From Spiribacter salilacus (GTDB lineage Bacteria; Pseudomonadota; Gammaproteobacteria; Nitrococcales; Nitrococcaceae): a stretch of 64,000 bases of DNA. Location: NCBI RefSeq assembly GCF_009649225.1, contig NZ_WJPP01000003.1:124001-188000 (forward strand), in the 5' to 3' direction. Position numbers and translations under genes: made by a program. Each line of letters starts with the position of its first letter. Position 1 is the stretch's first letter. This document shows positions 1 to 64,000 of the stretch, one piece after another. The notes beneath the pieces are model-generated. The model was not told the DNA's origin, did no database searches, and saw only the letters and a program-made list of their open reading frames with translations.

Positions 1-675
1 CAAAAGGCCACGCCGTTGTCGGACTTTTTGATTGCTAGCGTTAGCGACGAGGTGGATCTACAAACGATGGATGGGCGCGCACGACTGATCGAGAAGGCAA
101 CGCCCTTGTTGCGACGGCTGCCACCTGATGTCTACCGCCATATGCTTTTTGATCGACTGGCCGGGCTTGCCCGCATCGAGCGGGATTATCTGGAACAGGT
201 CGTCGATCAACAACAACGCATCAAATCACCGCCGGACGGCCAGCTTGATACGGCGGGAACCACCGCCGATCAACCGGTGCGTCGCACACCCGTTAGGCTA
301 GCCATTGCGTTGTTACTGCAATCGCCATCACTCGCAACCCAAGTCGAGGATCTAGGCCCGTTACATGACACGCAGTCCATTCCTGGCTTAGCGTTACTCA
401 AACAGCTACTTGAATTAAGCCGCACTGACCCCCATATCACTACCAGTGCCCTGTTGGAACGGTTTCGCGACTCTGAGCATGAAACGGCTTTATGGAAACT
501 GGCAACGTGGGATCATTTGGTGCCTGAAGCAGGCCGCACAGAGGAGTTTGCCGATATTATGCGACGAATCGCCAATCAAACGGCACAACAACGGCTTACA
601 CAGCTTAATGAACGGCTACAATCAGGAGAACTTACTCCCGAGGAATGGTCAGAATGGATGGCACTGAAGAAATAA
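1..675 (+). CDS. dnaG: DNA primase DnaG, C-terminal part (5' end outside window)
   Basis: This frame is open from the first base of the window, so it is the 3' end of a gene that begins upstream. The visible ~220 residues lack the zinc-binding and TOPRIM regions. They correspond to the helical C-terminal region of DnaG, which in the family binds the DnaB helicase and controls primer synthesis at the replication fork. Typical features are the helical stretch around RLPPDVYRHMLFDRLAGLA, a variable Gln/Pro-rich linker, and a final helical bundle ending RLQSGELTPEEWSEW. Identity rests on this C-terminus plus position directly upstream of rpoD, the conserved gammaproteobacterial macromolecular-synthesis order. 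A TTG at base 16 is in frame but is internal, not a start. Confidence 0.85.
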   Translation, partial: QKATPLSDFLIASVSDEVDLQTMDGRARLIEKATPLLRRLPPDVYRHMLFDRLAGLARIERDYLEQVVDQQQRIKSPPDGQLDTAGTTADQPVRRTPVRLAIALLLQSPSLATQVEDLGPLHDTQSIPGLALLKQLLELSRTDPHITTSALLERFRDSEHETALWKLATWDHLVPEAGRTEEFADIMRRIANQTAQQRLTQLNERLQSGELTPEEWSEWMALKK

Positions 676-686
676 GATGCTAGAAT
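676..686 (+). promoter_or_regulatory. possible extended -10 promoter element for rpoD
   Basis: Immediately after the dnaG stop codon the sequence TGC-TAGAAT (678-686) resembles an extended -10 hexamer, 55 bases before the rpoD start. No convincing -35 box is visible at the expected distance. An internal promoter between dnaG and rpoD is known in enterobacteria, so the position makes sense, but the call rests on one short motif. Confidence 0.3.
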
Positions 687-740
687 ACTCGGTTCCGCAT
701 AAATAGCGATCCGCCCAATCAACATCAGCACCGGTAGTTT

Positions 741-2588
741 ATGGCAAGCCACGACCAGCAATCCCAAATTCGTGAACTCATCGCCCGCGGCAAAGAACAG
801 GGCTACCTGACTTATGCCGAGGTCAACGATCATCTGCCCGATGACATTGTAGAGCCTGAGCAAATCGAAGATATCATTGGCATGATTAATGACATGGGCA
901 TCACGGTGCATGAAACCGCGCCCGATGCCGATACGCTGCTGCTTAGCGATGGCGCCGTATCGACTGACGAGGATGAGGCAGAAGAGGCCGCTGCTGCGCT
1001 TGCCGCTGTGGATGCCGAATTCGGTCGTACTACCGATCCCGTGCGTATGTACATGCGCGAGATGGGCACCGTTGAATTGCTCACCCGCGAGGGCGAAATT
1101 GATCTGGCCAAGCGCATCGAAGACGGGCTTGACCAGGTTTTGCGCGCCCTATCAGGCTATCCAGAATCTTCACGCACCCTGATGCTGCTCCACCATGCCA
1201 TTCAAAATGGTGAGATGCGCTTAGCCGATGTTGTAGCCGGGTTTCGAGACGTCACCGAACTCGTTGAAAACGTGCCCGACATCGTAGCGACTCATCAGGC
1301 AGAAGCTGCTGAGGCGGCGCGGGAAGCCGAAGAGGCCCGCGCAGAAGACGAAGAAGCGCCCGCACCAGATACAACGGTAGACCCCGAGCGCGCCGCGCAA
1401 GTACTCGAGCGCATCGAAATCCTGCATAACGAAATGATCGAAGTGCTCGACTCGGAAGGCCATGCCAGCAAAAAACTGCCCGCCATCCGAGAAGAAATGA
1501 CCGGGCTATTTTTATCGATGAAGCTTGTGCCCAAAGTGATTGAGGGCATGGCAAATAACCTGCGTAAAGCCGTTGAGCGTGTTCGCACCGCAGAGCGCGA
1601 GGTTATGCGCGTTGCCACCAAACAAGCCGGCATGCCACGCAAGGCCTTTTTAGAAAGCTTTACGGGTAATGAGACCAATCCAAACTGGGTTGACTCGGTT
1701 ATTAAAACGAAAAAGCCATACAGCAGTGCAATTGCCGAGCAGCGCGAGCTAATTGCGGCAGAACAGGCTGAGCTCGTCCGCATTCATGAGCTAACAGGGC
1801 TGCCACCCGCTGAAATTCGTGAAATCAATCGCCGAATGTCGATTGGTGAGGCGAAAGCCCGTCGCGCCAAAAAGGAAATGGTCGAGGCCAACCTGCGTTT
1901 GGTTATCTCGATTGCCAAGAAGTACACCAATCGCGGCCTGCAATTCCTTGATTTAATTCAGGAAGGCAATATTGGCTTAATGAAAGCAGTCGATAAATTT
2001 GAATATCGTCGTGGCTATAAGTTCTCTACCTATGCGACTTGGTGGATTCGGCAGGCCATCACCCGCTCAATTGCGGATCAGGCGCGAACCATTCGTATCC
2101 CAGTGCATATGATTGAGACGATTAATAAGCTCAATCGAATTTCTCGCCAAATGCTCCAAGAAATGGGGCGTGAGCCGCATCCGGAAGAGTTGGCCGAGCG
2201 CATGGAAATGCCAGAAGACAAGGTTCGCAAGGTATTAAAAATTGCCAAAGAGCCGATTTCCATGGAAACACCCATTGGTGATGACGAAGACTCTCATCTG
2301 GGTGATTTCATCGAAGATACCTCAGTGATGTCACCCGTAGACTCGGCCACCCGTGAGGGCCTGCGTGAGTCGGTTCGCGAGATACTCTCCGGCCTCACCC
2401 CGCGTGAGGCGAAGGTACTTCGCATGCGCTTTGGTATTGACATGAATACCGACCACACCCTCGAAGAGGTCGGCAAGCAGTTTGACGTAACGCGTGAGCG
2501 TATCCGCCAAATTGAAGCCAAAGCACTACGCAAACTCCGTCACCCCACTCGTTCAGATAGCCTAAGAAGTTTTCTTGACGAGCAGTAA
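741..2588 (+). CDS. rpoD: RNA polymerase primary sigma factor RpoD (sigma-70)
   Basis: Housekeeping sigma factor of 615 residues, the usual gammaproteobacterial length. Domains in order: region 1.1 (about residues 5-80); an acidic Ala/Glu-rich linker; region 1.2 ([20 protein letters not shown], about 98-117); a long non-conserved acidic insert typical of group 1 sigma factors; region 2 with the -10-recognition helix ([15 protein letters not shown]); region 3; and region 4 with the -35-binding helix-turn-helix ([19 protein letters not shown]) near the end. It directs core RNA polymerase to most promoters. The ATG at 741 gives the expected N-terminus. It lies 65 bases after dnaG, with tRNA-Ile2 13 bases downstream. 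Confidence 0.98.
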
Positions 2589-2601
2589 AGAGAAGATCAA
2601 C

Positions 2602-2678
2602 GGGCCCATAGCTCAGCTGGTTAGAGCAGCCGACTCATAATCGGTAGGTCGTAGGTTCAAGTCCTACTGGGCCCACCA
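2602..2678 (+). tRNA. ileX: tRNA-Ile2 (anticodon CAU, decodes AUA after lysidine modification)
   Basis: A complete 77-base cloverleaf with encoded CCA. The acceptor stem GGGCCCA (2602-2608) pairs with TGGGCCC (2668-2674), the anticodon stem GCCGA/TCGGT encloses loop CTCATAA with anticodon CAT at 2636-2638, and the T arm is GTAGG/CCTAC. A CAU anticodon could mean initiator Met, elongator Met or Ile2. The fully paired acceptor end excludes the initiator. C4-G69 and C5-G68 pairs match determinants for the lysidine synthetase TilS rather than elongator Met. In E. coli the gene beside rpoD is ileX, an Ile2 tRNA. Assignment as Ile2 is therefore likely but not certain. Confidence 0.85.
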
Positions 2679-2683
2679 AATCC

Positions 2684-3481
2684 TTACTTAACGCCCAAAA
2701 TCCATCCTTCGATGCCGGCCATTTCTGCCTCGGACGGACTGAGCAAAGGCTGAAAATACTCGGGCAAAAGGCCCTGCTGATCGGTTACCTGAAGCCAGGT
2801 TGCAACTGCATAGGCATCTTGTTGATCGGGCGTGCGATCTGCACGCGGCAGTGCATGGCTCCATAGTGAAGGATAAATCTCGGTTATAACCGAATGACCT
2901 GCCGGCGGCAGCCAGCCATCAAACGGCCAAAAATGTAGCGACGAAGGAAACTGTTCACGTAGCCGCCGTAGCCAAGGCAATCCGGCATGTGTCGATTTTG
3001 CTACCGACCCTGGCACATCAAAATGAAAGACCGACTTTGCCTTGGTGCGCTGCTCACATAGCCGGCGCCATCGGGCACTGCCACTGCGATTGGCTAGCCC
3101 GTCTGATGCGCTACGACGAATCTTCTCTACGGTAATCTCATCCTGATCGGTCGGCCAATGCGCCTGAAAATCTGCCAAAAAATCCGGCCAATTCGGTGCT
3201 AGTGCATAGCGCTCAAAATAGGCCAACGGGAACGAAAAGCCATGATCGATGCCTATAATGGTGGGTGGCCCTACAGCTAACTGCTTGCTAAGCCAATTAA
3301 ATACGCCACGACGTGACCAATACTTACGTCGGGCACTTGGCGGCGGCAGCACCTCCCGCGGAGGCGTATCGCCTTCCGCCTGATAGATTCGCAGACCCGG
3401 CAAGCTAGCATCAGCCGTTTTAGCACCCGAGTAATCGATGCCAATATAACGGGCAAATCTGGCGGGTACATTGTGACTCAT
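2684..3481 (-). CDS. conserved protein of unknown function, RNase H-like (DUF429-like)
   Basis: A 265-residue soluble protein without signal peptide or membrane segment. Two short patches, YIGIDYSGAKT near residue 12 and IIGIDHGFSFP near residue 75, resemble the acidic beta-strands of RNase H-like folds seen in DUF429-type proteins, where a strand carrying GID/S precedes a catalytic-type Asp. I do not recognise a specific family and cannot assign a reaction. It converges on tRNA-Ile2, ending only 5 bases from the CCA. It is divergent from the response regulator gene, with 48 bases between them. The position beside a tRNA raises the question of acquisition, but I see no integrase or duplicated tRNA end. 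Confidence 0.6.
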   Translation of the reverse strand: MSHNVPARFARYIGIDYSGAKTADASLPGLRIYQAEGDTPPREVLPPPSARRKYWSRRGVFNWLSKQLAVGPPTIIGIDHGFSFPLAYFERYALAPNWPDFLADFQAHWPTDQDEITVEKIRRSASDGLANRSGSARWRRLCEQRTKAKSVFHFDVPGSVAKSTHAGLPWLRRLREQFPSSLHFWPFDGWLPPAGHSVITEIYPSLWSHALPRADRTPDQQDAYAVATWLQVTDQQGLLPEYFQPLLSPSEAEMAGIEGWILGVK

Positions 3482-3529
3482 AACTACGCACCCTATACTA
3501 AGGTGCGGCTAACTCAAGGATTGGTTTGA

Positions 3530-4201
3530 ATGCAGGATGTCTTAATCCTAGAAGATGAAAAAGACCTTCGCGACACGATGGTCGAATTCATGCAATCCAT
3601 GGGGCATGATGCAATCGGTGTCGGTTCTGTAGAAGAGGCAGACGCTTGGCTGACGCATCAAGACGCACGCGTGCTTGTGGTCGATTTAACCTTGCCAGGA
3701 GAGGGCGGGCTTAGCTGGCTGCGTCGCCGCCCCGAGCTTAAGGAGCGTGGCATCATTATGGTGACCGCAGCAGGCTCAGACAACGAGCGAATTGCCGGTC
3801 GGCTCGCTGGCGCAGACAGTTATTTTGTTAAACCCGTCAATCTGGTTGAGCTCGGCATGAGCGTTAAAAACCTAACAGAACGTCTGGCTTATGTTAAAGC
3901 CTGGCAGCTTGATTCGCTCACATGGACATTGACCGCACCCCACGGTGATTCGATTAAACTCACCGCCTCGGAGCGGCGTTTCATGGAAGCACTGGCAATG
4001 ACTCCAGGGATAGCGGTTAACCGGCACGATATCATTCTCCGCCTGGGTGAAGATCCTAAAGTCTATGATCAGCGGCGGCTGGAAATTTTAGTGCGACGCC
4101 TTCGCAGTAAAATTACTGATTCGCTAAACTGCGACCCCCCTATCTCAACAGCTCGTTCAGTTGGCTATGCCTTTACAAGCGATCTGGAGTGGGTTGAGTA
4201 G
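3530..4201 (+). CDS. two-component response regulator, OmpR/PhoB type
   Basis: A 223-residue regulator with an N-terminal receiver domain (about 1-115) and a C-terminal winged-helix DNA-binding domain (about 125-220). The acidic pocket is E8/D9, the phospho-acceptor is D52 in VVDLTLPG, the switch Thr is in MVTAAG, and the conserved Lys is in YFVKPVN. The C-terminal half shows the OmpR-type pattern ending in a recognition helix and wing (RRLEILVRRLRSKI, then SVGYAF). It is tail-to-tail with the sensor kinase at 4173-6140, the two genes overlapping by 29 bases, so they are probably cognate but transcribed separately. Target genes cannot be told from the sequence. Confidence 0.88.
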   Translation: MQDVLILEDEKDLRDTMVEFMQSMGHDAIGVGSVEEADAWLTHQDARVLVVDLTLPGEGGLSWLRRRPELKERGIIMVTAAGSDNERIAGRLAGADSYFVKPVNLVELGMSVKNLTERLAYVKAWQLDSLTWTLTAPHGDSIKLTASERRFMEALAMTPGIAVNRHDIILRLGEDPKVYDQRRLEILVRRLRSKITDSLNCDPPISTARSVGYAFTSDLEWVE

Positions 4202-6140
4202 TCTCATTTGGCATCGGTAGCCACAAGGTGAACGCGCTGCCGCTGCCTGGGTGACTAGCTACCGTTACCTCACCACCGTGTGCTTGCATAATTTGACGAG
4301 TAAAGTACAAACCGATGCCCAAGCCACGGCTACTGGTGTTTTCTGAAGCGCGATAATGCTTATCAAAAATCTTCATCTGTTCGGCTTCAGGAATACCGGG
4401 GCCCGTATCCGTCACCTCAATACCCACTCTGTCATGATCGCGCACCGTGCGAACCTGAATAACTGCAGATTCCGGAGAATATTTAGCGGCATTATCGATT
4501 AAGTTGTACAAGGCCGTCCCCAGCAATACTTTATCGGCGGTTACTGTCAGCTCGTCTGCCCAACACTCAATGGGTTGCTTGATATGCATCTGCTCTGGCG
4601 CAAGCATTTCGGGCAGCCATACCGATAAGTCAATTGACTGAAGCGCAAGATTTGCCTGTCCATCCTGAAGCCGGTCGCTTTGCAGCCACTGCTCAAAGAG
4701 ATGCTGCAGCCGAACTGCCGCCCGCTCGATCATCTTAAGGCGCTGAGTCGGATCTTTATCGCGCCTCTGACTCATCTGGCCCAGCTGGGCTTGATTCACG
4801 ATAATCGCCAACGGATTACGAAACTCGTGGGCGATTAACGCACCAAATTCCACGTAGCGATCGAATATGGCTCGCTCACGCGTTAGTGCGGATTCAATCT
4901 CTGCGGTTCGCTCTTTTACCGTTTCTTCTAGCCGCTGCTCAGAGCCGCGTAACACCTCAACCAATTCAGTCTGCGCAAGTAAAGCACGATCCTGCGCCAA
5001 TTCTCGCGCCCGTCGCTCTGCATTAATTCGATCGGCTAGCGCAAAAGATAGCAGTAGCATATCCAGTAAAGAACCCACTTGTAGCAAGTTGGACGTTAGC
5101 GCATTGGTGGGAATCAAATCGAAATTGCGTGCCGCTTGAATAGAAACCGCCGCTAACAATACGGTCCATGCCAGCAGCAAAAAGCGTGCCCCTAGATGCC
5201 CACGCCAGTAACTCAAAACACTCACACCAATTAAAATGGGGCCGGTTATCACGCCAAGACCGCTCAGCATCCCAACGCCAATCCGCACGGGCACATCAAA
5301 GAGCGGGAAAACGGCAATAAGCCCAAAGGTGACGGTTAATGCCAACAACAGCCAATCAATGCGTGGCATTTCACGCGGGGTATCTAAAAAATCCCTTAAA
5401 AACCAAACCGCAAAAACCGCCGCCAACGAGTAAAAGGTGTTGGTTCCTATCGTTTCTGGCCAGCCCAGTGGTGCAAGCGCGTAAGCGGCAAAGCCGTTCA
5501 TTAAGAACATCGCTGAGCCGGTAAAAAACAAAAATCCACAATAAAGCAGATACTTACGATCTTTTAGAGAAACGAATAATAAGAAGTTATAAAACAGCAA
5601 AGCCAACGCGGCGCCATAGTAAGCCGCAATCCAAAGGTAGCTATGCTGCGTATGGCTTGCAAAGGCCTCAGTTGTCCACAGCCGAAGCGGTACGGTCAGA
5701 GATCCATCAGAGGCAACGCGTAAATAGAAAACCTCGGGTGTGCCTTGGGTTAAATTCACCGGAAAAACTAAGTGTCGATGGGGCCAAGGGCGCTCACCGG
5801 CCGGCTGATGCTTACCCGTTTTCACCACCTGTCCATCTGGGTAATACAAAGCCACATCGGTTAATGCATAGAAGGCTACTTCGATTAGATAAGTGGTGGG
5901 GGCGGGGTCAGCACCCTCTAAGGTAAAACGCAGCCAGTACGCGGAGTCAGTCAAGCCAAAGTTAATCGAACCGTCTTCAGCATACGGTGTAAAGGCGCCT
6001 GCTTGATCTGCCTGTCGAACCGCTTCAATCGGCATTTCCGCGCTTGGATCTTCCAAGTAAGCAACCTGGCTGTCCAAAGGCGTCCCTGCCAATACAATCC
6101 ACGGCCAAAGGCAAATGATTAAAAAAACCCAACGTACCAT
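4173..6140 (-). CDS. membrane sensor histidine kinase with 7TMR-DISM sensor
   Basis: A 655-residue kinase. An N-terminal signal peptide (about 1-19) is followed by a periplasmic beta-rich domain (about 25-165) resembling 7TMR-DISMED2, with the characteristic YWLRFTL motif. Seven hydrophobic segments follow (about 175-385), then a short coiled coil, HisKA with phospho-acceptor H438 in the H-box (LIAHEFRNPLA), and a HATPase domain with N-box (NLIDNAAKYS), G1 box (DTGPGIP) and GLGIGL. DISM sensors are thought to bind carbohydrates or other small ligands outside the membrane, and the ligand here is unknown. The gene overlaps the 3' end of the response regulator and diverges from arsH, leaving only a short shared promoter region. 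Confidence 0.9.
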   Translation of the reverse strand: MVRWVFLIICLWPWIVLAGTPLDSQVAYLEDPSAEMPIEAVRQADQAGAFTPYAEDGSINFGLTDSAYWLRFTLEGADPAPTTYLIEVAFYALTDVALYYPDGQVVKTGKHQPAGERPWPHRHLVFPVNLTQGTPEVFYLRVASDGSLTVPLRLWTTEAFASHTQHSYLWIAAYYGAALALLFYNFLLFVSLKDRKYLLYCGFLFFTGSAMFLMNGFAAYALAPLGWPETIGTNTFYSLAAVFAVWFLRDFLDTPREMPRIDWLLLALTVTFGLIAVFPLFDVPVRIGVGMLSGLGVITGPILIGVSVLSYWRGHLGARFLLLAWTVLLAAVSIQAARNFDLIPTNALTSNLLQVGSLLDMLLLSFALADRINAERRARELAQDRALLAQTELVEVLRGSEQRLEETVKERTAEIESALTRERAIFDRYVEFGALIAHEFRNPLAIIVNQAQLGQMSQRRDKDPTQRLKMIERAAVRLQHLFEQWLQSDRLQDGQANLALQSIDLSVWLPEMLAPEQMHIKQPIECWADELTVTADKVLLGTALYNLIDNAAKYSPESAVIQVRTVRDHDRVGIEVTDTGPGIPEAEQMKIFDKHYRASENTSSRGLGIGLYFTRQIMQAHGGEVTVASHPGSGSAFTLWLPMPNETTQPTPDRL

Positions 6141-6167
6141 AGTTGTAATTGTGACAGGACGGGCTGA

Positions 6168-6899
6168 ATGCAGCCAAAAGATTTATCGTTCGTTATGTTT
6201 TATGCTATTCCGATGAACGATACGCTGCCACTTCTTGATACAACACAATTATCGCCAATGCCAGCCGCTGAGCCGGCGAAGATACTGCTGCTTTATGGCT
6301 CGCTGCGTGAGCGATCTTACAGTCGGCTGGCGGCAGAAGAAGCTGCCCGCATTCTGCGGTATCTCGGGGCGACAACGCGCCTGTATGATCCCACCGGACT
6401 GCCGCTGCCCGATGCTGCTGATGAAACACATCCAAAGGTGGCTGAGCTGCGCGACTCAGCAACTTGGTGCGATGGGTTTGTTTGGTCCTCCCCCGAGCGT
6501 CATGGCGCCATGACGGGCATCATGAAAGCCCAAATCGACTGGATACCGCTCAATATGGGGGGTGTCAGACCCACGCAGGGAAAAACTCTGGCGGTTATGC
6601 AGGTTTGCGGCGGCTCACAGAGTTTTAATGCGGTGAACCAACTGCGCATTCTAGGCCGCTGGATGCGGCTAATTACTATTCCTAATCAGTCCTCCGTGCC
6701 CAAAGCCTACCTTGAGTTTGATGAGGCTGGTCGCATGAAACCTTCGCCGTATTACCAGCGTATTGTGGATGTCATGGAAGAGCTCATGAAATTCACGCTT
6801 TTAACTCGCGACATTCGCGATGATCTCGTCAACCGCTACTCCGAGCGTATTGAAACCGCCGCTGAGGTGTCTGCAAGGGTCAACCAACGCTCGATTTAG
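6168..6899 (+). CDS. arsH: ArsH-type NADPH:FMN oxidoreductase (organoarsenical resistance)
   Basis: Flavodoxin-fold flavoprotein of the ArsH family. Visible hallmarks are the phosphate-binding loop [10 protein letters not shown], the [19 protein letters not shown] block, and the [14 protein letters not shown] and [20 protein letters not shown] motifs specific to ArsH rather than general NADPH-FMN reductases. Characterised ArsH proteins oxidise trivalent methylarsenicals or reduce other substrates (azo dyes, chromate, quinones). No arsR, arsB or arsC lies nearby, so a purely arsenic role is uncertain. Start: the ATG at 6168 has a weak AGGA upstream. The ATG at 6213 gives a 228-residue protein closer to usual family length but has no ribosome site. 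An inverted repeat (ATCGTTC 6185-6191, GAACGAT 6215-6221) spans this second start and could be an operator. Confidence 0.88.
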
Positions 6900-6950
6900 C
6901 CTGATTGCGGCATCTGCTGTCATCAAAACGACCACGGCGTCAATCAGGCG

Positions 6951-6979
6951 TTGACTCCCCAGTCAGCTCGGCATAATCC
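6951..6979 (+). promoter_or_regulatory. probable sigma-70 promoter for the cysteine-synthase-like gene
   Basis: TTGACT at 6951-6956 and TAATCC at 6974-6979 are separated by 17 bases, 34 bases before the start codon at 7013. Upstream, GCCTGATTG (6899-6907, overlapping the arsH stop) and CAATCAGGC (6941-6949) form a perfect 9-bp inverted repeat that ends just before the -35 box. It could be an arsH mRNA end structure or a regulator site. Confidence 0.45.
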
Positions 6980-7012
6980 TGCAATCGTACGTATCTGACG
7001 GAAGGGGAGCAG

Positions 7013-7951
7013 ATGGCAACATTAGCGGCAGAGGTCATCCCGCAATCACGCAGTGCGGTTACCCATAATATTCTTGATGCGATTGGCAACACGCCCTTGG
7101 TAGAGGTGGATGGGATTTATTGCAAATGCGAATTTCTCAACCCATCGGGATCTATCAAAGCGCGTATTGCGCATTACATTATTGCTCGCGCTGAGCGTGA
7201 AGGGCTGCTCAGACCAGGCGATACGATCATCGAGGCATCGAGCGGCAATACCGGCAACGCGCTGGCCATGGTAGCTGCAGTAAAGGGTTACAAAATGCAG
7301 GTCGTCATGCCCAACGGCATGAGTTCTGCCCGGGTTGCAATCTCTAGAGCGCATGGTGCCGAGGTTATTCTGACTGGCGATTTTCACGTTAACGAGGCAT
7401 TAGCAATCGCTGAGGAATATGGCCGCAAGCCAGGATATTTCTGCCCGCGCCAATTCGCCAATGAATGGAATGTTGAAGAAAATCGGCGCTGGCTGGGTGA
7501 TGAGCTACTCAGGCAGCTTCCCGCAGAAGCCCGCCCAGATGCGCTGGTTTGCGGAATTGGTACCGGGGGCACTTTAATTGGGCTTGGCCAGGCGTTGCGA
7601 GCGCGAAACCCGGATTGTCAGGTCATTGGCCTTGAACCTGCCGAATCATGCACTATCGCCTGCGCAGAAGTAGGTCATCATCAAATTGAAGGCATTGCTG
7701 ATGGCTTTATCCCCGAAATCATTCGTAACCATCGTAATGAGGTGGATGGGTTAATCAGCGTCGCCAGTGACACCGCCATTGAAGAAATGCGCCGGCTAGC
7801 CAATGAACACGGGCTACTGGTAGGCCCCAGCTCAGGTGCCCATTTGGTGGCTGCACGGCGAATTCGTGAGAATAATCCCGCATTAAAAACAATTGTTACG
7901 CTGTTCTGTGATGAGGGAGAGAAGTACCTGGCGGAGTACTACAACGCCTGA
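7013..7951 (+). CDS. cysteine-synthase-family PLP-dependent enzyme
   Basis: A 312-residue fold-type II PLP enzyme of the O-acetylserine sulfhydrylase/cystathionine beta-synthase family. The PLP lysine lies in NPSGSIKARIAH (about residue 48), the substrate-binding loop is EASSGNTGNA, the phosphate-binding loop is GIGTGGTLIGLG, and a GPSSGAH Ser contacts the pyridine nitrogen. These enzymes make cysteine from an activated serine and sulfide (or thiosulfate). In canonical CysK/CysM the loop after the Schiff-base lysine reads KDR, and here it is KAR. The protein also has a ~20-residue N-terminal extension. Substrate therefore should not be assumed. Good ribosome site (GGAAGGGGAG) before the ATG. 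The gene overlaps the convergent acyltransferase by 13 bases. Confidence 0.8.
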   Translation: MATLAAEVIPQSRSAVTHNILDAIGNTPLVEVDGIYCKCEFLNPSGSIKARIAHYIIARAEREGLLRPGDTIIEASSGNTGNALAMVAAVKGYKMQVVMPNGMSSARVAISRAHGAEVILTGDFHVNEALAIAEEYGRKPGYFCPRQFANEWNVEENRRWLGDELLRQLPAEARPDALVCGIGTGGTLIGLGQALRARNPDCQVIGLEPAESCTIACAEVGHHQIEGIADGFIPEIIRNHRNEVDGLISVASDTAIEEMRRLANEHGLLVGPSSGAHLVAARRIRENNPALKTIVTLFCDEGEKYLAEYYNA

Positions 7952-8871
7952 TAGGGCGACGGCTCCGCGGGGTCAGGGCGTGTTTTAAAGCGCCGATGCA
8001 CCCAGAAATATTGCTCCGGTGCCGCTCTGACATGGCGTTCGATCACTGCATTCACCGCGGTGGCATCGGCAACATCATCACCCGATGGGAAGTCTGACAG
8101 GGCTTGTTCAATCCGCACTACCCAATCACCATTTGGTAACCGTAATGATTGCACCGGAAGAACCACAGCACCGGTGCGCTCCGCTAGGCGTGAGGTCATA
8201 TTCAAAGTGGCCGCCGGCACACCCATAAATGGAGCGAATACGGTGCGACGACGTCCAAAATCCTGATCGGGCACATACCAAAGAATACGCTGCGCACGCA
8301 GCGCGCGAACAATGCCCCGAAAATCACTGCTGGCAATGAGCCCACCCAAATTCGCACGCCGAATTTTGGACATCAACCGCTCAACAACCGTGTTGTGTGT
8401 TGGCTTGTAAACCACATCGAGATCAGGGATGTGTCGCGACAAAATCCACCCGCACATCTCAAGCGTGGTGAAATGTGCCAGCAACAAAATAACGCCCTTA
8501 CCCTTAGCGCGCGCCGCCTCTACATTTGCTAAGCCTTCTAATCGAGTATGGCGAGCCAGCTCCGTGTCGCGACCCCACCAGGCCTCAGCAGCTTCCATTG
8601 CGCCACGGCCTACAGAAGCAAAATGCGATCGCGCCAACGTCTCGCGCTCTTGCTCGCTTAATTCAGGAAAGCACAGCCGAAGATTGACCCTGACAATCGC
8701 TAAGCGAGAGGGCAACAGCCTTCCTGCCAAACGCCCAAGACCCGCCCCAAACGTGCAAAGCCATTGCATCGGCAGCACAAAAACCAACGCGCGTAAGATG
8801 CCAAAGCCCAACCAGGTGGGCCACCACTGCGGAGCCAAGGGATGGGCACGCCAGCCTGTTTGTTTACTCAA
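7939..8871 (-). CDS. LpxL/HtrB-type lipid A acyltransferase
   Basis: A 310-residue inner-membrane enzyme of the lysophospholipid acyltransferase superfamily that adds a secondary acyl chain to Kdo2-lipid IVA, or to a related acceptor. Evidence: an N-terminal hydrophobic anchor (FGILRALVFVLPMQWLCTFG), the catalytic HX4E motif in LLAHFTTLEMCG (about residue 130), and the family blocks VVYKPTHN, ADFRG-like SSDFRGIVRALR, WYVPDQDFG and VFAPFMGVPAAT, and the final WVHRRFKTRP. Which acyl donor it uses (laurate or myristate) cannot be told. It diverges from the DMT transporter across about 64 bases. Confidence 0.88.
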   Translation of the reverse strand: MSKQTGWRAHPLAPQWWPTWLGFGILRALVFVLPMQWLCTFGAGLGRLAGRLLPSRLAIVRVNLRLCFPELSEQERETLARSHFASVGRGAMEAAEAWWGRDTELARHTRLEGLANVEAARAKGKGVILLLAHFTTLEMCGWILSRHIPDLDVVYKPTHNTVVERLMSKIRRANLGGLIASSDFRGIVRALRAQRILWYVPDQDFGRRRTVFAPFMGVPAATLNMTSRLAERTGAVVLPVQSLRLPNGDWVVRIEQALSDFPSGDDVADATAVNAVIERHVRAAPEQYFWVHRRFKTRPDPAEPSPYQAL

Positions 8872-8935
8872 TCCAAAAAACCCCGCAAAGGCTCAAGAAC
8901 GGATACAATCCATAGTCTAACAGGGGGAGGTCATC

Positions 8936-9856
8936 ATGCGCCCAGATCGCATATCGCTCGGCATTTTAATGATGGTCGGCTTCACGATTACCGCCCCTTT
9001 AATTGATACCTTTTCAAAGCTTAGCGCAGCCCATGTTGTCGTTGCGCAAATTGTTGCGGCCCGCTTTATTGTGCAAGGGTTTTTATTGCTGCCGCTCAGT
9101 ACCATTAATGGCTGGCTGCACCGCCCTATGCGTCAGGAAATTCTGCTGCAATTTGCCCGGGCGGCGCTTATTTTAACGGCCACTGGGTTTTTTGTTGCCG
9201 CCTTAGCAATCATGCCATTAGCAGACGCCGTTGCCATTTTCTTTGTCGAGCCATTTATTCTGATTTTGCTGGGCGCAATATTTTTGCATGAACCCGTGGG
9301 CTGGCAACGCCTTGCCCTATGCTTAGTCGGCTTGGGTGGCGCCATGCTGGTTATTCAGCCGAATTTCGCGGTTTTAGGTCCCGCTGCCTTCCTGCCGCTC
9401 GGCACCGCGGTAATGTTTGCTTTTTACATGCTTTTAACGCGCGCAATGGCAATACGCATGCACCCGGTTACCTTACAGGCTTACACCGCCATTGCGGCAA
9501 GCTTGCTGATGCTGCCATTACTCGGGCTTGGGCATTGGTTCGGCATCGAAGCCCTCACGCTAAGTTGGCCAAATACTGAAGTTTATTGGCTGCTGCTCGG
9601 GGTCGGCGTAGCCGCCACCATTGCGCATGTGTTCATGAGCTTTGCGCTCTCAATGGCGCCTGCCGGCATCATAGCGCCCATTCAGTATCTAGAGATTGTT
9701 GCAGCCGCCGCATTGGGATACTGGATTTTTGGCGACCTCCCCAACCCCATCGCTCTGGTGGGAATTGCGATTATCATTTGCTCAGGTATGAGCATTTTTT
9801 GGCGAGAACGCGCCATTGAAAGGCGTTTGCTTTTGAATCGCGGGCCGATTAAGTAA
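8936..9856 (+). CDS. EamA/DMT-superfamily drug/metabolite transporter
   Basis: A 306-residue integral membrane protein with about ten hydrophobic segments arranged as two EamA repeats. The first includes TATGFFVAALAIMPLADAVAI followed by FFVEPFILILLGAIFL and a GxxLVIQP loop. The second includes MSFALSMAPAGIIAPIQYLEIV and a final ALVGIAIIICSG segment. Members export amino acids, metabolites or drugs. Substrate is unknown. The ATG at 8936 follows a strong ribosome site (GGGGGAGGTCATC). It stands alone between the divergent acyltransferase and the ABC importer operon. Confidence 0.85.
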   Translation: MRPDRISLGILMMVGFTITAPLIDTFSKLSAAHVVVAQIVAARFIVQGFLLLPLSTINGWLHRPMRQEILLQFARAALILTATGFFVAALAIMPLADAVAIFFVEPFILILLGAIFLHEPVGWQRLALCLVGLGGAMLVIQPNFAVLGPAAFLPLGTAVMFAFYMLLTRAMAIRMHPVTLQAYTAIAASLLMLPLLGLGHWFGIEALTLSWPNTEVYWLLLGVGVAATIAHVFMSFALSMAPAGIIAPIQYLEIVAAAALGYWIFGDLPNPIALVGIAIIICSGMSIFWRERAIERRLLLNRGPIK

Positions 9857-9940
9857 TTCATCAATTCGTCATCGCGTTGTCATACAGGCTTGTTAGCTTT
9901 CATGTTTCTGGTACTCAAAAATAGTCGAGGACAAAGAATC

Positions 9941-10825
9941 ATGGCGCTTAACAAATTTAATACAGTTGCTCTTTCAACGGTAATGGCCCTCGGGGTTAGC
10001 GGTACGGCATTGGCATCACCTGCCGATGTTTGCCCATCCCCATTGAAAATGGCTGATACCGGCATTGAAGGCATGGGTGATTTAACGGAGGCCTTCGCCC
10101 CGTTTGCCGAGTCTTTCGAAACGCTAACCGGCGTTCCGCTAGAGCTCTACTCGCTGTCCAACCGGACGGCTGCCGGTACCGCATTACAGTTCGACGAGGT
10201 TGACATGGTTTTTGCCGGTCCCTCTGAGTTTGTCTTATTCCAGCAGCTGGCAGAGATGGATGTCCTTTTCTCGCTGGTTCGCCCTCACTACGGCTCCAGC
10301 TTTGTGGTGCGTGCGGATAGCGACATTCAGTCCTTAGCTGATCTGGGTGATCGTCGGGTTGCCCTGAAAGATGTGGGTTCTACCTCCGGTCATATCTTCC
10401 CCATGATGCTGCTTGCCGAAGCCGGGCTTGACACCGATAGCATGGACATTGTGATGGCAGGTGATGCACGTATTCAGGTTCTGATCAACGGTGACGTAGA
10501 AGCCATGGGTGGCGGTAATAAGGATTGGGACGCCATCCGCAAGCAGGACCCAGACACCGAGTATCGCCTGTTAGCGCAAACTGATACGTTGCCTGGCGAC
10601 CCTGTGGTGATGCGTGCTTCGCTGCCTCAAGAGTGTCGTGATGCCCTTCGCGAAACTCTGTCTGCCAACGTTGACGAAGTGTGGGACTCCCTCACCTCCA
10701 CCGAGCGTAATGCAGACAAGTTCATCGAACGGGATGCGTACCTGTCTTTTGAAACTGACCCTGCTATTTATGACGTTGTTCGTGAAGCCTATGAGGTTGC
10801 AGGAATTTCCTTAGACGAAGGATGA
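9941..10825 (+). CDS. PhnD-type periplasmic substrate-binding protein
   Basis: A 294-residue secreted protein. A signal peptide (about 1-27, ending ALASPADVCPS) starts at the ATG at 9941, which has a GAGG ribosome site. An upstream in-frame TTG at 9890 would spoil the signal and is rejected. The body matches the PhnD/SsuA family for phosphate, phosphite or phosphonate, with VDMVFAGPSEFVLF, LADLGDRRVALKDVGSTSGHIFP and an SANVDEVWDSLTSTERN C-terminal segment. It feeds the PhnC-PhnE importer encoded directly downstream, whose start overlaps its stop (ATGA). No phosphonate-degradation genes lie nearby, so the ligand (phosphonate, phosphite, phosphate or other anion) is open. Confidence 0.82.
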   Translation: MALNKFNTVALSTVMALGVSGTALASPADVCPSPLKMADTGIEGMGDLTEAFAPFAESFETLTGVPLELYSLSNRTAAGTALQFDEVDMVFAGPSEFVLFQQLAEMDVLFSLVRPHYGSSFVVRADSDIQSLADLGDRRVALKDVGSTSGHIFPMMLLAEAGLDTDSMDIVMAGDARIQVLINGDVEAMGGGNKDWDAIRKQDPDTEYRLLAQTDTLPGDPVVMRASLPQECRDALRETLSANVDEVWDSLTSTERNADKFIERDAYLSFETDPAIYDVVREAYEVAGISLDEG

Positions 10826-11577
10826 GCAACGTTCAACCGCTTAAGGCGGAGTCAATTCACTTAAGCTATGGCACCCTTCAGGTTCTGAAGGGTGTCTCTT
10901 TAACGGTCAATGCTTCTGAAGGGGTAGTGCTGCTCGGGGCCAACGGCTGCGGCAAATCCTCTTTAATGCGTGTCCTTAATGGACTCGAACGCCCTCAACA
11001 AGGCTCTGTTGAGGTTTTCGGTAAGCCAGTCACCGGCGCGCGAGGCAGCGGTCTTCGTGCCATTCGTCGGCAAATGGGATACGTCTTTCAGCAGTTCAAT
11101 CTCGTCCCCCAATTAAGTGCTTTTCAGAATGTGCTTTTGGGTCTACTAGGCCAAAGGCCGTTTGGGCTGATCGGTTGCATGAGCCCCTTGGCCAGTGCGG
11201 AAGACCGAGAGCGCGCCATGGCCTGCCTTGAGCGTGTTGGCATGTCTGACCGGGCCATGCATCGGCCTGCTGAACTCTCGGGCGGGCAGCAACAGCGTGT
11301 GGCCATCGCGCGAATGCTAATGCAATCGCCCACCATCGTTATTGCGGACGAACCCGTTGCCAGCCTAGACCCGCGCGCCGGGCGCCAAGTGCTAGAGCTT
11401 TTATGGGAAATCGTCAGAGAGCGACAGCTATCCATGCTTTGCACACTGCACCAAGTCGAGCTTGCGCGAGAGTTTGCTGATCGCATCGTTGGCATCAAGG
11501 CCGGTGCGACTGCACTTGATGCTCCCGCTGAAACTATTGAACTATCTGCCATTAATGCCCTTTATGAAACCGCATAA
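10822..11577 (+). CDS. PhnC-type ABC transporter ATP-binding protein
   Basis: A 251-residue ATPase subunit. Walker A is GANGCGKSSL (about residue 39), the Q-loop is in GYVFQQFNLV, the signature is LSGGQQQRVA, Walker B is IVIADEPVASLDP, and the switch His is in CTLHQVELA. The FQQFNLVPQLSAFQNVLLG stretch is typical of PhnC. It sits on the cytoplasmic face and powers uptake through the PhnE-like permease. It overlaps the binding-protein gene by four bases (ATGA) and the permease gene by 14 bases, so the three are translationally coupled. Confidence 0.87.
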   Translation: MSNVQPLKAESIHLSYGTLQVLKGVSLTVNASEGVVLLGANGCGKSSLMRVLNGLERPQQGSVEVFGKPVTGARGSGLRAIRRQMGYVFQQFNLVPQLSAFQNVLLGLLGQRPFGLIGCMSPLASAEDRERAMACLERVGMSDRAMHRPAELSGGQQQRVAIARMLMQSPTIVIADEPVASLDPRAGRQVLELLWEIVRERQLSMLCTLHQVELAREFADRIVGIKAGATALDAPAETIELSAINALYETA

Positions 11578-12391
11578 CACGACAAACCCCGCTATGCCGC
11601 CGCGCTTTCGTCGGCCCTCCGTTGTTACTTGGGTCATCGCGATTAGCTTTGCAGCGTTTTTTATCCAGGGACTGATCGCGGCCGATGTAACTTTAGATCG
11701 TCTCGTCCGCGGTGCCAGCAACATCGTGCGCTTTCTGGGACAGGCATTTCCTCCCGATTTCTCGCGTCATGAATCGGTGGCCTGGGCAATGCTCGAAACG
11801 CTCAATATCGCGGTGGTCGGTGTCACCTTTGGGTGTCTGTTATCTGTACCACTAGCGCTTTTGGCAGCGCGCAATACGGCGCCCAACGCCATTGTGCGCA
11901 CGTTAGCGAGATTTGTGATCTCCGTTGCCCGTACTATCCCTGATCTCATTTGGGCGCTGATATTCGTGGTAACGGTTGGCCTAGGCCCACTGGCCGGTAT
12001 TCTAGCGATCATTATGGATACGATTGGCTTTGCCGCTCGTTTTTACTCAGAACGATTTGAGGAAGTGGGTAAAGGACCCAGCGAGGCGCTGACGGCGACG
12101 GGTGCAGGGCGACTCTCGGTCATCTTCGGCGCCATCATTCCAGAGAGCTTTGCCTCGATGACGGCCACATCGCTGTTTAGCGTAGAAAAGGCGATTCGCT
12201 CTGCCGTTACGTTAGGGCTTGTCGGCGCCGGTGGTATTGGTGTGGAGTTGTCTACCTCCATGCGCCTGTTCCGCTACGATCAGGCCGCTGCCATCATCCT
12301 ACTCATTTTGGTCGCTGTTATCGGTTTTGAGCAGCTCTCCTCCGCCATTCGTAAACGGATTATTAATGGAGAGGGCGTCCCTCAAGGCTGA
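11564..12391 (+). CDS. PhnE-type ABC transporter permease
   Basis: A 275-residue membrane permease with about six transmembrane segments. The binding-protein-dependent transport EAA-like loop is visible in EEVGKGPSEALTATGAGRLSVIFGAIIPE, and the PhnE-typical ARTIPDLIWALIFV precedes it. The start at ATG 11564 lies inside the end of phnC. ATG 11594 is an alternative that would remove ten polar residues. It completes the PhnD-C-E importer, followed by 45 bases before the P-type ATPase. The start of the second hydrophobic region contains one copy of the GGACAGGCAT motif (11738-11747) described in the findings. Confidence 0.85.
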   Translation: MKPHNTTNPAMPPRFRRPSVVTWVIAISFAAFFIQGLIAADVTLDRLVRGASNIVRFLGQAFPPDFSRHESVAWAMLETLNIAVVGVTFGCLLSVPLALLAARNTAPNAIVRTLARFVISVARTIPDLIWALIFVVTVGLGPLAGILAIIMDTIGFAARFYSERFEEVGKGPSEALTATGAGRLSVIFGAIIPESFASMTATSLFSVEKAIRSAVTLGLVGAGGIGVELSTSMRLFRYDQAAAIILLILVAVIGFEQLSSAIRKRIINGEGVPQG

Positions 12392-12405
12392 ACCGCCGGT
12401 ACAAT

Positions 12406-12438
12406 ATCCTGTCAATGTTGCAGTGCAATCAACAGGAT
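12406..12438. promoter_or_regulatory. nested inverted repeat over the ATPase start codon
   Basis: Outer arms ATCCTGT (12406-12412) and ACAGGAT (12432-12438) are perfect complements. Between them TTGCA (12418-12422) and TGCAA (12424-12428) form a second dyad around one G. The right outer arm includes the first two bases of the ATPase ATG (12437) and the only purine-rich stretch that could serve as its ribosome site. It could be a DNA operator or an mRNA hairpin masking translation initiation. No protein is known to bind it. Confidence 0.4.
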
Positions 12439-15055
12439 GTTTGCTGTGGAAAAAGACACTGATCGGGTTCAATGGCATGCGCACTCGGCCGAAAAAGCCA
12501 TTGAGCATCTTGATACCCGTCACGACGGCCTCACGCATGACGAGGCCGCTGACCGCCTAAAACAATACGGACGCAATGTTGCCGCTGCGCCAGCCCAACG
12601 CGGTTGGCTAGCTCGTCTAGCAGCGCAATTTCACAACATACTGATTTATGTCCTGATTGGCGCAGCGCTGGTCACCGCCGCGCTCGGTCATTGGATCGAC
12701 ACCGCCGTTATCGCGCTCGTCGTCATCATTAATGCCCTTATTGGCTTTATTCAGGAAGGCAAGGCCGAAAGTGCAATGGACGCCATCCGCAGCATGCTTG
12801 CGCCGGAGGCGATGGTTCGTCGCAATGGTCAGCGCGAAACGATTAGCGCCACCGAAGTTGTCCCTGGCGATATTCTGATTTTAGAACCTGGTGGGCGCAT
12901 CAGTGCAGACGTGCGCATTGCAACAGCCCGCGGCCTTTCCATTGACGAATCAGCGCTCACCGGAGAATCTGTGCCCGTTGAAAAGACCGGCGCGCAGGTG
13001 GATTCTGAGGCGGCGCTAGGGGACAGGCATGGAATGGCCTACGCAGGCACGCTTGTCGCCACAGGTGAAGGCACAGGCATAGTGGTTGCCACTGCCGATC
13101 GAACTGAACTTGGCCAAGTCACAGAAATGCTCGCAAGCGTTGAGAACGTGACCACCCCATTACTCCGGCGACTCAATCGTTTAGGCAAACAACTCTCCGT
13201 CATTATTTTGGCCGTTAGTGCCATCACCGCAGTGGCCGGCGTGGTGTTGCACGGGTTCTCGGCGGTAGAGATGTTTATGGCAGCGGTTGGTCTTGCCGTG
13301 GCAGCTATTCCCGAGGGTCTGCCAGCCATTATGACCATCACGCTAGCGCTTGGGGTGCAGCGCCTAGCACGTCGCAATGCCATTATTCGCCGCCTGCCCG
13401 CTGTTGAAACGCTGGGCTCGATTACCGTGATTTGCTCCGATAAAACCGGCACTCTGACGCGTAATGAGATGACTGTCCAAGAAGTGGCCATCGCCAATGG
13501 CTCTGAGCAACGCTTGGGCGAGGCGGTCAGTCTTTGCAGCGATGCCACTGTGAGCGTGAACAAAGATGACTCACTGAAAATCAGTGGCGACCCGATGGAA
13601 GCCGCTTTATTGGTTTATGCGCAAACCCTTGGTTTAGAACCGAATGCACTAAGACAAGCCCATCCGCGCTTGGAGGGTATTCCGTTTGACTCTACCCACC
13701 GCTACATGGCAAGCCTGCATGACATTAATGGTGAGCATCGATTAGTTGTTAAAGGTGCGCCAGAGGCGGTGGTTCCACGATGCCAAGGCATCGATGAGGA
13801 CGAGTGGCATAGAAAAGCAGAAGCCATGGCCGAGCGGGGGCTGCGATTATTAGCTGTGGCCGAGCGTATCGTCTCGCACGATGATTTTAAAATGGACCTT
13901 GATCATCAACCCGAAGACCTGACCTTGCTCGGCCTTGTAGCGATCATTGACCCGCCCCGTGAAGAGGCCATTAAGGCCGTCGCTGCATGCCGTCGCGCCG
14001 GTATTCGCGTGAAGATGATCACTGGAGATCATGCCCACACCGCGGCAGCAATTGGGCAACAGTTGGGCTTGGAGGATACCGGGCGGGGCGTTACCGGCGC
14101 TGAACTAGACGCTCTCAGCGATGCCGATTTTTCTGCTAAAGCGGGACAGGCATCGGTATTTGCCCGCGTTTCTCCCGCCCATAAGTTACGTCTGGTTAAA
14201 GCACTGCAGGCAAATGGTGAAATCGTTGCCATGACTGGTGATGGCGTGAACGATGCGCCCGCCCTGAAGCGCGCCGATGTGGGTGTGGCGATGGGGCAGC
14301 AGGGGACTGATGCAGCGCGTGAGGCCTCAGAGGTTGTACTAGCTGATGACAACTTCGCCACGATTGCAGCAGCGATTCGTGAAGGACGTGTCATTTACGA
14401 CAATATCGTCAAATCGATACTGTTCATGCTGCCAACTAACGCCGCTCAGTCGTTAATACTGGTGGCCGCGGTATTTATTGGACTGACGTTACCCATCACC
14501 CCGCCACAAATCTTGTGGGTCAACATGATCACCGCCGTCACATTGGCCCTGGCTTTGGCCTTTGAACCGGCAGAAGAAGGAGTTATGGGGCGTGCACCAC
14601 GGGCAGCCGATGGGCCTTTAATTCCTAAGGGGATGGGATCTCGACTAATCCTTGTCGCTTGCACCATGGTAATCGGCACGATGGCCATTTTTTTGTGGGA
14701 GCGTTCACAAGGCGCCGAGCTAGCCGAAGCAAGGACATTGGCAGTTAACACGCTGGTTTTGTTTGAGGTGTGGTATTTGTTCTCAGCGCGACGACTGCAC
14801 CAGAGCTCATTCAATCTATCGGGAGTTTTGGGGAATCGCTACGTGCCGATGGCGGGAGTTTTCATTATTTTGGCGCAAATCGCATTTACGTATGCACCCC
14901 CGATGCAGTTTTTGTTTGACACCCACTCATTGGGTGTCCGCGAATGGATCCTTGCCATTTTAGTGAGCCTGCCCGTCATCGCAGTTGCCGAAGGGCATAA
15001 ATGGTGGCAAAGAAAAAGGCTGCCCATGCCCAAATCAGGCAATGAGCAGCCTTAA
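12437..15055 (+). CDS. P2-type cation-transporting ATPase, ion specificity unclear
   Basis: An 872-residue P-type pump. Order: N-terminal cation-ATPase domain ([23 protein letters not shown]), M1-M2, actuator domain with LTGES, M3-M4 with AIPEGLPA (about 292), phosphorylation site DKTGTLT with D335, nucleotide-binding domain, hinge [15 protein letters not shown] (about 600), and M5-M10. It resembles bacterial Ca2+/Na+-type P2 pumps. However, the residues that bind Ca2+ in SERCA are not kept. The M5 Glu position is Q671 (NAAQ) and the M6 Asp is Ala (WVNMITAV, about 694-701), so a canonical Ca2+ pump is unlikely, and Na+, H+, K+ or Mg2+ are possible. It overlaps the nested inverted repeat at its start and carries the dmdA-like terminator at its 3' end. 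Confidence 0.88.
15009..15053 (-). terminator. rho-independent terminator for the DmdA-like gene
   Basis: Read on the minus strand, AAGGCTGC (15053-15046) and GCAGCCTT (15023-15016) form an 8-bp stem, with a nested GCC/GGC pair in the loop, followed directly by a T-rich run (TTTCTTT). It lies 15-60 bases beyond the stop of the demethylase gene and entirely inside the last codons and stop codon of the convergent ATPase gene. Confidence 0.6.
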
Positions 15056-15067
15056 CATCACGCCTCG

Positions 15068-16414
15068 TTAGTCTGCGTAATCCAGACCGCGGGTTTTTGC
15101 CACCTCACGGGCGTTGGGGTTAACGGACGGCCTAAACGGTACGTCTCGAACCTGACCGGCAATCCGGTTAGACGGCAGACCCTGGGTGTACTCATCGGGT
15201 AGCCAGACTTCCAGCGCGGTACCCGAATCTGTCATCTCAACCGGCACCCAGGCCAGCGCGATATTGGTCTCCAGCTCTGGGGAGTACCAAGGCGAGCTGA
15301 CATAACCCACCGCCTCGTCACCACCCGGCTTGGCAATTAGCCAAAAATCAGGCGCATAGTCGGTGATCGGCAGGCCACCGAATGAAATACCCACCATTTT
15401 AAGCTTAAACGGCGGATTGCCAGCTTCAATTTTTGCGCGAGCGGCCTCGAGCGCTGCCTTGCCAATGTAGTCTGCCGCTTTATTACGCGGCACCTGATAA
15501 GCCAAGTTGCACTGAAACGGCAGCGTCTCTTGGTCAATATCCTGACCCCAAGACAAAATACCTGCGGCGATACGGCGATGATGCGCTGGCGCAATCACCA
15601 TCAGGTTATGTTTTTTACCGGCAGCCAACACCGCATTCCACATATCTTCGGCATAAAGAGTGGCATCCCGCAGATAGATCTCATAGCCCTTCTCACCGGT
15701 AAAGCCGGTTTGTGAAACGATCACATCACGGCCGCCCACCTTGCCGGCCATCAGGCCATAATAAGGAATACTCCGCACCTCATCACCCAGCAGATCAGCC
15801 ATCAGATCTTCTGACTTCGGCCCCTGAATCTGCACCGGTGCCACGTCAATCTCAGCGATGCTGACGTTAAACTGCTTGGCGATATTCACGCCCCGCAACC
15901 AGAACTCGAGATCACTATCGGATAGCGAGAACCAAAACTCGTCTTCTGAAATACGCAGCAGCACTGGATCATTAAGAATGCCGCCATCTTCGTTACACAA
16001 GATGACGTATTTGCCATGCATTGGCTTAATTTTGGTGGCATCACGCGTAATCACATAATCAACAAAGGCCTCGGCATCCGGGCCTTTCACCTGGATCTGA
16101 CGCTCAACGGCCACGTTCCACATGGTGACGTGATTCACCAGCGCGTCATATTCCACCATCGCGCCGCCGTCTTCCGGCTTTACATAACCACGCGGGTGAT
16201 ACATCCGATTATAGACGGTGGCACGCCAGCACCCTGCCTGATGGGCCAGATGCCAATAGGGTGATTTGCGCACTCGCGTAGAAATCAGCATTTCAACAGG
16301 GGTTCGCCCCGACTGACGCAAATTAATTGGAACCTTGCGGTCTGATTGGTCCACGCTATTGACGTGAACCGTGTTGGCGTCGTTCACGCCGATGTACTGA
16401 TGTCCTTTGCTCAT
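15068..16414 (-). CDS. DmdA-like, GcvT-family tetrahydrofolate-dependent demethylase
   Basis: A 448-residue aminomethyltransferase-family protein. From about residue 45 it lines up with DMSP demethylase DmdA: RVRKSPYW and TVYNRMYHPRGY match the DmdA N-terminus, MWNVAVERQIQVKGPDA matches its WDVAxERQ block, and GGILNDPVLLRI, IQGPKSEDLM and SQTGFTGEKGYEIYL follow in order. DmdA moves a methyl group from DMSP to tetrahydrofolate. Relatives act on dimethylglycine, sarcosine or aromatic ethers, so the substrate is inferred only. Odd features are a ~42-residue polar N-terminal extension and a longer C-terminus than the ~370-residue DmdA. Start chosen at ATG 16414, because GGGGAG sits nine bases upstream; ATG 16435 includes that site. 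It diverges from the C-C lyase gene across 185 bases. Confidence 0.75.
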   Translation of the reverse strand: MSKGHQYIGVNDANTVHVNSVDQSDRKVPINLRQSGRTPVEMLISTRVRKSPYWHLAHQAGCWRATVYNRMYHPRGYVKPEDGGAMVEYDALVNHVTMWNVAVERQIQVKGPDAEAFVDYVITRDATKIKPMHGKYVILCNEDGGILNDPVLLRISEDEFWFSLSDSDLEFWLRGVNIAKQFNVSIAEIDVAPVQIQGPKSEDLMADLLGDEVRSIPYYGLMAGKVGGRDVIVSQTGFTGEKGYEIYLRDATLYAEDMWNAVLAAGKKHNLMVIAPAHHRRIAAGILSWGQDIDQETLPFQCNLAYQVPRNKAADYIGKAALEAARAKIEAGNPPFKLKMVGISFGGLPITDYAPDFWLIAKPGGDEAVGYVSSPWYSPELETNIALAWVPVEMTDSGTALEVWLPDEYTQGLPSNRIAGQVRDVPFRPSVNPNAREVAKTRGLDYAD

Positions 16415-16599
16415 TCTTTCAATCTCCCCATCCATTATGTAGCCAACCGTTTGTTCGACCGATCATGCAACACGATGTTTGAACGGGGTTTTCAGTTTGC
16501 GACCTCGGCAATTCCAGAATGACCGATGATAGAATTTCTTCTCACGACCAAGTTAGGCGACAATATCCGCAGAATTCTAATGACAAGGAGAGCAAGATC

Positions 16600-17460
16600 A
16601 TGTCTACCGCCCGTCAATTACGCCAGTTGCTTGAAAACAACGCGCCTGTGGTTGCGCCCGGGGCTTTCGATGGTTTGTCTGCCCGGTTGGTTGAGCAAGC
16701 CGGCTTTCCCGCGGTTTATGCGACAGGGGGTGGCATTGCGCGGAGCACCGGTATCCCTGACTTAGGGCTGATGAGCCTTGATGAAATTGTAAAACGACTC
16801 GAGTCTATGGTGGATGTCACCACCATTCCTTTGATTGGCGATGCAGACACGGGGCATGGCAATGCGCTGAACGCACAAAAAACAGCCCGGGCCTTTGAGC
16901 GTGCTGGCGTGGCCGGCTTTCATTTAGAAGATCAGGTATTTCCCAAGCGTTGCGGACACTACGATGATAAATCCATCGTGCCAACTCGCGAGATGACGCA
17001 AAAAATTATTGCGGTAAGAGATGCGTTAGAAAATCCCGATAGTGTGCTCATTGCGCGTACAGACGGGCTGGCCGTTGAGGGCTATGGCCCAACCATGGAA
17101 CGCGCTCATGCCTACATGGACGCCGGCGCTGATGTGATCTTCGTTGAGGCACCCACCTCTGTTGAGCAGATTGAGCAAATTGCCAAAGATCTGCCTCAGC
17201 CCAAGCTCATTAATATGTTCCATGGCGGCAAAACGCCGTTAATGCCGGCTGATCGTCTGGGCGAGCTTGGCTATAGCATCATTATTATTCCCAGCGACAC
17301 TCAACGTGCCGCCATTAAGGCGATGCAGGATACGCTGGCTGTGATCGCACGCGATGGTGATAGTGGCGCCATGTCTGATCGCATGGTCACCTTTAAAGGC
17401 CGCGAAGAAATTATCGGCACAGATGCCTATTTAGAACTCGATAAACGCTACGGCGTCTGA
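16600..17460 (+). CDS. isocitrate lyase/PEP mutase superfamily C-C lyase (PrpB / dimethylmalate-lyase-like)
   Basis: A 286-residue alpha/beta-barrel enzyme. The metal-binding DADTGHG, the LEDQVFPKRCGH segment with the catalytic Cys loop, and ARTDGLAVEG are seen in order. KRCGH identifies a lyase that cleaves a 2-substituted malate-type acid to pyruvate or glyoxylate plus a second acid, not a phosphonate-forming mutase. The C-terminal half (EAPTSVEQIEQIAKDL, LINMFHGGKTP) looks closer to 2,3-dimethylmalate lyase or oxaloacetate hydrolase relatives than to E. coli PrpB. It might still supply the methylisocitrate lyase step for prpCD at 34-37 kb. Start at ATG 16600 with AAGGAG upstream. It overlaps the convergent GntR gene by 13 bases. 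Confidence 0.8.
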   Translation: MSTARQLRQLLENNAPVVAPGAFDGLSARLVEQAGFPAVYATGGGIARSTGIPDLGLMSLDEIVKRLESMVDVTTIPLIGDADTGHGNALNAQKTARAFERAGVAGFHLEDQVFPKRCGHYDDKSIVPTREMTQKIIAVRDALENPDSVLIARTDGLAVEGYGPTMERAHAYMDAGADVIFVEAPTSVEQIEQIAKDLPQPKLINMFHGGKTPLMPADRLGELGYSIIIIPSDTQRAAIKAMQDTLAVIARDGDSGAMSDRMVTFKGREEIIGTDAYLELDKRYGV

Positions 17461-18170
17461 TTTGCACGGTAGCCACGCAATCGCGCAGCAGCGTTTTGTA
17501 AATGCTGCTGCGCGGCGTGCTGAGCGGCTTCGGCATCTTGCGCAGCAATCGCCGCATGAATGGCTTCATGCTCTTGCTGAACCTGATAAACAAGCCCATC
17601 TTGGCGGGCGGTGTTCATTCGCGCGGTGCGAATCAAGCCTCGCACTCGAGCCTCTAAAAAATCACCAAAACCGATAAAGTATTCATTTTGCGTAGCCGCC
17701 AGAATAGCGCGATGAAACTGCAAATCTTCAGCGATACCATCACTTTGATTGGCAATTGCCGCCGATAATGCATCAAGGCATTGGGTAATTTCAGCAAGCT
17801 GCGCGGTGGTTCGACGGCGTGCGGCATGTCCTGCTGCCTGCGACTCAACAGAAACAAGAAATTCAATCAGGCTGGGCAGACTATTGGCATCTTCAATATC
17901 GGCATCCAGCCGAAAAACGCTGCTCCCTTCCGGATTAACAAACTGTCCACGCCCTTGTTGAGAAATGACTAATCCATCGGATTTGAGCAGCGAAACCGCC
18001 TCACGAATCACAGAGCGACTCACGCCATAGGTATCACCAAGCGCCTGCTGCGTGGGTAGCTGCTCGCCTGGACGGAATTGCCCTTGCTCGATAGCCGCCC
18101 TGAGCAACCGGGCCACCTCGGTCGGTAGGGCCTCAGGCCGTTTGATTGGACGGGCTTCGCTGACTGCCAT
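17448..18170 (-). CDS. GntR-family regulator, FadR/FCD subfamily
   Basis: A 240-residue transcription regulator. The N-terminal winged helix (about 12-80) contains GEQLPTQQALGDTYGVSRSV and LKSDGLVISQQGRGQFV. The C-terminal all-helical FCD ligand domain (about 95-235) has the D-x3-H pattern in DLQFHRAI and the later HEAIHAAI metal-ligand His, which in this family bind small carboxylates through a metal. Start at ATG 18170 with GGGAG upstream; a longer frame to 18350 has no support. It is 19 bases downstream of the SDR gene in the same direction and probably controls this catabolic block. Confidence 0.88.
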   Translation of the reverse strand: MAVSEARPIKRPEALPTEVARLLRAAIEQGQFRPGEQLPTQQALGDTYGVSRSVIREAVSLLKSDGLVISQQGRGQFVNPEGSSVFRLDADIEDANSLPSLIEFLVSVESQAAGHAARRRTTAQLAEITQCLDALSAAIANQSDGIAEDLQFHRAILAATQNEYFIGFGDFLEARVRGLIRTARMNTARQDGLVYQVQQEHEAIHAAIAAQDAEAAQHAAQQHLQNAAARLRGYRANQTP

Positions 18171-18189
18171 AACTTGACTCTCCCTGACG

Positions 18190-18939
18190 TTAGCTATGCA
18201 GGTAATGACCACCATTAACGTGAATCGTCTCGCCGGTAATGTAACCCGCCGCGGGGCTAGCGAGAAATACCACCACATCAGCCACCTCGGCGGCAGTCCC
18301 CAAACGCTGCAATGGCATTGCCGCCACCATCGCGTTGCGCTTATCAGCATCCAGCGCCTGAATCATGCGGGTATCAATTAAACCGGGCGACACCGCATTC
18401 ACCCGCGTTTTCGGCGCCAACTCCTGAGCCAAGCTGCGCGTTAGCGTGAGTACGCCGCCTTTAGCAGCCGCATAGGGGGTGTGGCTCACACTGCCCCGAT
18501 GCCCCGCCACCGAGGCAATATTCACCACCGCACTGCCTTCACTCAAGTAGGGCCGCAGCGCCTGCACCGTATAAAACGTGCCATCCAAATTCACGGCCAT
18601 ACTGCGCCGCCATTCCTCGGGCCCAACCTCTTCAATCGCCAAGTCCTCATACAAACCGGCGGAGCAGACCACACAATCGATGCCTGTCCTTAAAGTGCCT
18701 GTCCTTAATGTGGCACAGGTTTTTGCCAAGGCTTCGGCATCAGCCATTGAGGCGACGTCGTGGCGCTGCGTGGCGAGTACGGAATGAGCTGGGAGGTCGG
18801 CGGCTAGCGTATCGAGCCGCGATAAATCAAGGTCGCTGAGTACAAGGCGATAGCCTGCGTTGGCTAGTCGCTCGGCAATAGCAATACCAATTTCTCCAGC
18901 AGCACCGGTGATCACGGCAGTTAAAGCGGCGTTTGGCAT
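18190..18939 (-). CDS. short-chain dehydrogenase/reductase (classical SDR)
   Basis: A 249-residue NAD(P)-dependent oxidoreductase. It has the nucleotide-binding TGAAGEIG motif near residue 11, CSAGLYED (NNAG-like), catalytic Ser in NIASVAG, YAAAK active-site pair, and SPGLIDT. An acidic residue after the second beta-strand (LSDLDL) suggests NAD(H) preference. The substrate is unknown, and 2,3-butanediol/acetoin, 3-hydroxyacids or sugars are all possible. The gene reads with the GntR regulator and diverges from the E1 gene. Residues RTGTLRTGI are encoded by a tandem 15-bp repeat (18680-18707) that looks inserted between strand and loop. Confidence 0.85.
   Translation of the reverse strand: MPNAALTAVITGAAGEIGIAIAERLANAGYRLVLSDLDLSRLDTLAADLPAHSVLATQRHDVASMADAEALAKTCATLRTGTLRTGIDCVVCSAGLYEDLAIEEVGPEEWRRSMAVNLDGTFYTVQALRPYLSEGSAVVNIASVAGHRGSVSHTPYAAAKGGVLTLTRSLAQELAPKTRVNAVSPGLIDTRMIQALDADKRNAMVAAMPLQRLGTAAEVADVVVFLASPAAGYITGETIHVNGGHYLHS
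18680..18707 (-). repeat. two tandem copies of 15-bp GGACAGGCAC repeat inside the SDR gene
   Basis: On the coding strand the unit AGGACAGGCA(C/T) followed by TTTA or C occurs twice with a 15-base period (decamers at 18704-18695 and 18689-18680). It is translated in the frame RTG, different from the GQA frame used by the same DNA motif in the E2 gene. Confidence 0.75.
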
Positions 18940-19051
18940 GGCTGTCCCCTATTCACCCTATTCATTAAATCGTTTGAACTTGTATGATAACCTGACACGT
19001 AGCAAGATAATAGAAAACAAGCGGCACTAACCGCAGCAGGAGGAGGCCTTC

Positions 19052-21247
19052 ATGCCAAGTAAGGAGAGACTTGAGGCGCTTGCGCCATGGTGTGTGCTTG
19101 AAAGCACAACCACTGATTGGACAGGCACAAACGCCAAGCATCTTGGCACGCTACTCACCAGCATGCAGATCATTCGTGCTTTTGAAGAGGCCGTGCTCGA
19201 ACTGGTTGGTAAAGGGCTTGTGCATGGACCCGCGCATTCAAGCATCGGGCAGGAAGGCGGCGCAGTGGGCTCCATTTTGGCTTTGCGGGCAAGCGACCAA
19301 ATTAACGGCTCCCATCGTGGCCATCATCACTTTTTAGGCAAAGCGCTACACTATTTAATGCCTGACGGCATGGATCCAGCCAACCCCATTAACCCAGACA
19401 TCCAAACCTTACTCACCCGAACGCTTGCGGAAATCATGGGCCTAGCGCAAGGATTTTGTCGCGGGCGCGGTGGCTCAATGCATCTGCGCTGGGATGAAGC
19501 TGGCGTATTAGGCACCAACGCAATTGTTGGTGGCGGCGTGCCCATGGCAGCCGGGGCGGCTTGGGCACATCGCCACGCAGGCACAGGAGACGTGGCGGTA
19601 ACCTATTTTGGCGACGGCGCCGCCAATATTGGCTCGGTCCTCGAGACAATGAACCTGGCTGCTGCCTGGAAGCTGCCATTGTGCTTTTTTATTGAAAACA
19701 ACCAATACGCCGTTTCAACCGAAATTAGCGAAGTGACTGCCGAGCCGCGACTCTCCTCCCGCGGCCAGGCCTTTGGCATTCCCGCTTGGAAAGTGGATGG
19801 CATGGACCCACTGGCCGTGAATTTGGCGATGGAAGAGGCCGTCGCAACCATGCGTCGCGGCGATGGCCCGACCATTGTTGAGGCAGATGTCTATCGCTTT
19901 TTCCATCAAAACGGCCCACTACCCGGCAGTGCCTTTGGCTACCGTACCCGTGAGGAAGAAGACGCATGGCGCGCGCGTGACCCCATTAACCGCGTCGCCC
20001 AACAAATGATCGACCAAGGCATGATCGATCAAACAGGCATAGAAACACTCAACACCGCCGCGCGTGATGCGATGCAAGAAGCCACTGAAGCGTTGGTTGA
20101 TAGCAGTGGTGAAAAACCCGCTATTCGTGAGCATCTATGGCCGTCCGCTGACTTTCGTGATGCCCATATTCGTGGAGATCTTACCGAGTTTGAGGGCGTG
20201 CGGTATGTGGAACAAGAGGACTACACCGGCAACTTAGAGAGTCGGCGCTTTGTCGATACAGTAGCCGAGGTTATGCATCGGCGTATGAGCCAAGATGACC
20301 GCATCGTGGTGATGGGCGAAGATGTGCATCGCCTCAAAGGCGGCACCAATGGGGCCACTCGTGGGCTATCTGAAGACTTCCCTGACCGCTGCCTAGGCAC
20401 ACCCATCAGCGAAAATGCATTTGCCGGACTTGGCGGTGGCATTGCAATGGATGGGCGCTATCGCCCCGTGGTCGAGTTTATGTACCCCGATTTTATGTGG
20501 GTAGCCGCTGATCAGGTGTTCAACCAAATCGCAAAGGCCCGACACATGTTTGGCGGCGATAGCGCAATGCCATTCGTGCTCCGTACCAAAGTAGCCATGG
20601 GCACCGGCTACGGCTCTCAACACTCCATGGACCCAGCCGGACTGTTCGCCACGTCCCCTGGCTGGCGCATTGTTGCCCCGAGTACACCTTATGACTACGT
20701 CGGGCTAATGAATAGCGCCCTGCAGTGCGAAGATCCCGTTTTGGTGATTGAGCATACCGACCTCTATAACGCGCGTTTCCCCTCACCCACCAACGATTTG
20801 GACTACTTCATCCCGCTGGGTAAAGCCAAAGTGGTTCGTAAGGGCAGTGCAGTGACGGTGATCAGCTATTTATCGATGGTTGAACGTTGCTGCACGGCGG
20901 CAGAGGCGCTTGGCGTTGATGCCGAGGTGATCGATATGCGCAGCCTCGATCGCGCTGGCATTGATTGGGACACCCTTGGCGAGAGCATTCAGCGCACCAA
21001 TAACGTACTGATTGTGGAACAGGGGCCGCTGGGTACCTCCTGGGGCGGATTTTTAAGCGACGAAATTCAGCGCCGGTTCTTTGATTGGTTAGATCAGCCA
21101 ATTCAGCGCGTGCTGGGTGGTGAGGCATCGCCTAGTATCTCGAAGGTCCTTGAGCGCGCTGCCTGTGCCGATGTGGAAGAAGTGGAAGAAGGCCTGCGCA
21201 ACGTCATGGCAGCGCAGGGCCGCCCCCTTCCCGCCAACGCGAACTAA
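19052..21247 (+). CDS. 2-oxoacid (or acetoin) dehydrogenase E1, fused alpha-beta subunits
   Basis: A 731-residue fusion. Residues ~35-330 are an E1-alpha module: GPAHSSIGQEGGAVG, GRGGSMHL, and the thiamine-diphosphate motif GDGAANIGSVLETMNL...ENNQYAVST. Residues ~390-725 are an E1-beta transketolase module: VVMGEDVHRLKGGTNGATRGL, TPISENAFAGLGGGIAMDGRYRP, and a C-terminal domain with VEQGPLGTSWGG. E1 decarboxylates a 2-oxoacid (or cleaves acetoin) and passes the acyl group to lipoyl-E2. In most bacteria alpha and beta are separate genes. The substrate may be pyruvate, a branched 2-oxoacid or acetoin. The SDR and lyase neighbours are compatible with several. Strong GCAGGAGGAGG ribosome site. 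Downstream E2 starts 14 bases after its stop. Confidence 0.88.
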   Translation: MPSKERLEALAPWCVLESTTTDWTGTNAKHLGTLLTSMQIIRAFEEAVLELVGKGLVHGPAHSSIGQEGGAVGSILALRASDQINGSHRGHHHFLGKALHYLMPDGMDPANPINPDIQTLLTRTLAEIMGLAQGFCRGRGGSMHLRWDEAGVLGTNAIVGGGVPMAAGAAWAHRHAGTGDVAVTYFGDGAANIGSVLETMNLAAAWKLPLCFFIENNQYAVSTEISEVTAEPRLSSRGQAFGIPAWKVDGMDPLAVNLAMEEAVATMRRGDGPTIVEADVYRFFHQNGPLPGSAFGYRTREEEDAWRARDPINRVAQQMIDQGMIDQTGIETLNTAARDAMQEATEALVDSSGEKPAIREHLWPSADFRDAHIRGDLTEFEGVRYVEQEDYTGNLESRRFVDTVAEVMHRRMSQDDRIVVMGEDVHRLKGGTNGATRGLSEDFPDRCLGTPISENAFAGLGGGIAMDGRYRPVVEFMYPDFMWVAADQVFNQIAKARHMFGGDSAMPFVLRTKVAMGTGYGSQHSMDPAGLFATSPGWRIVAPSTPYDYVGLMNSALQCEDPVLVIEHTDLYNARFPSPTNDLDYFIPLGKAKVVRKGSAVTVISYLSMVERCCTAAEALGVDAEVIDMRSLDRAGIDWDTLGESIQRTNNVLIVEQGPLGTSWGGFLSDEIQRRFFDWLDQPIQRVLGGEASPSISKVLERAACADVEEVEEGLRNVMAAQGRPLPANAN

Positions 21248-21260
21248 GGAGAACAACGCC

Positions 21261-22514
21261 GTGCCAATATCGATTGAAATGACGGCAGCCACCGCTGGCA
21301 TGGAAAGCGCCACGCTGGTTCGCTGGCTAAAAGCCGAGGGAGATTCCATCACCGAGGGCGACGTCATTGCCGAGGTTGAAACTGACAAGGCCATTATGGA
21401 GTTGACTGCCCCGGCGGGTGGCGTGCTCGGTCGCATCGATGTGCCCGACGGCACCGATGAAGTGACCGTCGGTCGTGTTATCGGTTGGCTACTCGCACCC
21501 GGCGAAGATGCCAGTGCCCTACCATCAACCACAGCCAATCCGCCTGCCGCCGCAGCCCCAGCCGAACCTGAGCCCAAGCCTGAGCCCACGCCAGCAGAAG
21601 CAGCAGCGGCTATGCCTGCAGCGCCCGCACCATCACCGGCTGCGTCAGCACCACAGCCTGCTTCAACATCACGGCCCTTTGCTAGTCCATTAGCCCGTCG
21701 CATTGCCAAAGAGCGCGGAATTGACCTGACCACCCTTACCGGCAGTGGCCCACGCGGCCGCGTTGTCCGTATCGATGTAGAGGATTTAGAAGGACAGGCA
21801 CATTTAGGACAGGCACTTCCAGGACAGGCACTTTTAGAACACTCTGGCATGCGCAAGACCATCGCGCGTCGTTTAACGGAATCAAAGCAGACGATTCCGC
21901 ATTTTTATCTCACACTGGATTGCGCCATGGAGGCGTTGCTCGAGGTTCGGAGCACACTGAATGCCCGCGGTGAAAAAGCAAAACAACCCTATCGACTGTC
22001 GGTCAATGATTTTTTAATTAAAGCAGTTGCAATCGCCTTGCAGGAGCAGCCCGCGGTAAACGTGTCCTGGCAGGAAACGGGGCTGCTGCAGTACACCCAC
22101 TCAGATATCAGCGTTGCGGTAGCAACCGAGGGCGGGCTCATCACGCCCGTTATCCGCAAGGCCGAAGAAAAAACGCTGGTCAACATGGCAGCCGAAGTTG
22201 CTGATCTGGCCAGCCGCGCGCGGGCGGGTCAATTGCCACCCAGTGCGTATCAAGGCGGTGGTTTCACCATCAGCAACCTGGGGATGTATGGCATTAAAGA
22301 ATTTTCCGCCATTATCAATCCACCGCAAGCCGCCATTTTGGCCGTGGGTGCGGTTGAGCAGCGCCCCGTTGTAAAAGAAGGCGAACTGGCCGTAGGTCAG
22401 CAGCTCACGCTAACGCTCTCAGCTGATCATCGCGCCATTGACGGCGCCGTTGCCGCTGAATTCTTAGCCTGCTTGCGCGACTTGCTTGAAAACCCACTCT
22501 CGGTGCTCGTTTAA
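21261..22514 (+). CDS. dihydrolipoamide acyltransferase E2 of the same complex
   Basis: A 417-residue E2. One N-terminal lipoyl domain has lipoylated K43 in ETDKAIMEL. An Ala/Pro-rich linker (~90-145) follows, then a peripheral-subunit-binding domain (FASPLARRIAKERGIDLTTL, ~150-172). The inner-core acyltransferase domain ends with catalytic LSADHRAIDG. Between the binding domain and the catalytic core lie three tandem pentapeptides, GQAHL GQALP GQALL (residues 178-192), encoded by a 15-bp DNA repeat found elsewhere in the window. The start is GTG 21261 with an AAGGAG ribosome site just after the E1 stop; earlier in-frame codons lie inside E1. It abuts E3 with no gap (TAA then ATG). Confidence 0.9.
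   Translation: MPISIEMTAATAGMESATLVRWLKAEGDSITEGDVIAEVETDKAIMELTAPAGGVLGRIDVPDGTDEVTVGRVIGWLLAPGEDASALPSTTANPPAAAAPAEPEPKPEPTPAEAAAAMPAAPAPSPAASAPQPASTSRPFASPLARRIAKERGIDLTTLTGSGPRGRVVRIDVEDLEGQAHLGQALPGQALLEHSGMRKTIARRLTESKQTIPHFYLTLDCAMEALLEVRSTLNARGEKAKQPYRLSVNDFLIKAVAIALQEQPAVNVSWQETGLLQYTHSDISVAVATEGGLITPVIRKAEEKTLVNMAAEVADLASRARAGQLPPSAYQGGGFTISNLGMYGIKEFSAIINPPQAAILAVGAVEQRPVVKEGELAVGQQLTLTLSADHRAIDGAVAAEFLACLRDLLENPLSVLV
21791..21835 (+). repeat. three tandem copies of 15-bp GGACAGGCAC repeat inside the E2 gene
   Basis: Units start at 21791, 21806 and 21821, each beginning AGGACAGGCAC and ending in four variable bases. They add fifteen residues to the flexible region after the subunit-binding domain, so an in-frame expansion here would be structurally tolerated. 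The unit uses the codons GGA and GCA. Confidence 0.85.
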
Positions 22515-23912
22515 ATGGCCGATTATCAAATCATCGTTATTGGTGCTGGCCCTGGCGGCTATGTGGCCGCCATTCGCGCCGCACAGTTGGGGGCGAGCTG
22601 CGCCGTCATCGAGGCCGCAGAGCCCGGCGGCGTTTGCTTGAATTGGGGCTGCATTCCCACCAAAACCCTACTGCATTCCGCGGATCTATTACGCCAGGCC
22701 AAGACGGCAGATGCCTTCGGCGTCATACTGGACACCCACCCAAAATTTGATTTGGAAAAAGCCGTTGCCCGCTCTCGGGCCGTGGCAGGGCAACTTAATC
22801 GGGGGGTGCGTGGGCTGTTGCGCAAACATGACATCCCACTGATTAGCGGTCATGCCTCACTGCTGGGCCAAGGCCGTATTAAGGTGAGCGAAACCGCGGG
22901 CGAACGCATCCTCAGTGCCGATGCCATTATTTTGGCAACCGGTGCCCGTCCCCGCGAGCTACCGGGTTTGAAACCTGATGGCGATCGCCTATGGACCGCG
23001 CGCGAAGCCATGACACCCACCGAACTACCCAAGCGTCTTGCGGTGATTGGCGGCGGCGCAATTGGCGTGGAATTTGCCAGCTTTTACGCCACCATCGGCA
23101 GCGATGTCACCGTCATAGAAATGGCGAACCAAATCCTGCCCACTGAAGATGCTGAAATTTCAAAACTGCTGACTGAACAGCTGAAAGCAGATGGCATTGC
23201 ATGCCACACCGGCACACGCGTAACAGCCTGCCAACCTAACGATGACCACGTTGAACTCATACTCACCGGGCCTAACGACGCGGCGACGACATTAAAAGTT
23301 GATCGCGCCATTCTGGCGGCTGGCATTACCGGCAATGTGGAATCACTAGGGCTTGAGAACACGGCCGTGACGGTCAAAGACGGACACATTGTGACGGATG
23401 AGTCCGCTGCCACTGCAGAGCCGGGCGTGTATGCGATTGGCGATGTGGCTGGTGCCCCCTGGCTTGCTCATAAAGCCAGCCATGAGGCCATTGCTTGCGT
23501 AGAACGTTTACTAGGGAATCCAGAAGCGCATCTTCCAAAGCCGGAACAAATTCCCTCCTGCACCTACTGCCATCCACAAGTAGCCAGCATTGGGTTAACT
23601 GAGCAGCGTGCGCTTGAGCGGGGCTACGAAATCCGAGTCGGCCGCTTCCCACTCATCGGCAATGGTAAGGCGCAAGCCTTGGGTGAAACCGAGGGTCTGG
23701 TGAAAACCATTTTTGATACGCACACCGGCGAGCTGCTGGGTGCCCACCTCATCGGGGCTCAGGTAACCGAACTCATCAGCACCTACGCAGTAGGACAGGC
23801 ACTTGAGACGACCGAGGCGGAATTGCTAGCAACGGTCTTTCCTCATCCCACGGTATCTGAGGCATTGCACGAGTCTGTGCTTGCCGCATGGGATCGCGGG
23901 CTGCACCTTTAA
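22515..23912 (+). CDS. lpdA: dihydrolipoamide dehydrogenase E3 (second copy)
   Basis: A 465-residue flavoprotein disulfide reductase that reoxidises dihydrolipoamide with NAD+. It has the FAD motif VIGAGPGGYVAAIRAAQLG at the N-terminus, redox disulfide in GGVCLNWGCIPTKTL, NAD-binding IGGGAIGVEFASFYATIG, FAD ribityl contact VYAIGDVAG, and C-terminal FPHPTVSEALHE with the catalytic His-Glu. It starts immediately after the E2 stop codon, forming an E1-E2-E3 operon. A second lpd copy (37038-38459) serves the sucAB complex. A single GGACAGGCAC decamer (23793-23802) occurs in the interface domain, encoding GQAL. Confidence 0.92.
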   Translation: MADYQIIVIGAGPGGYVAAIRAAQLGASCAVIEAAEPGGVCLNWGCIPTKTLLHSADLLRQAKTADAFGVILDTHPKFDLEKAVARSRAVAGQLNRGVRGLLRKHDIPLISGHASLLGQGRIKVSETAGERILSADAIILATGARPRELPGLKPDGDRLWTAREAMTPTELPKRLAVIGGGAIGVEFASFYATIGSDVTVIEMANQILPTEDAEISKLLTEQLKADGIACHTGTRVTACQPNDDHVELILTGPNDAATTLKVDRAILAAGITGNVESLGLENTAVTVKDGHIVTDESAATAEPGVYAIGDVAGAPWLAHKASHEAIACVERLLGNPEAHLPKPEQIPSCTYCHPQVASIGLTEQRALERGYEIRVGRFPLIGNGKAQALGETEGLVKTIFDTHTGELLGAHLIGAQVTELISTYAVGQALETTEAELLATVFPHPTVSEALHESVLAAWDRGLHL

Positions 23913-23923
23913 TACAGCCCGCA
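23897..23923. terminator. hairpin at the end of the E1-E2-E3 operon (possible terminator)
   Basis: GCGGGCTG (23897-23904) and CAGCCCGC (23916-23923) form a perfect 8-bp GC-rich stem with an 11-base loop spanning the E3 stop codon, in the gap before the convergent aceA gene. No T-run follows on either strand, so it may be an mRNA-end stabiliser or a weak bidirectional terminator. Confidence 0.35.
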
Positions 23924-23941
23924 TCCACTGCCCACCCACGA

Positions 23942-25231
23942 TTAGCCGTGAGTAAACTGCTCCTCTTCAGTCGACCCAGTCATGGCGGTAACCGAAGAAC
24001 CACCGCCCTGAATTAGCTGGGTAACCTGATCAAAGTAACCCGCACCCACTTCGCGCTGATGACGGGTGGCTGTGTAGCCATCTTTTTCCGAGGCAAACTC
24101 GGCTTCCTGCAGCTCTGAATAGGCTGCCATCTGCCGGCTCTTATAGCCACGGGCTAGCTCAAACATGGAGTAATTCAGGCTGTGGAAGCCTGCCAGTGTA
24201 ATGAACTGGAACTTATAACCCATCGCCCCAAGCTCATTTTGGAACTTGGCAATGGTGGCCTCATCCAGCTTGCCGCGCCAGTTAAACGACGGCGAGCAGT
24301 TATAAGCCAGCATCTGATTGGGATGCTCTTTATGAATAGCCTCAGCAAACCGACGGGCAAATGCCAAATCCGGCGTACCGGTTTCGCACCACAGCAAATC
24401 CGCATACGGCGCATAGGCCAATCCGCGGCTAATGGCCTGGGCCTCACCCGCATCCGTACGGAAAAAGCCTTCCACCGTGCGCTCGCCCGTAATATAAGGC
24501 GCATCGTATTCATCAATGTCTGAGGTGATCAAATCGGCCGCCAGCGCATCTGTACGCGCCACCACCAACGTGGATGTATCCATTGTATCGGCCGCTAACC
24601 GAGCGGCGACCAGCTTTTGCACGGCTTCTTGCGTTGGCACCAAAACCTTACCGCCCATGTGCCCACATTTTTTGACCGACGCCAGCTGATCCTCAAAGTG
24701 CACACCGGCAGCCCCTGCGCGAATCATGCCTTTCATCAATTCAAATGCATTCAGTACGCCACCAAAGCCGGCCTCGGCATCAGCAACAATTGGCTGCATC
24801 CAGTCAACATCGTCATTGCCCTCGGCATGATGAATCTCATCGGCACGTAGCAGTGCGTTATTAATGCGCTCCACCACGGCGGGCACAGAATCGGCCGGGT
24901 AGAGAGACTGATCGGGATACATCGTGCCGGCTAAGTTGGCATCTGCTGCCACCTGCCAGCCTGACAAATAAATGGCATGCAGCCCCGCTTTAACTTGCTG
25001 CATGGCCTGATTGCCCGTTAACGCGCCCAGCGCATTCACGTAATCTAGCTTGCCCTCTGTGAGATAACCCCAAAGCTTCTCAGCACCTAACGCGGCTAGG
25101 GAATGTTCGATCGGAACCGTTCCCCGCAAGCGAACCACTTCCTCAGCCGGATAAGGACGGGTAACGTCTTTCCAGCGGGGATTGGTTTCCCAGTCTTTTT
25201 GAATTTCTGCAGCAGTCCGTAGCTTAGCCAT
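23942..25231 (-). CDS. aceA: isocitrate lyase
   Basis: A 429-residue enzyme cleaving isocitrate to glyoxylate and succinate, the first step of the glyoxylate bypass in the cytoplasm. It has the catalytic [14 protein letters not shown] loop (about 190-205), the metal site [22 protein letters not shown], and a C-terminal [12 protein letters not shown]...EEEQFTH end typical of the E. coli-type enzyme. The start at ATG 25231 has AGAGGAGCGAG upstream; an extended frame to 25327 runs through the promoter. It diverges from the LysR regulator, which probably controls it. No malate synthase lies in the window. Confidence 0.97.
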
Positions 25232-25280
25232 CAATCTCGCTCCTCTTGTTATTCCAAGGGTCACGATATGTGGCGTTGCA

Positions 25281-25310
25281 ACATTACACAAGACAATGTA
25301 AACAATACAT
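25281..25310. promoter_or_regulatory. two overlapping dyads between aceA and lysR: candidate LysR boxes
   Basis: ACATT (25281-25285) and AATGT (25295-25299) form a dyad with a nine-base spacer that fits the LysR T-N11-A rule (ATT-N9-AAT). ATGTA (25296-25300) and TACAT (25306-25310) form a second dyad with a five-base spacer. Both lie in an A/T-rich 104-base divergent intergenic region, the normal place for an activator to bind and autoregulate. Confidence 0.5.
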
Positions 25311-25335
25311 ATCATAAATTTAGGCAATACTAATT

Positions 25336-26286
25336 ATGGCTAAATATCGCTACGATCGGCTCCGTCAATTACGCGCATTCTGCTTTGCCGCAGAGCTTGG
25401 CAGCATTTCTCGTGCGGCCGAACGGCTCGAACTCACACAACCCTCGGTATCGCTGCAAATTCAAAGCCTTGAGCGCGAACTAGGCGTGATTCTTTTTGAA
25501 CGCAGAGGCCCGAGAATTCGATTGACTAATGATGGACAGGCACTCCATGCCATGGCGCAAACCATGGTGGCAAACATTGATGATTTACCAACTCAATTTG
25601 CCAAAGGCAGCCAGTCTTTAGACGGCGGTTATTTGGATATTGGCGCGGGACAGTCATCTACACTGTATCTTCTCCCGCCGCTGCTCGAGCGTTTTATGGC
25701 GCAGCATCCCAACGTGCAGGTTCGCCTGCACAACCTATCGGTTGGCGACATGCTAGAAGCCCTGCGCACCGACCGGATGGATTTTGCGGTAGGGGCTGTT
25801 CTTGATTTACCTAATGAGCTTCGCTATCAAGCCATTTACTCGTATGGCTTATCGCTTATTACTCCTCCAGATCATCCGTTAGCCGAGCGTGATGTGATTA
25901 GCACCCGCGATTTAGCGAATCAGGACTACATCATTCCGCCTCGAGACATGACAACGTGGCGCCTAATTAACTTAGTGTTTGAGCAACAGGCCATTCAATA
26001 CCGCGTCAAACTAGAGGTTGGCAGCTGGGAAGCCGTTAAGCGCTACGTGAGCTTAGGCTTTGGCATTGCGATTGTGAGTAACGTTTGCTTGGCAGAGGCG
26101 CCGGCTAATCTTGCCATTCGATCATTGCCTGATATTTTTCCAAAGCGAACCTATGGTGCTATTTCGCGGCGCGGCCGGGCACTCTCGCCGCCCGCACGGC
26201 GCTTTTTGGAAATGAGCGGCATGGACATGCCGACTGAACTAACGGCTCGTCAGTCTGAGCTCAATGCGACGATTACGCGCGAATGA
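25336..26286 (+). CDS. LysR-family transcriptional regulator, probably of aceA
   Basis: A 316-residue regulator. The N-terminal winged helix (about 6-65) includes FCFAAELGSISRAAERLELTQPSVSLQI. The two-lobed effector domain (about 95-300) has the signature GYLDIGAGQSSTLYLLPPLLERF and a GFGIAIVSN loop. The CysB/Cbl-like overall pattern does not fix the effector. The divergent arrangement with isocitrate lyase across two dyads suggests it controls the glyoxylate bypass in response to a small carboxylate or thioester (inference). Its last 48 bases overlap the convergent OmpA/MotB-like gene. One GGACAGGCAC decamer (25534-25543) encodes GQAL next to the DNA-binding domain. Confidence 0.85.
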   Translation: MAKYRYDRLRQLRAFCFAAELGSISRAAERLELTQPSVSLQIQSLERELGVILFERRGPRIRLTNDGQALHAMAQTMVANIDDLPTQFAKGSQSLDGGYLDIGAGQSSTLYLLPPLLERFMAQHPNVQVRLHNLSVGDMLEALRTDRMDFAVGAVLDLPNELRYQAIYSYGLSLITPPDHPLAERDVISTRDLANQDYIIPPRDMTTWRLINLVFEQQAIQYRVKLEVGSWEAVKRYVSLGFGIAIVSNVCLAEAPANLAIRSLPDIFPKRTYGAISRRGRALSPPARRFLEMSGMDMPTELTARQSELNATITRE

Positions 26287-27516
26287 CTCCGCATCATCGC
26301 CATCCGCAACCGGCTGAAATTCGCCATAGCCCACGGCTGAGAGCCGCTCAGCGGGTATGCCTTGCTCGATAAGAAAATAGACGATCGACTGCGCTCGTGC
26401 GCTTGAAAGCTCCCAATTAGACGGGAACTCAGGGGTATTAATCGGGCGTCGATCGGTATGCCCTTCAACTTGTAATACCCATTCGATTTCATCGGGAATG
26501 CGTTCTGCCACGCGTTGCAATACGCTAGCCACTTGCCCCAAGCGTACCTCGCCTTCTGCTCCTAACTCCGCTGAGGCTGTTTCGAAAAACAGCTCAGATT
26601 GAAAGCGGAACCGATCGCCGATGATTTCGATTTCCTCAATATCACCGAGTACTTCGCGCAAGCGACCAAAAAACTCCGAGCGATAGCTGGTAAGCTCCTG
26701 AACTTCTTCCGCCAAGGCAATATTCAGCCGCTCGACTAACGTATCGATTTCGGCTTGCTGCTCAGCAACGGTTTGTTCTTCAATTCTTAGCGTCTCTGCC
26801 AATGCAGAAATTTGGGTTCTCAGTGCCCGTAACTGCCGCCGCAACGCCTCCACGCGTGCTTCAGCACTTGCGCTGAGCCTTTGTTCACTATTCAACGCTT
26901 CTTGCCGATCGGCAACTTCCATCACTAAATCGCGAATGCGCATGTCTTTTGCTTCAATCTCACGCTGCGCAAGCACGGTTCGCTCTTCGGCATCGGCCAA
27001 TTCAGCGGCCAACTCCATGCTCCGATCTCTTTCGGCACCCAGCTCACGGGTGCGCTCGGCAATCTCCGCTTCCAGTGTCTCGCGCACCTCTCTAAGTGCC
27101 GCAATGTCTTGCTGAAGGCTCGCAATTTCAATTAATCGGGCTGTCAGCGCATCTTCACCCACCGCAATTTCTTCCCGGGCGGCAGCTAGTGCTTCTTCAC
27201 TCAGGGCCAAGTCGGCCTGCGCCTGATCGCGCTGCGATAAAGTGGCATGCAATTCGGCATAGAGGTTGGAGACTTCGTCTTCAAGTTGCTCCTGCTGGCC
27301 GCGCGATAAAGCCAGTGCATCCGCCATCTCGCTGAGCTCCGCCTGCAAGGCCTCCAGCGCTCGGTTGCGATCGGTTAGCTGTGTACTCATAAACAGCTGT
27401 GCAACAACAAACAAAAGCAGCATAAAGACAAACGCCAACAACACCGTGGCCAGCGCATCCACAAAACCCGGCCAGATATTGACCGAAGCGCGATTACGGC
27501 GTGAGCTACCTAACAT
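26239..27516 (-). CDS. MotB-like membrane protein with coiled coil and OmpA peptidoglycan-binding domain
   Basis: A 425-residue protein. A short cytoplasmic N-terminus (about 1-18) leads to one transmembrane helix (about 19-42, PGFVDALATVLLAFVFMLLLFVVAQLF in part). A long Glu/Ala-rich coiled coil follows (about 50-285), then a periplasmic OmpA-C domain (about 300-425) with LQVEGHTDRRP and the ERLSAVGYGEFQP peptidoglycan contacts. The Asp in the transmembrane segment matches the proton-conducting Asp position of MotB. Together with the MotA/ExbB-like protein encoded eight bases upstream it should form a proton-driven motor or tether. No flagellar genes are nearby. The coiled coil is far longer than in MotB. 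Confidence 0.78.
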   Translation of the reverse strand: MLGSSRRNRASVNIWPGFVDALATVLLAFVFMLLLFVVAQLFMSTQLTDRNRALEALQAELSEMADALALSRGQQEQLEDEVSNLYAELHATLSQRDQAQADLALSEEALAAAREEIAVGEDALTARLIEIASLQQDIAALREVRETLEAEIAERTRELGAERDRSMELAAELADAEERTVLAQREIEAKDMRIRDLVMEVADRQEALNSEQRLSASAEARVEALRRQLRALRTQISALAETLRIEEQTVAEQQAEIDTLVERLNIALAEEVQELTSYRSEFFGRLREVLGDIEEIEIIGDRFRFQSELFFETASAELGAEGEVRLGQVASVLQRVAERIPDEIEWVLQVEGHTDRRPINTPEFPSNWELSSARAQSIVYFLIEQGIPAERLSAVGYGEFQPVADGDDAESFARNRRIELRLTSR

Positions 27517-27524
27517 GCCTTAAC

Positions 27525-28673
27525 TCAGTCTTGCTCGTTATTGCCAAGATGCGACACGGTGCGTGTCAACAACCGAATCTCATCGCGCAGTTCAGTCAGC
27601 AAACGTTCTCGATCTGCACTTAAATCGGACCGCAGATCGTGTAAGCCATGCACCATGGCGCGTAGCTGTTCGATCTGCTCTGTGGATTGCCCTGCCTGCC
27701 CCTCGGTAGCCTCAGAAAGGCGGGTTAACACGCCCTGCAGCTCCGCCTGCGTGCGGGTTAGCCCAATCAAGCCCTTTTGCTCACTGCGACCCTGATCCGC
27801 TAAGCGCGACACCTCTTCGGTTAGCTCGATCATGCGGGCATCAACCGCCCGCCGTTCCTCATCACCCCGCGTCATAATACGCTGCAACTTATCTAGGCTA
27901 TCAGCCGTATTCTCCAGTAACGCCTGAATATAGGCGGGCACAGAGCCCTCGGCATCGCCGCCGAGCGCGCCGCTGGAAAGGCGCGTCTGACCTGATAGCC
28001 ATTCTTCAAGATCGTTATAGAAGCGACTCTGCGCGTGTGAGGCTTGCAGGTCCACAAACCCCAGCACTAACGCGCCGGCCAGCCCAAAAAGGGACGAGCT
28101 AAATGCTGTGCCCATCCCGGTGAGTGGGCTTTCTAGGCCATCCCGCAGCTGGCTAAAGATCGCGCCGGCATCACCACCAGCCGTCATCTCTAAGCCCCCA
28201 ATGACGTTACCCACCGCGCGCAGCGTATCCAATAAGCCCCAAAAGGTGCCAAGCAGACCCAGAAAAACCAATAATCCAATCAGGTAGCGGGAGATATCCC
28301 GAGACTCGTCCAAACGCATGCGTATGCCATCAAGCACTGTGCGCAGAGACATTGCTGAGAGGCTAAACCGATCACCCTGGCGCCCGGTAAGCATTTGTGC
28401 CATGGAGCCCAGCAGCCGACTGCCCGCAATCTCTGGTGCCTGACCACCCTGGCTATTTCTAAAGCCTTCCACCCAATCAACTTCGGGCTTTAAGATTAAG
28501 ACCTGCCGGCTATTAACAATCAGGCCGATAAACAGCACCAACAAAATCATCCCGTTAAAAACGGGATTAGCAAAAAAAGCCTCACTAAGCGGGGCAAATA
28601 ACAAACCGCATAACGCCGCAACCGCCGCTAAAAATACACCGATCCAAATGAGAACTTGGTTGGGATTTCGCAC
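27525..28673 (-). CDS. MotA/TolQ/ExbB-like proton channel protein
   Basis: A 382-residue protein with two N-terminal membrane helices (about 7-55), a cytoplasmic stretch, then two more helices (about 125-150 and 185-215). The motif GLLVFLGLLGTFWGLLDTLRAV and the following GLESPLTGMGTAFSSSLFGLAGAL are the MotA_ExbB core. The C-terminal ~150 residues are a polar coiled coil ending in the cytoplasm. GTG start at 28673 with GGAG upstream. It is transcribed with the MotB-like gene. Such pairs occur outside flagellar loci in many proteobacteria and may act in envelope integrity; function here is unknown. Confidence 0.78.
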   Translation of the reverse strand: MRNPNQVLIWIGVFLAAVAALCGLLFAPLSEAFFANPVFNGMILLVLFIGLIVNSRQVLILKPEVDWVEGFRNSQGGQAPEIAGSRLLGSMAQMLTGRQGDRFSLSAMSLRTVLDGIRMRLDESRDISRYLIGLLVFLGLLGTFWGLLDTLRAVGNVIGGLEMTAGGDAGAIFSQLRDGLESPLTGMGTAFSSSLFGLAGALVLGFVDLQASHAQSRFYNDLEEWLSGQTRLSSGALGGDAEGSVPAYIQALLENTADSLDKLQRIMTRGDEERRAVDARMIELTEEVSRLADQGRSEQKGLIGLTRTQAELQGVLTRLSEATEGQAGQSTEQIEQLRAMVHGLHDLRSDLSADRERLLTELRDEIRLLTRTVSHLGNNEQD

Positions 28674-28766
28674 AATGTTTCTCCAACAGGAAGCATTTTA
28701 CCCTTGTTATTTGATACCTTAGCGCGAAATTCAGCGCAATGTATGCCTTTGAGGTATTCTATTTTG

Positions 28767-29837
28767 ATGAATGATGCACTGCGCATTCAGCGAGGCGCCC
28801 TCGCATTGGGTTTATTGGTAGTAAGCGGCATCACGCTTTATCTACTCCGCCCCATTCTTACGCCTTTTATTGCAGGCGCGCTGCTGGCGTATTTGGCCAA
28901 CCCGCCCACCCGTCGTCTTGTACAAGCGGGGCTAGGGCGCACCGCGGCTGTCATCATCGTGTTCACCATCTTAACCGGTCTTTTTGTCATTGGTGTGATG
29001 CTGCTCATACCGATGATCGGCCGGCAGATTGATTTATTACAATCGCAATTGCCTGGCATGCTCATTTGGCTGCAGAACGAGTTTTTGCCATGGCTACAGC
29101 GGGTCACCGGTTTAGAGCTCGGAGATCTTGATCTGGATGCCGTTCGCAGCGCGATCAGTGAGCATTGGCAGTCTACCGGCAATCTTGTTGCCGATATTCT
29201 TTCTCAAGCAACGCGCTCAGGCTTTGCCCTGGTCGGCGCCATTGCATTGCTCACACTCGTGCCGGTTGTTGCTTTTTATCTGCTGCGTGATTGGGATCGG
29301 GTGCTCCAAGCCGCCGTTAATGTCCTCCCGCCCCGCTGGCGGAACACAACACGCCAACTCGGGCAGGAATGCGATGAAGTGGTGGGGGCTTTTTTACGAG
29401 GCCAGCTTTTAGTGATGATCAGCCTAGGCGTTATCTATGGCGTCGGTTTACGTTTAATTGGCCTTGATCTGGGTATTTTGATCGGCATGCTCTCAGGCCT
29501 AGCCGCTATTGTGCCGTACCTCGGATTTATCGTTGGCATTACTGCCGCTAGCGTTGCTGCCATATTCCAATTTAGCGATTGGTTGATTCCGCTAATCCTC
29601 GTTTGGGGTGTCTTTGCGCTCGGCCAAACGCTTGAGTCCGTTGCGCTCACTCCGTTGTTGGTGGGCGACCGCATTGGCTTACATCCGGTGGCTGTCATTT
29701 TTGCGGTGCTTGCCGGTGGGCAGCTATTCGGTTTTGTTGGCGTGTTAATCGCACTGCCCGTTGCCGCCGTGATTATGGTGCTTCTGCGCCATGCGCATCG
29801 CTTTATGACAAACGAAACCAAAGCACCACTGCCATGA
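28767..29837 (+). CDS. AI-2E family (PerM/YdgG) membrane transporter
   Basis: A 356-residue multi-spanning protein. Hydrophobic segments at the N-terminus (LRPILTPFIAGALLAYLANP) and the C-terminal set (LIGLDLGILIGMLSGLAAIVPYLGF, VALTPLLVGDRIGLHPVAVIFAVLAGGQLFGFVGVLIALP) carry the family signature. Members have been linked to autoinducer-2 export or Na+/H+ antiport, and the substrate is not predictable. Start ATG 28767 with GAGG upstream; a longer frame to 28656 crosses the divergent promoter. It overlaps the J-domain gene by four bases. Confidence 0.88.
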   Translation: MNDALRIQRGALALGLLVVSGITLYLLRPILTPFIAGALLAYLANPPTRRLVQAGLGRTAAVIIVFTILTGLFVIGVMLLIPMIGRQIDLLQSQLPGMLIWLQNEFLPWLQRVTGLELGDLDLDAVRSAISEHWQSTGNLVADILSQATRSGFALVGAIALLTLVPVVAFYLLRDWDRVLQAAVNVLPPRWRNTTRQLGQECDEVVGAFLRGQLLVMISLGVIYGVGLRLIGLDLGILIGMLSGLAAIVPYLGFIVGITAASVAAIFQFSDWLIPLILVWGVFALGQTLESVALTPLLVGDRIGLHPVAVIFAVLAGGQLFGFVGVLIALPVAAVIMVLLRHAHRFMTNETKAPLP

Positions 29838-30304
29838 TGCGAATTTTCTCAATTGCGCTACTGGTTGCGTTTATCGCCTTTATGCTCTCGCCGCGCCTGC
29901 GTGCTTGGCTGCGCGCAAGAGCGCCTATGCTAGTACTGGGCGCGATTGGCGGTGCCGCGGTTTTTTTGGCAATCACCGGGCGTTTAAATTGGATTTTTGG
30001 TGCCATTGGCGCGGCCTTACCAGTGCTTTGGCGACTGGCCTCTATTTTGCGTTTTCTGCCTTTAAAAACAGGCGCCCAATCCCAAACCCAATCGGGTGAA
30101 ACGCCAAAACAACGCGGCAAAATGACGCCAGAAGAGGCTGCAGAGCTACTCGGCGTTGCCCTGAATGCCAGTCGAGATGAGATTCTGAGCGCCCATCGCC
30201 GACTCATGCAAAAGATCCACCCAGATCGCGGCGGCACCGACTATCTTGCCGCTCAACTTAATGCCGCACGCGACTGTCTGCTAAAGGAACGGCAAGCGTC
30301 GTGA
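29834..30304 (+). CDS. small membrane protein with C-terminal J domain
   Basis: A 156-residue protein with two or three N-terminal hydrophobic segments (about 3-80) and a C-terminal J domain (about 102-152) containing the HPD motif in KIHPDRGGTDYLAAQLNAA. That arrangement resembles mitochondrial Tim14/Pam18 and bacterial DnaJ-like membrane proteins that recruit DnaK to the membrane. Translationally coupled to the AI-2E gene before it and, by four bases, to the CidA-like gene after it. Its client is unknown. Confidence 0.8.
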   Translation: MMRIFSIALLVAFIAFMLSPRLRAWLRARAPMLVLGAIGGAAVFLAITGRLNWIFGAIGAALPVLWRLASILRFLPLKTGAQSQTQSGETPKQRGKMTPEEAAELLGVALNASRDEILSAHRRLMQKIHPDRGGTDYLAAQLNAARDCLLKERQAS

Positions 30305-30654
30305 TTGGGTTTTTGGCTTTATTGCTGACCCTGCAACTGATCGGCGAAATTGTGGTGCGCGCACTTGGCCTACCCCTTCCTGGCCCCGTCATTGGCATGC
30401 TGTTGCTATTTATTGGGTTAGGCCTTCGTGGCAGCACGCCTACACCACTTAATCAGCTGGCAACCGGCTTGCTTCAGCATCTATCGTTACTGTTTGTTCC
30501 GGCGGGCGTGGGCGTCATGAGTTATTTGGCCATTATCGAGGCCAATTGGGCGGCATTGGGCATTACCATTATCGCGAGCACAATGCTGGCGATTGTTGTT
30601 ACCGCCCTTACGCTGCGCTTACTGACCCGCAGAAAGGCAGAACAACATGACTGA
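30301..30654 (+). CDS. CidA/LrgA family membrane protein
   Basis: A 117-residue protein with four hydrophobic segments. The LPLPGPVIGMLLLFIGL motif is the CidA/LrgA signature, followed by FVPAGVGVMSYL. GTG start at 30301 overlapping the previous stop. In staphylococci CidA/LrgA proteins are holin-like and affect murein hydrolase activity; other members are tied to pyruvate or metabolite transport. Paired with the LrgB homologue downstream, overlapping by eight bases. Confidence 0.9.
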   Translation: MIGFLALLLTLQLIGEIVVRALGLPLPGPVIGMLLLFIGLGLRGSTPTPLNQLATGLLQHLSLLFVPAGVGVMSYLAIIEANWAALGITIIASTMLAIVVTALTLRLLTRRKAEQHD

Positions 30655-31369
30655 GTTATTTGAGGTCTGGGTCTACCTAGCCGAGCAGCCACTGCTATGG
30701 CTTACGCTCACGCTCGTCTGTTATGCCGCCGCTCATGCCTTATTTAAGGCGGCCAATGGATTTGCGCTGCTCAACCCGGTGCTCATCGCAGTCATCTTAC
30801 TGGTTGGGATTTTGGCTCTCACTAACACCACCTATGAGCAGTATTTTGCCGGGGCACAGTTTGTTCACTTTCTATTAGGACCCGCCACCGTGGCACTGGC
30901 AGTACCCTTGTATTCGCATGCCCAGCAGCTGCGACGGCTCTGGTTACCCCTTAGCATCGCGCTGATCGCCGGCTCAACCACCGCCATTGTTGCAGCCCTA
31001 GTGCTCGGTACCGGGTTAGGGCTTGAGCGCGAGATCATTCTCTCGTTATTACCTAAGTCGGCCACAACGCCCGTTGCCATGGGTGTGGCTGAGCGCGTTG
31101 GCGGGATTCCCTCCCTCACGGCAGTTTTTGTTATTTTAACCGGCATCACCGGGGCAATTGTGGGTGTGCCTTTACTGCGGCTACTGGGTGAGCGTAAAGC
31201 AAGCACTAAAGGCTTTGCCGTAGGCGTGGCCGCGCATGGCATTGCCACTGCCAGTGCTTTTCAGCACAGTGAACGTGCCGGCGCTTATGCGGGACTGGGC
31301 ATGGGGCTTAACGCCGCACTCACGGCCCTTTTGGTACCCGCCTTACTCTGGCTGTTTACATTATTCTAG
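30647..31369 (+). CDS. CidB/LrgB family membrane protein
   Basis: A 240-residue polytopic membrane protein with the LrgB signatures FLLGPATVALAVPLY and LLPKSATTPVAMGVAERVGG and the C-terminal AHGIATASAFQHSERAGAYA block. It acts with the CidA/LrgA homologue encoded immediately upstream; the pair functions as a membrane transport or autolysis-control unit. Substrate in this organism is unknown. Confidence 0.92.
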   Translation: MTELFEVWVYLAEQPLLWLTLTLVCYAAAHALFKAANGFALLNPVLIAVILLVGILALTNTTYEQYFAGAQFVHFLLGPATVALAVPLYSHAQQLRRLWLPLSIALIAGSTTAIVAALVLGTGLGLEREIILSLLPKSATTPVAMGVAERVGGIPSLTAVFVILTGITGAIVGVPLLRLLGERKASTKGFAVGVAAHGIATASAFQHSERAGAYAGLGMGLNAALTALLVPALLWLFTLF

Positions 31370-31381
31370 GAGAGCACTGCC

Positions 31382-32533
31382 ATGCACAGGCATTGGATTT
31401 TTATTAGCCTTTTGCTGCTGCCCATTCATAGCATCCACGCCCAAACAGCGCCTGCCGACACCGCTGACAACACAGGCTCTGCCATTGAATCGATTCCGCT
31501 TGAGATGAGCCCAGGCGAACTCAGAAGCACACCGGGTGATCGCATCGCTGTGACAATTAACCTTTTCTCTAACGGGCCCACACAAGTCACTGATCAGCGC
31601 GATTTAGCACTTCTGCCGGGTCGTAACACGGTCCAAATCGAGGGCATCCCCTTGCAAACAGACCTGACACAGCTGCATTGGACACTGCCCGAAGACCGAA
31701 GCCTAATCCGCCTGCGTACCAATGACGATCAGTTAGAAGCGGAGCTATTTGCCAGCGAAGCAGGCAGCCGCCCCCTAACTTTGCGTTATGCGCTGCCTCA
31801 GCTGCAGTGGGAGGTCGATTATCGCCTGGTGATGAACGATCCCGCCAACGACTCGCAAGCCCCACAGCTCCTTCGGTTTTTAACGCTCATTAACCAAACT
31901 GACCAAGCATTTGCTACCCCTGAGGTTATAATCAACAGCCCATACGGTGAGTGGATAAACCTAGCGCTCAGCAGCACGCTTGCACCCAATGGTCAGCTTC
32001 GGCAGCCGCTCGGCGCCCCGATTGACGTCTCAGTTACAACGCAACTTGTTGCTCGGGGTAGGGCGGATGTGATTGATGTAACTTCCCTTCGGTATCCTGC
32101 GGAACAACGCATCGCATTTAACGACATTGATCTTCAATGGCCGGCTGGCGCCATCGAGGTAGCCCAAGAACTGCCAGATGGCCGAATGGCCATTGCCCGG
32201 CAATCTCAGTTATCCGCGCCCAATGCCAATGGACAGGCCTTTACCATCATCCCCAGTCGAAGCGAAGTGGCTGTCATCCGCACGCTTGAGAGTATTGAGC
32301 AGGAGGGGGCCAACGAAATCGAACTGACTTGGCGCCTTAGTGTTAATAACGCCGAATCCCAACCCGTCACGGTCCGGCTTGAAGAACAGCTAGACCCTCG
32401 CTGGGTAATCACCAAAGCCGCCGGAGATTGGCAACGTACTGGCGGAGTTATTCACCGCGAAGTCAGCATTGATGCCGACAACGCAAAGGAGTTTGAACTC
32501 AGCGTGCGCGGGCCATTTAACCCGCCGCACTAA
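31382..32533 (+). CDS. secreted DUF4139-like beta-rich protein
   Basis: A 383-residue protein with an N-terminal signal peptide (about 1-21, ending IHAQTAPA). The rest is beta-rich with the DUF4139 style: DLALLPGRNTVQIEGIP near residue 75, WEVDYRLVMND near 140, and a C-terminal EIELTWRLSVNNAESQPVTVRLEEQLD. Proteins of this kind are exported and of unknown function. It follows lrgB by 12 bases on the same strand and may share its transcript. Its last 17 bases overlap the convergent yceI. The sequence GGACAGGCC (32231-32239) is a near-match to the repeated decamer. Confidence 0.68.
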   Translation: MHRHWIFISLLLLPIHSIHAQTAPADTADNTGSAIESIPLEMSPGELRSTPGDRIAVTINLFSNGPTQVTDQRDLALLPGRNTVQIEGIPLQTDLTQLHWTLPEDRSLIRLRTNDDQLEAELFASEAGSRPLTLRYALPQLQWEVDYRLVMNDPANDSQAPQLLRFLTLINQTDQAFATPEVIINSPYGEWINLALSSTLAPNGQLRQPLGAPIDVSVTTQLVARGRADVIDVTSLRYPAEQRIAFNDIDLQWPAGAIEVAQELPDGRMAIARQSQLSAPNANGQAFTIIPSRSEVAVIRTLESIEQEGANEIELTWRLSVNNAESQPVTVRLEEQLDPRWVITKAAGDWQRTGGVIHREVSIDADNAKEFELSVRGPFNPPH

Positions 32534-33089
32534 GCTGGACATCCACAATCACGCGAACCTCATGGCCAACCGCGGAGGGGTCTTCCCAGTCCCCTTCGCC
32601 AATGCCGAAGGTGGTGCGGTCGATCACCAGTTCGCCTTGCATGTGTGCCTGTCCCGTATCCGTGCTTTTCCAAGCAAACGGCAGAACAACCGGTTCACTA
32701 TGCCCCTTAATGGTCAACGTGCCCTCAGCGGCATAGGGGTAATCAGCGTTTTCTGTGGCTTGGCGAATCTCGGTGGTTTCAAATCGGGCCTCAGTAAACT
32801 CATCCATCGCAAACCAAGCCTGCTTCGGTAACTCTCGATCGCGCTGACTACTGCCGGTTTGAATGCTCGTCACATCAATTCGAACATCAAAGTGACTGTC
32901 CTCTAACTGCTCCGCAGAAAATCGCATCTCGGCTGAGAATTGTTCAAACTCACCCTCAAACTGCCCTCCTTGCTGGGTGGCTTCAAACGCCAAACGACTT
33001 TCAGCTAGATCAATATCCCAAGGGTCGGCCGCCAACGCAGGCATTGCAATCAAAGCCGTTAAAAAGGACAGGCACAGAAAAAAACGCAT
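32517..33089 (-). CDS. yceI: YceI family periplasmic protein
   Basis: A 190-residue protein with a signal peptide (about 1-20, ending AMPALA) and a YceI lipocalin-like domain. It begins WDIDLAESRLAFEATQQGGQFEGEFEQFSAEMRF and contains the TLTIKGHSEPVVLPF block. YceI proteins bind polyisoprenoid or similar lipids in the periplasm. The ATG at 33089 has AAGGAGACATA upstream and shares one base with the stop of the cytochrome b561 gene, the same order as E. coli yceJ-yceI. GGACAGGCAC decamers occur at 32645-32654 (coding strand) and at 33066-33075 (reverse orientation, inside the signal peptide). Confidence 0.92.
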   Translation of the reverse strand: MRFFLCLSFLTALIAMPALAADPWDIDLAESRLAFEATQQGGQFEGEFEQFSAEMRFSAEQLEDSHFDVRIDVTSIQTGSSQRDRELPKQAWFAMDEFTEARFETTEIRQATENADYPYAAEGTLTIKGHSEPVVLPFAWKSTDTGQAHMQGELVIDRTTFGIGEGDWEDPSAVGHEVRVIVDVQLSAAG

Positions 33090-33652
33090 TATGTCTCCTT
33101 TGATGATCGCTTGGGCAGCATTCGCAATAAGATGCCGTCTTTTAAAATAAAGTGATGCCGCAGTGCGCCGGCCACATGGATCGCGATCAATCCAGCAAAA
33201 AACCAAAATAAGCTGGCATGCACCCAGGTTGCCACGGCGCTTACCGATTCACTTTCAGGCACCACATTAGGCACCTGCACCAGCCCAAACACATTCAAGG
33301 GAAAATTAGCCGCAGAATTAATCACATAGCCGGAAATTGGCATGGCAAATAACAGCACATAAAAAAGCCCATGCGCCCACCCCGCTAAGCGACGCTCATA
33401 GGCGGGCAGGCTACTTGGTAGTACCGGTACCACTGGATTCATCCACCGCCACGAAATTCTAAGCAACGCCAATACCAACAAGGTCATGCCGATGCTTTTA
33501 TGAATGGCATACAGCTCAAACTTCAATGCGCTCATGGGCAGATTGACCATCACAACACCCAGAGTCATCGTGCCGAGGATCCCGAGCGCCATCAGCCAGT
33601 GCAGCCATTTAGCCGGGCTACCCCAAGATTCTGTGGTGTTGCGTAAAGTCAT
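33089..33652 (-). CDS. yceJ: cytochrome b561 (YceJ/CybB-like)
   Basis: A 187-residue inner-membrane cytochrome b with four transmembrane helices. Heme-ligand type His residues are visible in KWLHWLMA near the N-terminus, ELYAIHKSIGM, AGWAHGLFY and FAGLIAIHVAGALRHHF. It probably passes electrons from the quinone pool, in E. coli linked to superoxide:ubiquinone oxidoreduction. It is the first gene of a two-gene operon with yceI. Confidence 0.93.
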   Translation of the reverse strand: MTLRNTTESWGSPAKWLHWLMALGILGTMTLGVVMVNLPMSALKFELYAIHKSIGMTLLVLALLRISWRWMNPVVPVLPSSLPAYERRLAGWAHGLFYVLLFAMPISGYVINSAANFPLNVFGLVQVPNVVPESESVSAVATWVHASLFWFFAGLIAIHVAGALRHHFILKDGILLRMLPKRSSKET

Positions 33653-33670
33653 CGCAAGATCAGAGTGTGC

Positions 33671-34477
33671 CTATGGGCGCTGAGTTCCCTCGCGCGCTTG
33701 CTTGATCGTTTCGTAGGCTGATTGAATCTCCTGCGTTCGCTCCTTAGCAATACGCATCATCTCTTCCGGTAAACCGCGTGCAACCAACTTATCGGGGTGA
33801 TGTTCACTCATCAGCTTTCGCCAGGCACGCTTTATGTCTGCATCGCTATCGGTTGGTTGGACACCGAGCGTGTCATACGCCGCCTCTAACGTGTTTTTAT
33901 GACTCGGTTGGCGGCCAGCATGCCCATGCAACATTTGCTCTAGCCGTGCGTAATCCGTCTCGGAAAACCCCAAGCCAAAAGCAATTTTCTGCAACAAGAT
34001 GCGTTCAGCAGCATCAATTTGGCCATCGGCCAGTGCGGCTTGAATCTGAATTTCAACAAATAACTGACACAACTGCCGATGCCGCTGGGCGAGCCGACGA
34101 AACTCGCTGACAACCTCATCAAGACTCACCTGATCATCACGACCGTTGCGGAAAAATTCAATCGCTTGCTGACGTTGCTCAGCATTCAAATCCATATGCG
34201 ACATGATGGCTTCAACGGCACGAATCTCAGATTCGCTAACACGGCCGTCTGCCTTACAGACATGCCCCATCGCCACAAAGGCGCCGCGAAAAAACGCCGC
34301 ATGCACCGATTTTTGACGCTGGCTAGGGCGCGCAGAGCGCCCAGACCCAGACAGGGCACGGTCAAACCAATGCCCAACAATCACACCGACAATGCCACCG
34401 ACCCAGCCGCCGGACATTGCGCCCAGCAGCCCGCCGACGAGCTTACCTACCCAATACGAGCCTATGATGCCCTCCAT
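33671..34477 (-). CDS. djlA: DjlA-type membrane-anchored J-domain co-chaperone
   Basis: A 268-residue protein. An N-terminal glycine-rich hydrophobic anchor (about 1-30) is followed by a TerB-like helical domain (about 55-170) and a C-terminal J domain (about 195-262) with HPD in SEHHPDKLVARG. DjlA recruits DnaK at the inner membrane and stimulates the Rcs pathway in enterobacteria. It overlaps the 3' end of prpD by 16 bases and is the last gene of the sucA-prpD run, though it may have its own promoter. Confidence 0.92.
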   Translation of the reverse strand: MEGIIGSYWVGKLVGGLLGAMSGGWVGGIVGVIVGHWFDRALSGSGRSARPSQRQKSVHAAFFRGAFVAMGHVCKADGRVSESEIRAVEAIMSHMDLNAEQRQQAIEFFRNGRDDQVSLDEVVSEFRRLAQRHRQLCQLFVEIQIQAALADGQIDAAERILLQKIAFGLGFSETDYARLEQMLHGHAGRQPSHKNTLEAAYDTLGVQPTDSDADIKRAWRKLMSEHHPDKLVARGLPEEMMRIAKERTQEIQSAYETIKQAREGTQRP

Positions 34478-35913
34478 AGGGCCATAAATTCGTTAACAGG
34501 CAGTTTTTCTAGTCGGTTTTGATCACCGCAAACCGCTTCGATTTGGCTTGCCTGCTTGGGTGCAAAACGCGTTGTCAGCGCCGCCTCAAATTTTTTGACC
34601 AACTCAGGAATGCCTTCATCACGACGGCGACGGTGCCCAATCGGATAATCCACCGCAATCCGATCTGTGGCCGTGCCATCGTTAAAGAACACCTGTACCG
34701 AATTACCAATGGCGCGCTTTTCTGGATCCATGTAATCCACCGAGAACTGCTTATTCTCAACCACTTCCATCTTGGCTCGTAGCGCATCAATACGTGGGTC
34801 AGCTGCCACAGCATCTTCGTAATCAGCCGCTGTCAAACGGCCGAAGATCAGCGGCACAGCCACCATGTACTGAATGCAATGATCCCGATCCGCCGGGTTA
34901 TTGAGCGCCCCGGTTTTATCGATAATTCGCACGCCGGCTTCCTGGGTTTCGATCACAATCCGATCAATCGCATCAATCCGATCAGCAACCTGCGGATGCA
35001 GGGTCATCGCAGCTTCTGCCGCGGTTTGTGCGTGGAACTCAGCCGGAAAACTAATCTTAAAGAGAATGTTTTCCATCACGTAGCTGCCAAACGGCTGCGC
35101 CAGCGTGACCTCGTTACCGCCAAACAGCACATCTTGGAAACCCCAGGTTGGCGCGGAGAGTGCGGCCGGATAACCAATCTCACCGGTTTGTGCAATCAGT
35201 GCCAGACGCAAACCACGCGCTGAGGCATCGCCGGCGGCCCAGCTCTTACGCGGGCCGGCCTGCGGCGCATGGCGATAGGCGCGCAGAGAGCTGCCATCCA
35301 CCAACGCGTGGCTGGCAACCGTCATCACATCTTCGTGAGTGCCGCCTAGCATGCCCATGCTGACACAAGCCGAAGCCAGTCGAACCAGCAACACATGATC
35401 AAGGCCCACCCGGTTAAAGCTGTTTTCAAGCGCAATTACACCCTGAATTTCATGCGCCCGAATCATGGCGGTTAGCACATCACGCATTGTGGGCGGCTCT
35501 TTGCCCTCTGCAATGGCGGTGCGCGCCTGATAATCAGCCAGTGCCAAAATGGCGCCTAAATTATCGGAGGGGTGCCCCCACTCTGCGGCCAGCCAGGTGT
35601 CGTTAAAATCGAGCCACCGCACCATCGCACCAATGTTAAAGGCTGCCTGCACGGGATCGAGCTGATAGGGGGTGCCTGGCACACGCGCGCCACCCGACAT
35701 TTCAGCACCCGGTACAACAGGGCCTAAGAGCTTGGTGCAAGCAGGGTACTCAAGCGCGAGCATGCCGCAGGCAAGCGTATCCATCAGGCAGTACCGGGCA
35801 GTGGAATAGGCCTCATCCGATTGAATTGGGGCTCCGGTCACATAATCAGCCAATGACCGCAATAATGGATCTGGCTCTGGACGCTCAGCGCTGCGCACTT
35901 TTACTTCTGTCAT
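34462..35913 (-). CDS. prpD: 2-methylcitrate dehydratase PrpD (MmgE/PrpD family)
   Basis: A 483-residue cytoplasmic enzyme, the same length as E. coli PrpD. It dehydrates 2-methylcitrate to cis-aconitate-type products in propionate catabolism. Matching blocks: YCLMDTLACGMLALEYPACTK, RWLDFNDTWLAAEWGHPSDNL (catalytic region), ENSFNRVGLDHVLLV, RHAPQAGPRKSWAAGDA, YGS-type SYVMENILFKISFPAEFHAQ, and the late DRDHCIQYMVAVPLIFGRLTAADYED. Start ATG 35913 follows GAGGGGG; the ATG at 35934 includes that site. It follows prpC by four bases, while prpB and prpE are absent from this operon. Confidence 0.95.
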   Translation of the reverse strand: MTEVKVRSAERPEPDPLLRSLADYVTGAPIQSDEAYSTARYCLMDTLACGMLALEYPACTKLLGPVVPGAEMSGGARVPGTPYQLDPVQAAFNIGAMVRWLDFNDTWLAAEWGHPSDNLGAILALADYQARTAIAEGKEPPTMRDVLTAMIRAHEIQGVIALENSFNRVGLDHVLLVRLASACVSMGMLGGTHEDVMTVASHALVDGSSLRAYRHAPQAGPRKSWAAGDASARGLRLALIAQTGEIGYPAALSAPTWGFQDVLFGGNEVTLAQPFGSYVMENILFKISFPAEFHAQTAAEAAMTLHPQVADRIDAIDRIVIETQEAGVRIIDKTGALNNPADRDHCIQYMVAVPLIFGRLTAADYEDAVAADPRIDALRAKMEVVENKQFSVDYMDPEKRAIGNSVQVFFNDGTATDRIAVDYPIGHRRRRDEGIPELVKKFEAALTTRFAPKQASQIEAVCGDQNRLEKLPVNEFMALWRAS

Positions 35914-35917
35914 CTTC

Positions 35918-37036
35918 TTACCCCCTCTGCTCAATCGGTTGCCAGGCTTTGAGTTCTGGCCCGGTGTAATCAGCGCTCGGCCGTATAATCCGATTATTCG
36001 CCCGCTGCTCTTTAATGTGGGCTGCCCAACCAGTCAACCGCGACATCACAAAAATCGGCGTAAACAAGGGGGTAGGAATACCCATAAAGTGATACGCACT
36101 CGCATGAAAGAAATCTGCGTTGGGGAAGAGCCCCTTTTCACGCTGCATAACGGCTTCTACGCGTTCGGATACTGGATATAGCCGGGTATCGCCTACCTGC
36201 TCAGCTAGCTGGCGTGACCATTCTTTAATAATCGCATTCCGCGGATCGCTCTTACGGTAAATGGCATGACCAAATCCCATAATCTTTTCTTTTCGCTCAA
36301 GCATGCCCATCAAGGCGGCTTCTGCCTCATCAGGGGTCTGCCAGTTCTCAATCATGGCCATGGCGGCCTCATTGGCCCCACCATGTAATGGCCCGCGCAA
36401 AGTACCAATCGCCCCGGTAATGCAAGAGTGCAGATCCGACAGCGTCGACGCACAGGTTCTTGCGGTAAAGGTAGAGGCGTTAAACTCATGCTCGGCATAA
36501 AGAATTAACGAGGCATGCATCACTTTGACATGCAGATCGGAAGGCTTTTTGCCATGCAACAACTTTAGAAAATGCCCACCAATACTGGCTTCATCGCTAT
36601 CGGTCTCAATGCGCTCGCCATGATGGCTGTAGCGATACCAGTAAGTGATGATGCCGGGAAAAGCCGAAAGCAGTCGGTCGATATGCTGATCCTGCTCCGA
36701 GAAATCCTGCTCCGTTTCCAAATTGCCCAACATGGAGCAGCCCGTGCGCATCACATCCATCGGGTGTGCGTCAGCAGGAATACGTTCTAACACCTCACGC
36801 AAGGCCGCTGGCAACTGACGAAGCCCTTGAAGGCGGCTGCGATAACTGTCTAGCTCTGCCGCTGTAGGAAGCTGGCCATACAGCAACAGATAGGCCACCT
36901 CTTCGAACTCGGCATGCTCGGCTAAGTCATGAATGTCATAGCCGCAATACGTCAGGCCCGTGCCTTCCTGGCCTACCGTGCAAAGCGCTGTTTCGCCGGC
37001 TGTAATCCCTCTCAATCCTGCAGTATTTTCCGCCAT
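35918..37036 (-). CDS. prpC: 2-methylcitrate synthase PrpC (citrate synthase family)
   Basis: A 372-residue enzyme condensing propionyl-CoA (or acetyl-CoA) with oxaloacetate. It matches E. coli PrpC rather than GltA along its length: GYDIHDLAEHAEFEEVAYLLL, YRYSHHGERIETDSDEASIGGHFL, AEHEFNASTFTAR (catalytic His), GALRGPLHGGANE-type block with the second His, GFGHAIYR, and the final GWAAHIKEQRANNRIIRPSADY. It lies one base downstream of lpdA in the sucAB-lpd operon. Because no gltA is visible in the window, a dual role as citrate synthase is conceivable. Confidence 0.93.
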   Translation of the reverse strand: MAENTAGLRGITAGETALCTVGQEGTGLTYCGYDIHDLAEHAEFEEVAYLLLYGQLPTAAELDSYRSRLQGLRQLPAALREVLERIPADAHPMDVMRTGCSMLGNLETEQDFSEQDQHIDRLLSAFPGIITYWYRYSHHGERIETDSDEASIGGHFLKLLHGKKPSDLHVKVMHASLILYAEHEFNASTFTARTCASTLSDLHSCITGAIGTLRGPLHGGANEAAMAMIENWQTPDEAEAALMGMLERKEKIMGFGHAIYRKSDPRNAIIKEWSRQLAEQVGDTRLYPVSERVEAVMQREKGLFPNADFFHASAYHFMGIPTPLFTPIFVMSRLTGWAAHIKEQRANNRIIRPSADYTGPELKAWQPIEQRG

Positions 37037-37037
37037 T

Positions 37038-38459
37038 TTAGTTCGCCTTATGAATCGCCCGTTTGTTCACCGCCAAGGCAGCTTCATGAACCGCTTCAGA
37101 CAAGGTGGGGTGGGCATGGATGGTCCGCGCCAAATCCTCAGCGCTTGCTTCGTATTCCATGGCAAGTGTGGCCTCGGCAATCAACTCGCTCGTTTGTGGG
37201 CCGACCATATGCACACCGAGAATTCGATCCGTTTCAGCATGAGCTAAAATTTTCACCATGCCATCGGCACGATCCATGGCGCGAGCACGGCCGGTTGCCG
37301 CAAAACCAAATGTGCCACTCCGGTACGGCGTACCAGCGGCTTTTAACTGATTTTCGGTGCGACCCACCCAAGCAATTTCTGGATCGGTATAGATAACCCA
37401 CGGAATGGTCTCGTAATTCACGTGCCCGGCGTGCCCCGCGATACGCTCGGCCACCATCACGCCTTCTTCCGAGCCCTTATGAGCCAGCATGGGCCCACGA
37501 ACCACATCACCCACAGCATAAACACCTGGAATATTGGTCTCGCAGTAGTCATCGACGTTCACGAAGCCGCGCTCATCCGTAATCAGGTTGGCATCTTCAG
37601 ACGCCAGACCATCGGTATGCGGGCGACGGCCCACCGACACGATCAGCTTATCGACCTGAATATTTTGCTTACCGTCTGCATCCTCATAATGCACGCTGAT
37701 GGTCTTACCCTTGCGTGTATCGGTAACGCGACAATTGGTCTTTATCTCAAGCCCTTGTTTTTCAAACAGCTTGCGCGCCTCGCGGGCCACTTGATGGTCA
37801 ACCAGCGATAAAAATGTATCTTGCGCTTCAAGCAGCACAACTTTTGAGCCAAGTCGGTTCCAAACACTGCCCATCTCAAGGCCGATCACACCCGCGCCAA
37901 TCACGCCAAGGCGTTTGGGGACTTCTTGGAATTCCTGAGCACCGGCTGAATCGACAATACGATCATGATCCAGTGGCGCGGCGCCAATTTCGATGGGCCG
38001 CGAGCCGGTGGCAATAATCACATTGCTGGCACTAAAGACTTTCGCTTTCCCTTTATGCGGCGTGAATTCGACCTGCCGGTCTGCCAGCAATTTGCCGTGC
38101 CCTGCCAACCACTCAATTCGGTTAGCCTTAAACAACTGCTTAATGCCACCAGTCAGATCGGACACCACTTTATCTTTGCGCCGAATCATCTGCGGTACAT
38201 CAAGCCGGGTGCCGTCCACCTTAATGCCGTGCCCGGCTAGCTCATGCTGTACCCGATGATAATGCTCAGAGGAATCAAGCAATGCTTTGGATGGAATACA
38301 CCCCACATTTAAGCAAGTACCACCGAGTGATGGCTCACCATCCTTGCGCACAAACTCATCAATAACGGCCACGCTCATGCCGAGCTGTGCACAGCGGATT
38401 GCGCCCACATAACCGGCAGGGCCGGCACCAATTACGATAACGTCGTAGGGATTCGCCAT
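37038..38459 (-). CDS. lpdA: dihydrolipoamide dehydrogenase E3 of the 2-oxoglutarate dehydrogenase complex
   Basis: A 473-residue flavoprotein. It has the FAD motif VIGAGPAGYVGAIRCAQLG, redox-active Cys pair in GGTCLNVGCIPSKALL, NAD motif GVIGAGVIGLEMG, VYAVGDVVRGPMLAHK and C-terminal HAHPTLSEAVHE. Start ATG 38459 with GGGAG upstream; an in-frame extension to 38498 would overlap sucB and is rejected. It is the third gene of the sucA-sucB-lpdA group and so the E3 for 2-oxoglutarate dehydrogenase, distinct from the copy at 22515-23912, which is only moderately similar. Confidence 0.95.
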   Translation of the reverse strand: MANPYDVIVIGAGPAGYVGAIRCAQLGMSVAVIDEFVRKDGEPSLGGTCLNVGCIPSKALLDSSEHYHRVQHELAGHGIKVDGTRLDVPQMIRRKDKVVSDLTGGIKQLFKANRIEWLAGHGKLLADRQVEFTPHKGKAKVFSASNVIIATGSRPIEIGAAPLDHDRIVDSAGAQEFQEVPKRLGVIGAGVIGLEMGSVWNRLGSKVVLLEAQDTFLSLVDHQVAREARKLFEKQGLEIKTNCRVTDTRKGKTISVHYEDADGKQNIQVDKLIVSVGRRPHTDGLASEDANLITDERGFVNVDDYCETNIPGVYAVGDVVRGPMLAHKGSEEGVMVAERIAGHAGHVNYETIPWVIYTDPEIAWVGRTENQLKAAGTPYRSGTFGFAATGRARAMDRADGMVKILAHAETDRILGVHMVGPQTSELIAEATLAMEYEASAEDLARTIHAHPTLSEAVHEAALAVNKRAIHKAN

Positions 38460-38487
38460 AATGACTCCCGAATTTTTCCGTTTAGGC

Positions 38488-39744
38488 TCAGACCGCAAGC
38501 AGCAAACGTGCCGGGTCTTCGAGCATGTCTTTAATCGTGACTAGAAACTGCACCGCTTCCTTGCCATCGATAATGCGATGGTCATAGGAGTGAGCCAGAT
38601 ACATCATAGGGCGCGCCACCACGGTGCCATTTTCAACCATGGGGCGTTCCTGAATTTTATGCATTCCTAAAATGCCGCTTTGGGGCGGATTGAGAATTGG
38701 CGTTGAAAGCAACGAGCCAAAAATACCGCCATTAGTAATGGTAAACGTACCGCCCGTTAGCTCAGAGATATCAATCTTGCCGGCCTGTGCGCGTTGTCCG
38801 AAATCTGCGATGGCCGCTTCAATTTCAGCAAACGATAACTGATCGGCGTCTCTTAGCACCGGCACCATCAAACCCCGCTCGGTCGACACGGCAATACCGA
38901 TGTCGTAGTAACCGTGATACAGCACATCGGTGCCGTCAATCGACGCGTTCACCGCCGGGTAGCGCTTAAGACCCTCAACCGCAGCTTTAACAAAGAACGA
39001 CATAAAACCAAGCTTGGTGTCGTGGTTTTTTAAGAACTGGTCTTTATAGCGCGCACGCAGCTCCATCACCGGCTGCATGTTGACCTCATTAAAGGTCGTC
39101 AGCATGGCAGCGGTTTGTTGGGCCTCCACTAATCGCTCAGCAATTCGCTGGCGCAGTCGGGTCATTGGCACACGGCGCTCTTCACGATCGCCTGCTGGCA
39201 TGGCGGCGGCGGCCGGCGCGGCTGCTTTTTTCGGCTGCTCAGCACTCGGCGCGGGCGCGGGCGCTGCTTCGGGCGCAGCGGCAGCAGGCGCTGACTCGTT
39301 CGACTTCAGAAAGTTAAGAACATCTTCTTTCAGCAACCGTCCATTCCTGCCTGTTGGCGGGATTTGCCGGGCATCAAGGCCATGCTCCTCCACCAAATTG
39401 CGTACGGCAGGGCTTAAGCTGGGCATCGCTGCATCGGCAGCGGGTGCCTCTGTTGCTGCTGCCGGCTGCGCAGCAGCGGGCGCCGCAGCGGGTGCGGCCG
39501 CAGCCTCGCCAGCCTGCAGCAAGGCGACCACCTCGCCAGCGGTAACCGTTTCACCCTCGGGTTTGAGGATCTCACCTAACACCCCATCTTCTGGGGCAGG
39601 CACCTCTAACACCACTTTGTCGGTTTCAAGGTCAACCAGGTTTTCATCGCGCTCTACCCGGTCTCCTGCCTGTTTATGCCAGGTAACAACCGTTGCCTCA
39701 CTGACCGACTCGGGCAGTGCAGGTACCTTGACTTCAGTGCTCAT
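38488..39744 (-). CDS. sucB: 2-oxoglutarate dehydrogenase E2 (dihydrolipoamide succinyltransferase)
   Basis: A 418-residue E2. The single lipoyl domain at the N-terminus carries the Lys in [10 protein letters not shown] (about residue 43). An Ala/Pro-rich linker, a subunit-binding domain ([22 protein letters not shown]), a second Ala/Pro linker and the catalytic core follow, with [12 protein letters not shown] and the succinyltransferase-typical [21 protein letters not shown]. It transfers succinyl groups to CoA in the TCA cycle. It lies 30 bases after sucA and 28 before lpdA on the same strand. Confidence 0.97.
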
Positions 39745-39774
39745 GGGCTTTTCGCTCTCCTTGAATAATCGGGT

Positions 39775-42600
39775 TTACCCGAGGGCATCCGCCACCAGGC
39801 TTCGTTGTTGTTCGTGATGCACCTTGGCATAACCCACTGCCGGTGAAGCAGATGGATCACGGCCGGCATACCGCAGCTTTTGCTCACGCGTGACGCACTG
39901 CGTTAAGTGGTGATAAATCTGATACCAGGCGCCCTGATTTTTGGGTTCTTCCTGACACCAAACGACCTCTTTAGCCGTCTTATATCGCCGCTTAAGTAGG
40001 GCTGAGAGTGCCGCTTCCGGAAACGGATAGAGCTGCTCAACGCGCACAATCGCCACATCGTCTCTTTCTTGGCGGCGGCGCTCTTCGAGCAGATCGAAAT
40101 AGACTTTGCCGCTGCATAAAACCACGCGCTTCACACCGCTCGCCTTAATGGGCTCGACCTCATCAATCACGAGCTGAAAACCGCCAGTCGCCAAATCATC
40201 TAACACCGAGGTAGATAGCTTGTGGCGCAATAAGCTTTTTGGCGTCATCACCACCAGTGGCTTACGCCAGCGGCGCAGCATTTGGCGGCGAATCATGTGG
40301 AAAAACTGAGCGGGGGTTGAGGGCACCACCACCTGAATATTGCTTTCGGCACATAGCTGCAAAAACCGCTCTAAACGCGCCGATGAGTGCTCTGGGCCTT
40401 GGCCTTCATACCCGTGCGGCAGATAAAGAGTAAGCCCGCAAAGCCGGCCCCATTTTGTCTCGCCCGAGGCAATAAACTGATCAATCAGCACCTGCGCGCC
40501 ATTCACAAAGTCGCCAAACTGGCCTTCCCAAATCACCATGGTGGTTGGGTCTGCCGTGGCATAACCGTATTCAAAGCCCAGCACGGCCTCTTCAGACAAC
40601 AGCGAATCGATAACCACAAAGTTATCGGGCTCTTCGCCAATCTGCTTAAGCGGGGTATGTGTTGCTCCATCGGTTGCGTTATGCAGCACCGAGTTACGAT
40701 GGAAGAAGGTGCCGCGGCCCGAGTCCTGCCCCGTCAGCCGAACGTTATAGCCCTCTTCAAGCAGCGTGGCATAGGCCATGGTTTCGGCAAAACCCCAGTC
40801 CATGGCCAGCGCGCCGGCTGCCATCTTTCGGCGGCTCTCCATCACCGTAGCAACGCGCGCATTAAGCTCAAAGCCTTCAGGCAGTTGTTGGAGCACCTCT
40901 TGCAGACGCCGCACCCGGTCAGGCGTGACAGCCGTATCGACCGACTCATCCCACTGCGCATCAAAATAGGGCGACCAATCCACACTAAAATCGGTTTGCT
41001 GCGGAGGCAGGGCACCCGGCGCTACCACCTGCTCGGCATCCATGGCATCGCGATATTCTCGCTCCATGGCCTTGGCATCGTCAGCGGCAATAACGCCTTC
41101 CTGCTCGAGCTGCTCCGCGTACAGCTTGCGCACCGACGGGCGGGCCTTAATTTTCTGATACATCACCGGCTGCGTTGCCGACGGCTCGTCGGCCTCGTTA
41201 TGGCCATGCCGGCGATAACAAATTAAATCAATCACCACATCAGAGTGGAATTCACGGCGATAATCCATGGCCAGCTGCGTCACAAATAAGACGGCCTCAG
41301 GGTCGTCTCCATTGACGTGAAAAATCGGCGCCTGAACCATCTTGGCCACTTCTGTGCAGTAAAAAGTCGACCGCGTATCGAGCGGGTTAGAGGTGGTAAA
41401 GCCAATTTGGTTGTTAATCACTAAATGCACGGTGCCGCCGGTATAAAAGCCACGCGCTTGAGATAACTGAAACGTTTCCATGACCACGCCTTGGCCAGCC
41501 ATGGCCGCGTCGCCATGAATCAGCAAGGGTAGTACAGACTCGCCCGTTGCATCGCCACGGCGTTGCATCCGCGCCCTTACAGAGCCTTCAACCACCGGAT
41601 TAACGATTTCCAGATGCGACGGGTTAAAGGCAAGCGCTAAATGCAAAGCCCCACCGTCTGTTTGAATATCCGATGAATAGCCCATGTGATATTTCACATC
41701 ACCGGCATTCGCATGCTCTGGCGCATGCTCGCCTTCAAATTCAGCAAACAGCTCAGCCGGCGATTTACCCATCACGTTAATCAGCACATTGAGCCGACCC
41801 CGATGCGCCATGCCGAGGACCAACTCTTTAACCCCGTGCCGGCCGCCACGCTGAATAATTTCATCAAGCACCGGAATGGTGGACTCACCCCCTTCTAAGG
41901 AAAAACGCTTTTGCCCCACATATTTGCTGTTGAGGTACTTTTCAATGCCCTCAGCTGCCGTCAGCCGGCGTAGTAATGCCCGCTTTTGCTCGGCATCAAA
42001 TTCCGTTCTTGCCCGGGGTTTTTCCAGCCGCTCCTGAATCCATCGCTTCCGATCGGTGTCGGTAATATGCATGTACTCAGAGCCAATTTTGCCGGAGTAC
42101 ACTGAGCGCACCAAATCAATGATTTCGCGCAGCTTCATACGGTCTGGTGCAAACAAAGAGCCGGTGTTGAATGCGGTGTCCATGTCAGACTCATCCAGAC
42201 CATGAAAGGCCGGATCAAGATCAGGCACTACCGGCAGCTCACGCAAATGCAATGGATCGGTATCTGCATGCTGATGACCGCGTACGCGATAGCCGTTAAT
42301 GAGTCGCAACACGGCCGCCTGCTTTTGCGCCGCCATGGCGTCCATGCCCTCACCGGCTAGAACCGCGCGACCGTTACGAGAACTTCGCCCCAGCGCCTCA
42401 AACGCTTCACGTATTGGGCCATGCGGCACATCCCGCAATCGGCCCGGCTCTTTGGCCTGCAGATCACGAAAATATTCCTGCCATACAGGCTCAACCGAGT
42501 CTGGATCGCTTAAATAGTTTTCGTATAAAGCTTCGATATAGGTGGCATTGCTGCCATTGAGGTAGGAATTCTGCAGGAACTGCTCGAAAGCACCACTCAT
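39775..42600 (-). CDS. sucA: 2-oxoglutarate dehydrogenase E1
   Basis: A 941-residue thiamine-diphosphate enzyme, the normal length for SucA. Recognisable blocks: N-terminal FEQFLQNSYLNGSNATYIE for E2 binding, GMAHRGRLNVLINVMGKSP, HGDAAMAGQGVVMETFQLS (ThDP/metal site), INNQIGFTT, RRHGHNEADEPSATQP, HRNSVLHNATDG and EAVLGFEYGYA. It decarboxylates 2-oxoglutarate in the TCA cycle. AGGTGATC precedes the ATG. A perfect 16-bp palindrome lies 115-130 bases upstream. Confidence 0.98.
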   Translation of the reverse strand: MSGAFEQFLQNSYLNGSNATYIEALYENYLSDPDSVEPVWQEYFRDLQAKEPGRLRDVPHGPIREAFEALGRSSRNGRAVLAGEGMDAMAAQKQAAVLRLINGYRVRGHQHADTDPLHLRELPVVPDLDPAFHGLDESDMDTAFNTGSLFAPDRMKLREIIDLVRSVYSGKIGSEYMHITDTDRKRWIQERLEKPRARTEFDAEQKRALLRRLTAAEGIEKYLNSKYVGQKRFSLEGGESTIPVLDEIIQRGGRHGVKELVLGMAHRGRLNVLINVMGKSPAELFAEFEGEHAPEHANAGDVKYHMGYSSDIQTDGGALHLALAFNPSHLEIVNPVVEGSVRARMQRRGDATGESVLPLLIHGDAAMAGQGVVMETFQLSQARGFYTGGTVHLVINNQIGFTTSNPLDTRSTFYCTEVAKMVQAPIFHVNGDDPEAVLFVTQLAMDYRREFHSDVVIDLICYRRHGHNEADEPSATQPVMYQKIKARPSVRKLYAEQLEQEGVIAADDAKAMEREYRDAMDAEQVVAPGALPPQQTDFSVDWSPYFDAQWDESVDTAVTPDRVRRLQEVLQQLPEGFELNARVATVMESRRKMAAGALAMDWGFAETMAYATLLEEGYNVRLTGQDSGRGTFFHRNSVLHNATDGATHTPLKQIGEEPDNFVVIDSLLSEEAVLGFEYGYATADPTTMVIWEGQFGDFVNGAQVLIDQFIASGETKWGRLCGLTLYLPHGYEGQGPEHSSARLERFLQLCAESNIQVVVPSTPAQFFHMIRRQMLRRWRKPLVVMTPKSLLRHKLSTSVLDDLATGGFQLVIDEVEPIKASGVKRVVLCSGKVYFDLLEERRRQERDDVAIVRVEQLYPFPEAALSALLKRRYKTAKEVVWCQEEPKNQGAWYQIYHHLTQCVTREQKLRYAGRDPSASPAVGYAKVHHEQQRSLVADALG

Positions 42601-42714
42601 AAAAGATCACCTGACGTTTGCGCAAGCAGGCTTGACATTAATGCCGCTAACCATACCGTTCTCGACGGCCAATCGCAAGAAAACCCAGTGACTTATTTTG
42701 GAGCCGTTCATTAT

Positions 42715-42730
42715 CTGACCTCTAGGTCAG
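42715..42730. promoter_or_regulatory. perfect palindrome upstream of sucA, candidate operator
   Basis: CTGACCT (42715-42721) and AGGTCAG (42724-42730) are exact complements around CT. The two-base centre cannot form an RNA loop, so this is more likely a protein-binding site than a terminator. On the minus strand it runs directly into GATAAT, a possible -10 box for sucA. It lies in the 153-base gap between the tatC stop and the sucA start; the rest of that gap shows no gene. Confidence 0.5.
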
Positions 42731-42753
42731 GAATTTCTCACTCCCCACCCGCG

Positions 42754-43497
42754 TTACTCTTTAGCGGGTACTGACGGCGAAAACCAACGGGAAAGAAATA
42801 TCCCTAGCTCAAATAACAGCCAAACCGGCACTGCCAAAAGCACCTGCGAGATCACATCCGGTGGCGTAAGCAACATCCCAATCGTAAAGGCAGCCACAAT
42901 CACGTAAGGCCGCTTTGCCGCTAACGACTGCCTTGTCGTTGCTCCCGTTTTAACGAGCAAAATCGTTGCAATCGGCACTTCAAAGGCAGCACCAAACGCA
43001 AAGAACAGCTTCATGACAAACGACAAGTATTCGCCGATATCCGTCATCATCGATACCCCAACCGGGGTAGCAGCCGCAAAGAATTCAAAAATCAGCGGGA
43101 AGACCAAAAAATAGGCAAACGCCATGCCGGCATAAAACAGCACAACGCTTGAAAACAACAATGGCCACACTAATTGACGTTCGTTGCGATAAAGCCCTGG
43201 CGCCACAAAGGCCCATAACTGATAGAGCAAATAGGGGATGCTGAGGAAAAAGGCGGCAACCAGCGCCACCTTAAGTGGAATAAGAAACGGAGTGGCCACC
43301 TGCGTGGCAATCATTGATGAGCCTTCAGGCAAAACCGCAATCAGCGGACCCGCTAGTGCCGTATAGAGCGGCTCACGAAATGGGTAAGCGGCCAAGAAGA
43401 GCACCAAAACCACGCCAGCGGCACGCATAAGACGCGTGCGCAGCTCCAAAAGATGCGCCAGCAGGGGGCGATCTTCATCTTCGCTGACCGCACTCAC
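42754..43497 (-). CDS. tatC: Sec-independent translocase subunit TatC
   Basis: A 247-residue inner-membrane protein with six transmembrane segments that recognises twin-arginine signal peptides. Signatures include HLLELRTRLMRA near the N-terminus, YQLWAFVAPGLYRNER with the conserved Phe-Pro-Gly-Leu region, FGAAFEVP with the conserved Glu, and KRPYVIVAAFTIGMLLTPPDVISQ. GTG start at 43497 overlaps the tatB stop by four bases. Confidence 0.97.
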   Translation of the reverse strand: MSAVSEDEDRPLLAHLLELRTRLMRAAGVVLVLFLAAYPFREPLYTALAGPLIAVLPEGSSMIATQVATPFLIPLKVALVAAFFLSIPYLLYQLWAFVAPGLYRNERQLVWPLLFSSVVLFYAGMAFAYFLVFPLIFEFFAAATPVGVSMMTDIGEYLSFVMKLFFAFGAAFEVPIATILLVKTGATTRQSLAAKRPYVIVAAFTIGMLLTPPDVISQVLLAVPVWLLFELGIFLSRWFSPSVPAKE

Positions 43498-43802
43498 GAC
43501 TGGCTGTCTCCTTTGGGCTTGTCGCTTTCAGGCGGATCGCCATCAGCTTGGGCTTCACTAACGGACTTCTCGACCGTTTTCATTGCATCGCGGGTGTCGG
43601 ATTCAATGGCGCGCTTCGTTTCGCGCAACCCTTCTGCATTGACCTCTCGTTCAACCTCATCACGAATCGACTGAAAGGACGCACGCGCACGACCCACCCA
43701 AAGGCCAATGGTACGCAAGAGTTTAGGTAAACGCTCTGGGCCAACGACCACCAGAGCGATGGCCCCGATGATCAGGATTTCCCAGAAGCTAATATCGAAC
43801 AT
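43494..43802 (-). CDS. tatB: Sec-independent translocase subunit TatB
   Basis: A 102-residue protein with an N-terminal membrane helix (MFDISFWEILIIGAIALVV), the TatB-type VVGPERLPKLLRTIG hinge and an amphipathic charged helix. It partners TatC in signal peptide recognition. It is coupled to tatC by a four-base overlap and lies 20 bases after tatA. Confidence 0.95.
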   Translation of the reverse strand: MFDISFWEILIIGAIALVVVGPERLPKLLRTIGLWVGRARASFQSIRDEVEREVNAEGLRETKRAIESDTRDAMKTVEKSVSEAQADGDPPESDKPKGDSQS

Positions 43803-43822
43803 AGCAGCCTATCCAGAGACGC

Positions 43823-44077
43823 TCAGGGCTTTTCGTTGTTCGTTTTCTTCTCACCCTCAGCATCGTCAACCTGCTCACGATGCTCGGTTGTGACCTCCTC
43901 AATGCTCTCTTTGGCCTCATTCGCTTCTTTTTCGCCGTCTTTCATGGCGCTTTTAAAGCCTTTGAGTGCTCCACCCAGATCAGTGCCAACATTACGCAGC
44001 TTCTTGGTGCCAAAGAGCAACAGGACAATCGCTAAAATTAACAATAGAGACCACGGACTAATACCACCTGGACCCAT
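43823..44077 (-). CDS. tatA: Sec-independent translocase subunit TatA
   Basis: An 84-residue pore-forming Tat subunit: a hydrophobic helix ([21 protein letters not shown]), the [14 protein letters not shown] hinge typical of TatA, and an acidic/Lys-rich tail. The start at ATG 44077 has GGAGGTGAG upstream; the longer frame to 44140 overlaps hisE and is rejected. First tat gene, 16 bases after hisE. Confidence 0.96.
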
Positions 44078-44093
44078 CAGACTCACCTCCAAT

Positions 44094-44417
44094 TTATTGA
44101 TCGGCTCGAGACGCCTTTTCTTCAATTCCCGAGAGCCCAAACCGACGCTCGAGCTCTGCTAGTACATCCGCCGGCCCCAAGCCGTGATGCGCCAGCATGA
44201 TTAACGTATGGAACCACAGATCAGCCGTTTCATAAACGATTGATTGCGGCTCACCATTTTTGGCGGCCACGATCGTCTCTGTGCACTCCTCGCCTACTTT
44301 GCGCAAAATACGATCAAGCCCTGCCGCCTGCAACGATGCCACATAGGATGTTTCAGGCTCGGCATCACGCCGGGCGGCAATCACACCGGCTAATTGATTT
44401 AGAATATCATCGTTCAT
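44094..44417 (-). CDS. hisE: phosphoribosyl-ATP pyrophosphatase
   Basis: A 107-residue all-alpha MazG-fold enzyme, step 2 of histidine synthesis (PR-ATP to PR-AMP). Metal-binding acidic pattern in [14 protein letters not shown] and [19 protein letters not shown]. Start at ATG 44417; a frame running up to 44501 overlaps hisI and is not used. Seven bases separate it from hisI. Standalone HisE, not fused to HisI as in enterobacteria. Confidence 0.96.
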
Positions 44418-44424
44418 CACAAAC

Positions 44425-44775
44425 CTACTCGGATATTTCAACCCAGGCGCCATCCTGGTACTGCCGATAAAAACAACTCCGCCGACCCGTATGGCACGCA
44501 ATGCCGCCTACTTGCTCTACGTCGAGCAGCAGCGTATCGCCATCACAATCTAATGCCATTCGCTGTACGCGCTGGAAATGGCCTGACTCGGCACCTTTAT
44601 GCCATAACTTTTTCCGCGACCGCGACCAATACACCGCCTCACCCTTGGATACCGTGGCCTGCAGGGCATCACGGTTCATCCACGCCATCATGAGCACGGC
44701 GCCATCTGCCACATCACGGGTGATAACCGGCACTAGCCCATCTGCATTCCATCGGACCTCATCCAGCCAACTCAC
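44425..44775 (-). CDS. hisI: phosphoribosyl-AMP cyclohydrolase
   Basis: A 116-residue zinc/Mg enzyme opening the adenine ring of PR-AMP in histidine synthesis. It has [39 protein letters not shown], the DCDGDTLLL Asp cluster for Mg, and Cys ligands in [12 protein letters not shown]. Overlaps hisF by four bases. Confidence 0.97.
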
Positions 44776-45545
44776 TGCCTTACCTCTATACCCGCGCTTG
44801 CCATAAATGCTTTTGCCTCAGCAACCGTATATTCGCCAAAATGGAAAATGCTGGCGGCTAATACGGCATCAGCATGACCTTGTATCACGCCATCCACCAA
44901 ATCCTGCAGGTTACCCACCCCACCAGAGGCCACTAAGGGCACGCCCGCACGAGCAGAAATTGCCTTATTTAACGCATTATCAAAGCCCTGCCGAGTGCCG
45001 TCGCGATCCATACTGGTTACCAGCAGCTCTCCTGCGCCTGCCGCGGCCATCTGCTCAGCCCACGCCAACGCATCAATCCCGGTGGGGCGCCGGCCGCCAT
45101 GGGTAAAAACTTCCCAGCGGATATCAGATCCGGGACTTTCCACGCGCTTAGCATCAATAGCCACAACAATGCATTGCGAGCCATAACGCTCGGCGGCGTT
45201 AGCAACTAGCGCGGGGTCGTGAATCGCTGCGGTGTTAATCGCCACTTTATCGGCGCCTGCGTTCAGCATTCGGCGCACATCATCGACTGTGCGAATGCCA
45301 CCCCCCACGGTCAGTGGTATGAACACTTCGGCTGCGACAGCTTCAACCACGGCCACCAATGTTTCGCGCTCTTCATGGCTTGCCGTAATGTCTAAAAATG
45401 TTAGTTCATCCGCGCCTTCTCGGTCATAGCGGCGCGCAATTTCCACGGGGTCGCCCGCATCCCGAATATCAACAAACTGAACGCCTTTAACAACGCGGCC
45501 ACCATCGATATCCAAACAAGGGATAATTCGCTTTGCCAGCGCCAC
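44772..45545 (-). CDS. hisF: imidazole glycerol phosphate synthase, cyclase subunit
   Basis: A 257-residue beta/alpha barrel. It has [20 protein letters not shown] with catalytic Asp11, [34 protein letters not shown] and [15 protein letters not shown] with the second catalytic Asp. It uses ammonia from HisH to make IGP and AICAR. GTG start at 45545, three bases after the hisA stop. Confidence 0.97.
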
Positions 45546-45548
45546 CGG

Positions 45549-46289
45549 CTATCGACCCATCCGTTGATCGGCCAACGCTTGTGCTTCGGCAAGGTCTAGG
45601 CTGCGCTCGTACAGCGCTCTGCCCACAATGGCACCCGTTACGCCAGCCTCAGCGATTTCACATAACCGCTCAACGTCGGCCATGCTGCTAACCCCCCCCG
45701 AGGCAATCACTGGAATATCGATGGCGCGCGCTAAATCTGCGGTGGCCTTTGCATTAAAACCACTCATCATTCCATCGCGCCCAATGTCGGTAAACACAAT
45801 GGCCTCAACTCCCGCATCCTCAAAGCGTTTTGCTAGTTCGCTAGCGGCAATCTCTGAGACTTGCTCCCAACCATGCGTTGCCACGCGCCCATCCCGCGCA
45901 TCTAACCCCACGATCACGTGGCCAGGAAACTCGAGGCAGGCATTATCTACAAAATCTGGGTCACGTACCGCTTGGGTACCCAAAATCACAAAATCAACGC
46001 CAACATCCAAATACGTTTGAATAACATCGACATTGCGAATTCCACCCCCAATTTGAATTTCGATTGATGGGTGCGCCTCAGCAATCCGCCCAATGATGTC
46101 AGCATTGACCGGAAAGCCTGCTATCGCCCCATCAAGATCAACCAAGTGCAAACGCTTAGCACCGGCGGCCACCCATTGATCTGCCATGGCCAGAGGATCT
46201 TTTGAGAAAACCGTTGAGTCATCCATCTTGCCCTGACGCAAGCGCACGCATTGGCCATCTTTAAGGTCAATTGCAGGTATTAATTGCAT
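45549..46289 (-). CDS. hisA: ProFAR isomerase HisA
   Basis: A 246-residue beta/alpha-barrel isomerase of histidine synthesis. It starts MQLIPAIDLKDGQCVRLRQG with the catalytic Asp, then VDLDGAIAGFPVN, IQIGGGIRN, VGLDARDGRVATHGW and VFTDIGRDGMMSG. Start ATG 46289 is preferred; the TTG at 46304 adds five residues without support. Its start overlaps hisH by ten bases. Confidence 0.97.
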   Translation of the reverse strand: MQLIPAIDLKDGQCVRLRQGKMDDSTVFSKDPLAMADQWVAAGAKRLHLVDLDGAIAGFPVNADIIGRIAEAHPSIEIQIGGGIRNVDVIQTYLDVGVDFVILGTQAVRDPDFVDNACLEFPGHVIVGLDARDGRVATHGWEQVSEIAASELAKRFEDAGVEAIVFTDIGRDGMMSGFNAKATADLARAIDIPVIASGGVSSMADVERLCEIAEAGVTGAIVGRALYERSLDLAEAQALADQRMGR

Positions 46290-46918
46290 GCTGTTCCATC
46301 CCAACTAAGAAAGTTGCCCAATAATTTCAGCCCAGCCTGCTGGCTTTTTTCTGGGTGAAATTGCGTTGCAAACACATTGTTTTGCCCAATAACTGCTGCA
46401 AAACGCTCACCATATTCACAGTCTGCCAACACGATCTCTTGAGCTTCAGGTACCACATAGTAGCTGTGCACAAAATAAAAACGCGCCTCATCGTCAACAC
46501 CATCCCACAGCGGATGCGGGGCGCATTGGCGCACCCGATTCCACCCCATATGCGGAATTTTAAGTGCCGAGTGGCCGCCGGTAAGATGTGAGAAATGCCG
46601 CACGGTACCCGCAAAATGCCCTAGCGCCTCAACGCCTGCGTTCTCTTCGCTGCGGGTCATTAATGCCTGCATGCCCATACAAACGCCCAAAAAAGGGCGG
46701 GTTGCCATTGCACGGGCAAGCACCTCAATCAGCTCATGCTGGTGCAGGGCGCTCATACAATCGCGCACGGCACCCTGCCCCGGGAAGACAACCCGATCGG
46801 CAGCATCAATCACCGCGGGATCATCGGTAATGGCTACGGCCGTTGCGCCAACATGCTCCAGCGCCTTGGCAACTGAGCGCAAATTACCCATGCCATAATC
46901 AATGACCGCAACTCGCAT
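46280..46918 (-). CDS. hisH: imidazole glycerol phosphate synthase, glutamine amidotransferase subunit
   Basis: A 212-residue class I amidotransferase. The nucleophilic Cys lies in FLGVCMGMQALM, the oxyanion loop in FPGQGAVRDCM and the catalytic His-Glu in TQFHPEKSQQAGL. It supplies ammonia to HisF. Three bases after hisB. Confidence 0.97.
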   Translation of the reverse strand: MRVAVIDYGMGNLRSVAKALEHVGATAVAITDDPAVIDAADRVVFPGQGAVRDCMSALHQHELIEVLARAMATRPFLGVCMGMQALMTRSEENAGVEALGHFAGTVRHFSHLTGGHSALKIPHMGWNRVRQCAPHPLWDGVDDEARFYFVHSYYVVPEAQEIVLADCEYGERFAAVIGQNNVFATQFHPEKSQQAGLKLLGNFLSWDGTACN

Positions 46919-46921
46919 TCG

Positions 46922-47515
46922 TTAGAGCGTTCCTTTAGTTGACGGCATCGCGCCATTGAGTGCCGCATCGCTGGCCACCGCCATACGAAGCGCACGCCCC
47001 GCTGCTTTAAACAGGCTCTCAACCATGTGGTGGGCATTATCGCCGGCCAGCGCATCCACATGCAGCGTAACCCCAGCATGGTTAACAAAGCCCTGCCAAA
47101 ACTCACGCACTAATTCGGTATCGAACTGCCCGATACGCTCAGCCGGAAATTTGGCACGAAAATACAAGCCGGGCCGACCCGATAGATCGACCACAACCCG
47201 AGATAATGCCTCATCTAAAGGGCACAGCGCATGGCCGTAACGCGTAATGCCACGCCGATCGCCAAGTGCCTTAGCAAACGCTTGCCCCAGCACAATGCCC
47301 ACATCTTCAACCGTGTGATGATCATCGATGTGCCGATCGCCGATGGCTTCGATATCAATATCAAACTGCCCATGCCGGGCTATTTGGTCCAGCATGTGAT
47401 CAAAGAAACCCACACCGGTTTGGCGGCTACCGTTACCGGTACCGTCAAGCTGTAGGTGAATTTTAATGCGGGTTTCGAGGGTATTACGCTCGACCGCTGC
47501 ACTGCGTTCGTTCAT
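46922..47515 (-). CDS. hisB: imidazoleglycerol-phosphate dehydratase
   Basis: A 197-residue monofunctional IGPD, without the phosphatase half found in enterobacterial HisB. Metal-binding His motifs [25 protein letters not shown] and [17 protein letters not shown] are present, plus the family opening [18 protein letters not shown]. First visible gene of hisBHAFIE, 51 bases after the dtd stop. Confidence 0.97.
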
Positions 47516-47566
47516 GGGGTCACCGCTCGGTTAGTAGACGCGGCGCAGAATACCATGCTGGCGGGG

Positions 47567-48019
47567 TTATCGGGAGTCAGGCGGCACTTCAAGCCAAAAT
47601 GTAACCGGCCCGTCATTGCATAAACTCACCTGCATATCGGCACCGAACACTCCCACTTGGGTATTGGCGTGTTGGCGCTGAGCGTCTTCACATAGCGTCG
47701 AGAACAGCCTAGCAGCCTCATCCGGAGTTGCCGCGGTAGAAAACCCCGGGCGCGTGCCCCGCTGCGTATCGGCTGCCAAGGTAAACTGCGGCACCAATAA
47801 CAACCCACCATGGGTATCTTGCAAAGACCGATTCATACGCCCGGCATCATCTGGAAACACCCGGTAGCTTAGCAACCGCTCTAAAAGTCGTTGAGCACTG
47901 GCATGCGTATCATTACGCTGCACGCCCACCAGTACTAGTAACCCGGGGCCAATGGTGGCAACGGTTTCACCCGCCACCACCACTTTGGCCTCGGTAACCC
48001 GCTGCAGCAGGCCAATCAA
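47567..48019 (-). CDS. dtd: D-aminoacyl-tRNA deacylase
   Basis: A 150-residue homodimeric editing enzyme removing D-amino acids and glycine from mischarged tRNAs. It has the N-terminal GLLQRVTEAKVVV, the substrate-selecting SLQDTHGGLLLVPQFTLAAD with S-Q pattern, and the GxNPxG-type NDGPVTFWLE cross-subunit Gly-Pro motif near the end. It starts at TTG 48019, overlapping the upstream stop codon as TTGA, which implies translational coupling to the small Trp-rich protein. Confidence 0.94.
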   Translation of the reverse strand: MIGLLQRVTEAKVVVAGETVATIGPGLLVLVGVQRNDTHASAQRLLERLLSYRVFPDDAGRMNRSLQDTHGGLLLVPQFTLAADTQRGTRPGFSTAATPDEAARLFSTLCEDAQRQHANTQVGVFGADMQVSLCNDGPVTFWLEVPPDSR

Positions 48020-48387
48020 CGCGATGAATCAGACGAGCTGCCAGGCTGGTTCGCCATGTGCTCCACCCATTCCTGCATAAAACGCATTTGGGTGTCTGTC
48101 CAGTTCTGCATCATTTGCTGAGAGCGATCTACCCACTCTTTAGCCAGCTCTGGCGCTGCGTCTAAGTTAGCCGCCGAGCCTGACATTGAGTCGGCCAGCT
48201 CTTGCTGCCGCCGTAGCATCTCGCTGACGGCCTCTTCCCATGCATCAATCTGCCGATGGTAATCGGCTTTGAGCTTATCGGCGCCGGGGGCAACGCCTTG
48301 TACGCTCTCAAGCCATTGATCAACAAGGCGGCGCTGCGCCTCGGTCCAAGAATGAATCATTTCTTCGGTCTGTTTGTGCCAGTTCAT
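48016..48387 (-). CDS. small helical protein of unknown function with duplicated Trp-rich motif
   Basis: A 123-residue soluble, highly charged, probably all-helical protein. A ~20-residue unit appears twice: SWTEAQRRLVDQWLESV near residue 13 and NWTDTQMRFMQEWVEHM near residue 95. Regularly spaced Trp and heptad patterns suggest a coiled coil. It faintly resembles phasin-like or PhaE-like proteins, but no PHA gene is near, so no function is assigned. It begins with a perfect AGGAGGT ribosome site set inside an inverted repeat, and its stop overlaps the TTG start of dtd. Confidence 0.75.
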   Translation of the reverse strand: MNWHKQTEEMIHSWTEAQRRLVDQWLESVQGVAPGADKLKADYHRQIDAWEEAVSEMLRRQQELADSMSGSAANLDAAPELAKEWVDRSQQMMQNWTDTQMRFMQEWVEHMANQPGSSSDSSR

Positions 48388-48391
48388 AGCG

Positions 48392-48407
48392 ATACCTCCT
48401 GAGGTAT
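48392..48407 (-). promoter_or_regulatory. inverted repeat containing the ribosome-binding site of the Trp-rich protein
   Basis: On the minus strand ATACCTC (48407-48401) and GAGGTAT (48398-48392) are exact complements around AG. The right arm contains the Shine-Dalgarno AGGAGGT, with the ATG at 48387 four bases further on. In RNA a 5-bp stem with a six-base loop could hide part of the ribosome site; in DNA it is a dyad. Confidence 0.45.
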
Positions 48408-48439
48408 TTTAATGGCAGCTCCACACTACCAGCGCTAGC

Positions 48440-49897
48440 CTAGCGCCGCCAGAATGCCGGGGTAAACAACACCAGCAAGGTAAAGATTTCTAATCGACCC
48501 ATAATCATTGCCACGCACATGACCAATTTAGGCCCGTCGTCTACCGAAGCAAAATTTGTCGCCACATCACCCAAGGCTGGGCCTAAGTTAGCAAGCCCGG
48601 AAGCCACCGCAGAAAACGCCGTTACCTGATCAAGCCCCATTGCCAACAACGTCAGCATTAACAAAACAAACAGCACCACATAGGCAGCAAAAAAGCCCCA
48701 TACCGCATCAATTACCCGCTCATTCACCGGGCGATGCCCGATTTTTACCGGCAATTGCGCCTGCGGATGAATCAGGCGGATGATTTCACGCCCACCCTGT
48801 CGCCAAAGCAGCAAAACACGCACCACCTTTAGCCCGCCTGAAGTGGAATTTGCACAGCCACCGACCACCGCCACAATCAACAACAAAACTGGCAGAAAGG
48901 CCGGCCACAAGGAGTAATTTGCCGTGGTGTAGCCGGTGGTTGTAGCAAAAGACACCACCTGGAAGATGGCATGATTCCAAGAGTCGGCACGCGGCAGACC
49001 ATGGGCAGCTTCGTAAACAAACAGCCCACCCATAACGAGGACAGACACCGTAATCACCACCGCTAAAAAAGTGAGAACTTCGGGGTCGCGCCGCAAGGGC
49101 TCAATGCTTTTGCGCCGCCACACCATAAAATGCAGCGAATAATTCAGCGCAGAGATCAGCATAAAAAACACGGCAATCATTTCGATTAGCGCGCTATCAA
49201 AGTGCCCCAGGCTTGCGTCGTAGGTAGAAAAACCGCCAGTTGCCACCGTGGTAAATGCATGACTAATCGCATCAAAAACAGACATGCCGGCTAACCAATA
49301 AGCCAGCGCGCAAGCAATGGTGAGGCCTAAGTAGATGTTCCATAGCGCTTTAGCGGTTTCGGCGATGCGCGGTGTGAGCTTGGCATCTTTAACCGGCCCG
49401 GGCAGCTCTGCGCGATACAGCTGCATCCCACCAATGCCCAGCATGGGCAATATCGCCACCGCCAAAACGATAATCCCCATACCCCCAAGCCACTGCAACT
49501 GCTGGCGATAATAGCGAATAGAAATCGGCAGATCGTCAATCCCGATAATCGCCGTTGCACCGGTGGTGGTTAGACCCGAGACACTCTCAAAAAAGGCATC
49601 GACCAGCGAGAAAGGCGCTACCGTTTGGAGCACCAAGGGCATCGCGCCGGCGGCCCCAAGCACAATCCAAAATAAGGCCACAACCAAAAAGCCATCGCGC
49701 GTTCTGAGCTCTCGGCGTGATCGGCGCACGGGCAGCCATAACACTGCACCCAAGGCAATTAGCAGTAAAAAAGTGAGAAAGAATGCGGAGGCAACACCAT
49801 CGGCTGCGGCCAAGGCTAAAAATGCCGGTGGCAGCATGGTCACGCTAAACACCATCAGCAAAACGCCGAGCACTCGTTGAACTGCATCAGGATGCAT
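48440..49897 (-). CDS. trkH: Trk-type potassium uptake protein TrkH
   Basis: A 485-residue membrane protein with four pore-loop repeats lining a K+ filter. P-loop sequences include SGLTTTGATAIIG, TVATGGFSTYDASLGHF, FATTTGYTTANYSLWP and VASGLANLGPALGDV. It mediates bulk K+ uptake, regulated by NAD(H)-binding TrkA encoded 12 bases upstream on the same strand. K+ uptake is a main first response to salt stress, consistent with a halotolerant life style (inference). Confidence 0.95.
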   Translation of the reverse strand: MHPDAVQRVLGVLLMVFSVTMLPPAFLALAAADGVASAFFLTFLLLIALGAVLWLPVRRSRRELRTRDGFLVVALFWIVLGAAGAMPLVLQTVAPFSLVDAFFESVSGLTTTGATAIIGIDDLPISIRYYRQQLQWLGGMGIIVLAVAILPMLGIGGMQLYRAELPGPVKDAKLTPRIAETAKALWNIYLGLTIACALAYWLAGMSVFDAISHAFTTVATGGFSTYDASLGHFDSALIEMIAVFFMLISALNYSLHFMVWRRKSIEPLRRDPEVLTFLAVVITVSVLVMGGLFVYEAAHGLPRADSWNHAIFQVVSFATTTGYTTANYSLWPAFLPVLLLIVAVVGGCANSTSGGLKVVRVLLLWRQGGREIIRLIHPQAQLPVKIGHRPVNERVIDAVWGFFAAYVVLFVLLMLTLLAMGLDQVTAFSAVASGLANLGPALGDVATNFASVDDGPKLVMCVAMIMGRLEIFTLLVLFTPAFWRR

Positions 49898-49909
49898 GCG
49901 CTGATCCTT

Positions 49910-51286
49910 CTAGAAAAACGTCACGCCCACAGCAAAGAGCTTTTCAACATCAGCAAGGCGCGTTTTATCCACTAAAAATAGGATCACATGATCCTCAGGC
50001 TCAATGACCGTGTCATGATGCGCCATTATGACCTGCTCGTCGCGTACGATCGCCCCAATTGTGGTGCCACGCGGTAAGCGAATGTCTTCCACACGCTTAC
50101 CCACCACATCAGAACTGCCCGCGTCACCATGCGCAATGGCTTCGATTGCCTCTGCCGCACCGCGACGCAAACTGTGGACTGTGGCCACATCGCCGCGCCG
50201 AATATGCGCCAGCAAACTCCCAATCGTTGCCTGCTGAGGCGAAATGGCCACATCAATATCATCACTGGATTGAATAAGATCAACGTAAGCCGCGCGGTTA
50301 ATGAGCGCCATAACCGTTCTTGCGCCGCGCCGCTTGGCGAGCATGGCAGACAAAATATTGGCCTCATCATCGTTGGTAAGCGCGCAGAAGACGTCAGTAT
50401 TTTCAATATTTTCTTCGAGCAACAGATCTTCATCGGCCGCATCACCATGCAGTACGATCGTCTTTTTAAGCTCATCGGCTATTGCCCGACAACGCTGGGC
50501 ATTATGCTCAATAATCTTGACTTGGTAGGACGCCTCCAGCGATTGCGCAAGACGGGTCCCGATGTTTCCGCCGCCGGCTAACATAATGCGCTTCACAGGC
50601 TTATCGAGGCGCCTAAGCTCGCTCATGACCGCGCGAATATTTTTACGCGCAGCCACAAAGAAGACCTCATCACCTGCCTCAACAACGGTATCGCCCTCAG
50701 GAATAATCGCCTTACCGCGGCGATAAATCGCCGCCACCCGTGTATCAACCCCCGGCACGTGTTCCCGCAGGGTTTTGAGTGCCTGTCCTACTAGTGGGCC
50801 TCCATAATAAGCGCGCACGCCCACAAGCCGGACCTTGCCATCGGCAAAGTCCATCACTTGCAGTGCACCGGGGTGCTCAATGAGGCGCCTCACATACTGG
50901 GTAACGAGCTGCTCGGGGGAGATGAGCACATCAATGGGCAAAGCATCAGGTGCAAAAATTTGTGGATGCGATAAATATTCGATAGCGCGAACTCGCGCAA
51001 TTTTAGTGGGCGTGTGAAACAAGGTAGCCGCCACTTGGCAGGCCACCATATTGGCCTCATCCGAATCGGTCACCGCGATAATCATATCGGCATCATCCGC
51101 GCCTGCCCTTGCCAGCACTTCAGGATAGGTGCCATTGCCAGTCACGGTGCGCAGATCCAAGCGATCTTGTAGCCCCTGTAAAACCTGGGCGCTTGTGTCC
51201 ACCACGGTAATGTCGTTGGCCTCGGTTGCCAGCGTTGCAGCAACGGTACCCCCCACCTGACCTGCACCGAGTATGACGATCTTCAT
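49910..51286 (-). CDS. trkA: Trk potassium system regulatory subunit TrkA
   Basis: A 458-residue peripheral protein with two RCK modules: NAD-binding [16 protein letters not shown] at residue 4 and [16 protein letters not shown] near 236, each followed by a TrkA-C domain. It gates TrkH. It overlaps ntrX by four bases (ATGA), so potassium uptake and the NtrYX genes share an operon. One GTGCCTGTCC copy (50779-50788) encodes GQAL on the coding strand. Confidence 0.96.
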
Positions 51287-52656
51287 TCTCCGACATCCTC
51301 CGGCTTTTGCTGATCAATCCCCAGTGAGCGCAGCTTACGATAAAGATGGGTACGCTCCATGCCTGCCAACCGGGCCAGCTGCGCCACGTTACCCCCAGCG
51401 CGCTGCAATTGGCGCTGCAAATAGGCACGCTCGAACTGCTCGCGGGCTTCTCGCAATGGCAGATCGAGTACCCGCGTTGGTGTCCAGTCACTGCTTTGAT
51501 CAAAGCTAGCTTGATCCATGGCCATTGCCTCTGCCACCTCAGCCACATCAATTTCTCGCCCATCGCCCATCACCAACAATCGGCGCACCAAGTTGCCAAG
51601 CTCTCGCACATGGCCTGGCCAATCGTGGTGGCGGAGTCGGTTTTGCGCCGCCACAGTAAACCGCCGAAAGGGCAATTGCTCCCGATCAACCAGTTGATCG
51701 ACAAAATACGTCACTAATTCAGGAACATCTTCAGAATGCTCGCGCAAAGGCGGCACATACAGGGGCACCGCGTTAAGGTGATAGCACAAGTCTTCCCTTA
51801 AGCGGCCTGCCTGTGCGGCCTGCGCAATATCCTCACGCACCACAAAAAGTACCCTGGCCTCCAAAGCGACTCGTGAGGAGCCCCCCGTGCGCAAGAACCA
51901 GCCAAACTCCAACGCGGCAACCAACTGGTCTTGAATCGCTGTGGCAAGCTCGCTGGTGCGATCAATCACCAGTGTGCCGCCGGCAGCAAGCTCTAATAAA
52001 CCGGGGCGACGAGCTGTTTCTTCTTCAACACCAAATAATTGCTCAGCGGCTATATCAGCGTTTACTGCCGCCCCTGAAAATTCTAAAAACGGGCCTTGAG
52101 CACGATCACTCAGCGCGTGAATATAGCGAGCAAAAACCCGACAACCGCTACCCGGCGGGCCGCTAATGAGCACACGACTGTTAGTGGTTGCCACCTTTGC
52201 CGCCTGTTCACGTAGCGCTTGTAACACGGCACTTTTGCCAACGGGCTCAACCATTGCCAGCGGCTCGGTTTCTGCCCGACCCGATGGCCCGCTGGCCAAT
52301 GCCTGCTCTACCGTCGCCAATAATTTGCCCATCGAAAGGGGTTTTTCAACAAAATCCACCGCGCCAAGCCGTGTTGCCTCAACCGCCGTTTCAACGGTGC
52401 CATGCCCTGAGATCATGACAACCGGGTACAAAAGGCTTCCACTGCCCGCTAAATCTTTGAGCAAAGAAATGCCATCTTCACCCGGCATCCAGATATCAAG
52501 CAGTAGCAAGTCGGGCGCATGTTGGCGCAGTAAAACCCGCGCCTCTTCAGCGCTTTCGGCTAAACGAACGGCATAGCCCTCATCCTCAAGGATCTCTTGC
52601 ACCAAACCCCGAATTGCCGGCTCATCATCCACGACCAAAATATTGGCTTTGCTCAT
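51283..52656 (-). CDS. ntrX: NtrX-like response regulator with degenerate sigma-54 AAA+ domain
   Basis: A 457-residue NtrC-family regulator. Receiver domain (1-115) has D10/D11 and phospho-acceptor D54 in [12 protein letters not shown] with K105-type VEKPLS. The central AAA+ region (about 140-370) is recognisable but altered. Walker A reads GPPGSGC (166-172) with Cys instead of Lys, Walker B reads VIDRTSEL with Arg instead of Glu after D232, and the GAFTGA loop expected after LFG (208) is deleted. The C-terminal Fis-type helix-turn-helix ([22 protein letters not shown]) is intact. It probably binds DNA on phosphorylation without ATP-driven sigma-54 activation. Coupled by ATGA overlaps to ntrY and trkA. 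Confidence 0.88.
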
Positions 52657-54785
52657 GTCTTCATCCTTAACGGCAGCCGCACTGTGATTCGCGCGCCTGT
52701 GTCGGTGTTTCGTGCGCTAATCGTGCCATTGTGCTCCTCAATAATCTTTTTGACGATCGCAAGCCCTAACCCAGAGCCCCGCGGCTTTGTCGTGACATAG
52801 GGCTCAAAGAGCTGCTCAATCACCGCCTCATCCAGCCCAGGGCCATTGTCTTGAACATGCAGCTCAAGCATGTCTGCGTAGCGTCCCTCACCATTTCGGG
52901 TGCGTAACTCGATCTGGCAATCAGGCTGTCCTTGCGTGGCTTCTAATGCATTTTGCAATAAATTGTTCAGCAACTGCCGCAGGCGACCAGGGTCTGCCTC
53001 GAGCGACGTCAAATCATCAGCAAGCTCTAAAGTAAATTTAGGCTGCCCCGATTGACCGCGATACAGCTCCACTCCCTCGCGAATCAACGCATTCAGATCT
53101 ACAGATTGTAAATGCAAAGCTGGCGGACGGGCATAGTCAGAAAACGCCTGCACCATTTCTTTCATCGCCTCAACCTGATGAATAATGGTGTCGGTAGAGC
53201 GTTTCAGTAAGTCGGCCTGACTGCCATCCAGCGCGGCGCCAATCTTATGCTGGAGCCGCTCAGCCGATAACTGAATGGGCGTTAGGGGGTTACGAATCTC
53301 ATGGGCCAAGCGCCGTGCAACCTCGCCCCATGCCGCATCTCGCTGGGCCTGAATAAGCGTTGTCACATCATCAAACACAATGACATCGCCATCGCCGGCC
53401 GGGCCGCTCGGCAGCGCTGCCCCACTGCAAATTAAGGTACGCCGCCCCTCCGCCGTGTCTAATGTGACCTCTTCACGCCATTCGCTTGCGCCAGACTGTA
53501 GCTGCCGTGAAACGAGCGCCGCAAAGGGCTCAATATCGGGGTATTGAGCCGCAAGGCTGGTTAACGGACTGCCAACACCCTGATCCAAAGGCACTGAAAG
53601 AATGCCGCTTGCCGCCTCATTAAAGGTACGCAGACTGCCATCCGGTGCAAGCGCTAGCACCCCTGAAGATAGCCGGCCCAGCACCGTTTCTAGGTAAGTT
53701 CGTTGCGCCTCAACAAGCTCTTGACTACGTTCAGCGGCATTTCTCACCTCCGCAACACGTCGGCTCATGTCGTTAAAGGAGCGCACCAAAAACCCCAGCT
53801 CATCGTTTCCGCCCGGGGGTAGCTGTGTTCCATACTCACCGGCTGCCATTGCTTCGGTGCCTTTGGCCAAGCGACTGACGGGTGCAACTAGGCGCCGCGC
53901 TAAATAAAACGCCGACCAAACCGCAAATAAAAGTGATAACAACAGCACCAACGATAGGGTTAGCGTAAAGCTGTCTTTTAACGGGCCTCTTAAATAGGAA
54001 AGGGCGCGATACTCGGTGAAGGCCGCTTCCACCTCGGTTGCCAACGCATCTACCCGTGGCGACACCGGAAAAAGCCCCTGCAGAACCCGCGCGCTCTGTG
54101 GGCTTGCCGGCGTAGGCACAACCACCAACGCGCGAATATGCAGCCCCGCGTTTTCGATAGGATCAAGGGCCACATAGGGTCTGCCCTGTCGTAGCTGAAG
54201 TAAAATGCTCTCTTCGGGGCGATGCGGCAGGATATCTTCGGTATCCACACTGCTTGCCGCAATGATACGACCGTTACCGCCTAAAAGCGTGAGCTCGGAG
54301 GCGGCCGTACGCGCGCGCAAATCACCCAGCGTCAGCGGGATCATTTCATCTTCACTGTCAACCAAAACCTCGGCCGCGTCTTGCAAGCGGCGCAACATAT
54401 CCTGCATCCGCTGATCGAGCGATGCCTGCGATAACTCCAGCGCGCCATCGAGAGCATTTTCAACTCGCACATCAAACCAACTATCGACGCCGCGCTGAAG
54501 AAATTGCATCGAAAACCCATACACCACCAATCCGGGCAAAACGGCCATCACCACAAACAGCCCCATCAGCCGGGCGGTTAAGCGGCTGCCCGCTTGATTG
54601 GCACGGAGTGAGCGCAGCAATCGCCACAAATTGTGGATGATTAAGCCACACAAAATGACCAATACAACGCCATTGAGCAGCAACAACCAAAGATACAAAC
54701 TGCCAAAGCGCGTTGTATTTTCAGTGGCGGCTGTTAACAGATAAAGCGAGGCGATTAATAAAACGCTAAGCAAAATGCGAATCAT
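52653..54785 (-). CDS. ntrY: NtrY-type membrane sensor histidine kinase
   Basis: A 710-residue kinase. N-terminal transmembrane helices (about 1-90) enclose a periplasmic/cytoplasmic region, a further helix near 270 precedes HAMP (about 290-345), then PAS (about 365-470), HisKA with RRLAHEIRNPLTPIQLSAERL, and HATPase with LRQLLNNLLQNALEATQ, VQDNGPGLD and KPRGSGLGLAIVKKI. It phosphorylates NtrX. NtrYX systems sense nitrogen or redox state in other proteobacteria. Four-base overlaps link it to the DUF4390 gene and to ntrX. Confidence 0.93.
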   Translation of the reverse strand: MIRILLSVLLIASLYLLTAATENTTRFGSLYLWLLLLNGVVLVILCGLIIHNLWRLLRSLRANQAGSRLTARLMGLFVVMAVLPGLVVYGFSMQFLQRGVDSWFDVRVENALDGALELSQASLDQRMQDMLRRLQDAAEVLVDSEDEMIPLTLGDLRARTAASELTLLGGNGRIIAASSVDTEDILPHRPEESILLQLRQGRPYVALDPIENAGLHIRALVVVPTPASPQSARVLQGLFPVSPRVDALATEVEAAFTEYRALSYLRGPLKDSFTLTLSLVLLLSLLFAVWSAFYLARRLVAPVSRLAKGTEAMAAGEYGTQLPPGGNDELGFLVRSFNDMSRRVAEVRNAAERSQELVEAQRTYLETVLGRLSSGVLALAPDGSLRTFNEAASGILSVPLDQGVGSPLTSLAAQYPDIEPFAALVSRQLQSGASEWREEVTLDTAEGRRTLICSGAALPSGPAGDGDVIVFDDVTTLIQAQRDAAWGEVARRLAHEIRNPLTPIQLSAERLQHKIGAALDGSQADLLKRSTDTIIHQVEAMKEMVQAFSDYARPPALHLQSVDLNALIREGVELYRGQSGQPKFTLELADDLTSLEADPGRLRQLLNNLLQNALEATQGQPDCQIELRTRNGEGRYADMLELHVQDNGPGLDEAVIEQLFEPYVTTKPRGSGLGLAIVKKIIEEHNGTISARNTDTGARITVRLPLRMKT

Positions 54786-55378
54786 GGCTGCACTTCCTTA
54801 ACCAGCGGGCCGCCACGTAGCTGCCAGTCTGCATCGAGCCAGGCGGCCATACGCAGCACCCTTGGCAGCGCATCACGCACTAACTTTGTAGTTAGGCGAA
54901 GCTGAATGGGGCCGAGTGCCTGTACGGCAGACTCCCGCATTACCGGCCAGCCCTCAATACGTCCTAATGCACTGAGTAATGCCTGTCGATCTCTAAAGCT
55001 TCGGCTTGCACCGGTCTCTAGGCGCGTTAGCACGTAGCGACGACTCAGCGCATGAAATTGAATGCGATAATGCCGCTGTTGGGTAACCACCGCAGCATTG
55101 AACCACCACTTGCGCTTTCGCTGTACTTGCAATGTCTGCTGAATCTCTAAGGGCAAACCATTGGTCAAAGCCTGATCTGCCTTCTCACTAAGCCGATAGG
55201 TCAGTTGAGCATCCATTGACAATAACTCGGCCTCAAAGCGCGGCACGATGTTATCAACCCGAAAATCACCCGAGGATAGGGCAGTGCCAGCCAACGCCCA
55301 GACCACGCAGCCCAGCATGAATCGCTGCAGCACAGCCCAGCGATTAATCTTTGCGCAGGCAAGCGTAGTAAAAGCCAT
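54782..55378 (-). CDS. DUF4390 protein, secreted or membrane-anchored, unknown function
   Basis: A 198-residue protein with an N-terminal hydrophobic signal (RFMLGCVVWALAGTALSSG) and a beta-rich body typical of DUF4390 (FRVDNIVPRFEAELLSMDAQLTYRLSEKADQALTNGLPL, then WWFNAAVVTQQRHYRIQFHALSRRYVLT, in pieces). The family is found between rsmB and ntrY in many gammaproteobacteria, as here. The ATG at 55378 has GGAGAGGG upstream and overlaps the rsmB 3' end by 35 bases. The function is unknown; co-location with ntrY suggests a role in its sensing. Confidence 0.85.
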   Translation of the reverse strand: MAFTTLACAKINRWAVLQRFMLGCVVWALAGTALSSGDFRVDNIVPRFEAELLSMDAQLTYRLSEKADQALTNGLPLEIQQTLQVQRKRKWWFNAAVVTQQRHYRIQFHALSRRYVLTRLETGASRSFRDRQALLSALGRIEGWPVMRESAVQALGPIQLRLTTKLVRDALPRVLRMAAWLDADWQLRGGPLVKEVQP

Positions 55379-56645
55379 CACAGTTGCCCTCTCCAGGAAG
55401 GATCTGCCAGCCGTACCGCAGAGCGCGTCCAAACGGTAGCGCAAGCGGTTGGATCGTTACATCATCCTGATCCTGCACGAAATCAGCAATAACCGCCTCA
55501 TTTTCCTGTTTTAAAATTGAGCAGGTGCAATAAACTAACTGCCCACCCGGTGCCAATAGGGGCCATAGCTGAGCGAGCAAACGGCGCTGACCGGCCGCTA
55601 GCTGGGCAGGGTCCGTAGAGCGTCTTAGCCATTTAATATCGGGGTGCCGACGAATGACGCCGGTGCCCGAGCAGGGCGCATCAAGCAAAATTCGCTCAAA
55701 CGGTTTGCCATCCCACCAGGTTTGCGGGTTGCCGGCATCCGCACTAATGAGCTGCGCGGACAACCCCAAACGGCTCAATGTTTCGTCGACACGCGCTAAA
55801 CGATCTGCATCGCTATCTAAAGCCACCATCTCAACGTCGGCAAGCTCTAGACAATGCGCGGTTTTACCCCCGGGCGCCGCGCAAGCATCAAGCACCCGCT
55901 GCCCAGGTTCAAGTGCCAACAAGGGTGCGGCTAATTGTGCAGCGCCGTCCTGCACCGAAAAACACCCTTCTGCAAAGCCGGGCAAGCGTGCCGGCGCAAC
56001 CGGTACCTCTAACGCCAGCGCCGCCGGTAAGTCTGCTACCGGCTCTGAGGTAACCTCAATTTCGGCTAAGCGAGCCTGCAGCTCAGCGGTTGTGCTGCGC
56101 TTGAGGTTTGTTCGCAGCAACATGGGTGCGCGCGCATTTTGTGCCGCCAGCACGGCTGAGCATGCTTCTGGCCAATCCAACTGAATCTGCGCATAAAGCC
56201 AATCGGGCAGAGAATACTCAATGGCGGGAGACTCAATCCCCAGCTCAGATACAACCCCTTCACGCTGAAACCGGCGTAATGTTGCATTAACCACCTTTGC
56301 CGCCCAGCGTTTGCCCAAAGGACGGGTAACCGCCACGGTTTCACCAACCGCCGCATGCGGCGGCATCGACAAACATGCCAGCTGATAAATGCCCAGCTCA
56401 ATCAATAAACTAACGTCTTGATCGCGATTGCGTAATGGGCGCTCGAGTAATGCCGCCACCTGCGCTTGGAGCCACCGATGATGACGTAGTACGCCAAAGG
56501 CCAGCGCACGACAAAAACGCCGATCCCGTTCGTCGGTCAAGCGCGCATCCGCAGCGCTTAACAAGACATCCAATGAGCGGCCGTTTTTGATAACCCCCAC
56601 TACCGCGGCAAGGGCCTCATGGCGTGGCTCAACCAAGTTGCTCAC
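55344..56645 (-). CDS. rsmB: 16S rRNA (cytosine-967-C5) methyltransferase RsmB
   Basis: A 433-residue enzyme with an N-terminal NusB-like domain (about 1-140) and a SAM-dependent RNA methyltransferase domain. It shows motif I VLDACAAPGGKTAHCLE, LDAPCSGTGVIRRHPDIKW with the catalytic-loop Cys, and YCTCSILKQENE with the nucleophilic Cys. GTG start at 56645 inside the 3' end of fmt (17-base overlap). Confidence 0.96.
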   Translation of the reverse strand: MSNLVEPRHEALAAVVGVIKNGRSLDVLLSAADARLTDERDRRFCRALAFGVLRHHRWLQAQVAALLERPLRNRDQDVSLLIELGIYQLACLSMPPHAAVGETVAVTRPLGKRWAAKVVNATLRRFQREGVVSELGIESPAIEYSLPDWLYAQIQLDWPEACSAVLAAQNARAPMLLRTNLKRSTTAELQARLAEIEVTSEPVADLPAALALEVPVAPARLPGFAEGCFSVQDGAAQLAAPLLALEPGQRVLDACAAPGGKTAHCLELADVEMVALDSDADRLARVDETLSRLGLSAQLISADAGNPQTWWDGKPFERILLDAPCSGTGVIRRHPDIKWLRRSTDPAQLAAGQRRLLAQLWPLLAPGGQLVYCTCSILKQENEAVIADFVQDQDDVTIQPLALPFGRALRYGWQILPGEGNCDGFYYACLRKD

Positions 56646-57594
56646 CCACGCTAATCGCTTGGCCTTGCAAAAACTGGCTAACCGGCTGCGCGCGCCGTCC
56701 CGGCAGCTGTATTTGCGTCAATCTCAGCAGTCCATCACCCGTGGCCACATCAATCCCATCACGGCCAACGGCAACCACCTGCCCAGGGGTACTGGTGATA
56801 GGGCCTGACCCACTTACGACCTCCGCATGCCAAACCCGCAGGGTGGTTTGTGACCACTGGCAGCGGGCCACGGGCCATGGATTAAAGGCCCGCACCTGCC
56901 AAGCCAGTGCCTGTGCCGATTTAGACCAGTCAATCCATGCCTGAGCGGTGGTCAGCTTACGCGCATATTCCACCCCTTGATCTGACTGGGGTACAGCCAC
57001 TAACTGCCCGGCAGCCCAGGCATCTAGATCTCGCTGTAATAACTCCGCGGCCAGCACGGCTAATCGGTCATGCACGCTGCCGCCGGTATCGGTATCGCTA
57101 ATCGGTGTTGTTATTTGCGAGACGACTGGCCCTTCATCAAGGCCCGCCGTCATCTCCATCAAACACACCCCGGTCTGCGAATCGCCTGCTTCAATTGCAC
57201 GCTGAATGGGTGCTGCGCCACGCCAACGGGGTAGCAAAGAGGCGTGCAAATTAAGACACCCACGCTGGGGTATCGATAAAACAGAGGCCGGCAATAACAA
57301 GCCATAAGCTGCCACCACCATTACATCGGGCGCTAATGCTTGAAGGCGCGCTTGTGCCTCGGCCGTGCTGAGCTTTTCGGGCTGCTCAATCGGCAGCCCC
57401 GCTTCTAGTGCAAGCTGCTTTACCGGTGATGCGGTGAGCTGCCGACCCCTGCCTGCAGGTCGATCGGGCTGTGTATAAACAGCCACCACGGTATGCGCAG
57501 AGTCAATGAGTACCTGCAGGGCCGGCACGGCAAACTCAGGCGTGCCCGCGTAAACAATACGAAGCGGTGTTGTTTGCGACTTAATTGGGCTCAC
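56629..57594 (-). CDS. fmt: methionyl-tRNA formyltransferase
   Basis: A 321-residue enzyme formylating initiator Met-tRNA. It has the N-terminal RIVYAGTPEFAVPALQ, the catalytic LNLHASLLPRWRGAAPIQRAI with conserved Asn-His, and a C-terminal OB-fold domain. GTG start at 57594 overlapping def by 14 bases. Works with def upstream in the same operon. Confidence 0.97.
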   Translation of the reverse strand: MSPIKSQTTPLRIVYAGTPEFAVPALQVLIDSAHTVVAVYTQPDRPAGRGRQLTASPVKQLALEAGLPIEQPEKLSTAEAQARLQALAPDVMVVAAYGLLLPASVLSIPQRGCLNLHASLLPRWRGAAPIQRAIEAGDSQTGVCLMEMTAGLDEGPVVSQITTPISDTDTGGSVHDRLAVLAAELLQRDLDAWAAGQLVAVPQSDQGVEYARKLTTAQAWIDWSKSAQALAWQVRAFNPWPVARCQWSQTTLRVWHAEVVSGSGPITSTPGQVVAVGRDGIDVATGDGLLRLTQIQLPGRRAQPVSQFLQGQAISVGEQLG

Positions 57595-58096
57595 CGCGTG
57601 CGCGCGCTGCTTTCTCGTAGCGCCGTTTGAGCCGATTACGCTTAAGGGCCGAGAGCGTATCGATAAACAATCGGCCCTCTAGATGATCGACTTCATGCTG
57701 AATGCAGCGAGCCAGCAGCCCATCTGCCTCAATGCGGTAAGGCTGCCCGTGCCGATCTTGAGCGCTCACAACTACGGTGGTGGGGCGCTCTACCTCATCG
57801 GTATAGCCCACAATGGACAAACAACCTTCTTCGGCCACATCGCAGGTCTGACCTGATTCAACAATTTCAGGGTTAATAAGCACCTGCGGTGCATCACCCT
57901 CTTCACTCACATCAATAACCACCACCTGCCGATGCACATCAATTTGCGTGGCGGCCAAACCGATGCCCGGTGCGTCGTACATCGTCTCAAACATATCGTC
58001 GATTAATGTTTGTAGAGCCTGATCAAACACCTCTACCCGCTTGGCGCATGTACGCAGCCGTAGGTCGGGATATTGCAGTATTTCTCGTTTCGCCAT
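57581..58096 (-). CDS. def: peptide deformylase
   Basis: A 171-residue metalloenzyme removing formyl groups from nascent peptides. All three motifs are present: GIGLAATQI, EEGCLSI with the metal Cys, and CIQHEVDHLEG with the HExxH-type metal ligands. Start ATG 58096; a longer frame to 58162 crosses the divergent promoter. Head of the def-fmt-rsmB-DUF4390-ntrY-ntrX-trkA-trkH cluster, divergent from the dprA cluster. Confidence 0.97.
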   Translation of the reverse strand: MAKREILQYPDLRLRTCAKRVEVFDQALQTLIDDMFETMYDAPGIGLAATQIDVHRQVVVIDVSEEGDAPQVLINPEIVESGQTCDVAEEGCLSIVGYTDEVERPTTVVVSAQDRHGQPYRIEADGLLARCIQHEVDHLEGRLFIDTLSALKRNRLKRRYEKAARARGEPN

Positions 58097-58156
58097 CGCT
58101 ATTCCGTCGCAGTATTCGACTTCACAGTATATCAACGACCACACAAGGATAGTGCA

Positions 58157-58513
58157 ATGCAAACACGTCTTTTATTAGGATGGCTTTTTAGCCTGTTGCT
58201 GACCCTACCGGTTACCGTAGCTGCAGAGCCAGACACCCTGCCCAAGGTGATTGGGGGTGAGGCACAGCGCCAACTACACGCTGCCGGTGACATTATTTAT
58301 GTGCAAGGCATTGCTGAGCCACTGCATGCCCGCTTTTGGCTGATTCGCAATGACGCCCCGATACAAGCGCAGCATGCAGATGCTTTAGAGGTGACTGCAC
58401 TTGGCATGGCTCGATTAGTGGCCCATGGCAAACCCGCCACGCTGATCATTGAAAAAGCCCGACAAGAAGTGCGCACGGGCGATCGACTAATCCCCATGCC
58501 GGAGGCGCAATAA
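58157..58513 (+). CDS. small secreted protein, probably the C-terminal part of a LysM-family protein lineage
   Basis: A 118-residue protein with a signal peptide (about 1-22, ending TVAAEP). In many gammaproteobacteria the gene between def (divergent) and dprA encodes a ~340-residue LysM peptidoglycan-binding protein whose last third resembles this sequence (VTALGMARLVAHGKPATLIIEKARQEV and RTGDRLIP). Here no LysM repeat is present. It appears to be a shortened relative with its own signal peptide, or a separate small family. The ATG at 58157 has AAGGA upstream, and its stop shares one base with the dprA start. Confidence 0.7.
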   Translation: MQTRLLLGWLFSLLLTLPVTVAAEPDTLPKVIGGEAQRQLHAAGDIIYVQGIAEPLHARFWLIRNDAPIQAQHADALEVTALGMARLVAHGKPATLIIEKARQEVRTGDRLIPMPEAQ

Positions 58514-59586
58514 TGGACGACGCCACTCTCAAAGCCTGGTTAACCGTAGCGCGCATGCCGCACACTGGACCGCGCCGCTTTGCTGATATTTTGAAGCATT
58601 TTGACTCGCCTTTAGCTTATTTGGAAACACAAAAGCGCCCCAGCAAAGCCGTTGAAATTGGCGTTGAAAACGACCTCCGCTGGGCAGAGGGAGAAAACTG
58701 CCATCTCATTACTCGTGCCCACAAAACCTATCCGACAGCACTTACAGATATTGCAGACCCGCCACCGCGGTTATTTGTGCAAGGTAACCCTAAGGCGCTA
58801 AACCAACCACAAGTGGCCATCGTGGGCGCACGCAACGCAACGAATAACGGCAAAGACCGAGCCTTTGAAATGGCGGCTATGCTGGCGACTGGGGGGCTAA
58901 CGATCACGAGCGGGCTGGCTACCGGGATTGATGCGCACGCGCACAGAGGCGCTTTGGCCGTTCAAGGTCAAACGATTGCCGTGATGGCGACAGGGCCAGA
59001 GCGGTTGTATCCACAAGAGAACCAATATTTGGCCGATTTGATTCAGCAATCCGGTGCGCTGGTCACTGAAATGCCGGTGGGTACCCTCGTCACCCGGGGG
59101 CTTTTTCCGCGCCGAAATCGATTAATCAGCGGTTTGAGTTTAGGCACTTTGGTTGTTGAGGCCGGTGCTAAAAGTGGCGCGCTGGGCACCGCACAACAAG
59201 CCCTCGAACAAAATCGTGAGGTAATGGCTATTCCGGGCTCGGTACAAAGCCCAGTGGCCCGTGGCTGCCACTCCCTCATTCGTACCGGTGCGAGTTTAAT
59301 AGAAACCGCCCACGATGTTTTCTCCACCTTAAAATTAGATGGAAACGTTATTGAACCCGTTGATGTGATACAAACTAGCCAAGCCAGCCCCGAGCTTGAT
59401 GCGGAGCAGCAACGCGTAATGGATGCGCTTGGGTACGAAGCAGTGAGCTTTGATGTGCTTGTTAAACGGCTTGGATTGACGCCCGATAGGCTTTCCTCCA
59501 TGCTCCTTAACCTAGAGCTGCTCGGGCTGTTAATCCCAACAGACGGCGGCCGATATGAGAGAAGCAATCAACGGACGGGCGGATGA
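58513..59586 (+). CDS. dprA: DNA-processing protein DprA
   Basis: A 357-residue protein that loads RecA onto incoming single-stranded DNA during natural transformation. N-terminal SAM-like helices (about 1-60), then the Rossmann-fold core (about 95-285) with VGARNATNNGKDRA, TSGLATGIDAHAHRGAL and LFPRRNRLISGLS, and a C-terminal winged helix (about 295-350, EQQRVMDALGYEAVSFDVLVKRLGL in part). Presence of dprA suggests, but does not show, competence. Translationally coupled to genes on both sides. Confidence 0.95.
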   Translation: MDDATLKAWLTVARMPHTGPRRFADILKHFDSPLAYLETQKRPSKAVEIGVENDLRWAEGENCHLITRAHKTYPTALTDIADPPPRLFVQGNPKALNQPQVAIVGARNATNNGKDRAFEMAAMLATGGLTITSGLATGIDAHAHRGALAVQGQTIAVMATGPERLYPQENQYLADLIQQSGALVTEMPVGTLVTRGLFPRRNRLISGLSLGTLVVEAGAKSGALGTAQQALEQNREVMAIPGSVQSPVARGCHSLIRTGASLIETAHDVFSTLKLDGNVIEPVDVIQTSQASPELDAEQQRVMDALGYEAVSFDVLVKRLGLTPDRLSSMLLNLELLGLLIPTDGGRYERSNQRTGG

Positions 59587-60056
59587 AAGAAAACGTCTTT
59601 GACATCCTGATGTACCTCTTCGAGCATTACTTTAACGACGCCGTCGAGGTCGATCCTGACCGCGATGAACTTGAAGGTGAGCTGCTTGAAGCCGGATTTT
59701 CACGATCAGAGATTCACAAAGCACTCAACTGGATTGACGCACTCGCGGAAAACCGCGAATTGCCATCCAGTGGAAACCCTTGGCCCTCTTTAAGGGTCTA
59801 TAACCCCGTCGAGTCGCGCCGGCTTGATACGGAATGTCGGGGGTTTTTACTCTATCTAGAGCAAGCCGGCATTCTCAGCCCGGCCAATCGGGAAGTCGTC
59901 ATCGAGCGGTTAATGGCATTAGGAGACCCCGCGGTTGATTTGGAAAAACTCAAATGGGTGGTTTTAATGGTCCTCTTTAGTCGGCCGGGTGAAGAAGAAG
60001 CCTGCGCCTGGATGGAGAGTCTTCTTTTTGACGGCCCTCGCCCCTTGGCACACTAG
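59583..60056 (+). CDS. smg: Smg protein (DUF494)
   Basis: A 157-residue acidic helical protein of the Smg/DUF494 family (MKENVFDILMYLFEHYF, FSRSEIHKALNWID, RLDTECRGFLLYLEQAGIL, PVDLEKLKWVVLMVLF-like end). Function unknown; in gammaproteobacteria it sits between dprA and topA, as here. Overlaps dprA by four bases. Confidence 0.94.
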   Translation: MKENVFDILMYLFEHYFNDAVEVDPDRDELEGELLEAGFSRSEIHKALNWIDALAENRELPSSGNPWPSLRVYNPVESRRLDTECRGFLLYLEQAGILSPANREVVIERLMALGDPAVDLEKLKWVVLMVLFSRPGEEEACAWMESLLFDGPRPLAH

Positions 60057-60065
60057 AAAAGTTAC

Positions 60066-62429
60066 ATGAGCACTCATCTTGTTATTGTCGAATCGCCGGC
60101 CAAGGCGCGCACGATCAACAAATATCTTGGCAGCGACTTTGAAGTTCTTGCCTCTTATGGCCACGTTCGTGACTTGGTCTCCAAAGATGGCGCCGTTGAT
60201 ACCGAACATGATTTTGCGATGCGCTACGAGCCCGTCGAGCGCAACCAAAAACACATGGATGCCATTGCAAAGGCAGCCCGCAAAAGCGACGCCATTTATC
60301 TGGCTACTGACCCCGATCGCGAAGGTGAGGCAATCTCTTGGCATCTTCATGAGCTGTTAAAAGAGCGTAATGTTATTGGCGACAAACCCGTTCACCGGGT
60401 GGTCTTTCACGAGGTAACACAAGGGGCGATACGCGATGCGATCGACCACCCGCGCGGGCTTTCAACCGATTTGGTCAACGCTCAGCAAGCCCGCCGTGCA
60501 CTCGATTATTTGGTCGGCTTTAACCTCTCGCCGCTGTTATGGAGAAAGATCACCAGTGGTCTATCTGCCGGGCGCGTTCAATCGCCTGCGCTGCGGATGA
60601 TTGTTGAGCGTGAGCAGGAAATTGAAGCGTTCATTCCGCGGGAATACTGGAGCATCGAAGCAGACCTAGCGCACAAAGACCAAGCCTTTGTGGGGCGTTT
60701 GCACCAGCTCGACGGCAATAAAGTTGAGCAGTTCTCAGTCACAGACGAAACAAACGCAATGGATGTGACGGGCCGAATTCTTGAAGCCGCCGGCGCGGGG
60801 GCTGATGGCGCGGCACTGCCTGGCACGCTTTTAGTGACCCGCGTTGAGAAAAAACAACGCCGCCGTAACCCAGCAGCACCCTTTATTACCTCAACCTTGC
60901 AGCAAGAGGCCTCACGCAAGCTGCGTTTTTCTGCTCAGCAAACAATGCGAATTGCCCAGCAGCTGTACGAGGGCGTAGATACCGGCAACGGCGCTATTGG
61001 TCTAATCACCTACATGCGGACCGATTCGGTCAATCTGTCTCAAGAGGCAATTGCCGGGCTACGCGGGCTAATCGAAAAGCGCTTTGGCCCCGAAAAATTA
61101 CCCGCCAAGGCGCATGAATACCGCACACGGGCCAAAAACGCCCAAGAAGCGCATGAGGGCATTCGGCCAACCGACCCCGAGCGCACGCCAGAAAGCCTCA
61201 AAGGCTATTTAAGTGAAGATCAGTACCGTTTATACGATCTAATTTGGAAGCGTACGGTGGCCTGCCAGATGATTCACGCCACCATCGACACCGTATCCGT
61301 CGATCTAAAAGCAGGGGATTTGGCTTTATTTCGAGCAACAGGCTCGGTGATTCGAGATCCTGGCTTTATGGCGGTCTATCAGGAAGGCCAAGATGATAAC
61401 GCCGCAGATTCTCAAGATCGGCTGCTGCCGCCACTCGCTGAGGGTGAGACCGTCTCGCTTACAGCGCTAAGGCCAGAGCAACATTTTACTGAGCCGCCGC
61501 CGCGATTTTCTGAGGCAACACTGGTTAAAGCGCTTGAGGAATATGGCATTGGCAGGCCATCTACCTATGCGTCGATCATCTCAACCCTGCAGCAACGGAA
61601 CTATGTCACGCTTGAGGCCCGTCGCTTTCATCCCACCGATACTGGGCGAGTGGTCAATAAATTTCTAACCGAGCATTTTGAGCGGTATGTCGACTACGAC
61701 TTTACCGCTGAGCTAGAAGACCGACTTGATGCCGTGGCGCGCGGTGAGCGTGAATGGATACCGCTATTAGAAGCGTTTTGGAAGCCTTTTCATCAGCAAG
61801 TTGAAGACACCCAGCAGGTTTCGCGTAGCGATGTCATGAAAGCTCGTGAGCTAGGCACGGACCCGAAATCGGGGCGACCCGTGTCAGCACGCCTAGGCCG
61901 CTACGGGCCGTTTATTCAGATCGGCACGCGGGACGATGAAGAAAAGCCCAAATTTGCCAGCCTGCGGCCAGGGCAGAGTATCGAAACCATTAAGCTAGAT
62001 GATGCGCTCGCGCTGTTTGCGTTGCCGCGAGACATGGGTGAAACCCCCGATGGACTGCCCATGAGCGTAAACATTGGCCGGTTTGGCCCGTATGTTCGCT
62101 TTGGTGATCAATTCGCATCGCTCAAAAAAGACGATGACCCTTACACGATTGATCGTGAAACCGCACTCGAGCGGGTTGAAGAGAAAAAGATCAACGAAGC
62201 CAAGCGCACGATTCAAACGTTTGATGATGGCGCTATTAAAGTGATGCGCGGCCGGTTTGGCCCCTACATTACCGATGGGCGCAAGCGTGCCAAAATTCCA
62301 AAAGATGAAGAAGCAGAAACGCTGACAGCCCCTCGTTGTCGTGAATTAATTGCTGAGGCACCCGAGCCAAAGGGTAAGGCAAAAAAAACCAAAGCAAAAC
62401 CCAAGGCTCGTAAAACCACCAAGTCATGA
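60066..62429 (+). CDS. topA: DNA topoisomerase I, without zinc-finger C-terminus
   Basis: A 787-residue type IA topoisomerase relaxing negative supercoils. TOPRIM domain (1-150) with LVIVESPAKARTINKYLG and ATDPDREGEAISWHL. Catalytic Y316 in GLITYMRTDS; core motifs SAGRVQSPALRMIVERE and GIGRPSTYASIISTLQQRNYV. Instead of the tetracysteine zinc ribbons of E. coli TopA (865 residues), the C-terminus has tandem GRYGPFIQIG / GRFGPYVRFG / GRFGPYITDG repeats (about 610-760) and a Lys-rich tail. No CxxC pair is seen. Overlaps tsaC by four bases. Confidence 0.96.
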   Translation: MSTHLVIVESPAKARTINKYLGSDFEVLASYGHVRDLVSKDGAVDTEHDFAMRYEPVERNQKHMDAIAKAARKSDAIYLATDPDREGEAISWHLHELLKERNVIGDKPVHRVVFHEVTQGAIRDAIDHPRGLSTDLVNAQQARRALDYLVGFNLSPLLWRKITSGLSAGRVQSPALRMIVEREQEIEAFIPREYWSIEADLAHKDQAFVGRLHQLDGNKVEQFSVTDETNAMDVTGRILEAAGAGADGAALPGTLLVTRVEKKQRRRNPAAPFITSTLQQEASRKLRFSAQQTMRIAQQLYEGVDTGNGAIGLITYMRTDSVNLSQEAIAGLRGLIEKRFGPEKLPAKAHEYRTRAKNAQEAHEGIRPTDPERTPESLKGYLSEDQYRLYDLIWKRTVACQMIHATIDTVSVDLKAGDLALFRATGSVIRDPGFMAVYQEGQDDNAADSQDRLLPPLAEGETVSLTALRPEQHFTEPPPRFSEATLVKALEEYGIGRPSTYASIISTLQQRNYVTLEARRFHPTDTGRVVNKFLTEHFERYVDYDFTAELEDRLDAVARGEREWIPLLEAFWKPFHQQVEDTQQVSRSDVMKARELGTDPKSGRPVSARLGRYGPFIQIGTRDDEEKPKFASLRPGQSIETIKLDDALALFALPRDMGETPDGLPMSVNIGRFGPYVRFGDQFASLKKDDDPYTIDRETALERVEEKKINEAKRTIQTFDDGAIKVMRGRFGPYITDGRKRAKIPKDEEAETLTAPRCRELIAEAPEPKGKAKKTKAKPKARKTTKS

Positions 62430-62983
62430 AACCCTCACCCATTGCTCTGCGCCGCATTGGCGCACTCATTCAGGCAGGAGGCATTGGTGCCTACCCTACC
62501 GAAGGGGTTTATGGCTTGGGCTGTGATCCACTCAATGAACAGGCAATCGCACGCGTTATTGCGCTAAAAGGGCGCGCTGATGACAAAGGCCTCATCGTGA
62601 TTGCGGCTAGCCAGCGTCAGCTTGACCCGTTTGTGGCATGGCCAGAAGGCTTTACTCTGCAGGCTGGTCCACGCCCAGTTACCTGGGTAGTGCCCGCCGC
62701 AGAGGGGCTGCCGCCTTTATTAACCGGGGGGCGTGAAACCATTGCGGTTCGGGTAACGAACCACCCGCCGGTTATTGCCCTATGCAATGCCGCGGGCATG
62801 CCCTTGGTATCCACCAGCGCCAATCGCAGTGGCCGCCCGGCCTGTCGTTACGATTGGCAAATCAGAAAGCAATTTCGGCACGGCGTAGAATGGATACTGC
62901 CAGCTAAGCTTGGAAACCAACGCGGCCCCTCTGAGATCAGAGAGGCCGCGACGGGTCGAGTGCTACGCCCAGCTGGTGGCTAG
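62426..62983 (+). CDS. tsaC: threonylcarbamoyl-AMP synthase TsaC
   Basis: A 185-residue single-domain YrdC-fold enzyme making threonylcarbamoyl-AMP for the t6A37 tRNA modification. It has the GAYPTEGVYGLGCDPLN substrate pocket, RADDKGLIVIA with conserved Lys, and MPLVSTSANRSGRPAC. Length agrees with TsaC rather than the longer Sua5. It follows topA with an ATGA overlap. Near its 3' end lies a 30-bp almost perfect inverted repeat. Confidence 0.95.
   Translation: MKPSPIALRRIGALIQAGGIGAYPTEGVYGLGCDPLNEQAIARVIALKGRADDKGLIVIAASQRQLDPFVAWPEGFTLQAGPRPVTWVVPAAEGLPPLLTGGRETIAVRVTNHPPVIALCNAAGMPLVSTSANRSGRPACRYDWQIRKQFRHGVEWILPAKLGNQRGPSEIREAATGRVLRPAGG
62921..62950. repeat. 30-bp near-perfect inverted repeat inside tsaC
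   Basis: The left arm 62921-62934 (CGCGGCCCCTCTGA) and right arm 62937-62950 (TCAGAGAGGCCGCG) differ at one of 14 paired positions, with GA between. It lies about 35 bases before the tsaC stop and the convergent formate dehydrogenase gene end. No T-run follows on either strand, so it is not a classic terminator. Confidence 0.5.
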
Positions 62984-62996
62984 ACGCTAAAAGGCG

Positions 62997-64000
62997 CTAG
63001 GCGGGTTTATCCCGTTGACTAACGGCAACCCCCGATTTAACACCCGCTTCACTGGCGTCTATTGCCTGATCTTTCACATCTTCATACCAAAGATCATGAT
63101 GCTGTTTGGCCCACTCAACACTGACATAGCCAGTTGCCATGCCGTCGATAGCGCCTTCGGTGCCCGCCGTACCAATATAGGCGTGCCCTAAGAATAGCCC
63201 AATCCACAGGATAGCTGCCACGGCGTGTACAAGCGAAGCCTGCTGCATGATTTCGCGCGTTTGACCCCAAATAGGGAAGTTCAAAACCACACCGGTAATG
63301 CAAACGATGCCACCCACGAGGACCACAAACCAAAACCAGACTTTCTCGCCGCCATTCATCCGGCCTGCGGATGGATGCTTGCCGCCAAAGATACCGCCAC
63401 CGGCCTTAAACCACTCCCAGTCGGTCTTATTCGGTACGTTATGCCAAACCCAGGCGAGTGCCATTGCCGCTACGCAAGCCGCAAAGAACGGCCCCGAATA
63501 GTTATGGCTCATCATGGCCACCTCGGCATACGCTGCAAAGCCCGCTGGCCCAAGAATCGGAATGAGCACAGCACGGCCAAACAACAGGCTTAGCCCGGTA
63601 ATCGATAAAACGATAAACAGGGTTGCCGTTGTCCAATGCAGCACGCGCTCCCACAACTTCCATCTCAATACCACTTGGCCGGTGGGGCGATGATCGAGGC
63701 GATTTCTGCCACCAATCAAATAAGCCAACGTAATCGCGATTACCGCGGCCGCAAGCACCCATGGCATCACGTTTGCTACTAAGCCATTACGAATCTGCCG
63801 CCAGTTTTCACCACCGTTATGAATCAGAACGCCAGCCTCCGGTGACTGCACGGTGGTTATGCCCGATACGCCCTCGCGAACAGAGCGCCAAGTGGTCTCT
63901 GAGCGCGGGTTTACCTCTTCAAATGAAGATCCTTGCGCCGAGGCCAGCTCAACAAACAAATAACCGCTCAGGGGCGCCACCATCGCGCCAACCGCAATCA
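62997..64000 (-). CDS. formate dehydrogenase cytochrome b subunit (gamma), 5' end outside window
   Basis: The frame is open through base 64000, so the true start is beyond the window; the Met at 63983 lies inside what looks like a signal peptide (ending VELASAQG). A periplasmic stretch with VREGVSGITTVQSPEAGVLIHNGGENW follows, then a helix (about 70-92) and a four-helix cytochrome b module. Heme-type His lie in KLWERVLHWTTATLFIVL, MSHNYSGPFFAACVAAMALAWVWHNVP and VHAVAAILWIGLFLGHAYIG. It anchors periplasmic formate dehydrogenase and passes electrons to quinone. The FdhAB subunits are expected just upstream, outside the window. It ends 13 bases from the convergent tsaC. Confidence 0.9.
   Translation of the reverse strand, partial: IAVGAMVAPLSGYLFVELASAQGSSFEEVNPRSETTWRSVREGVSGITTVQSPEAGVLIHNGGENWRQIRNGLVANVMPWVLAAAVIAITLAYLIGGRNRLDHRPTGQVVLRWKLWERVLHWTTATLFIVLSITGLSLLFGRAVLIPILGPAGFAAYAEVAMMSHNYSGPFFAACVAAMALAWVWHNVPNKTDWEWFKAGGGIFGGKHPSAGRMNGGEKVWFWFVVLVGGIVCITGVVLNFPIWGQTREIMQQASLVHAVAAILWIGLFLGHAYIGTAGTEGAIDGMATGYVSVEWAKQHHDLWYEDVKDQAIDASEAGVKSGVAVSQRDKPA

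Follow-up and report, generated by a model that had tools for sequence, protein, structure and literature searches.

On sequence grounds, a chromosomal HUH transposase of RAYT type (TnpA_Y1, subclass 2.3-like), encoded at C12:88336-89376 in Spiribacter salilacus, seems to have the decamer GGACAGGCAC as its cognate site motif. That such motifs form RAYT-linked clouds of cognate sites under constraint is held with high confidence, a judgement that does not extend to the drive step considered below. The locality of the copies, the presence of one main motif per RAYT, the terminal position of the motif in mobile relatives, and constraint on the sites support this directly. Quite likely, it is the RAYT itself that recognises the motif, and it would probably do so in single-stranded DNA.

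In the window, the whole 64,000-nt stretch analysed (C12:124001-188000), GGACAGGCAC is the most frequent 10-mer. Ten exact copies are present, versus a mean of 0.10 and a maximum of 1 in 100 dinucleotide shuffles. The sequence-only reading had located all ten, and its expectation of about 0.1 agrees with the shuffle mean. The four copies of GGACAGGCAT and the single nonamer that it had added were found among the 15 nonamers of the window (shuffle mean 0.61, maximum 3), which are listed in Table 1. Its host genes and its statement that all three reading frames are used also hold, as does the copy antisense to yceI at position 33066. The triplet in the E2 gene is placed between the E3-binding domain and the catalytic domain.

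Table 1. Motif copies in the window (positions are those of the window)
Motif	Position	Strand	Host gene	Remark
GGACAGGCA (nonamer)	4653..4661	-	7TMR-DISM histidine kinase ORF (4173-6140, -)	sense
GGACAGGCAT	11738..11747	+	ABC-transporter permease ORF (11462-12391)	sense, frame GQA
GGACAGGCAT	13021..13030	+	P-type cation ATPase (12437-15055)	frame GDRH
GGACAGGCAT	14144..14153	+	P-type cation ATPase (12437-15055)	frame GQA
GGACAGGCAT	18680..18689	-	SDR (18190-18939, -)	15 bp to next copy
GGACAGGCAC	18695..18704	-	SDR (18190-18939, -)	
GGACAGGCAC	19119..19128	+	E1 dehydrogenase (19052-21247)	
GGACAGGCAC	21792..21801	+	E2 (21117-22514)	copy 1/3, 15-bp spacing
GGACAGGCAC	21807..21816	+	E2 (21117-22514)	copy 2/3
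GGACAGGCAC	21822..21831	+	E2 (21117-22514)	copy 3/3
GGACAGGCAC	23793..23802	+	E3 dihydrolipoamide dehydrogenase (22515-23912)	
GGACAGGCAC	25534..25543	+	LysR regulator (25336-26286)	
GGACAGGCAC	32645..32654	-	yceI (32517-33206, -)	sense
GGACAGGCAC	33066..33075	+	yceI (32517-33206, -)	antisense
GGACAGGCAC	50779..50788	-	trkA (49910-51286, -)	last copy of the window

A whole-genome count and a search for a RAYT gene, both proposed in the sequence-only reading, placed these copies in a larger feature. The genome (G000) contains 62 copies of GGACAGGCAC versus 0 of the reversed control; with 10 versus 0.10 in the window, this rules out chance or composition. The excess is local, not genome-wide: 46 of the 62 copies are in one 143-kb stretch, and the window covers only a flank of the whole feature. 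Density is highest at about 80-100 kb on contig C12, outside the window. The group at 18.6-25.6 kb, which had been described as the cluster, does exist, but is only a secondary peak. The RAYT1 gene (346 aa) was found within the 143-kb stretch, at the density peak and about 35 kb to the left of the window.

The same arrangement is observed at other RAYT genes. RAYT2 of S. salilacus, at C12:279253, has its own cloud of AGACACCCA; 60 of the 78 copies of AGACACCCAC fall in C12:259-320 kb, and 36 of these lie no more than 25 kb from RAYT2. Copies within 25 kb of the RAYT account for 31/42 (G001), 29/39 (G002), 32/37 (G012), and 24/26 (G009) of the genome-wide copies, with log10 p values of locality from -36 to -45. 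A motif cloud surrounds the RAYT in all 11 genus genomes with a strong RAYT match. Among the genus genomes examined, those with a strong match have a single one, except G000 with its two. The matches occupy two orthologous loci, A in some species and B in others; G000 uses both. The motif differs between species at one locus, four motifs being found across five species at the orthologous locus B. The motifs of G005 and G006 are GGACAGACA and GGACACCCA, respectively, and their clouds are one-sided, spanning about -40 to +10 kb. G005 also carries a second, weak RAYT-like match (30% identity), around which no cloud of this kind is present within 12 kb. Three genus genomes are without a detected RAYT; one of them, G008, has 21 copies in an assembly that is 74% complete. 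Tandem copies occur at a spacing of 15-51 bp, and the sites nearest to the RAYT in this genus are not consistently inverted.

Other origins for the clouds were considered. A horizontally acquired island is unsupported, as syntenic orthologues of many cloud genes exist in the genus. A terminus, origin or segregation motif, an idea taken from the skew of C12, was dropped because the clouds accompany RAYTs at two different loci. A dif-like 28-mer from E. coli has no match with up to 9 mismatches on C12:1-320000, and no known RNA family reaches the gathering threshold in the densest 40 kb.

In the RAYT1 protein, H71, H73, Y183, N187, and P188 form the HUH and Y---NP motifs of the RAYT/TnpA_Y1 class 2 enzymes, and these residues are invariant in 22/22 aligned proteins. 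The majority motifs are NHYH and YVDLNP; those of RAYT1 are NHFH and YVELNP. The predicted model (pLDDT 83.6) has the Y1 transposase fold. Its top PDB match is 4er8, a RAYT bound to a REP hairpin (probability 1.00, E 1.1e-3, TM 0.63 by target), followed by ISDra2 and IS608 TnpA, none at E<=0.001. No sequence match to solved structures was found at E<=0.01. All 22 proteins match NF047646 (REP_Tyr_transpos) at E<=0.001, RAYT1 scoring 47.6 versus a cutoff of 80; its score for Pfam Y1_Tnp is 22.8 versus a cutoff of 23. NHYH, YVDLNP, a length of about 325 aa and the lack of REPs are features of TnpA_Y1 subclass 2.3; by motifs, length and the absence of GTRG hairpins at G000, the enzymes are subclass 2.3-like. 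According to the subclass description (Quentin 2018, PMC6006769), the median length is 325 aa, versus 346 aa here, and the NHYH-type HUH, the YVDLNP Y-motif and multiple copies in some genomes, as in Photobacterium here, are shared. REP-like sequences were reported there as not found in this subclass, unlike the terminal motif and clouds described here.

Mobile relatives indicate where the motif belongs in an element. Photobacterium has several RAYT copies per genome, and GGACAGCCA begins exactly at -71 in 27 of 28 loci; the 28th is cut by a contig end (27/27 testable). In 401 of the 462 ordered pairs formed by the 22 copies, homology starts at -71 to -85, and an inverted right copy lies within 480 nt in 20/22. 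Mobile RAYT elements of Photobacterium thus have such a motif as their left end. In this respect they resemble TIRYTs (TIRtrons), whose Y1 enzyme genes lie between inverted repeats, in many cases with GGGGWSAS, and which have dispersed TIR families in addition to the flanking TIRs (Di Nocera 2013, PMC3733652). The available part of that paper gives no account of a site cloud in neighbouring genes, of constraint or of dialects. Among 73 gammaproteobacterial RAYT loci, RGACANNCA ranked above all 300 permuted families in 32 and in the top 5% in 47. No RGACANNCA word reached at least 3 copies in 26 loci, which may have other motifs or be cloudless.

The cloud sites of locus A, with GGACAGGCA as the motif, are under constraint at the DNA level. 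In five species at 73-87% identity, four-fold degenerate sites in the motif were conserved in 45/47, 38/39, and 39/39 cases (96-100%), versus 54%, 63%, and 54% outside. The conserved block is confined to -3 and -1 to +9. Aligned G001 sites were identical in G013, the best pair, in 26/27 cases (control 10.7%), and in G009 in 13/19 (control 9.6%). The frozen four-fold positions, together with the copies in all frames, in antisense and in intergenic DNA, bear out the proposal of the sequence-only reading that the DNA and not a peptide is conserved.

Between orthologues, nine of ten comparisons had 60-88% of sites aligned without a gap in or near the site, and the remaining one had 22%; insertion is therefore not the chief route in those nine. 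Gaps inside the site were seen in 3-44% versus 2-5% of controls. Some sites thus lie in insertions, and substitution is not the sole route. Among non-identical aligned sites in G001, G002, G012, and G013, whose pairs are non-independent, 27/35 differ by 1-2 substitutions and 8 are gapped. In four of seven clouds (G001, G002, G012, and G006), one-mismatch variants are as frequent as the Markov expectation, with neither depletion nor enrichment. Gap-free aligned G000 sites are shared with G001, G002, and G012 in only 2/29, 3/28, and 4/27 cases counted from G000, and in 2/9, 3/12, and 4/12 counted from the other genome (control 1-2%). Turnover is therefore high at larger distance.

In cloud G000a, 69 of 75 sites are in ORFs. 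Intergenic sites, by crude ORF calls, number 9/32 in G001, 12/34 in G002, and 11/34 in G005, and exceed the share of intergenic DNA in several clouds. By eye, the genes carrying sites have no common theme. The sites on C12 are 69 sense versus 13 antisense; a requirement for the transcription strand, suggested by this split, is ruled out by GGACACCCA, with a ratio of 21:19.

Several alternatives lead back to known systems. Insertion of REP/REPIN-type mobile palindromes around the RAYT is very unlikely, even though the RAYT lies inside the cloud. The REPtron, a RAYT/TnpA_REP with its REP or REPIN, has a HUH-Y1 enzyme that shares the fold (4er8 being the top match) and one cognate short DNA family for each enzyme. 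In three marine gammaproteobacteria and in Thauera, REPs were reported to build up locally near rayt genes (PMC2817692). However, the motif here, a linear word of 9-11 nt, lacks both a hairpin and a GTRG foot; it is mostly intragenic, mostly gap-free between orthologues and under DNA-level constraint. In six clouds, the sites had about the same degree of structure as shuffles, somewhat more in G006 and less in G005, and fell below random windows. GTRG-hairpin REPs numbered 0 within 1 kb of either G000 RAYT, and GTRG hairpins near seven other RAYTs were 0-2 (shuffles 0.2-0.6); GTRG-footed flanking hairpins of the REPtron kind were thus not found. The hairpin or REP model was rejected on the folding results and this absence. 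From the earlier suggestion of a REP/RAYT-type repeat, the RAYT-associated short motif survives, with the RAYT in the cloud and a terminal position in mobile relatives; the mobile palindrome does not, for lack of structure.

Uptake sequences (DUS/USS) are short motifs with dialects, found within genes and genome-wide. The motif here shares the first of these traits, being short, non-palindromic, intragenic, different between species and gained by substitution. An uptake signal is nevertheless hardly tenable: the copies form local clusters around one gene, 74-92% of them within 25 kb of it in four genomes, and two motifs occupy two places within one genome. A genome-wide uptake signal is excluded by this locality; the drive model favoured below includes a local variant. 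A codon or peptide artefact, such as a favoured GQA peptide, would account for the sense-strand and GQA-frame excess of GGACAGGCA (58 sense, 11 antisense). Its probability is practically nil; it is refuted by copies in all frames, in antisense and in intergenic DNA, by a strand bias that varies with the motif, by the frozen four-fold positions, by the zero of the reversed control and by the local distribution. The earlier suggestion of a protein-binding site fits, with the RAYT as the putative binder.

Two further explanations concern what maintains the sites. The RAYT might be a domesticated resident protein that binds or nicks single-stranded DNA, its beneficial sites, with roles in replication restart, local topology or recombination, being under ordinary purifying selection on the cell. 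The strong, sharply bounded conservation would agree with this, as would the low number of strong RAYT matches, one in a genome and two in G000, and their placement at two orthologous loci. The function would, however, have to follow the RAYT location (locus A or B, both in G000, several copies per Photobacterium genome), the motif changes between species at the same locus, and the genes with sites share no theme by eye; this explanation is rather unlikely. Transposases show cis preference, and the cis locality of the clouds resembles it. The enzyme might copy its motif onto similar nearby single-stranded sites, which would be made and repaired by it and not selected. Preferential REP formation near rayt genes was proposed in PMC2817692, and the tandem copies and the indel excess at sites suggest some local copying. 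Against such rewriting, which we consider unlikely, the predominance of 1-2 substitutions (27/35) is that expected from point gain and loss, and in 4/7 clouds one-mismatch sites show neither depletion nor excess.

The reading that we favour, tentatively, is a local transmission drive that would keep the sites near the RAYT gene. In mobile relatives, the motif type serves as the terminal sequence of the element. Here, around a RAYT at a fixed locus, dozens of copies have gathered within about 20-85 kb, mostly intragenic and mostly without indel, each kind tied to its own RAYT and kept by DNA-level constraint. Action of the RAYT in cis at motif sites might lead to exchange of motif-bearing DNA between cells, and motif alleles linked to the RAYT gene would spread along with it. 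More speculatively, immobile RAYT genes might be a local gene drive, in which a HUH nuclease works in cis on the 9-11 nt motif that belongs to it, so that the DNA around the gene is favoured in transmission in recombining populations. Motif-creating point mutations in neighbouring genes would then spread, partly overriding protein constraint, and a change of specificity would rewrite the whole cloud into a new dialect.

Among the papers listed in the literature searches, neither the motif nor intragenic site clouds are described, and no passage on locality was found in PMC8049555; part of this may be known from preprints, subscription papers or the additional files of PMC2817692. RAYTs are widespread, class 2 being reported in 25.5% of the species sampled (PMC6006769), and their function is unsettled; subclass 2.3, among the larger subclasses, was reported there as REP-less. 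A subclass 2.3-like RAYT now has a cognate motif, which marks the end of the element in mobile copies and forms a constrained, mostly intragenic cloud around fixed copies. This offers a defined substrate and natural enzyme-motif pairs for the study of specificity. The results suggest that surrounding genes have their sequence shaped by the enzyme: across tens of kilobases, the DNA preference of one enzyme may alter the proteins encoded by unrelated neighbouring genes.

The decamer GGACAGGCAC, which the sequence-only reading had picked out as over-represented, was indeed in excess in the window: 10 copies were present against 0.10 expected, and it ranked first by count among all 10-mers. The nonamer form, GGACAGGCA, occurred 15 times (0.61 expected). 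The genes hosting these copies were verified with Pfam. When the count was extended to the genome (2.235 Mb, 18 contigs), 62 copies of GGACAGGCAC were found, against none of the reversed control, and 46 of them (log10 p -41) fell in one region that accounts for 6.4% of the genome length. Lying at C12:124001-188000, the window holds the right flank of this cluster.

At the density peak, a rough selection of ORFs had left 3 kb unfilled. This gap contains mutM, whose domains were found by domain search, two short ORFs that by eye resemble ribosomal proteins L33 and L28, and a 346-aa ORF (RAYT1). The proposal that a REP-associated tyrosine transposase (RAYT) might accompany the motif was thereby borne out, as RAYT1 is RAYT-like and lies inside the cluster. 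It matched the REP-associated tyrosine transposase model with an E value of 1.5e-12 and 47.6 bits, under the curated cutoff of 80, and narrowly missed Pfam Y1_Tnp (22.8 vs 23). The PDB structure nearest to its AlphaFold model (pLDDT 83.6) was the RAYT-REP complex 4er8 (probability 1.00, E 1.1e-3; no match at E <= 0.001), followed by the ISDra2 and IS608 transposases. The HUH and Y..NP residues were unchanged across 22 aligned relatives, and the majority motifs of these, NHYH and YVDLNP, match the ones that the available text of PMC6006769 lists for TnpA_Y1 subclass 2.3.

Positions of RAYT genes and motif clusters (G000, S. salilacus; G038, a genome of another family)
Feature	Genome	Position	Content
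GGACAGGCAC cluster	G000	C12:31-175 kb	46 of 62 copies; density maximum at about 80-100 kb
RAYT1	G000	C12:88336-89376	346-aa ORF
E2 gene	G000	window 21792-21831	three copies at 15-bp spacing, adding GQA-type repeats to the stretch that separates the E3-binding domain from the catalytic domain
RAYT2	G000	C12:279253-280215	74 AGACACCCA within 45 kb
AGACACCCAC cluster	G000	C12:259-320 kb	60 of 78 genome-wide copies
Abrupt end of AGACACCCA cloud	G000	C12:313977-319758	16 AGACACCCAC in 6 kb, then zero on the remaining contig
Locus B	G000	C12 278-281 kb	motif by genome: AGACACCCA in G000, GGACAGGCA in G003 and G004, GGACAGACA in G005, GGACACCCA in G006
GGACAGGCAC cluster	G038	C1:321-352 kb	32 of 45 copies, surrounding the RAYT
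RAYT	G038	C1:326656-327645	
Tight arrays (L157-L159)	G038	C1:310001-370000	spacing about 18-50 bp

RAYT relatives were detected in 11 of the 14 genus genomes (the other three are 74-86% complete), and in all 11 the gene, with 46-100% identity to RAYT1, sits within a motif cluster. Among the 13 other genus genomes, nine carried 21-51 copies of GGACAGGCAC and four carried 0-5. GGACAGGCAC surrounds the RAYT in nine genomes (G000, G001, G002, G003, G012, G004, G009, G011, and G013), with some sites falling on other contigs where the assemblies of the last four are fragmented. In G005 and G006 this decamer is scarce, and the 60 kb around the RAYT hold 34 GGACAGACA and 48 GGACACCCA, respectively; a weak second RAYT-like match in G005 (30% identity) had no such cloud within 12 kb. 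S. salilacus itself thus has, on one contig, two enzymes with two motifs in two places.

By synteny, locus A, adjoining mutM and pcm, is shared by G000, G001, G002, and G012, and locus B by G000, G005, and G006; the RAYT flanks of G003 and G004 also match locus B. Six motif changes were counted on a tree of 29 RAYTs, against a mean of 15.4 after shuffling; none of 200 shuffles gave so few.

The motif has a terminal position in mobile relatives. In Photobacterium, GGACAGCCA starts exactly 71 nt 5' of the ORF in 27 of 28 loci, the 28th being cut by a contig end. When 22 copies were compared in 462 ordered pairs, the homology boundary was at -71 to -85 in 401, further out in 45, and further inward in 16; 20 of 22 loci also have an inverted motif copy within 480 nt past the ORF match. 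The fixed start, the homology boundary, and the inverted downstream copies show that, in Photobacterium, the motif forms the end of a mobile element. Several other RAYTs are preceded by two to four direct copies and followed by inverted ones; in the window's genus, an inverted pair around the RAYT was not regular. RAYT ORFs themselves are poor in the motif: across 25 motif-rich loci they have 0.08 sites per kb (2 in 24.4 kb), against 0.88 per kb in the 5-kb flanks. Just outside the right-end TGGCTGTCC of several Photobacterium elements (L058, L060, L081, L090, and L110), about 8 nt, a few nt like (G)TCC, and the same 8 nt again were seen by eye, with none seen on the left; this may be a remnant left by transposition.

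At many of 80 gammaproteobacterial RAYT loci, the most frequent local words have the form RGACANNCA. Of these loci, 73 were at least 8 kb long; RGACANNCA surpassed every one of 300 permuted families at 32 of them and ranked in the top 5% at 47. This is not an independent test, since the family was derived from the same loci and the Photobacterium entries are related to one another. No RGACANNCA word with three or more copies was found in 26 of the 73. Some such loci have other enriched words, GGACACCCC in L078 and AGGGTGTCC = GGACACCCT in L098, which are perhaps further dialects. Two genomes of another bacterial family, G036 and G038, carry 40 and 45 GGACAGGCAC, and the motif forms tight arrays in that family too; of the seven RAYT matches in G036, several are partial. 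RAYT genes also lie on contigs of MAGs titled Klebsiella pneumoniae (L086 and L119); that of L119 groups with an environmental gammaproteobacterium, so the title may be wrong, at least for L119.

Constraint was assessed for locus A with GGACAGGCA. Aligned sites of G001 were identical in 23 of 27 cases in G012 (79% identical; control 9-mers about 13%), 26 of 27 in G013 (76%; control 10.7%), and 13 of 19 in G009 (74%; control 9.6%). The conserved block comprises columns -3 and -1 to +9, at 0.89-1.00, against about 0.5-0.8 for most flanking columns. At four-fold degenerate third positions, identity was 45/47, 38/39, and 39/39 within the motif and 54%, 63%, and 54% outside (Fisher p 4e-7 to 5e-11). 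The constraint therefore acts on DNA, not on protein. The strand bias follows what the motif encodes: the sense to antisense ratio was 58:11 for GGACAGGCA and 21:19 for GGACACCCA. By crude ORF calls, the majority of sites are in genes, with intergenic sites over their share in several clouds (G001, 9/32; G002, 12/34; G005, 11/34). Preferred flanking bases vary from cloud to cloud, and predicted structure at the sites was about equal to that of shuffles.

Compared with more distant orthologues, 60-88% of the sites were gap-free in and near the motif in nine of ten comparisons; the tenth, for GGACAGACA of G005, gave 22%. Among gap-free sites, mean mismatch exceeded the control in seven of ten, so that the sites often replace former protein sequence. 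Gaps within sites amounted to 3-44%, against 2-5% in controls. Among 35 non-identical aligned comparisons in G001, G002, G012, and G013, 27 differed by one or two substitutions and eight by a gap. Together with the gap-free alignment, this indicates that sites probably arise mainly by point mutation and, as a second route, by local duplication or insertion, as copies also occur at 15-51 bp spacing.

According to the available text of PMC2817692, palindromic REPs accumulate locally, up to 200 kb, near rayt genes in three marine gammaproteobacteria and in Thauera. That of PMC3733652 reports TIRYTs carrying GGGGWSAS repeats, and that of PMC6006769 reports subclass 2.3 as lacking REP-like sequences. 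No description of linear motif clouds within coding DNA was found among the open-access journal papers examined.

We infer that the motif is recognised by the RAYT. As for how the sites persist, neutral decay of a repeat would produce a halo of variants. The 27 one-mismatch variants, pooled, were at Markov expectation in G001 (17 vs 17.8), G002 (22 vs 20.7), G012 (19 vs 16.7), and G006 (19 vs 15.7); they were in excess, chiefly at one position, in G000a and G000b (the two clouds of S. salilacus) and in G005. We tentatively place local transmission drive ahead of the other explanations. Maintenance as binding sites of benefit to the host seems rather unlikely, and rewriting of the sites by enzyme catalysis seems less likely still. 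Local transmission drive would account for the closeness of the sites to the RAYT gene and for a cloud accompanying the gene at either locus. It would also account for concerted motif changes and for protein sequence yielding to the motif.
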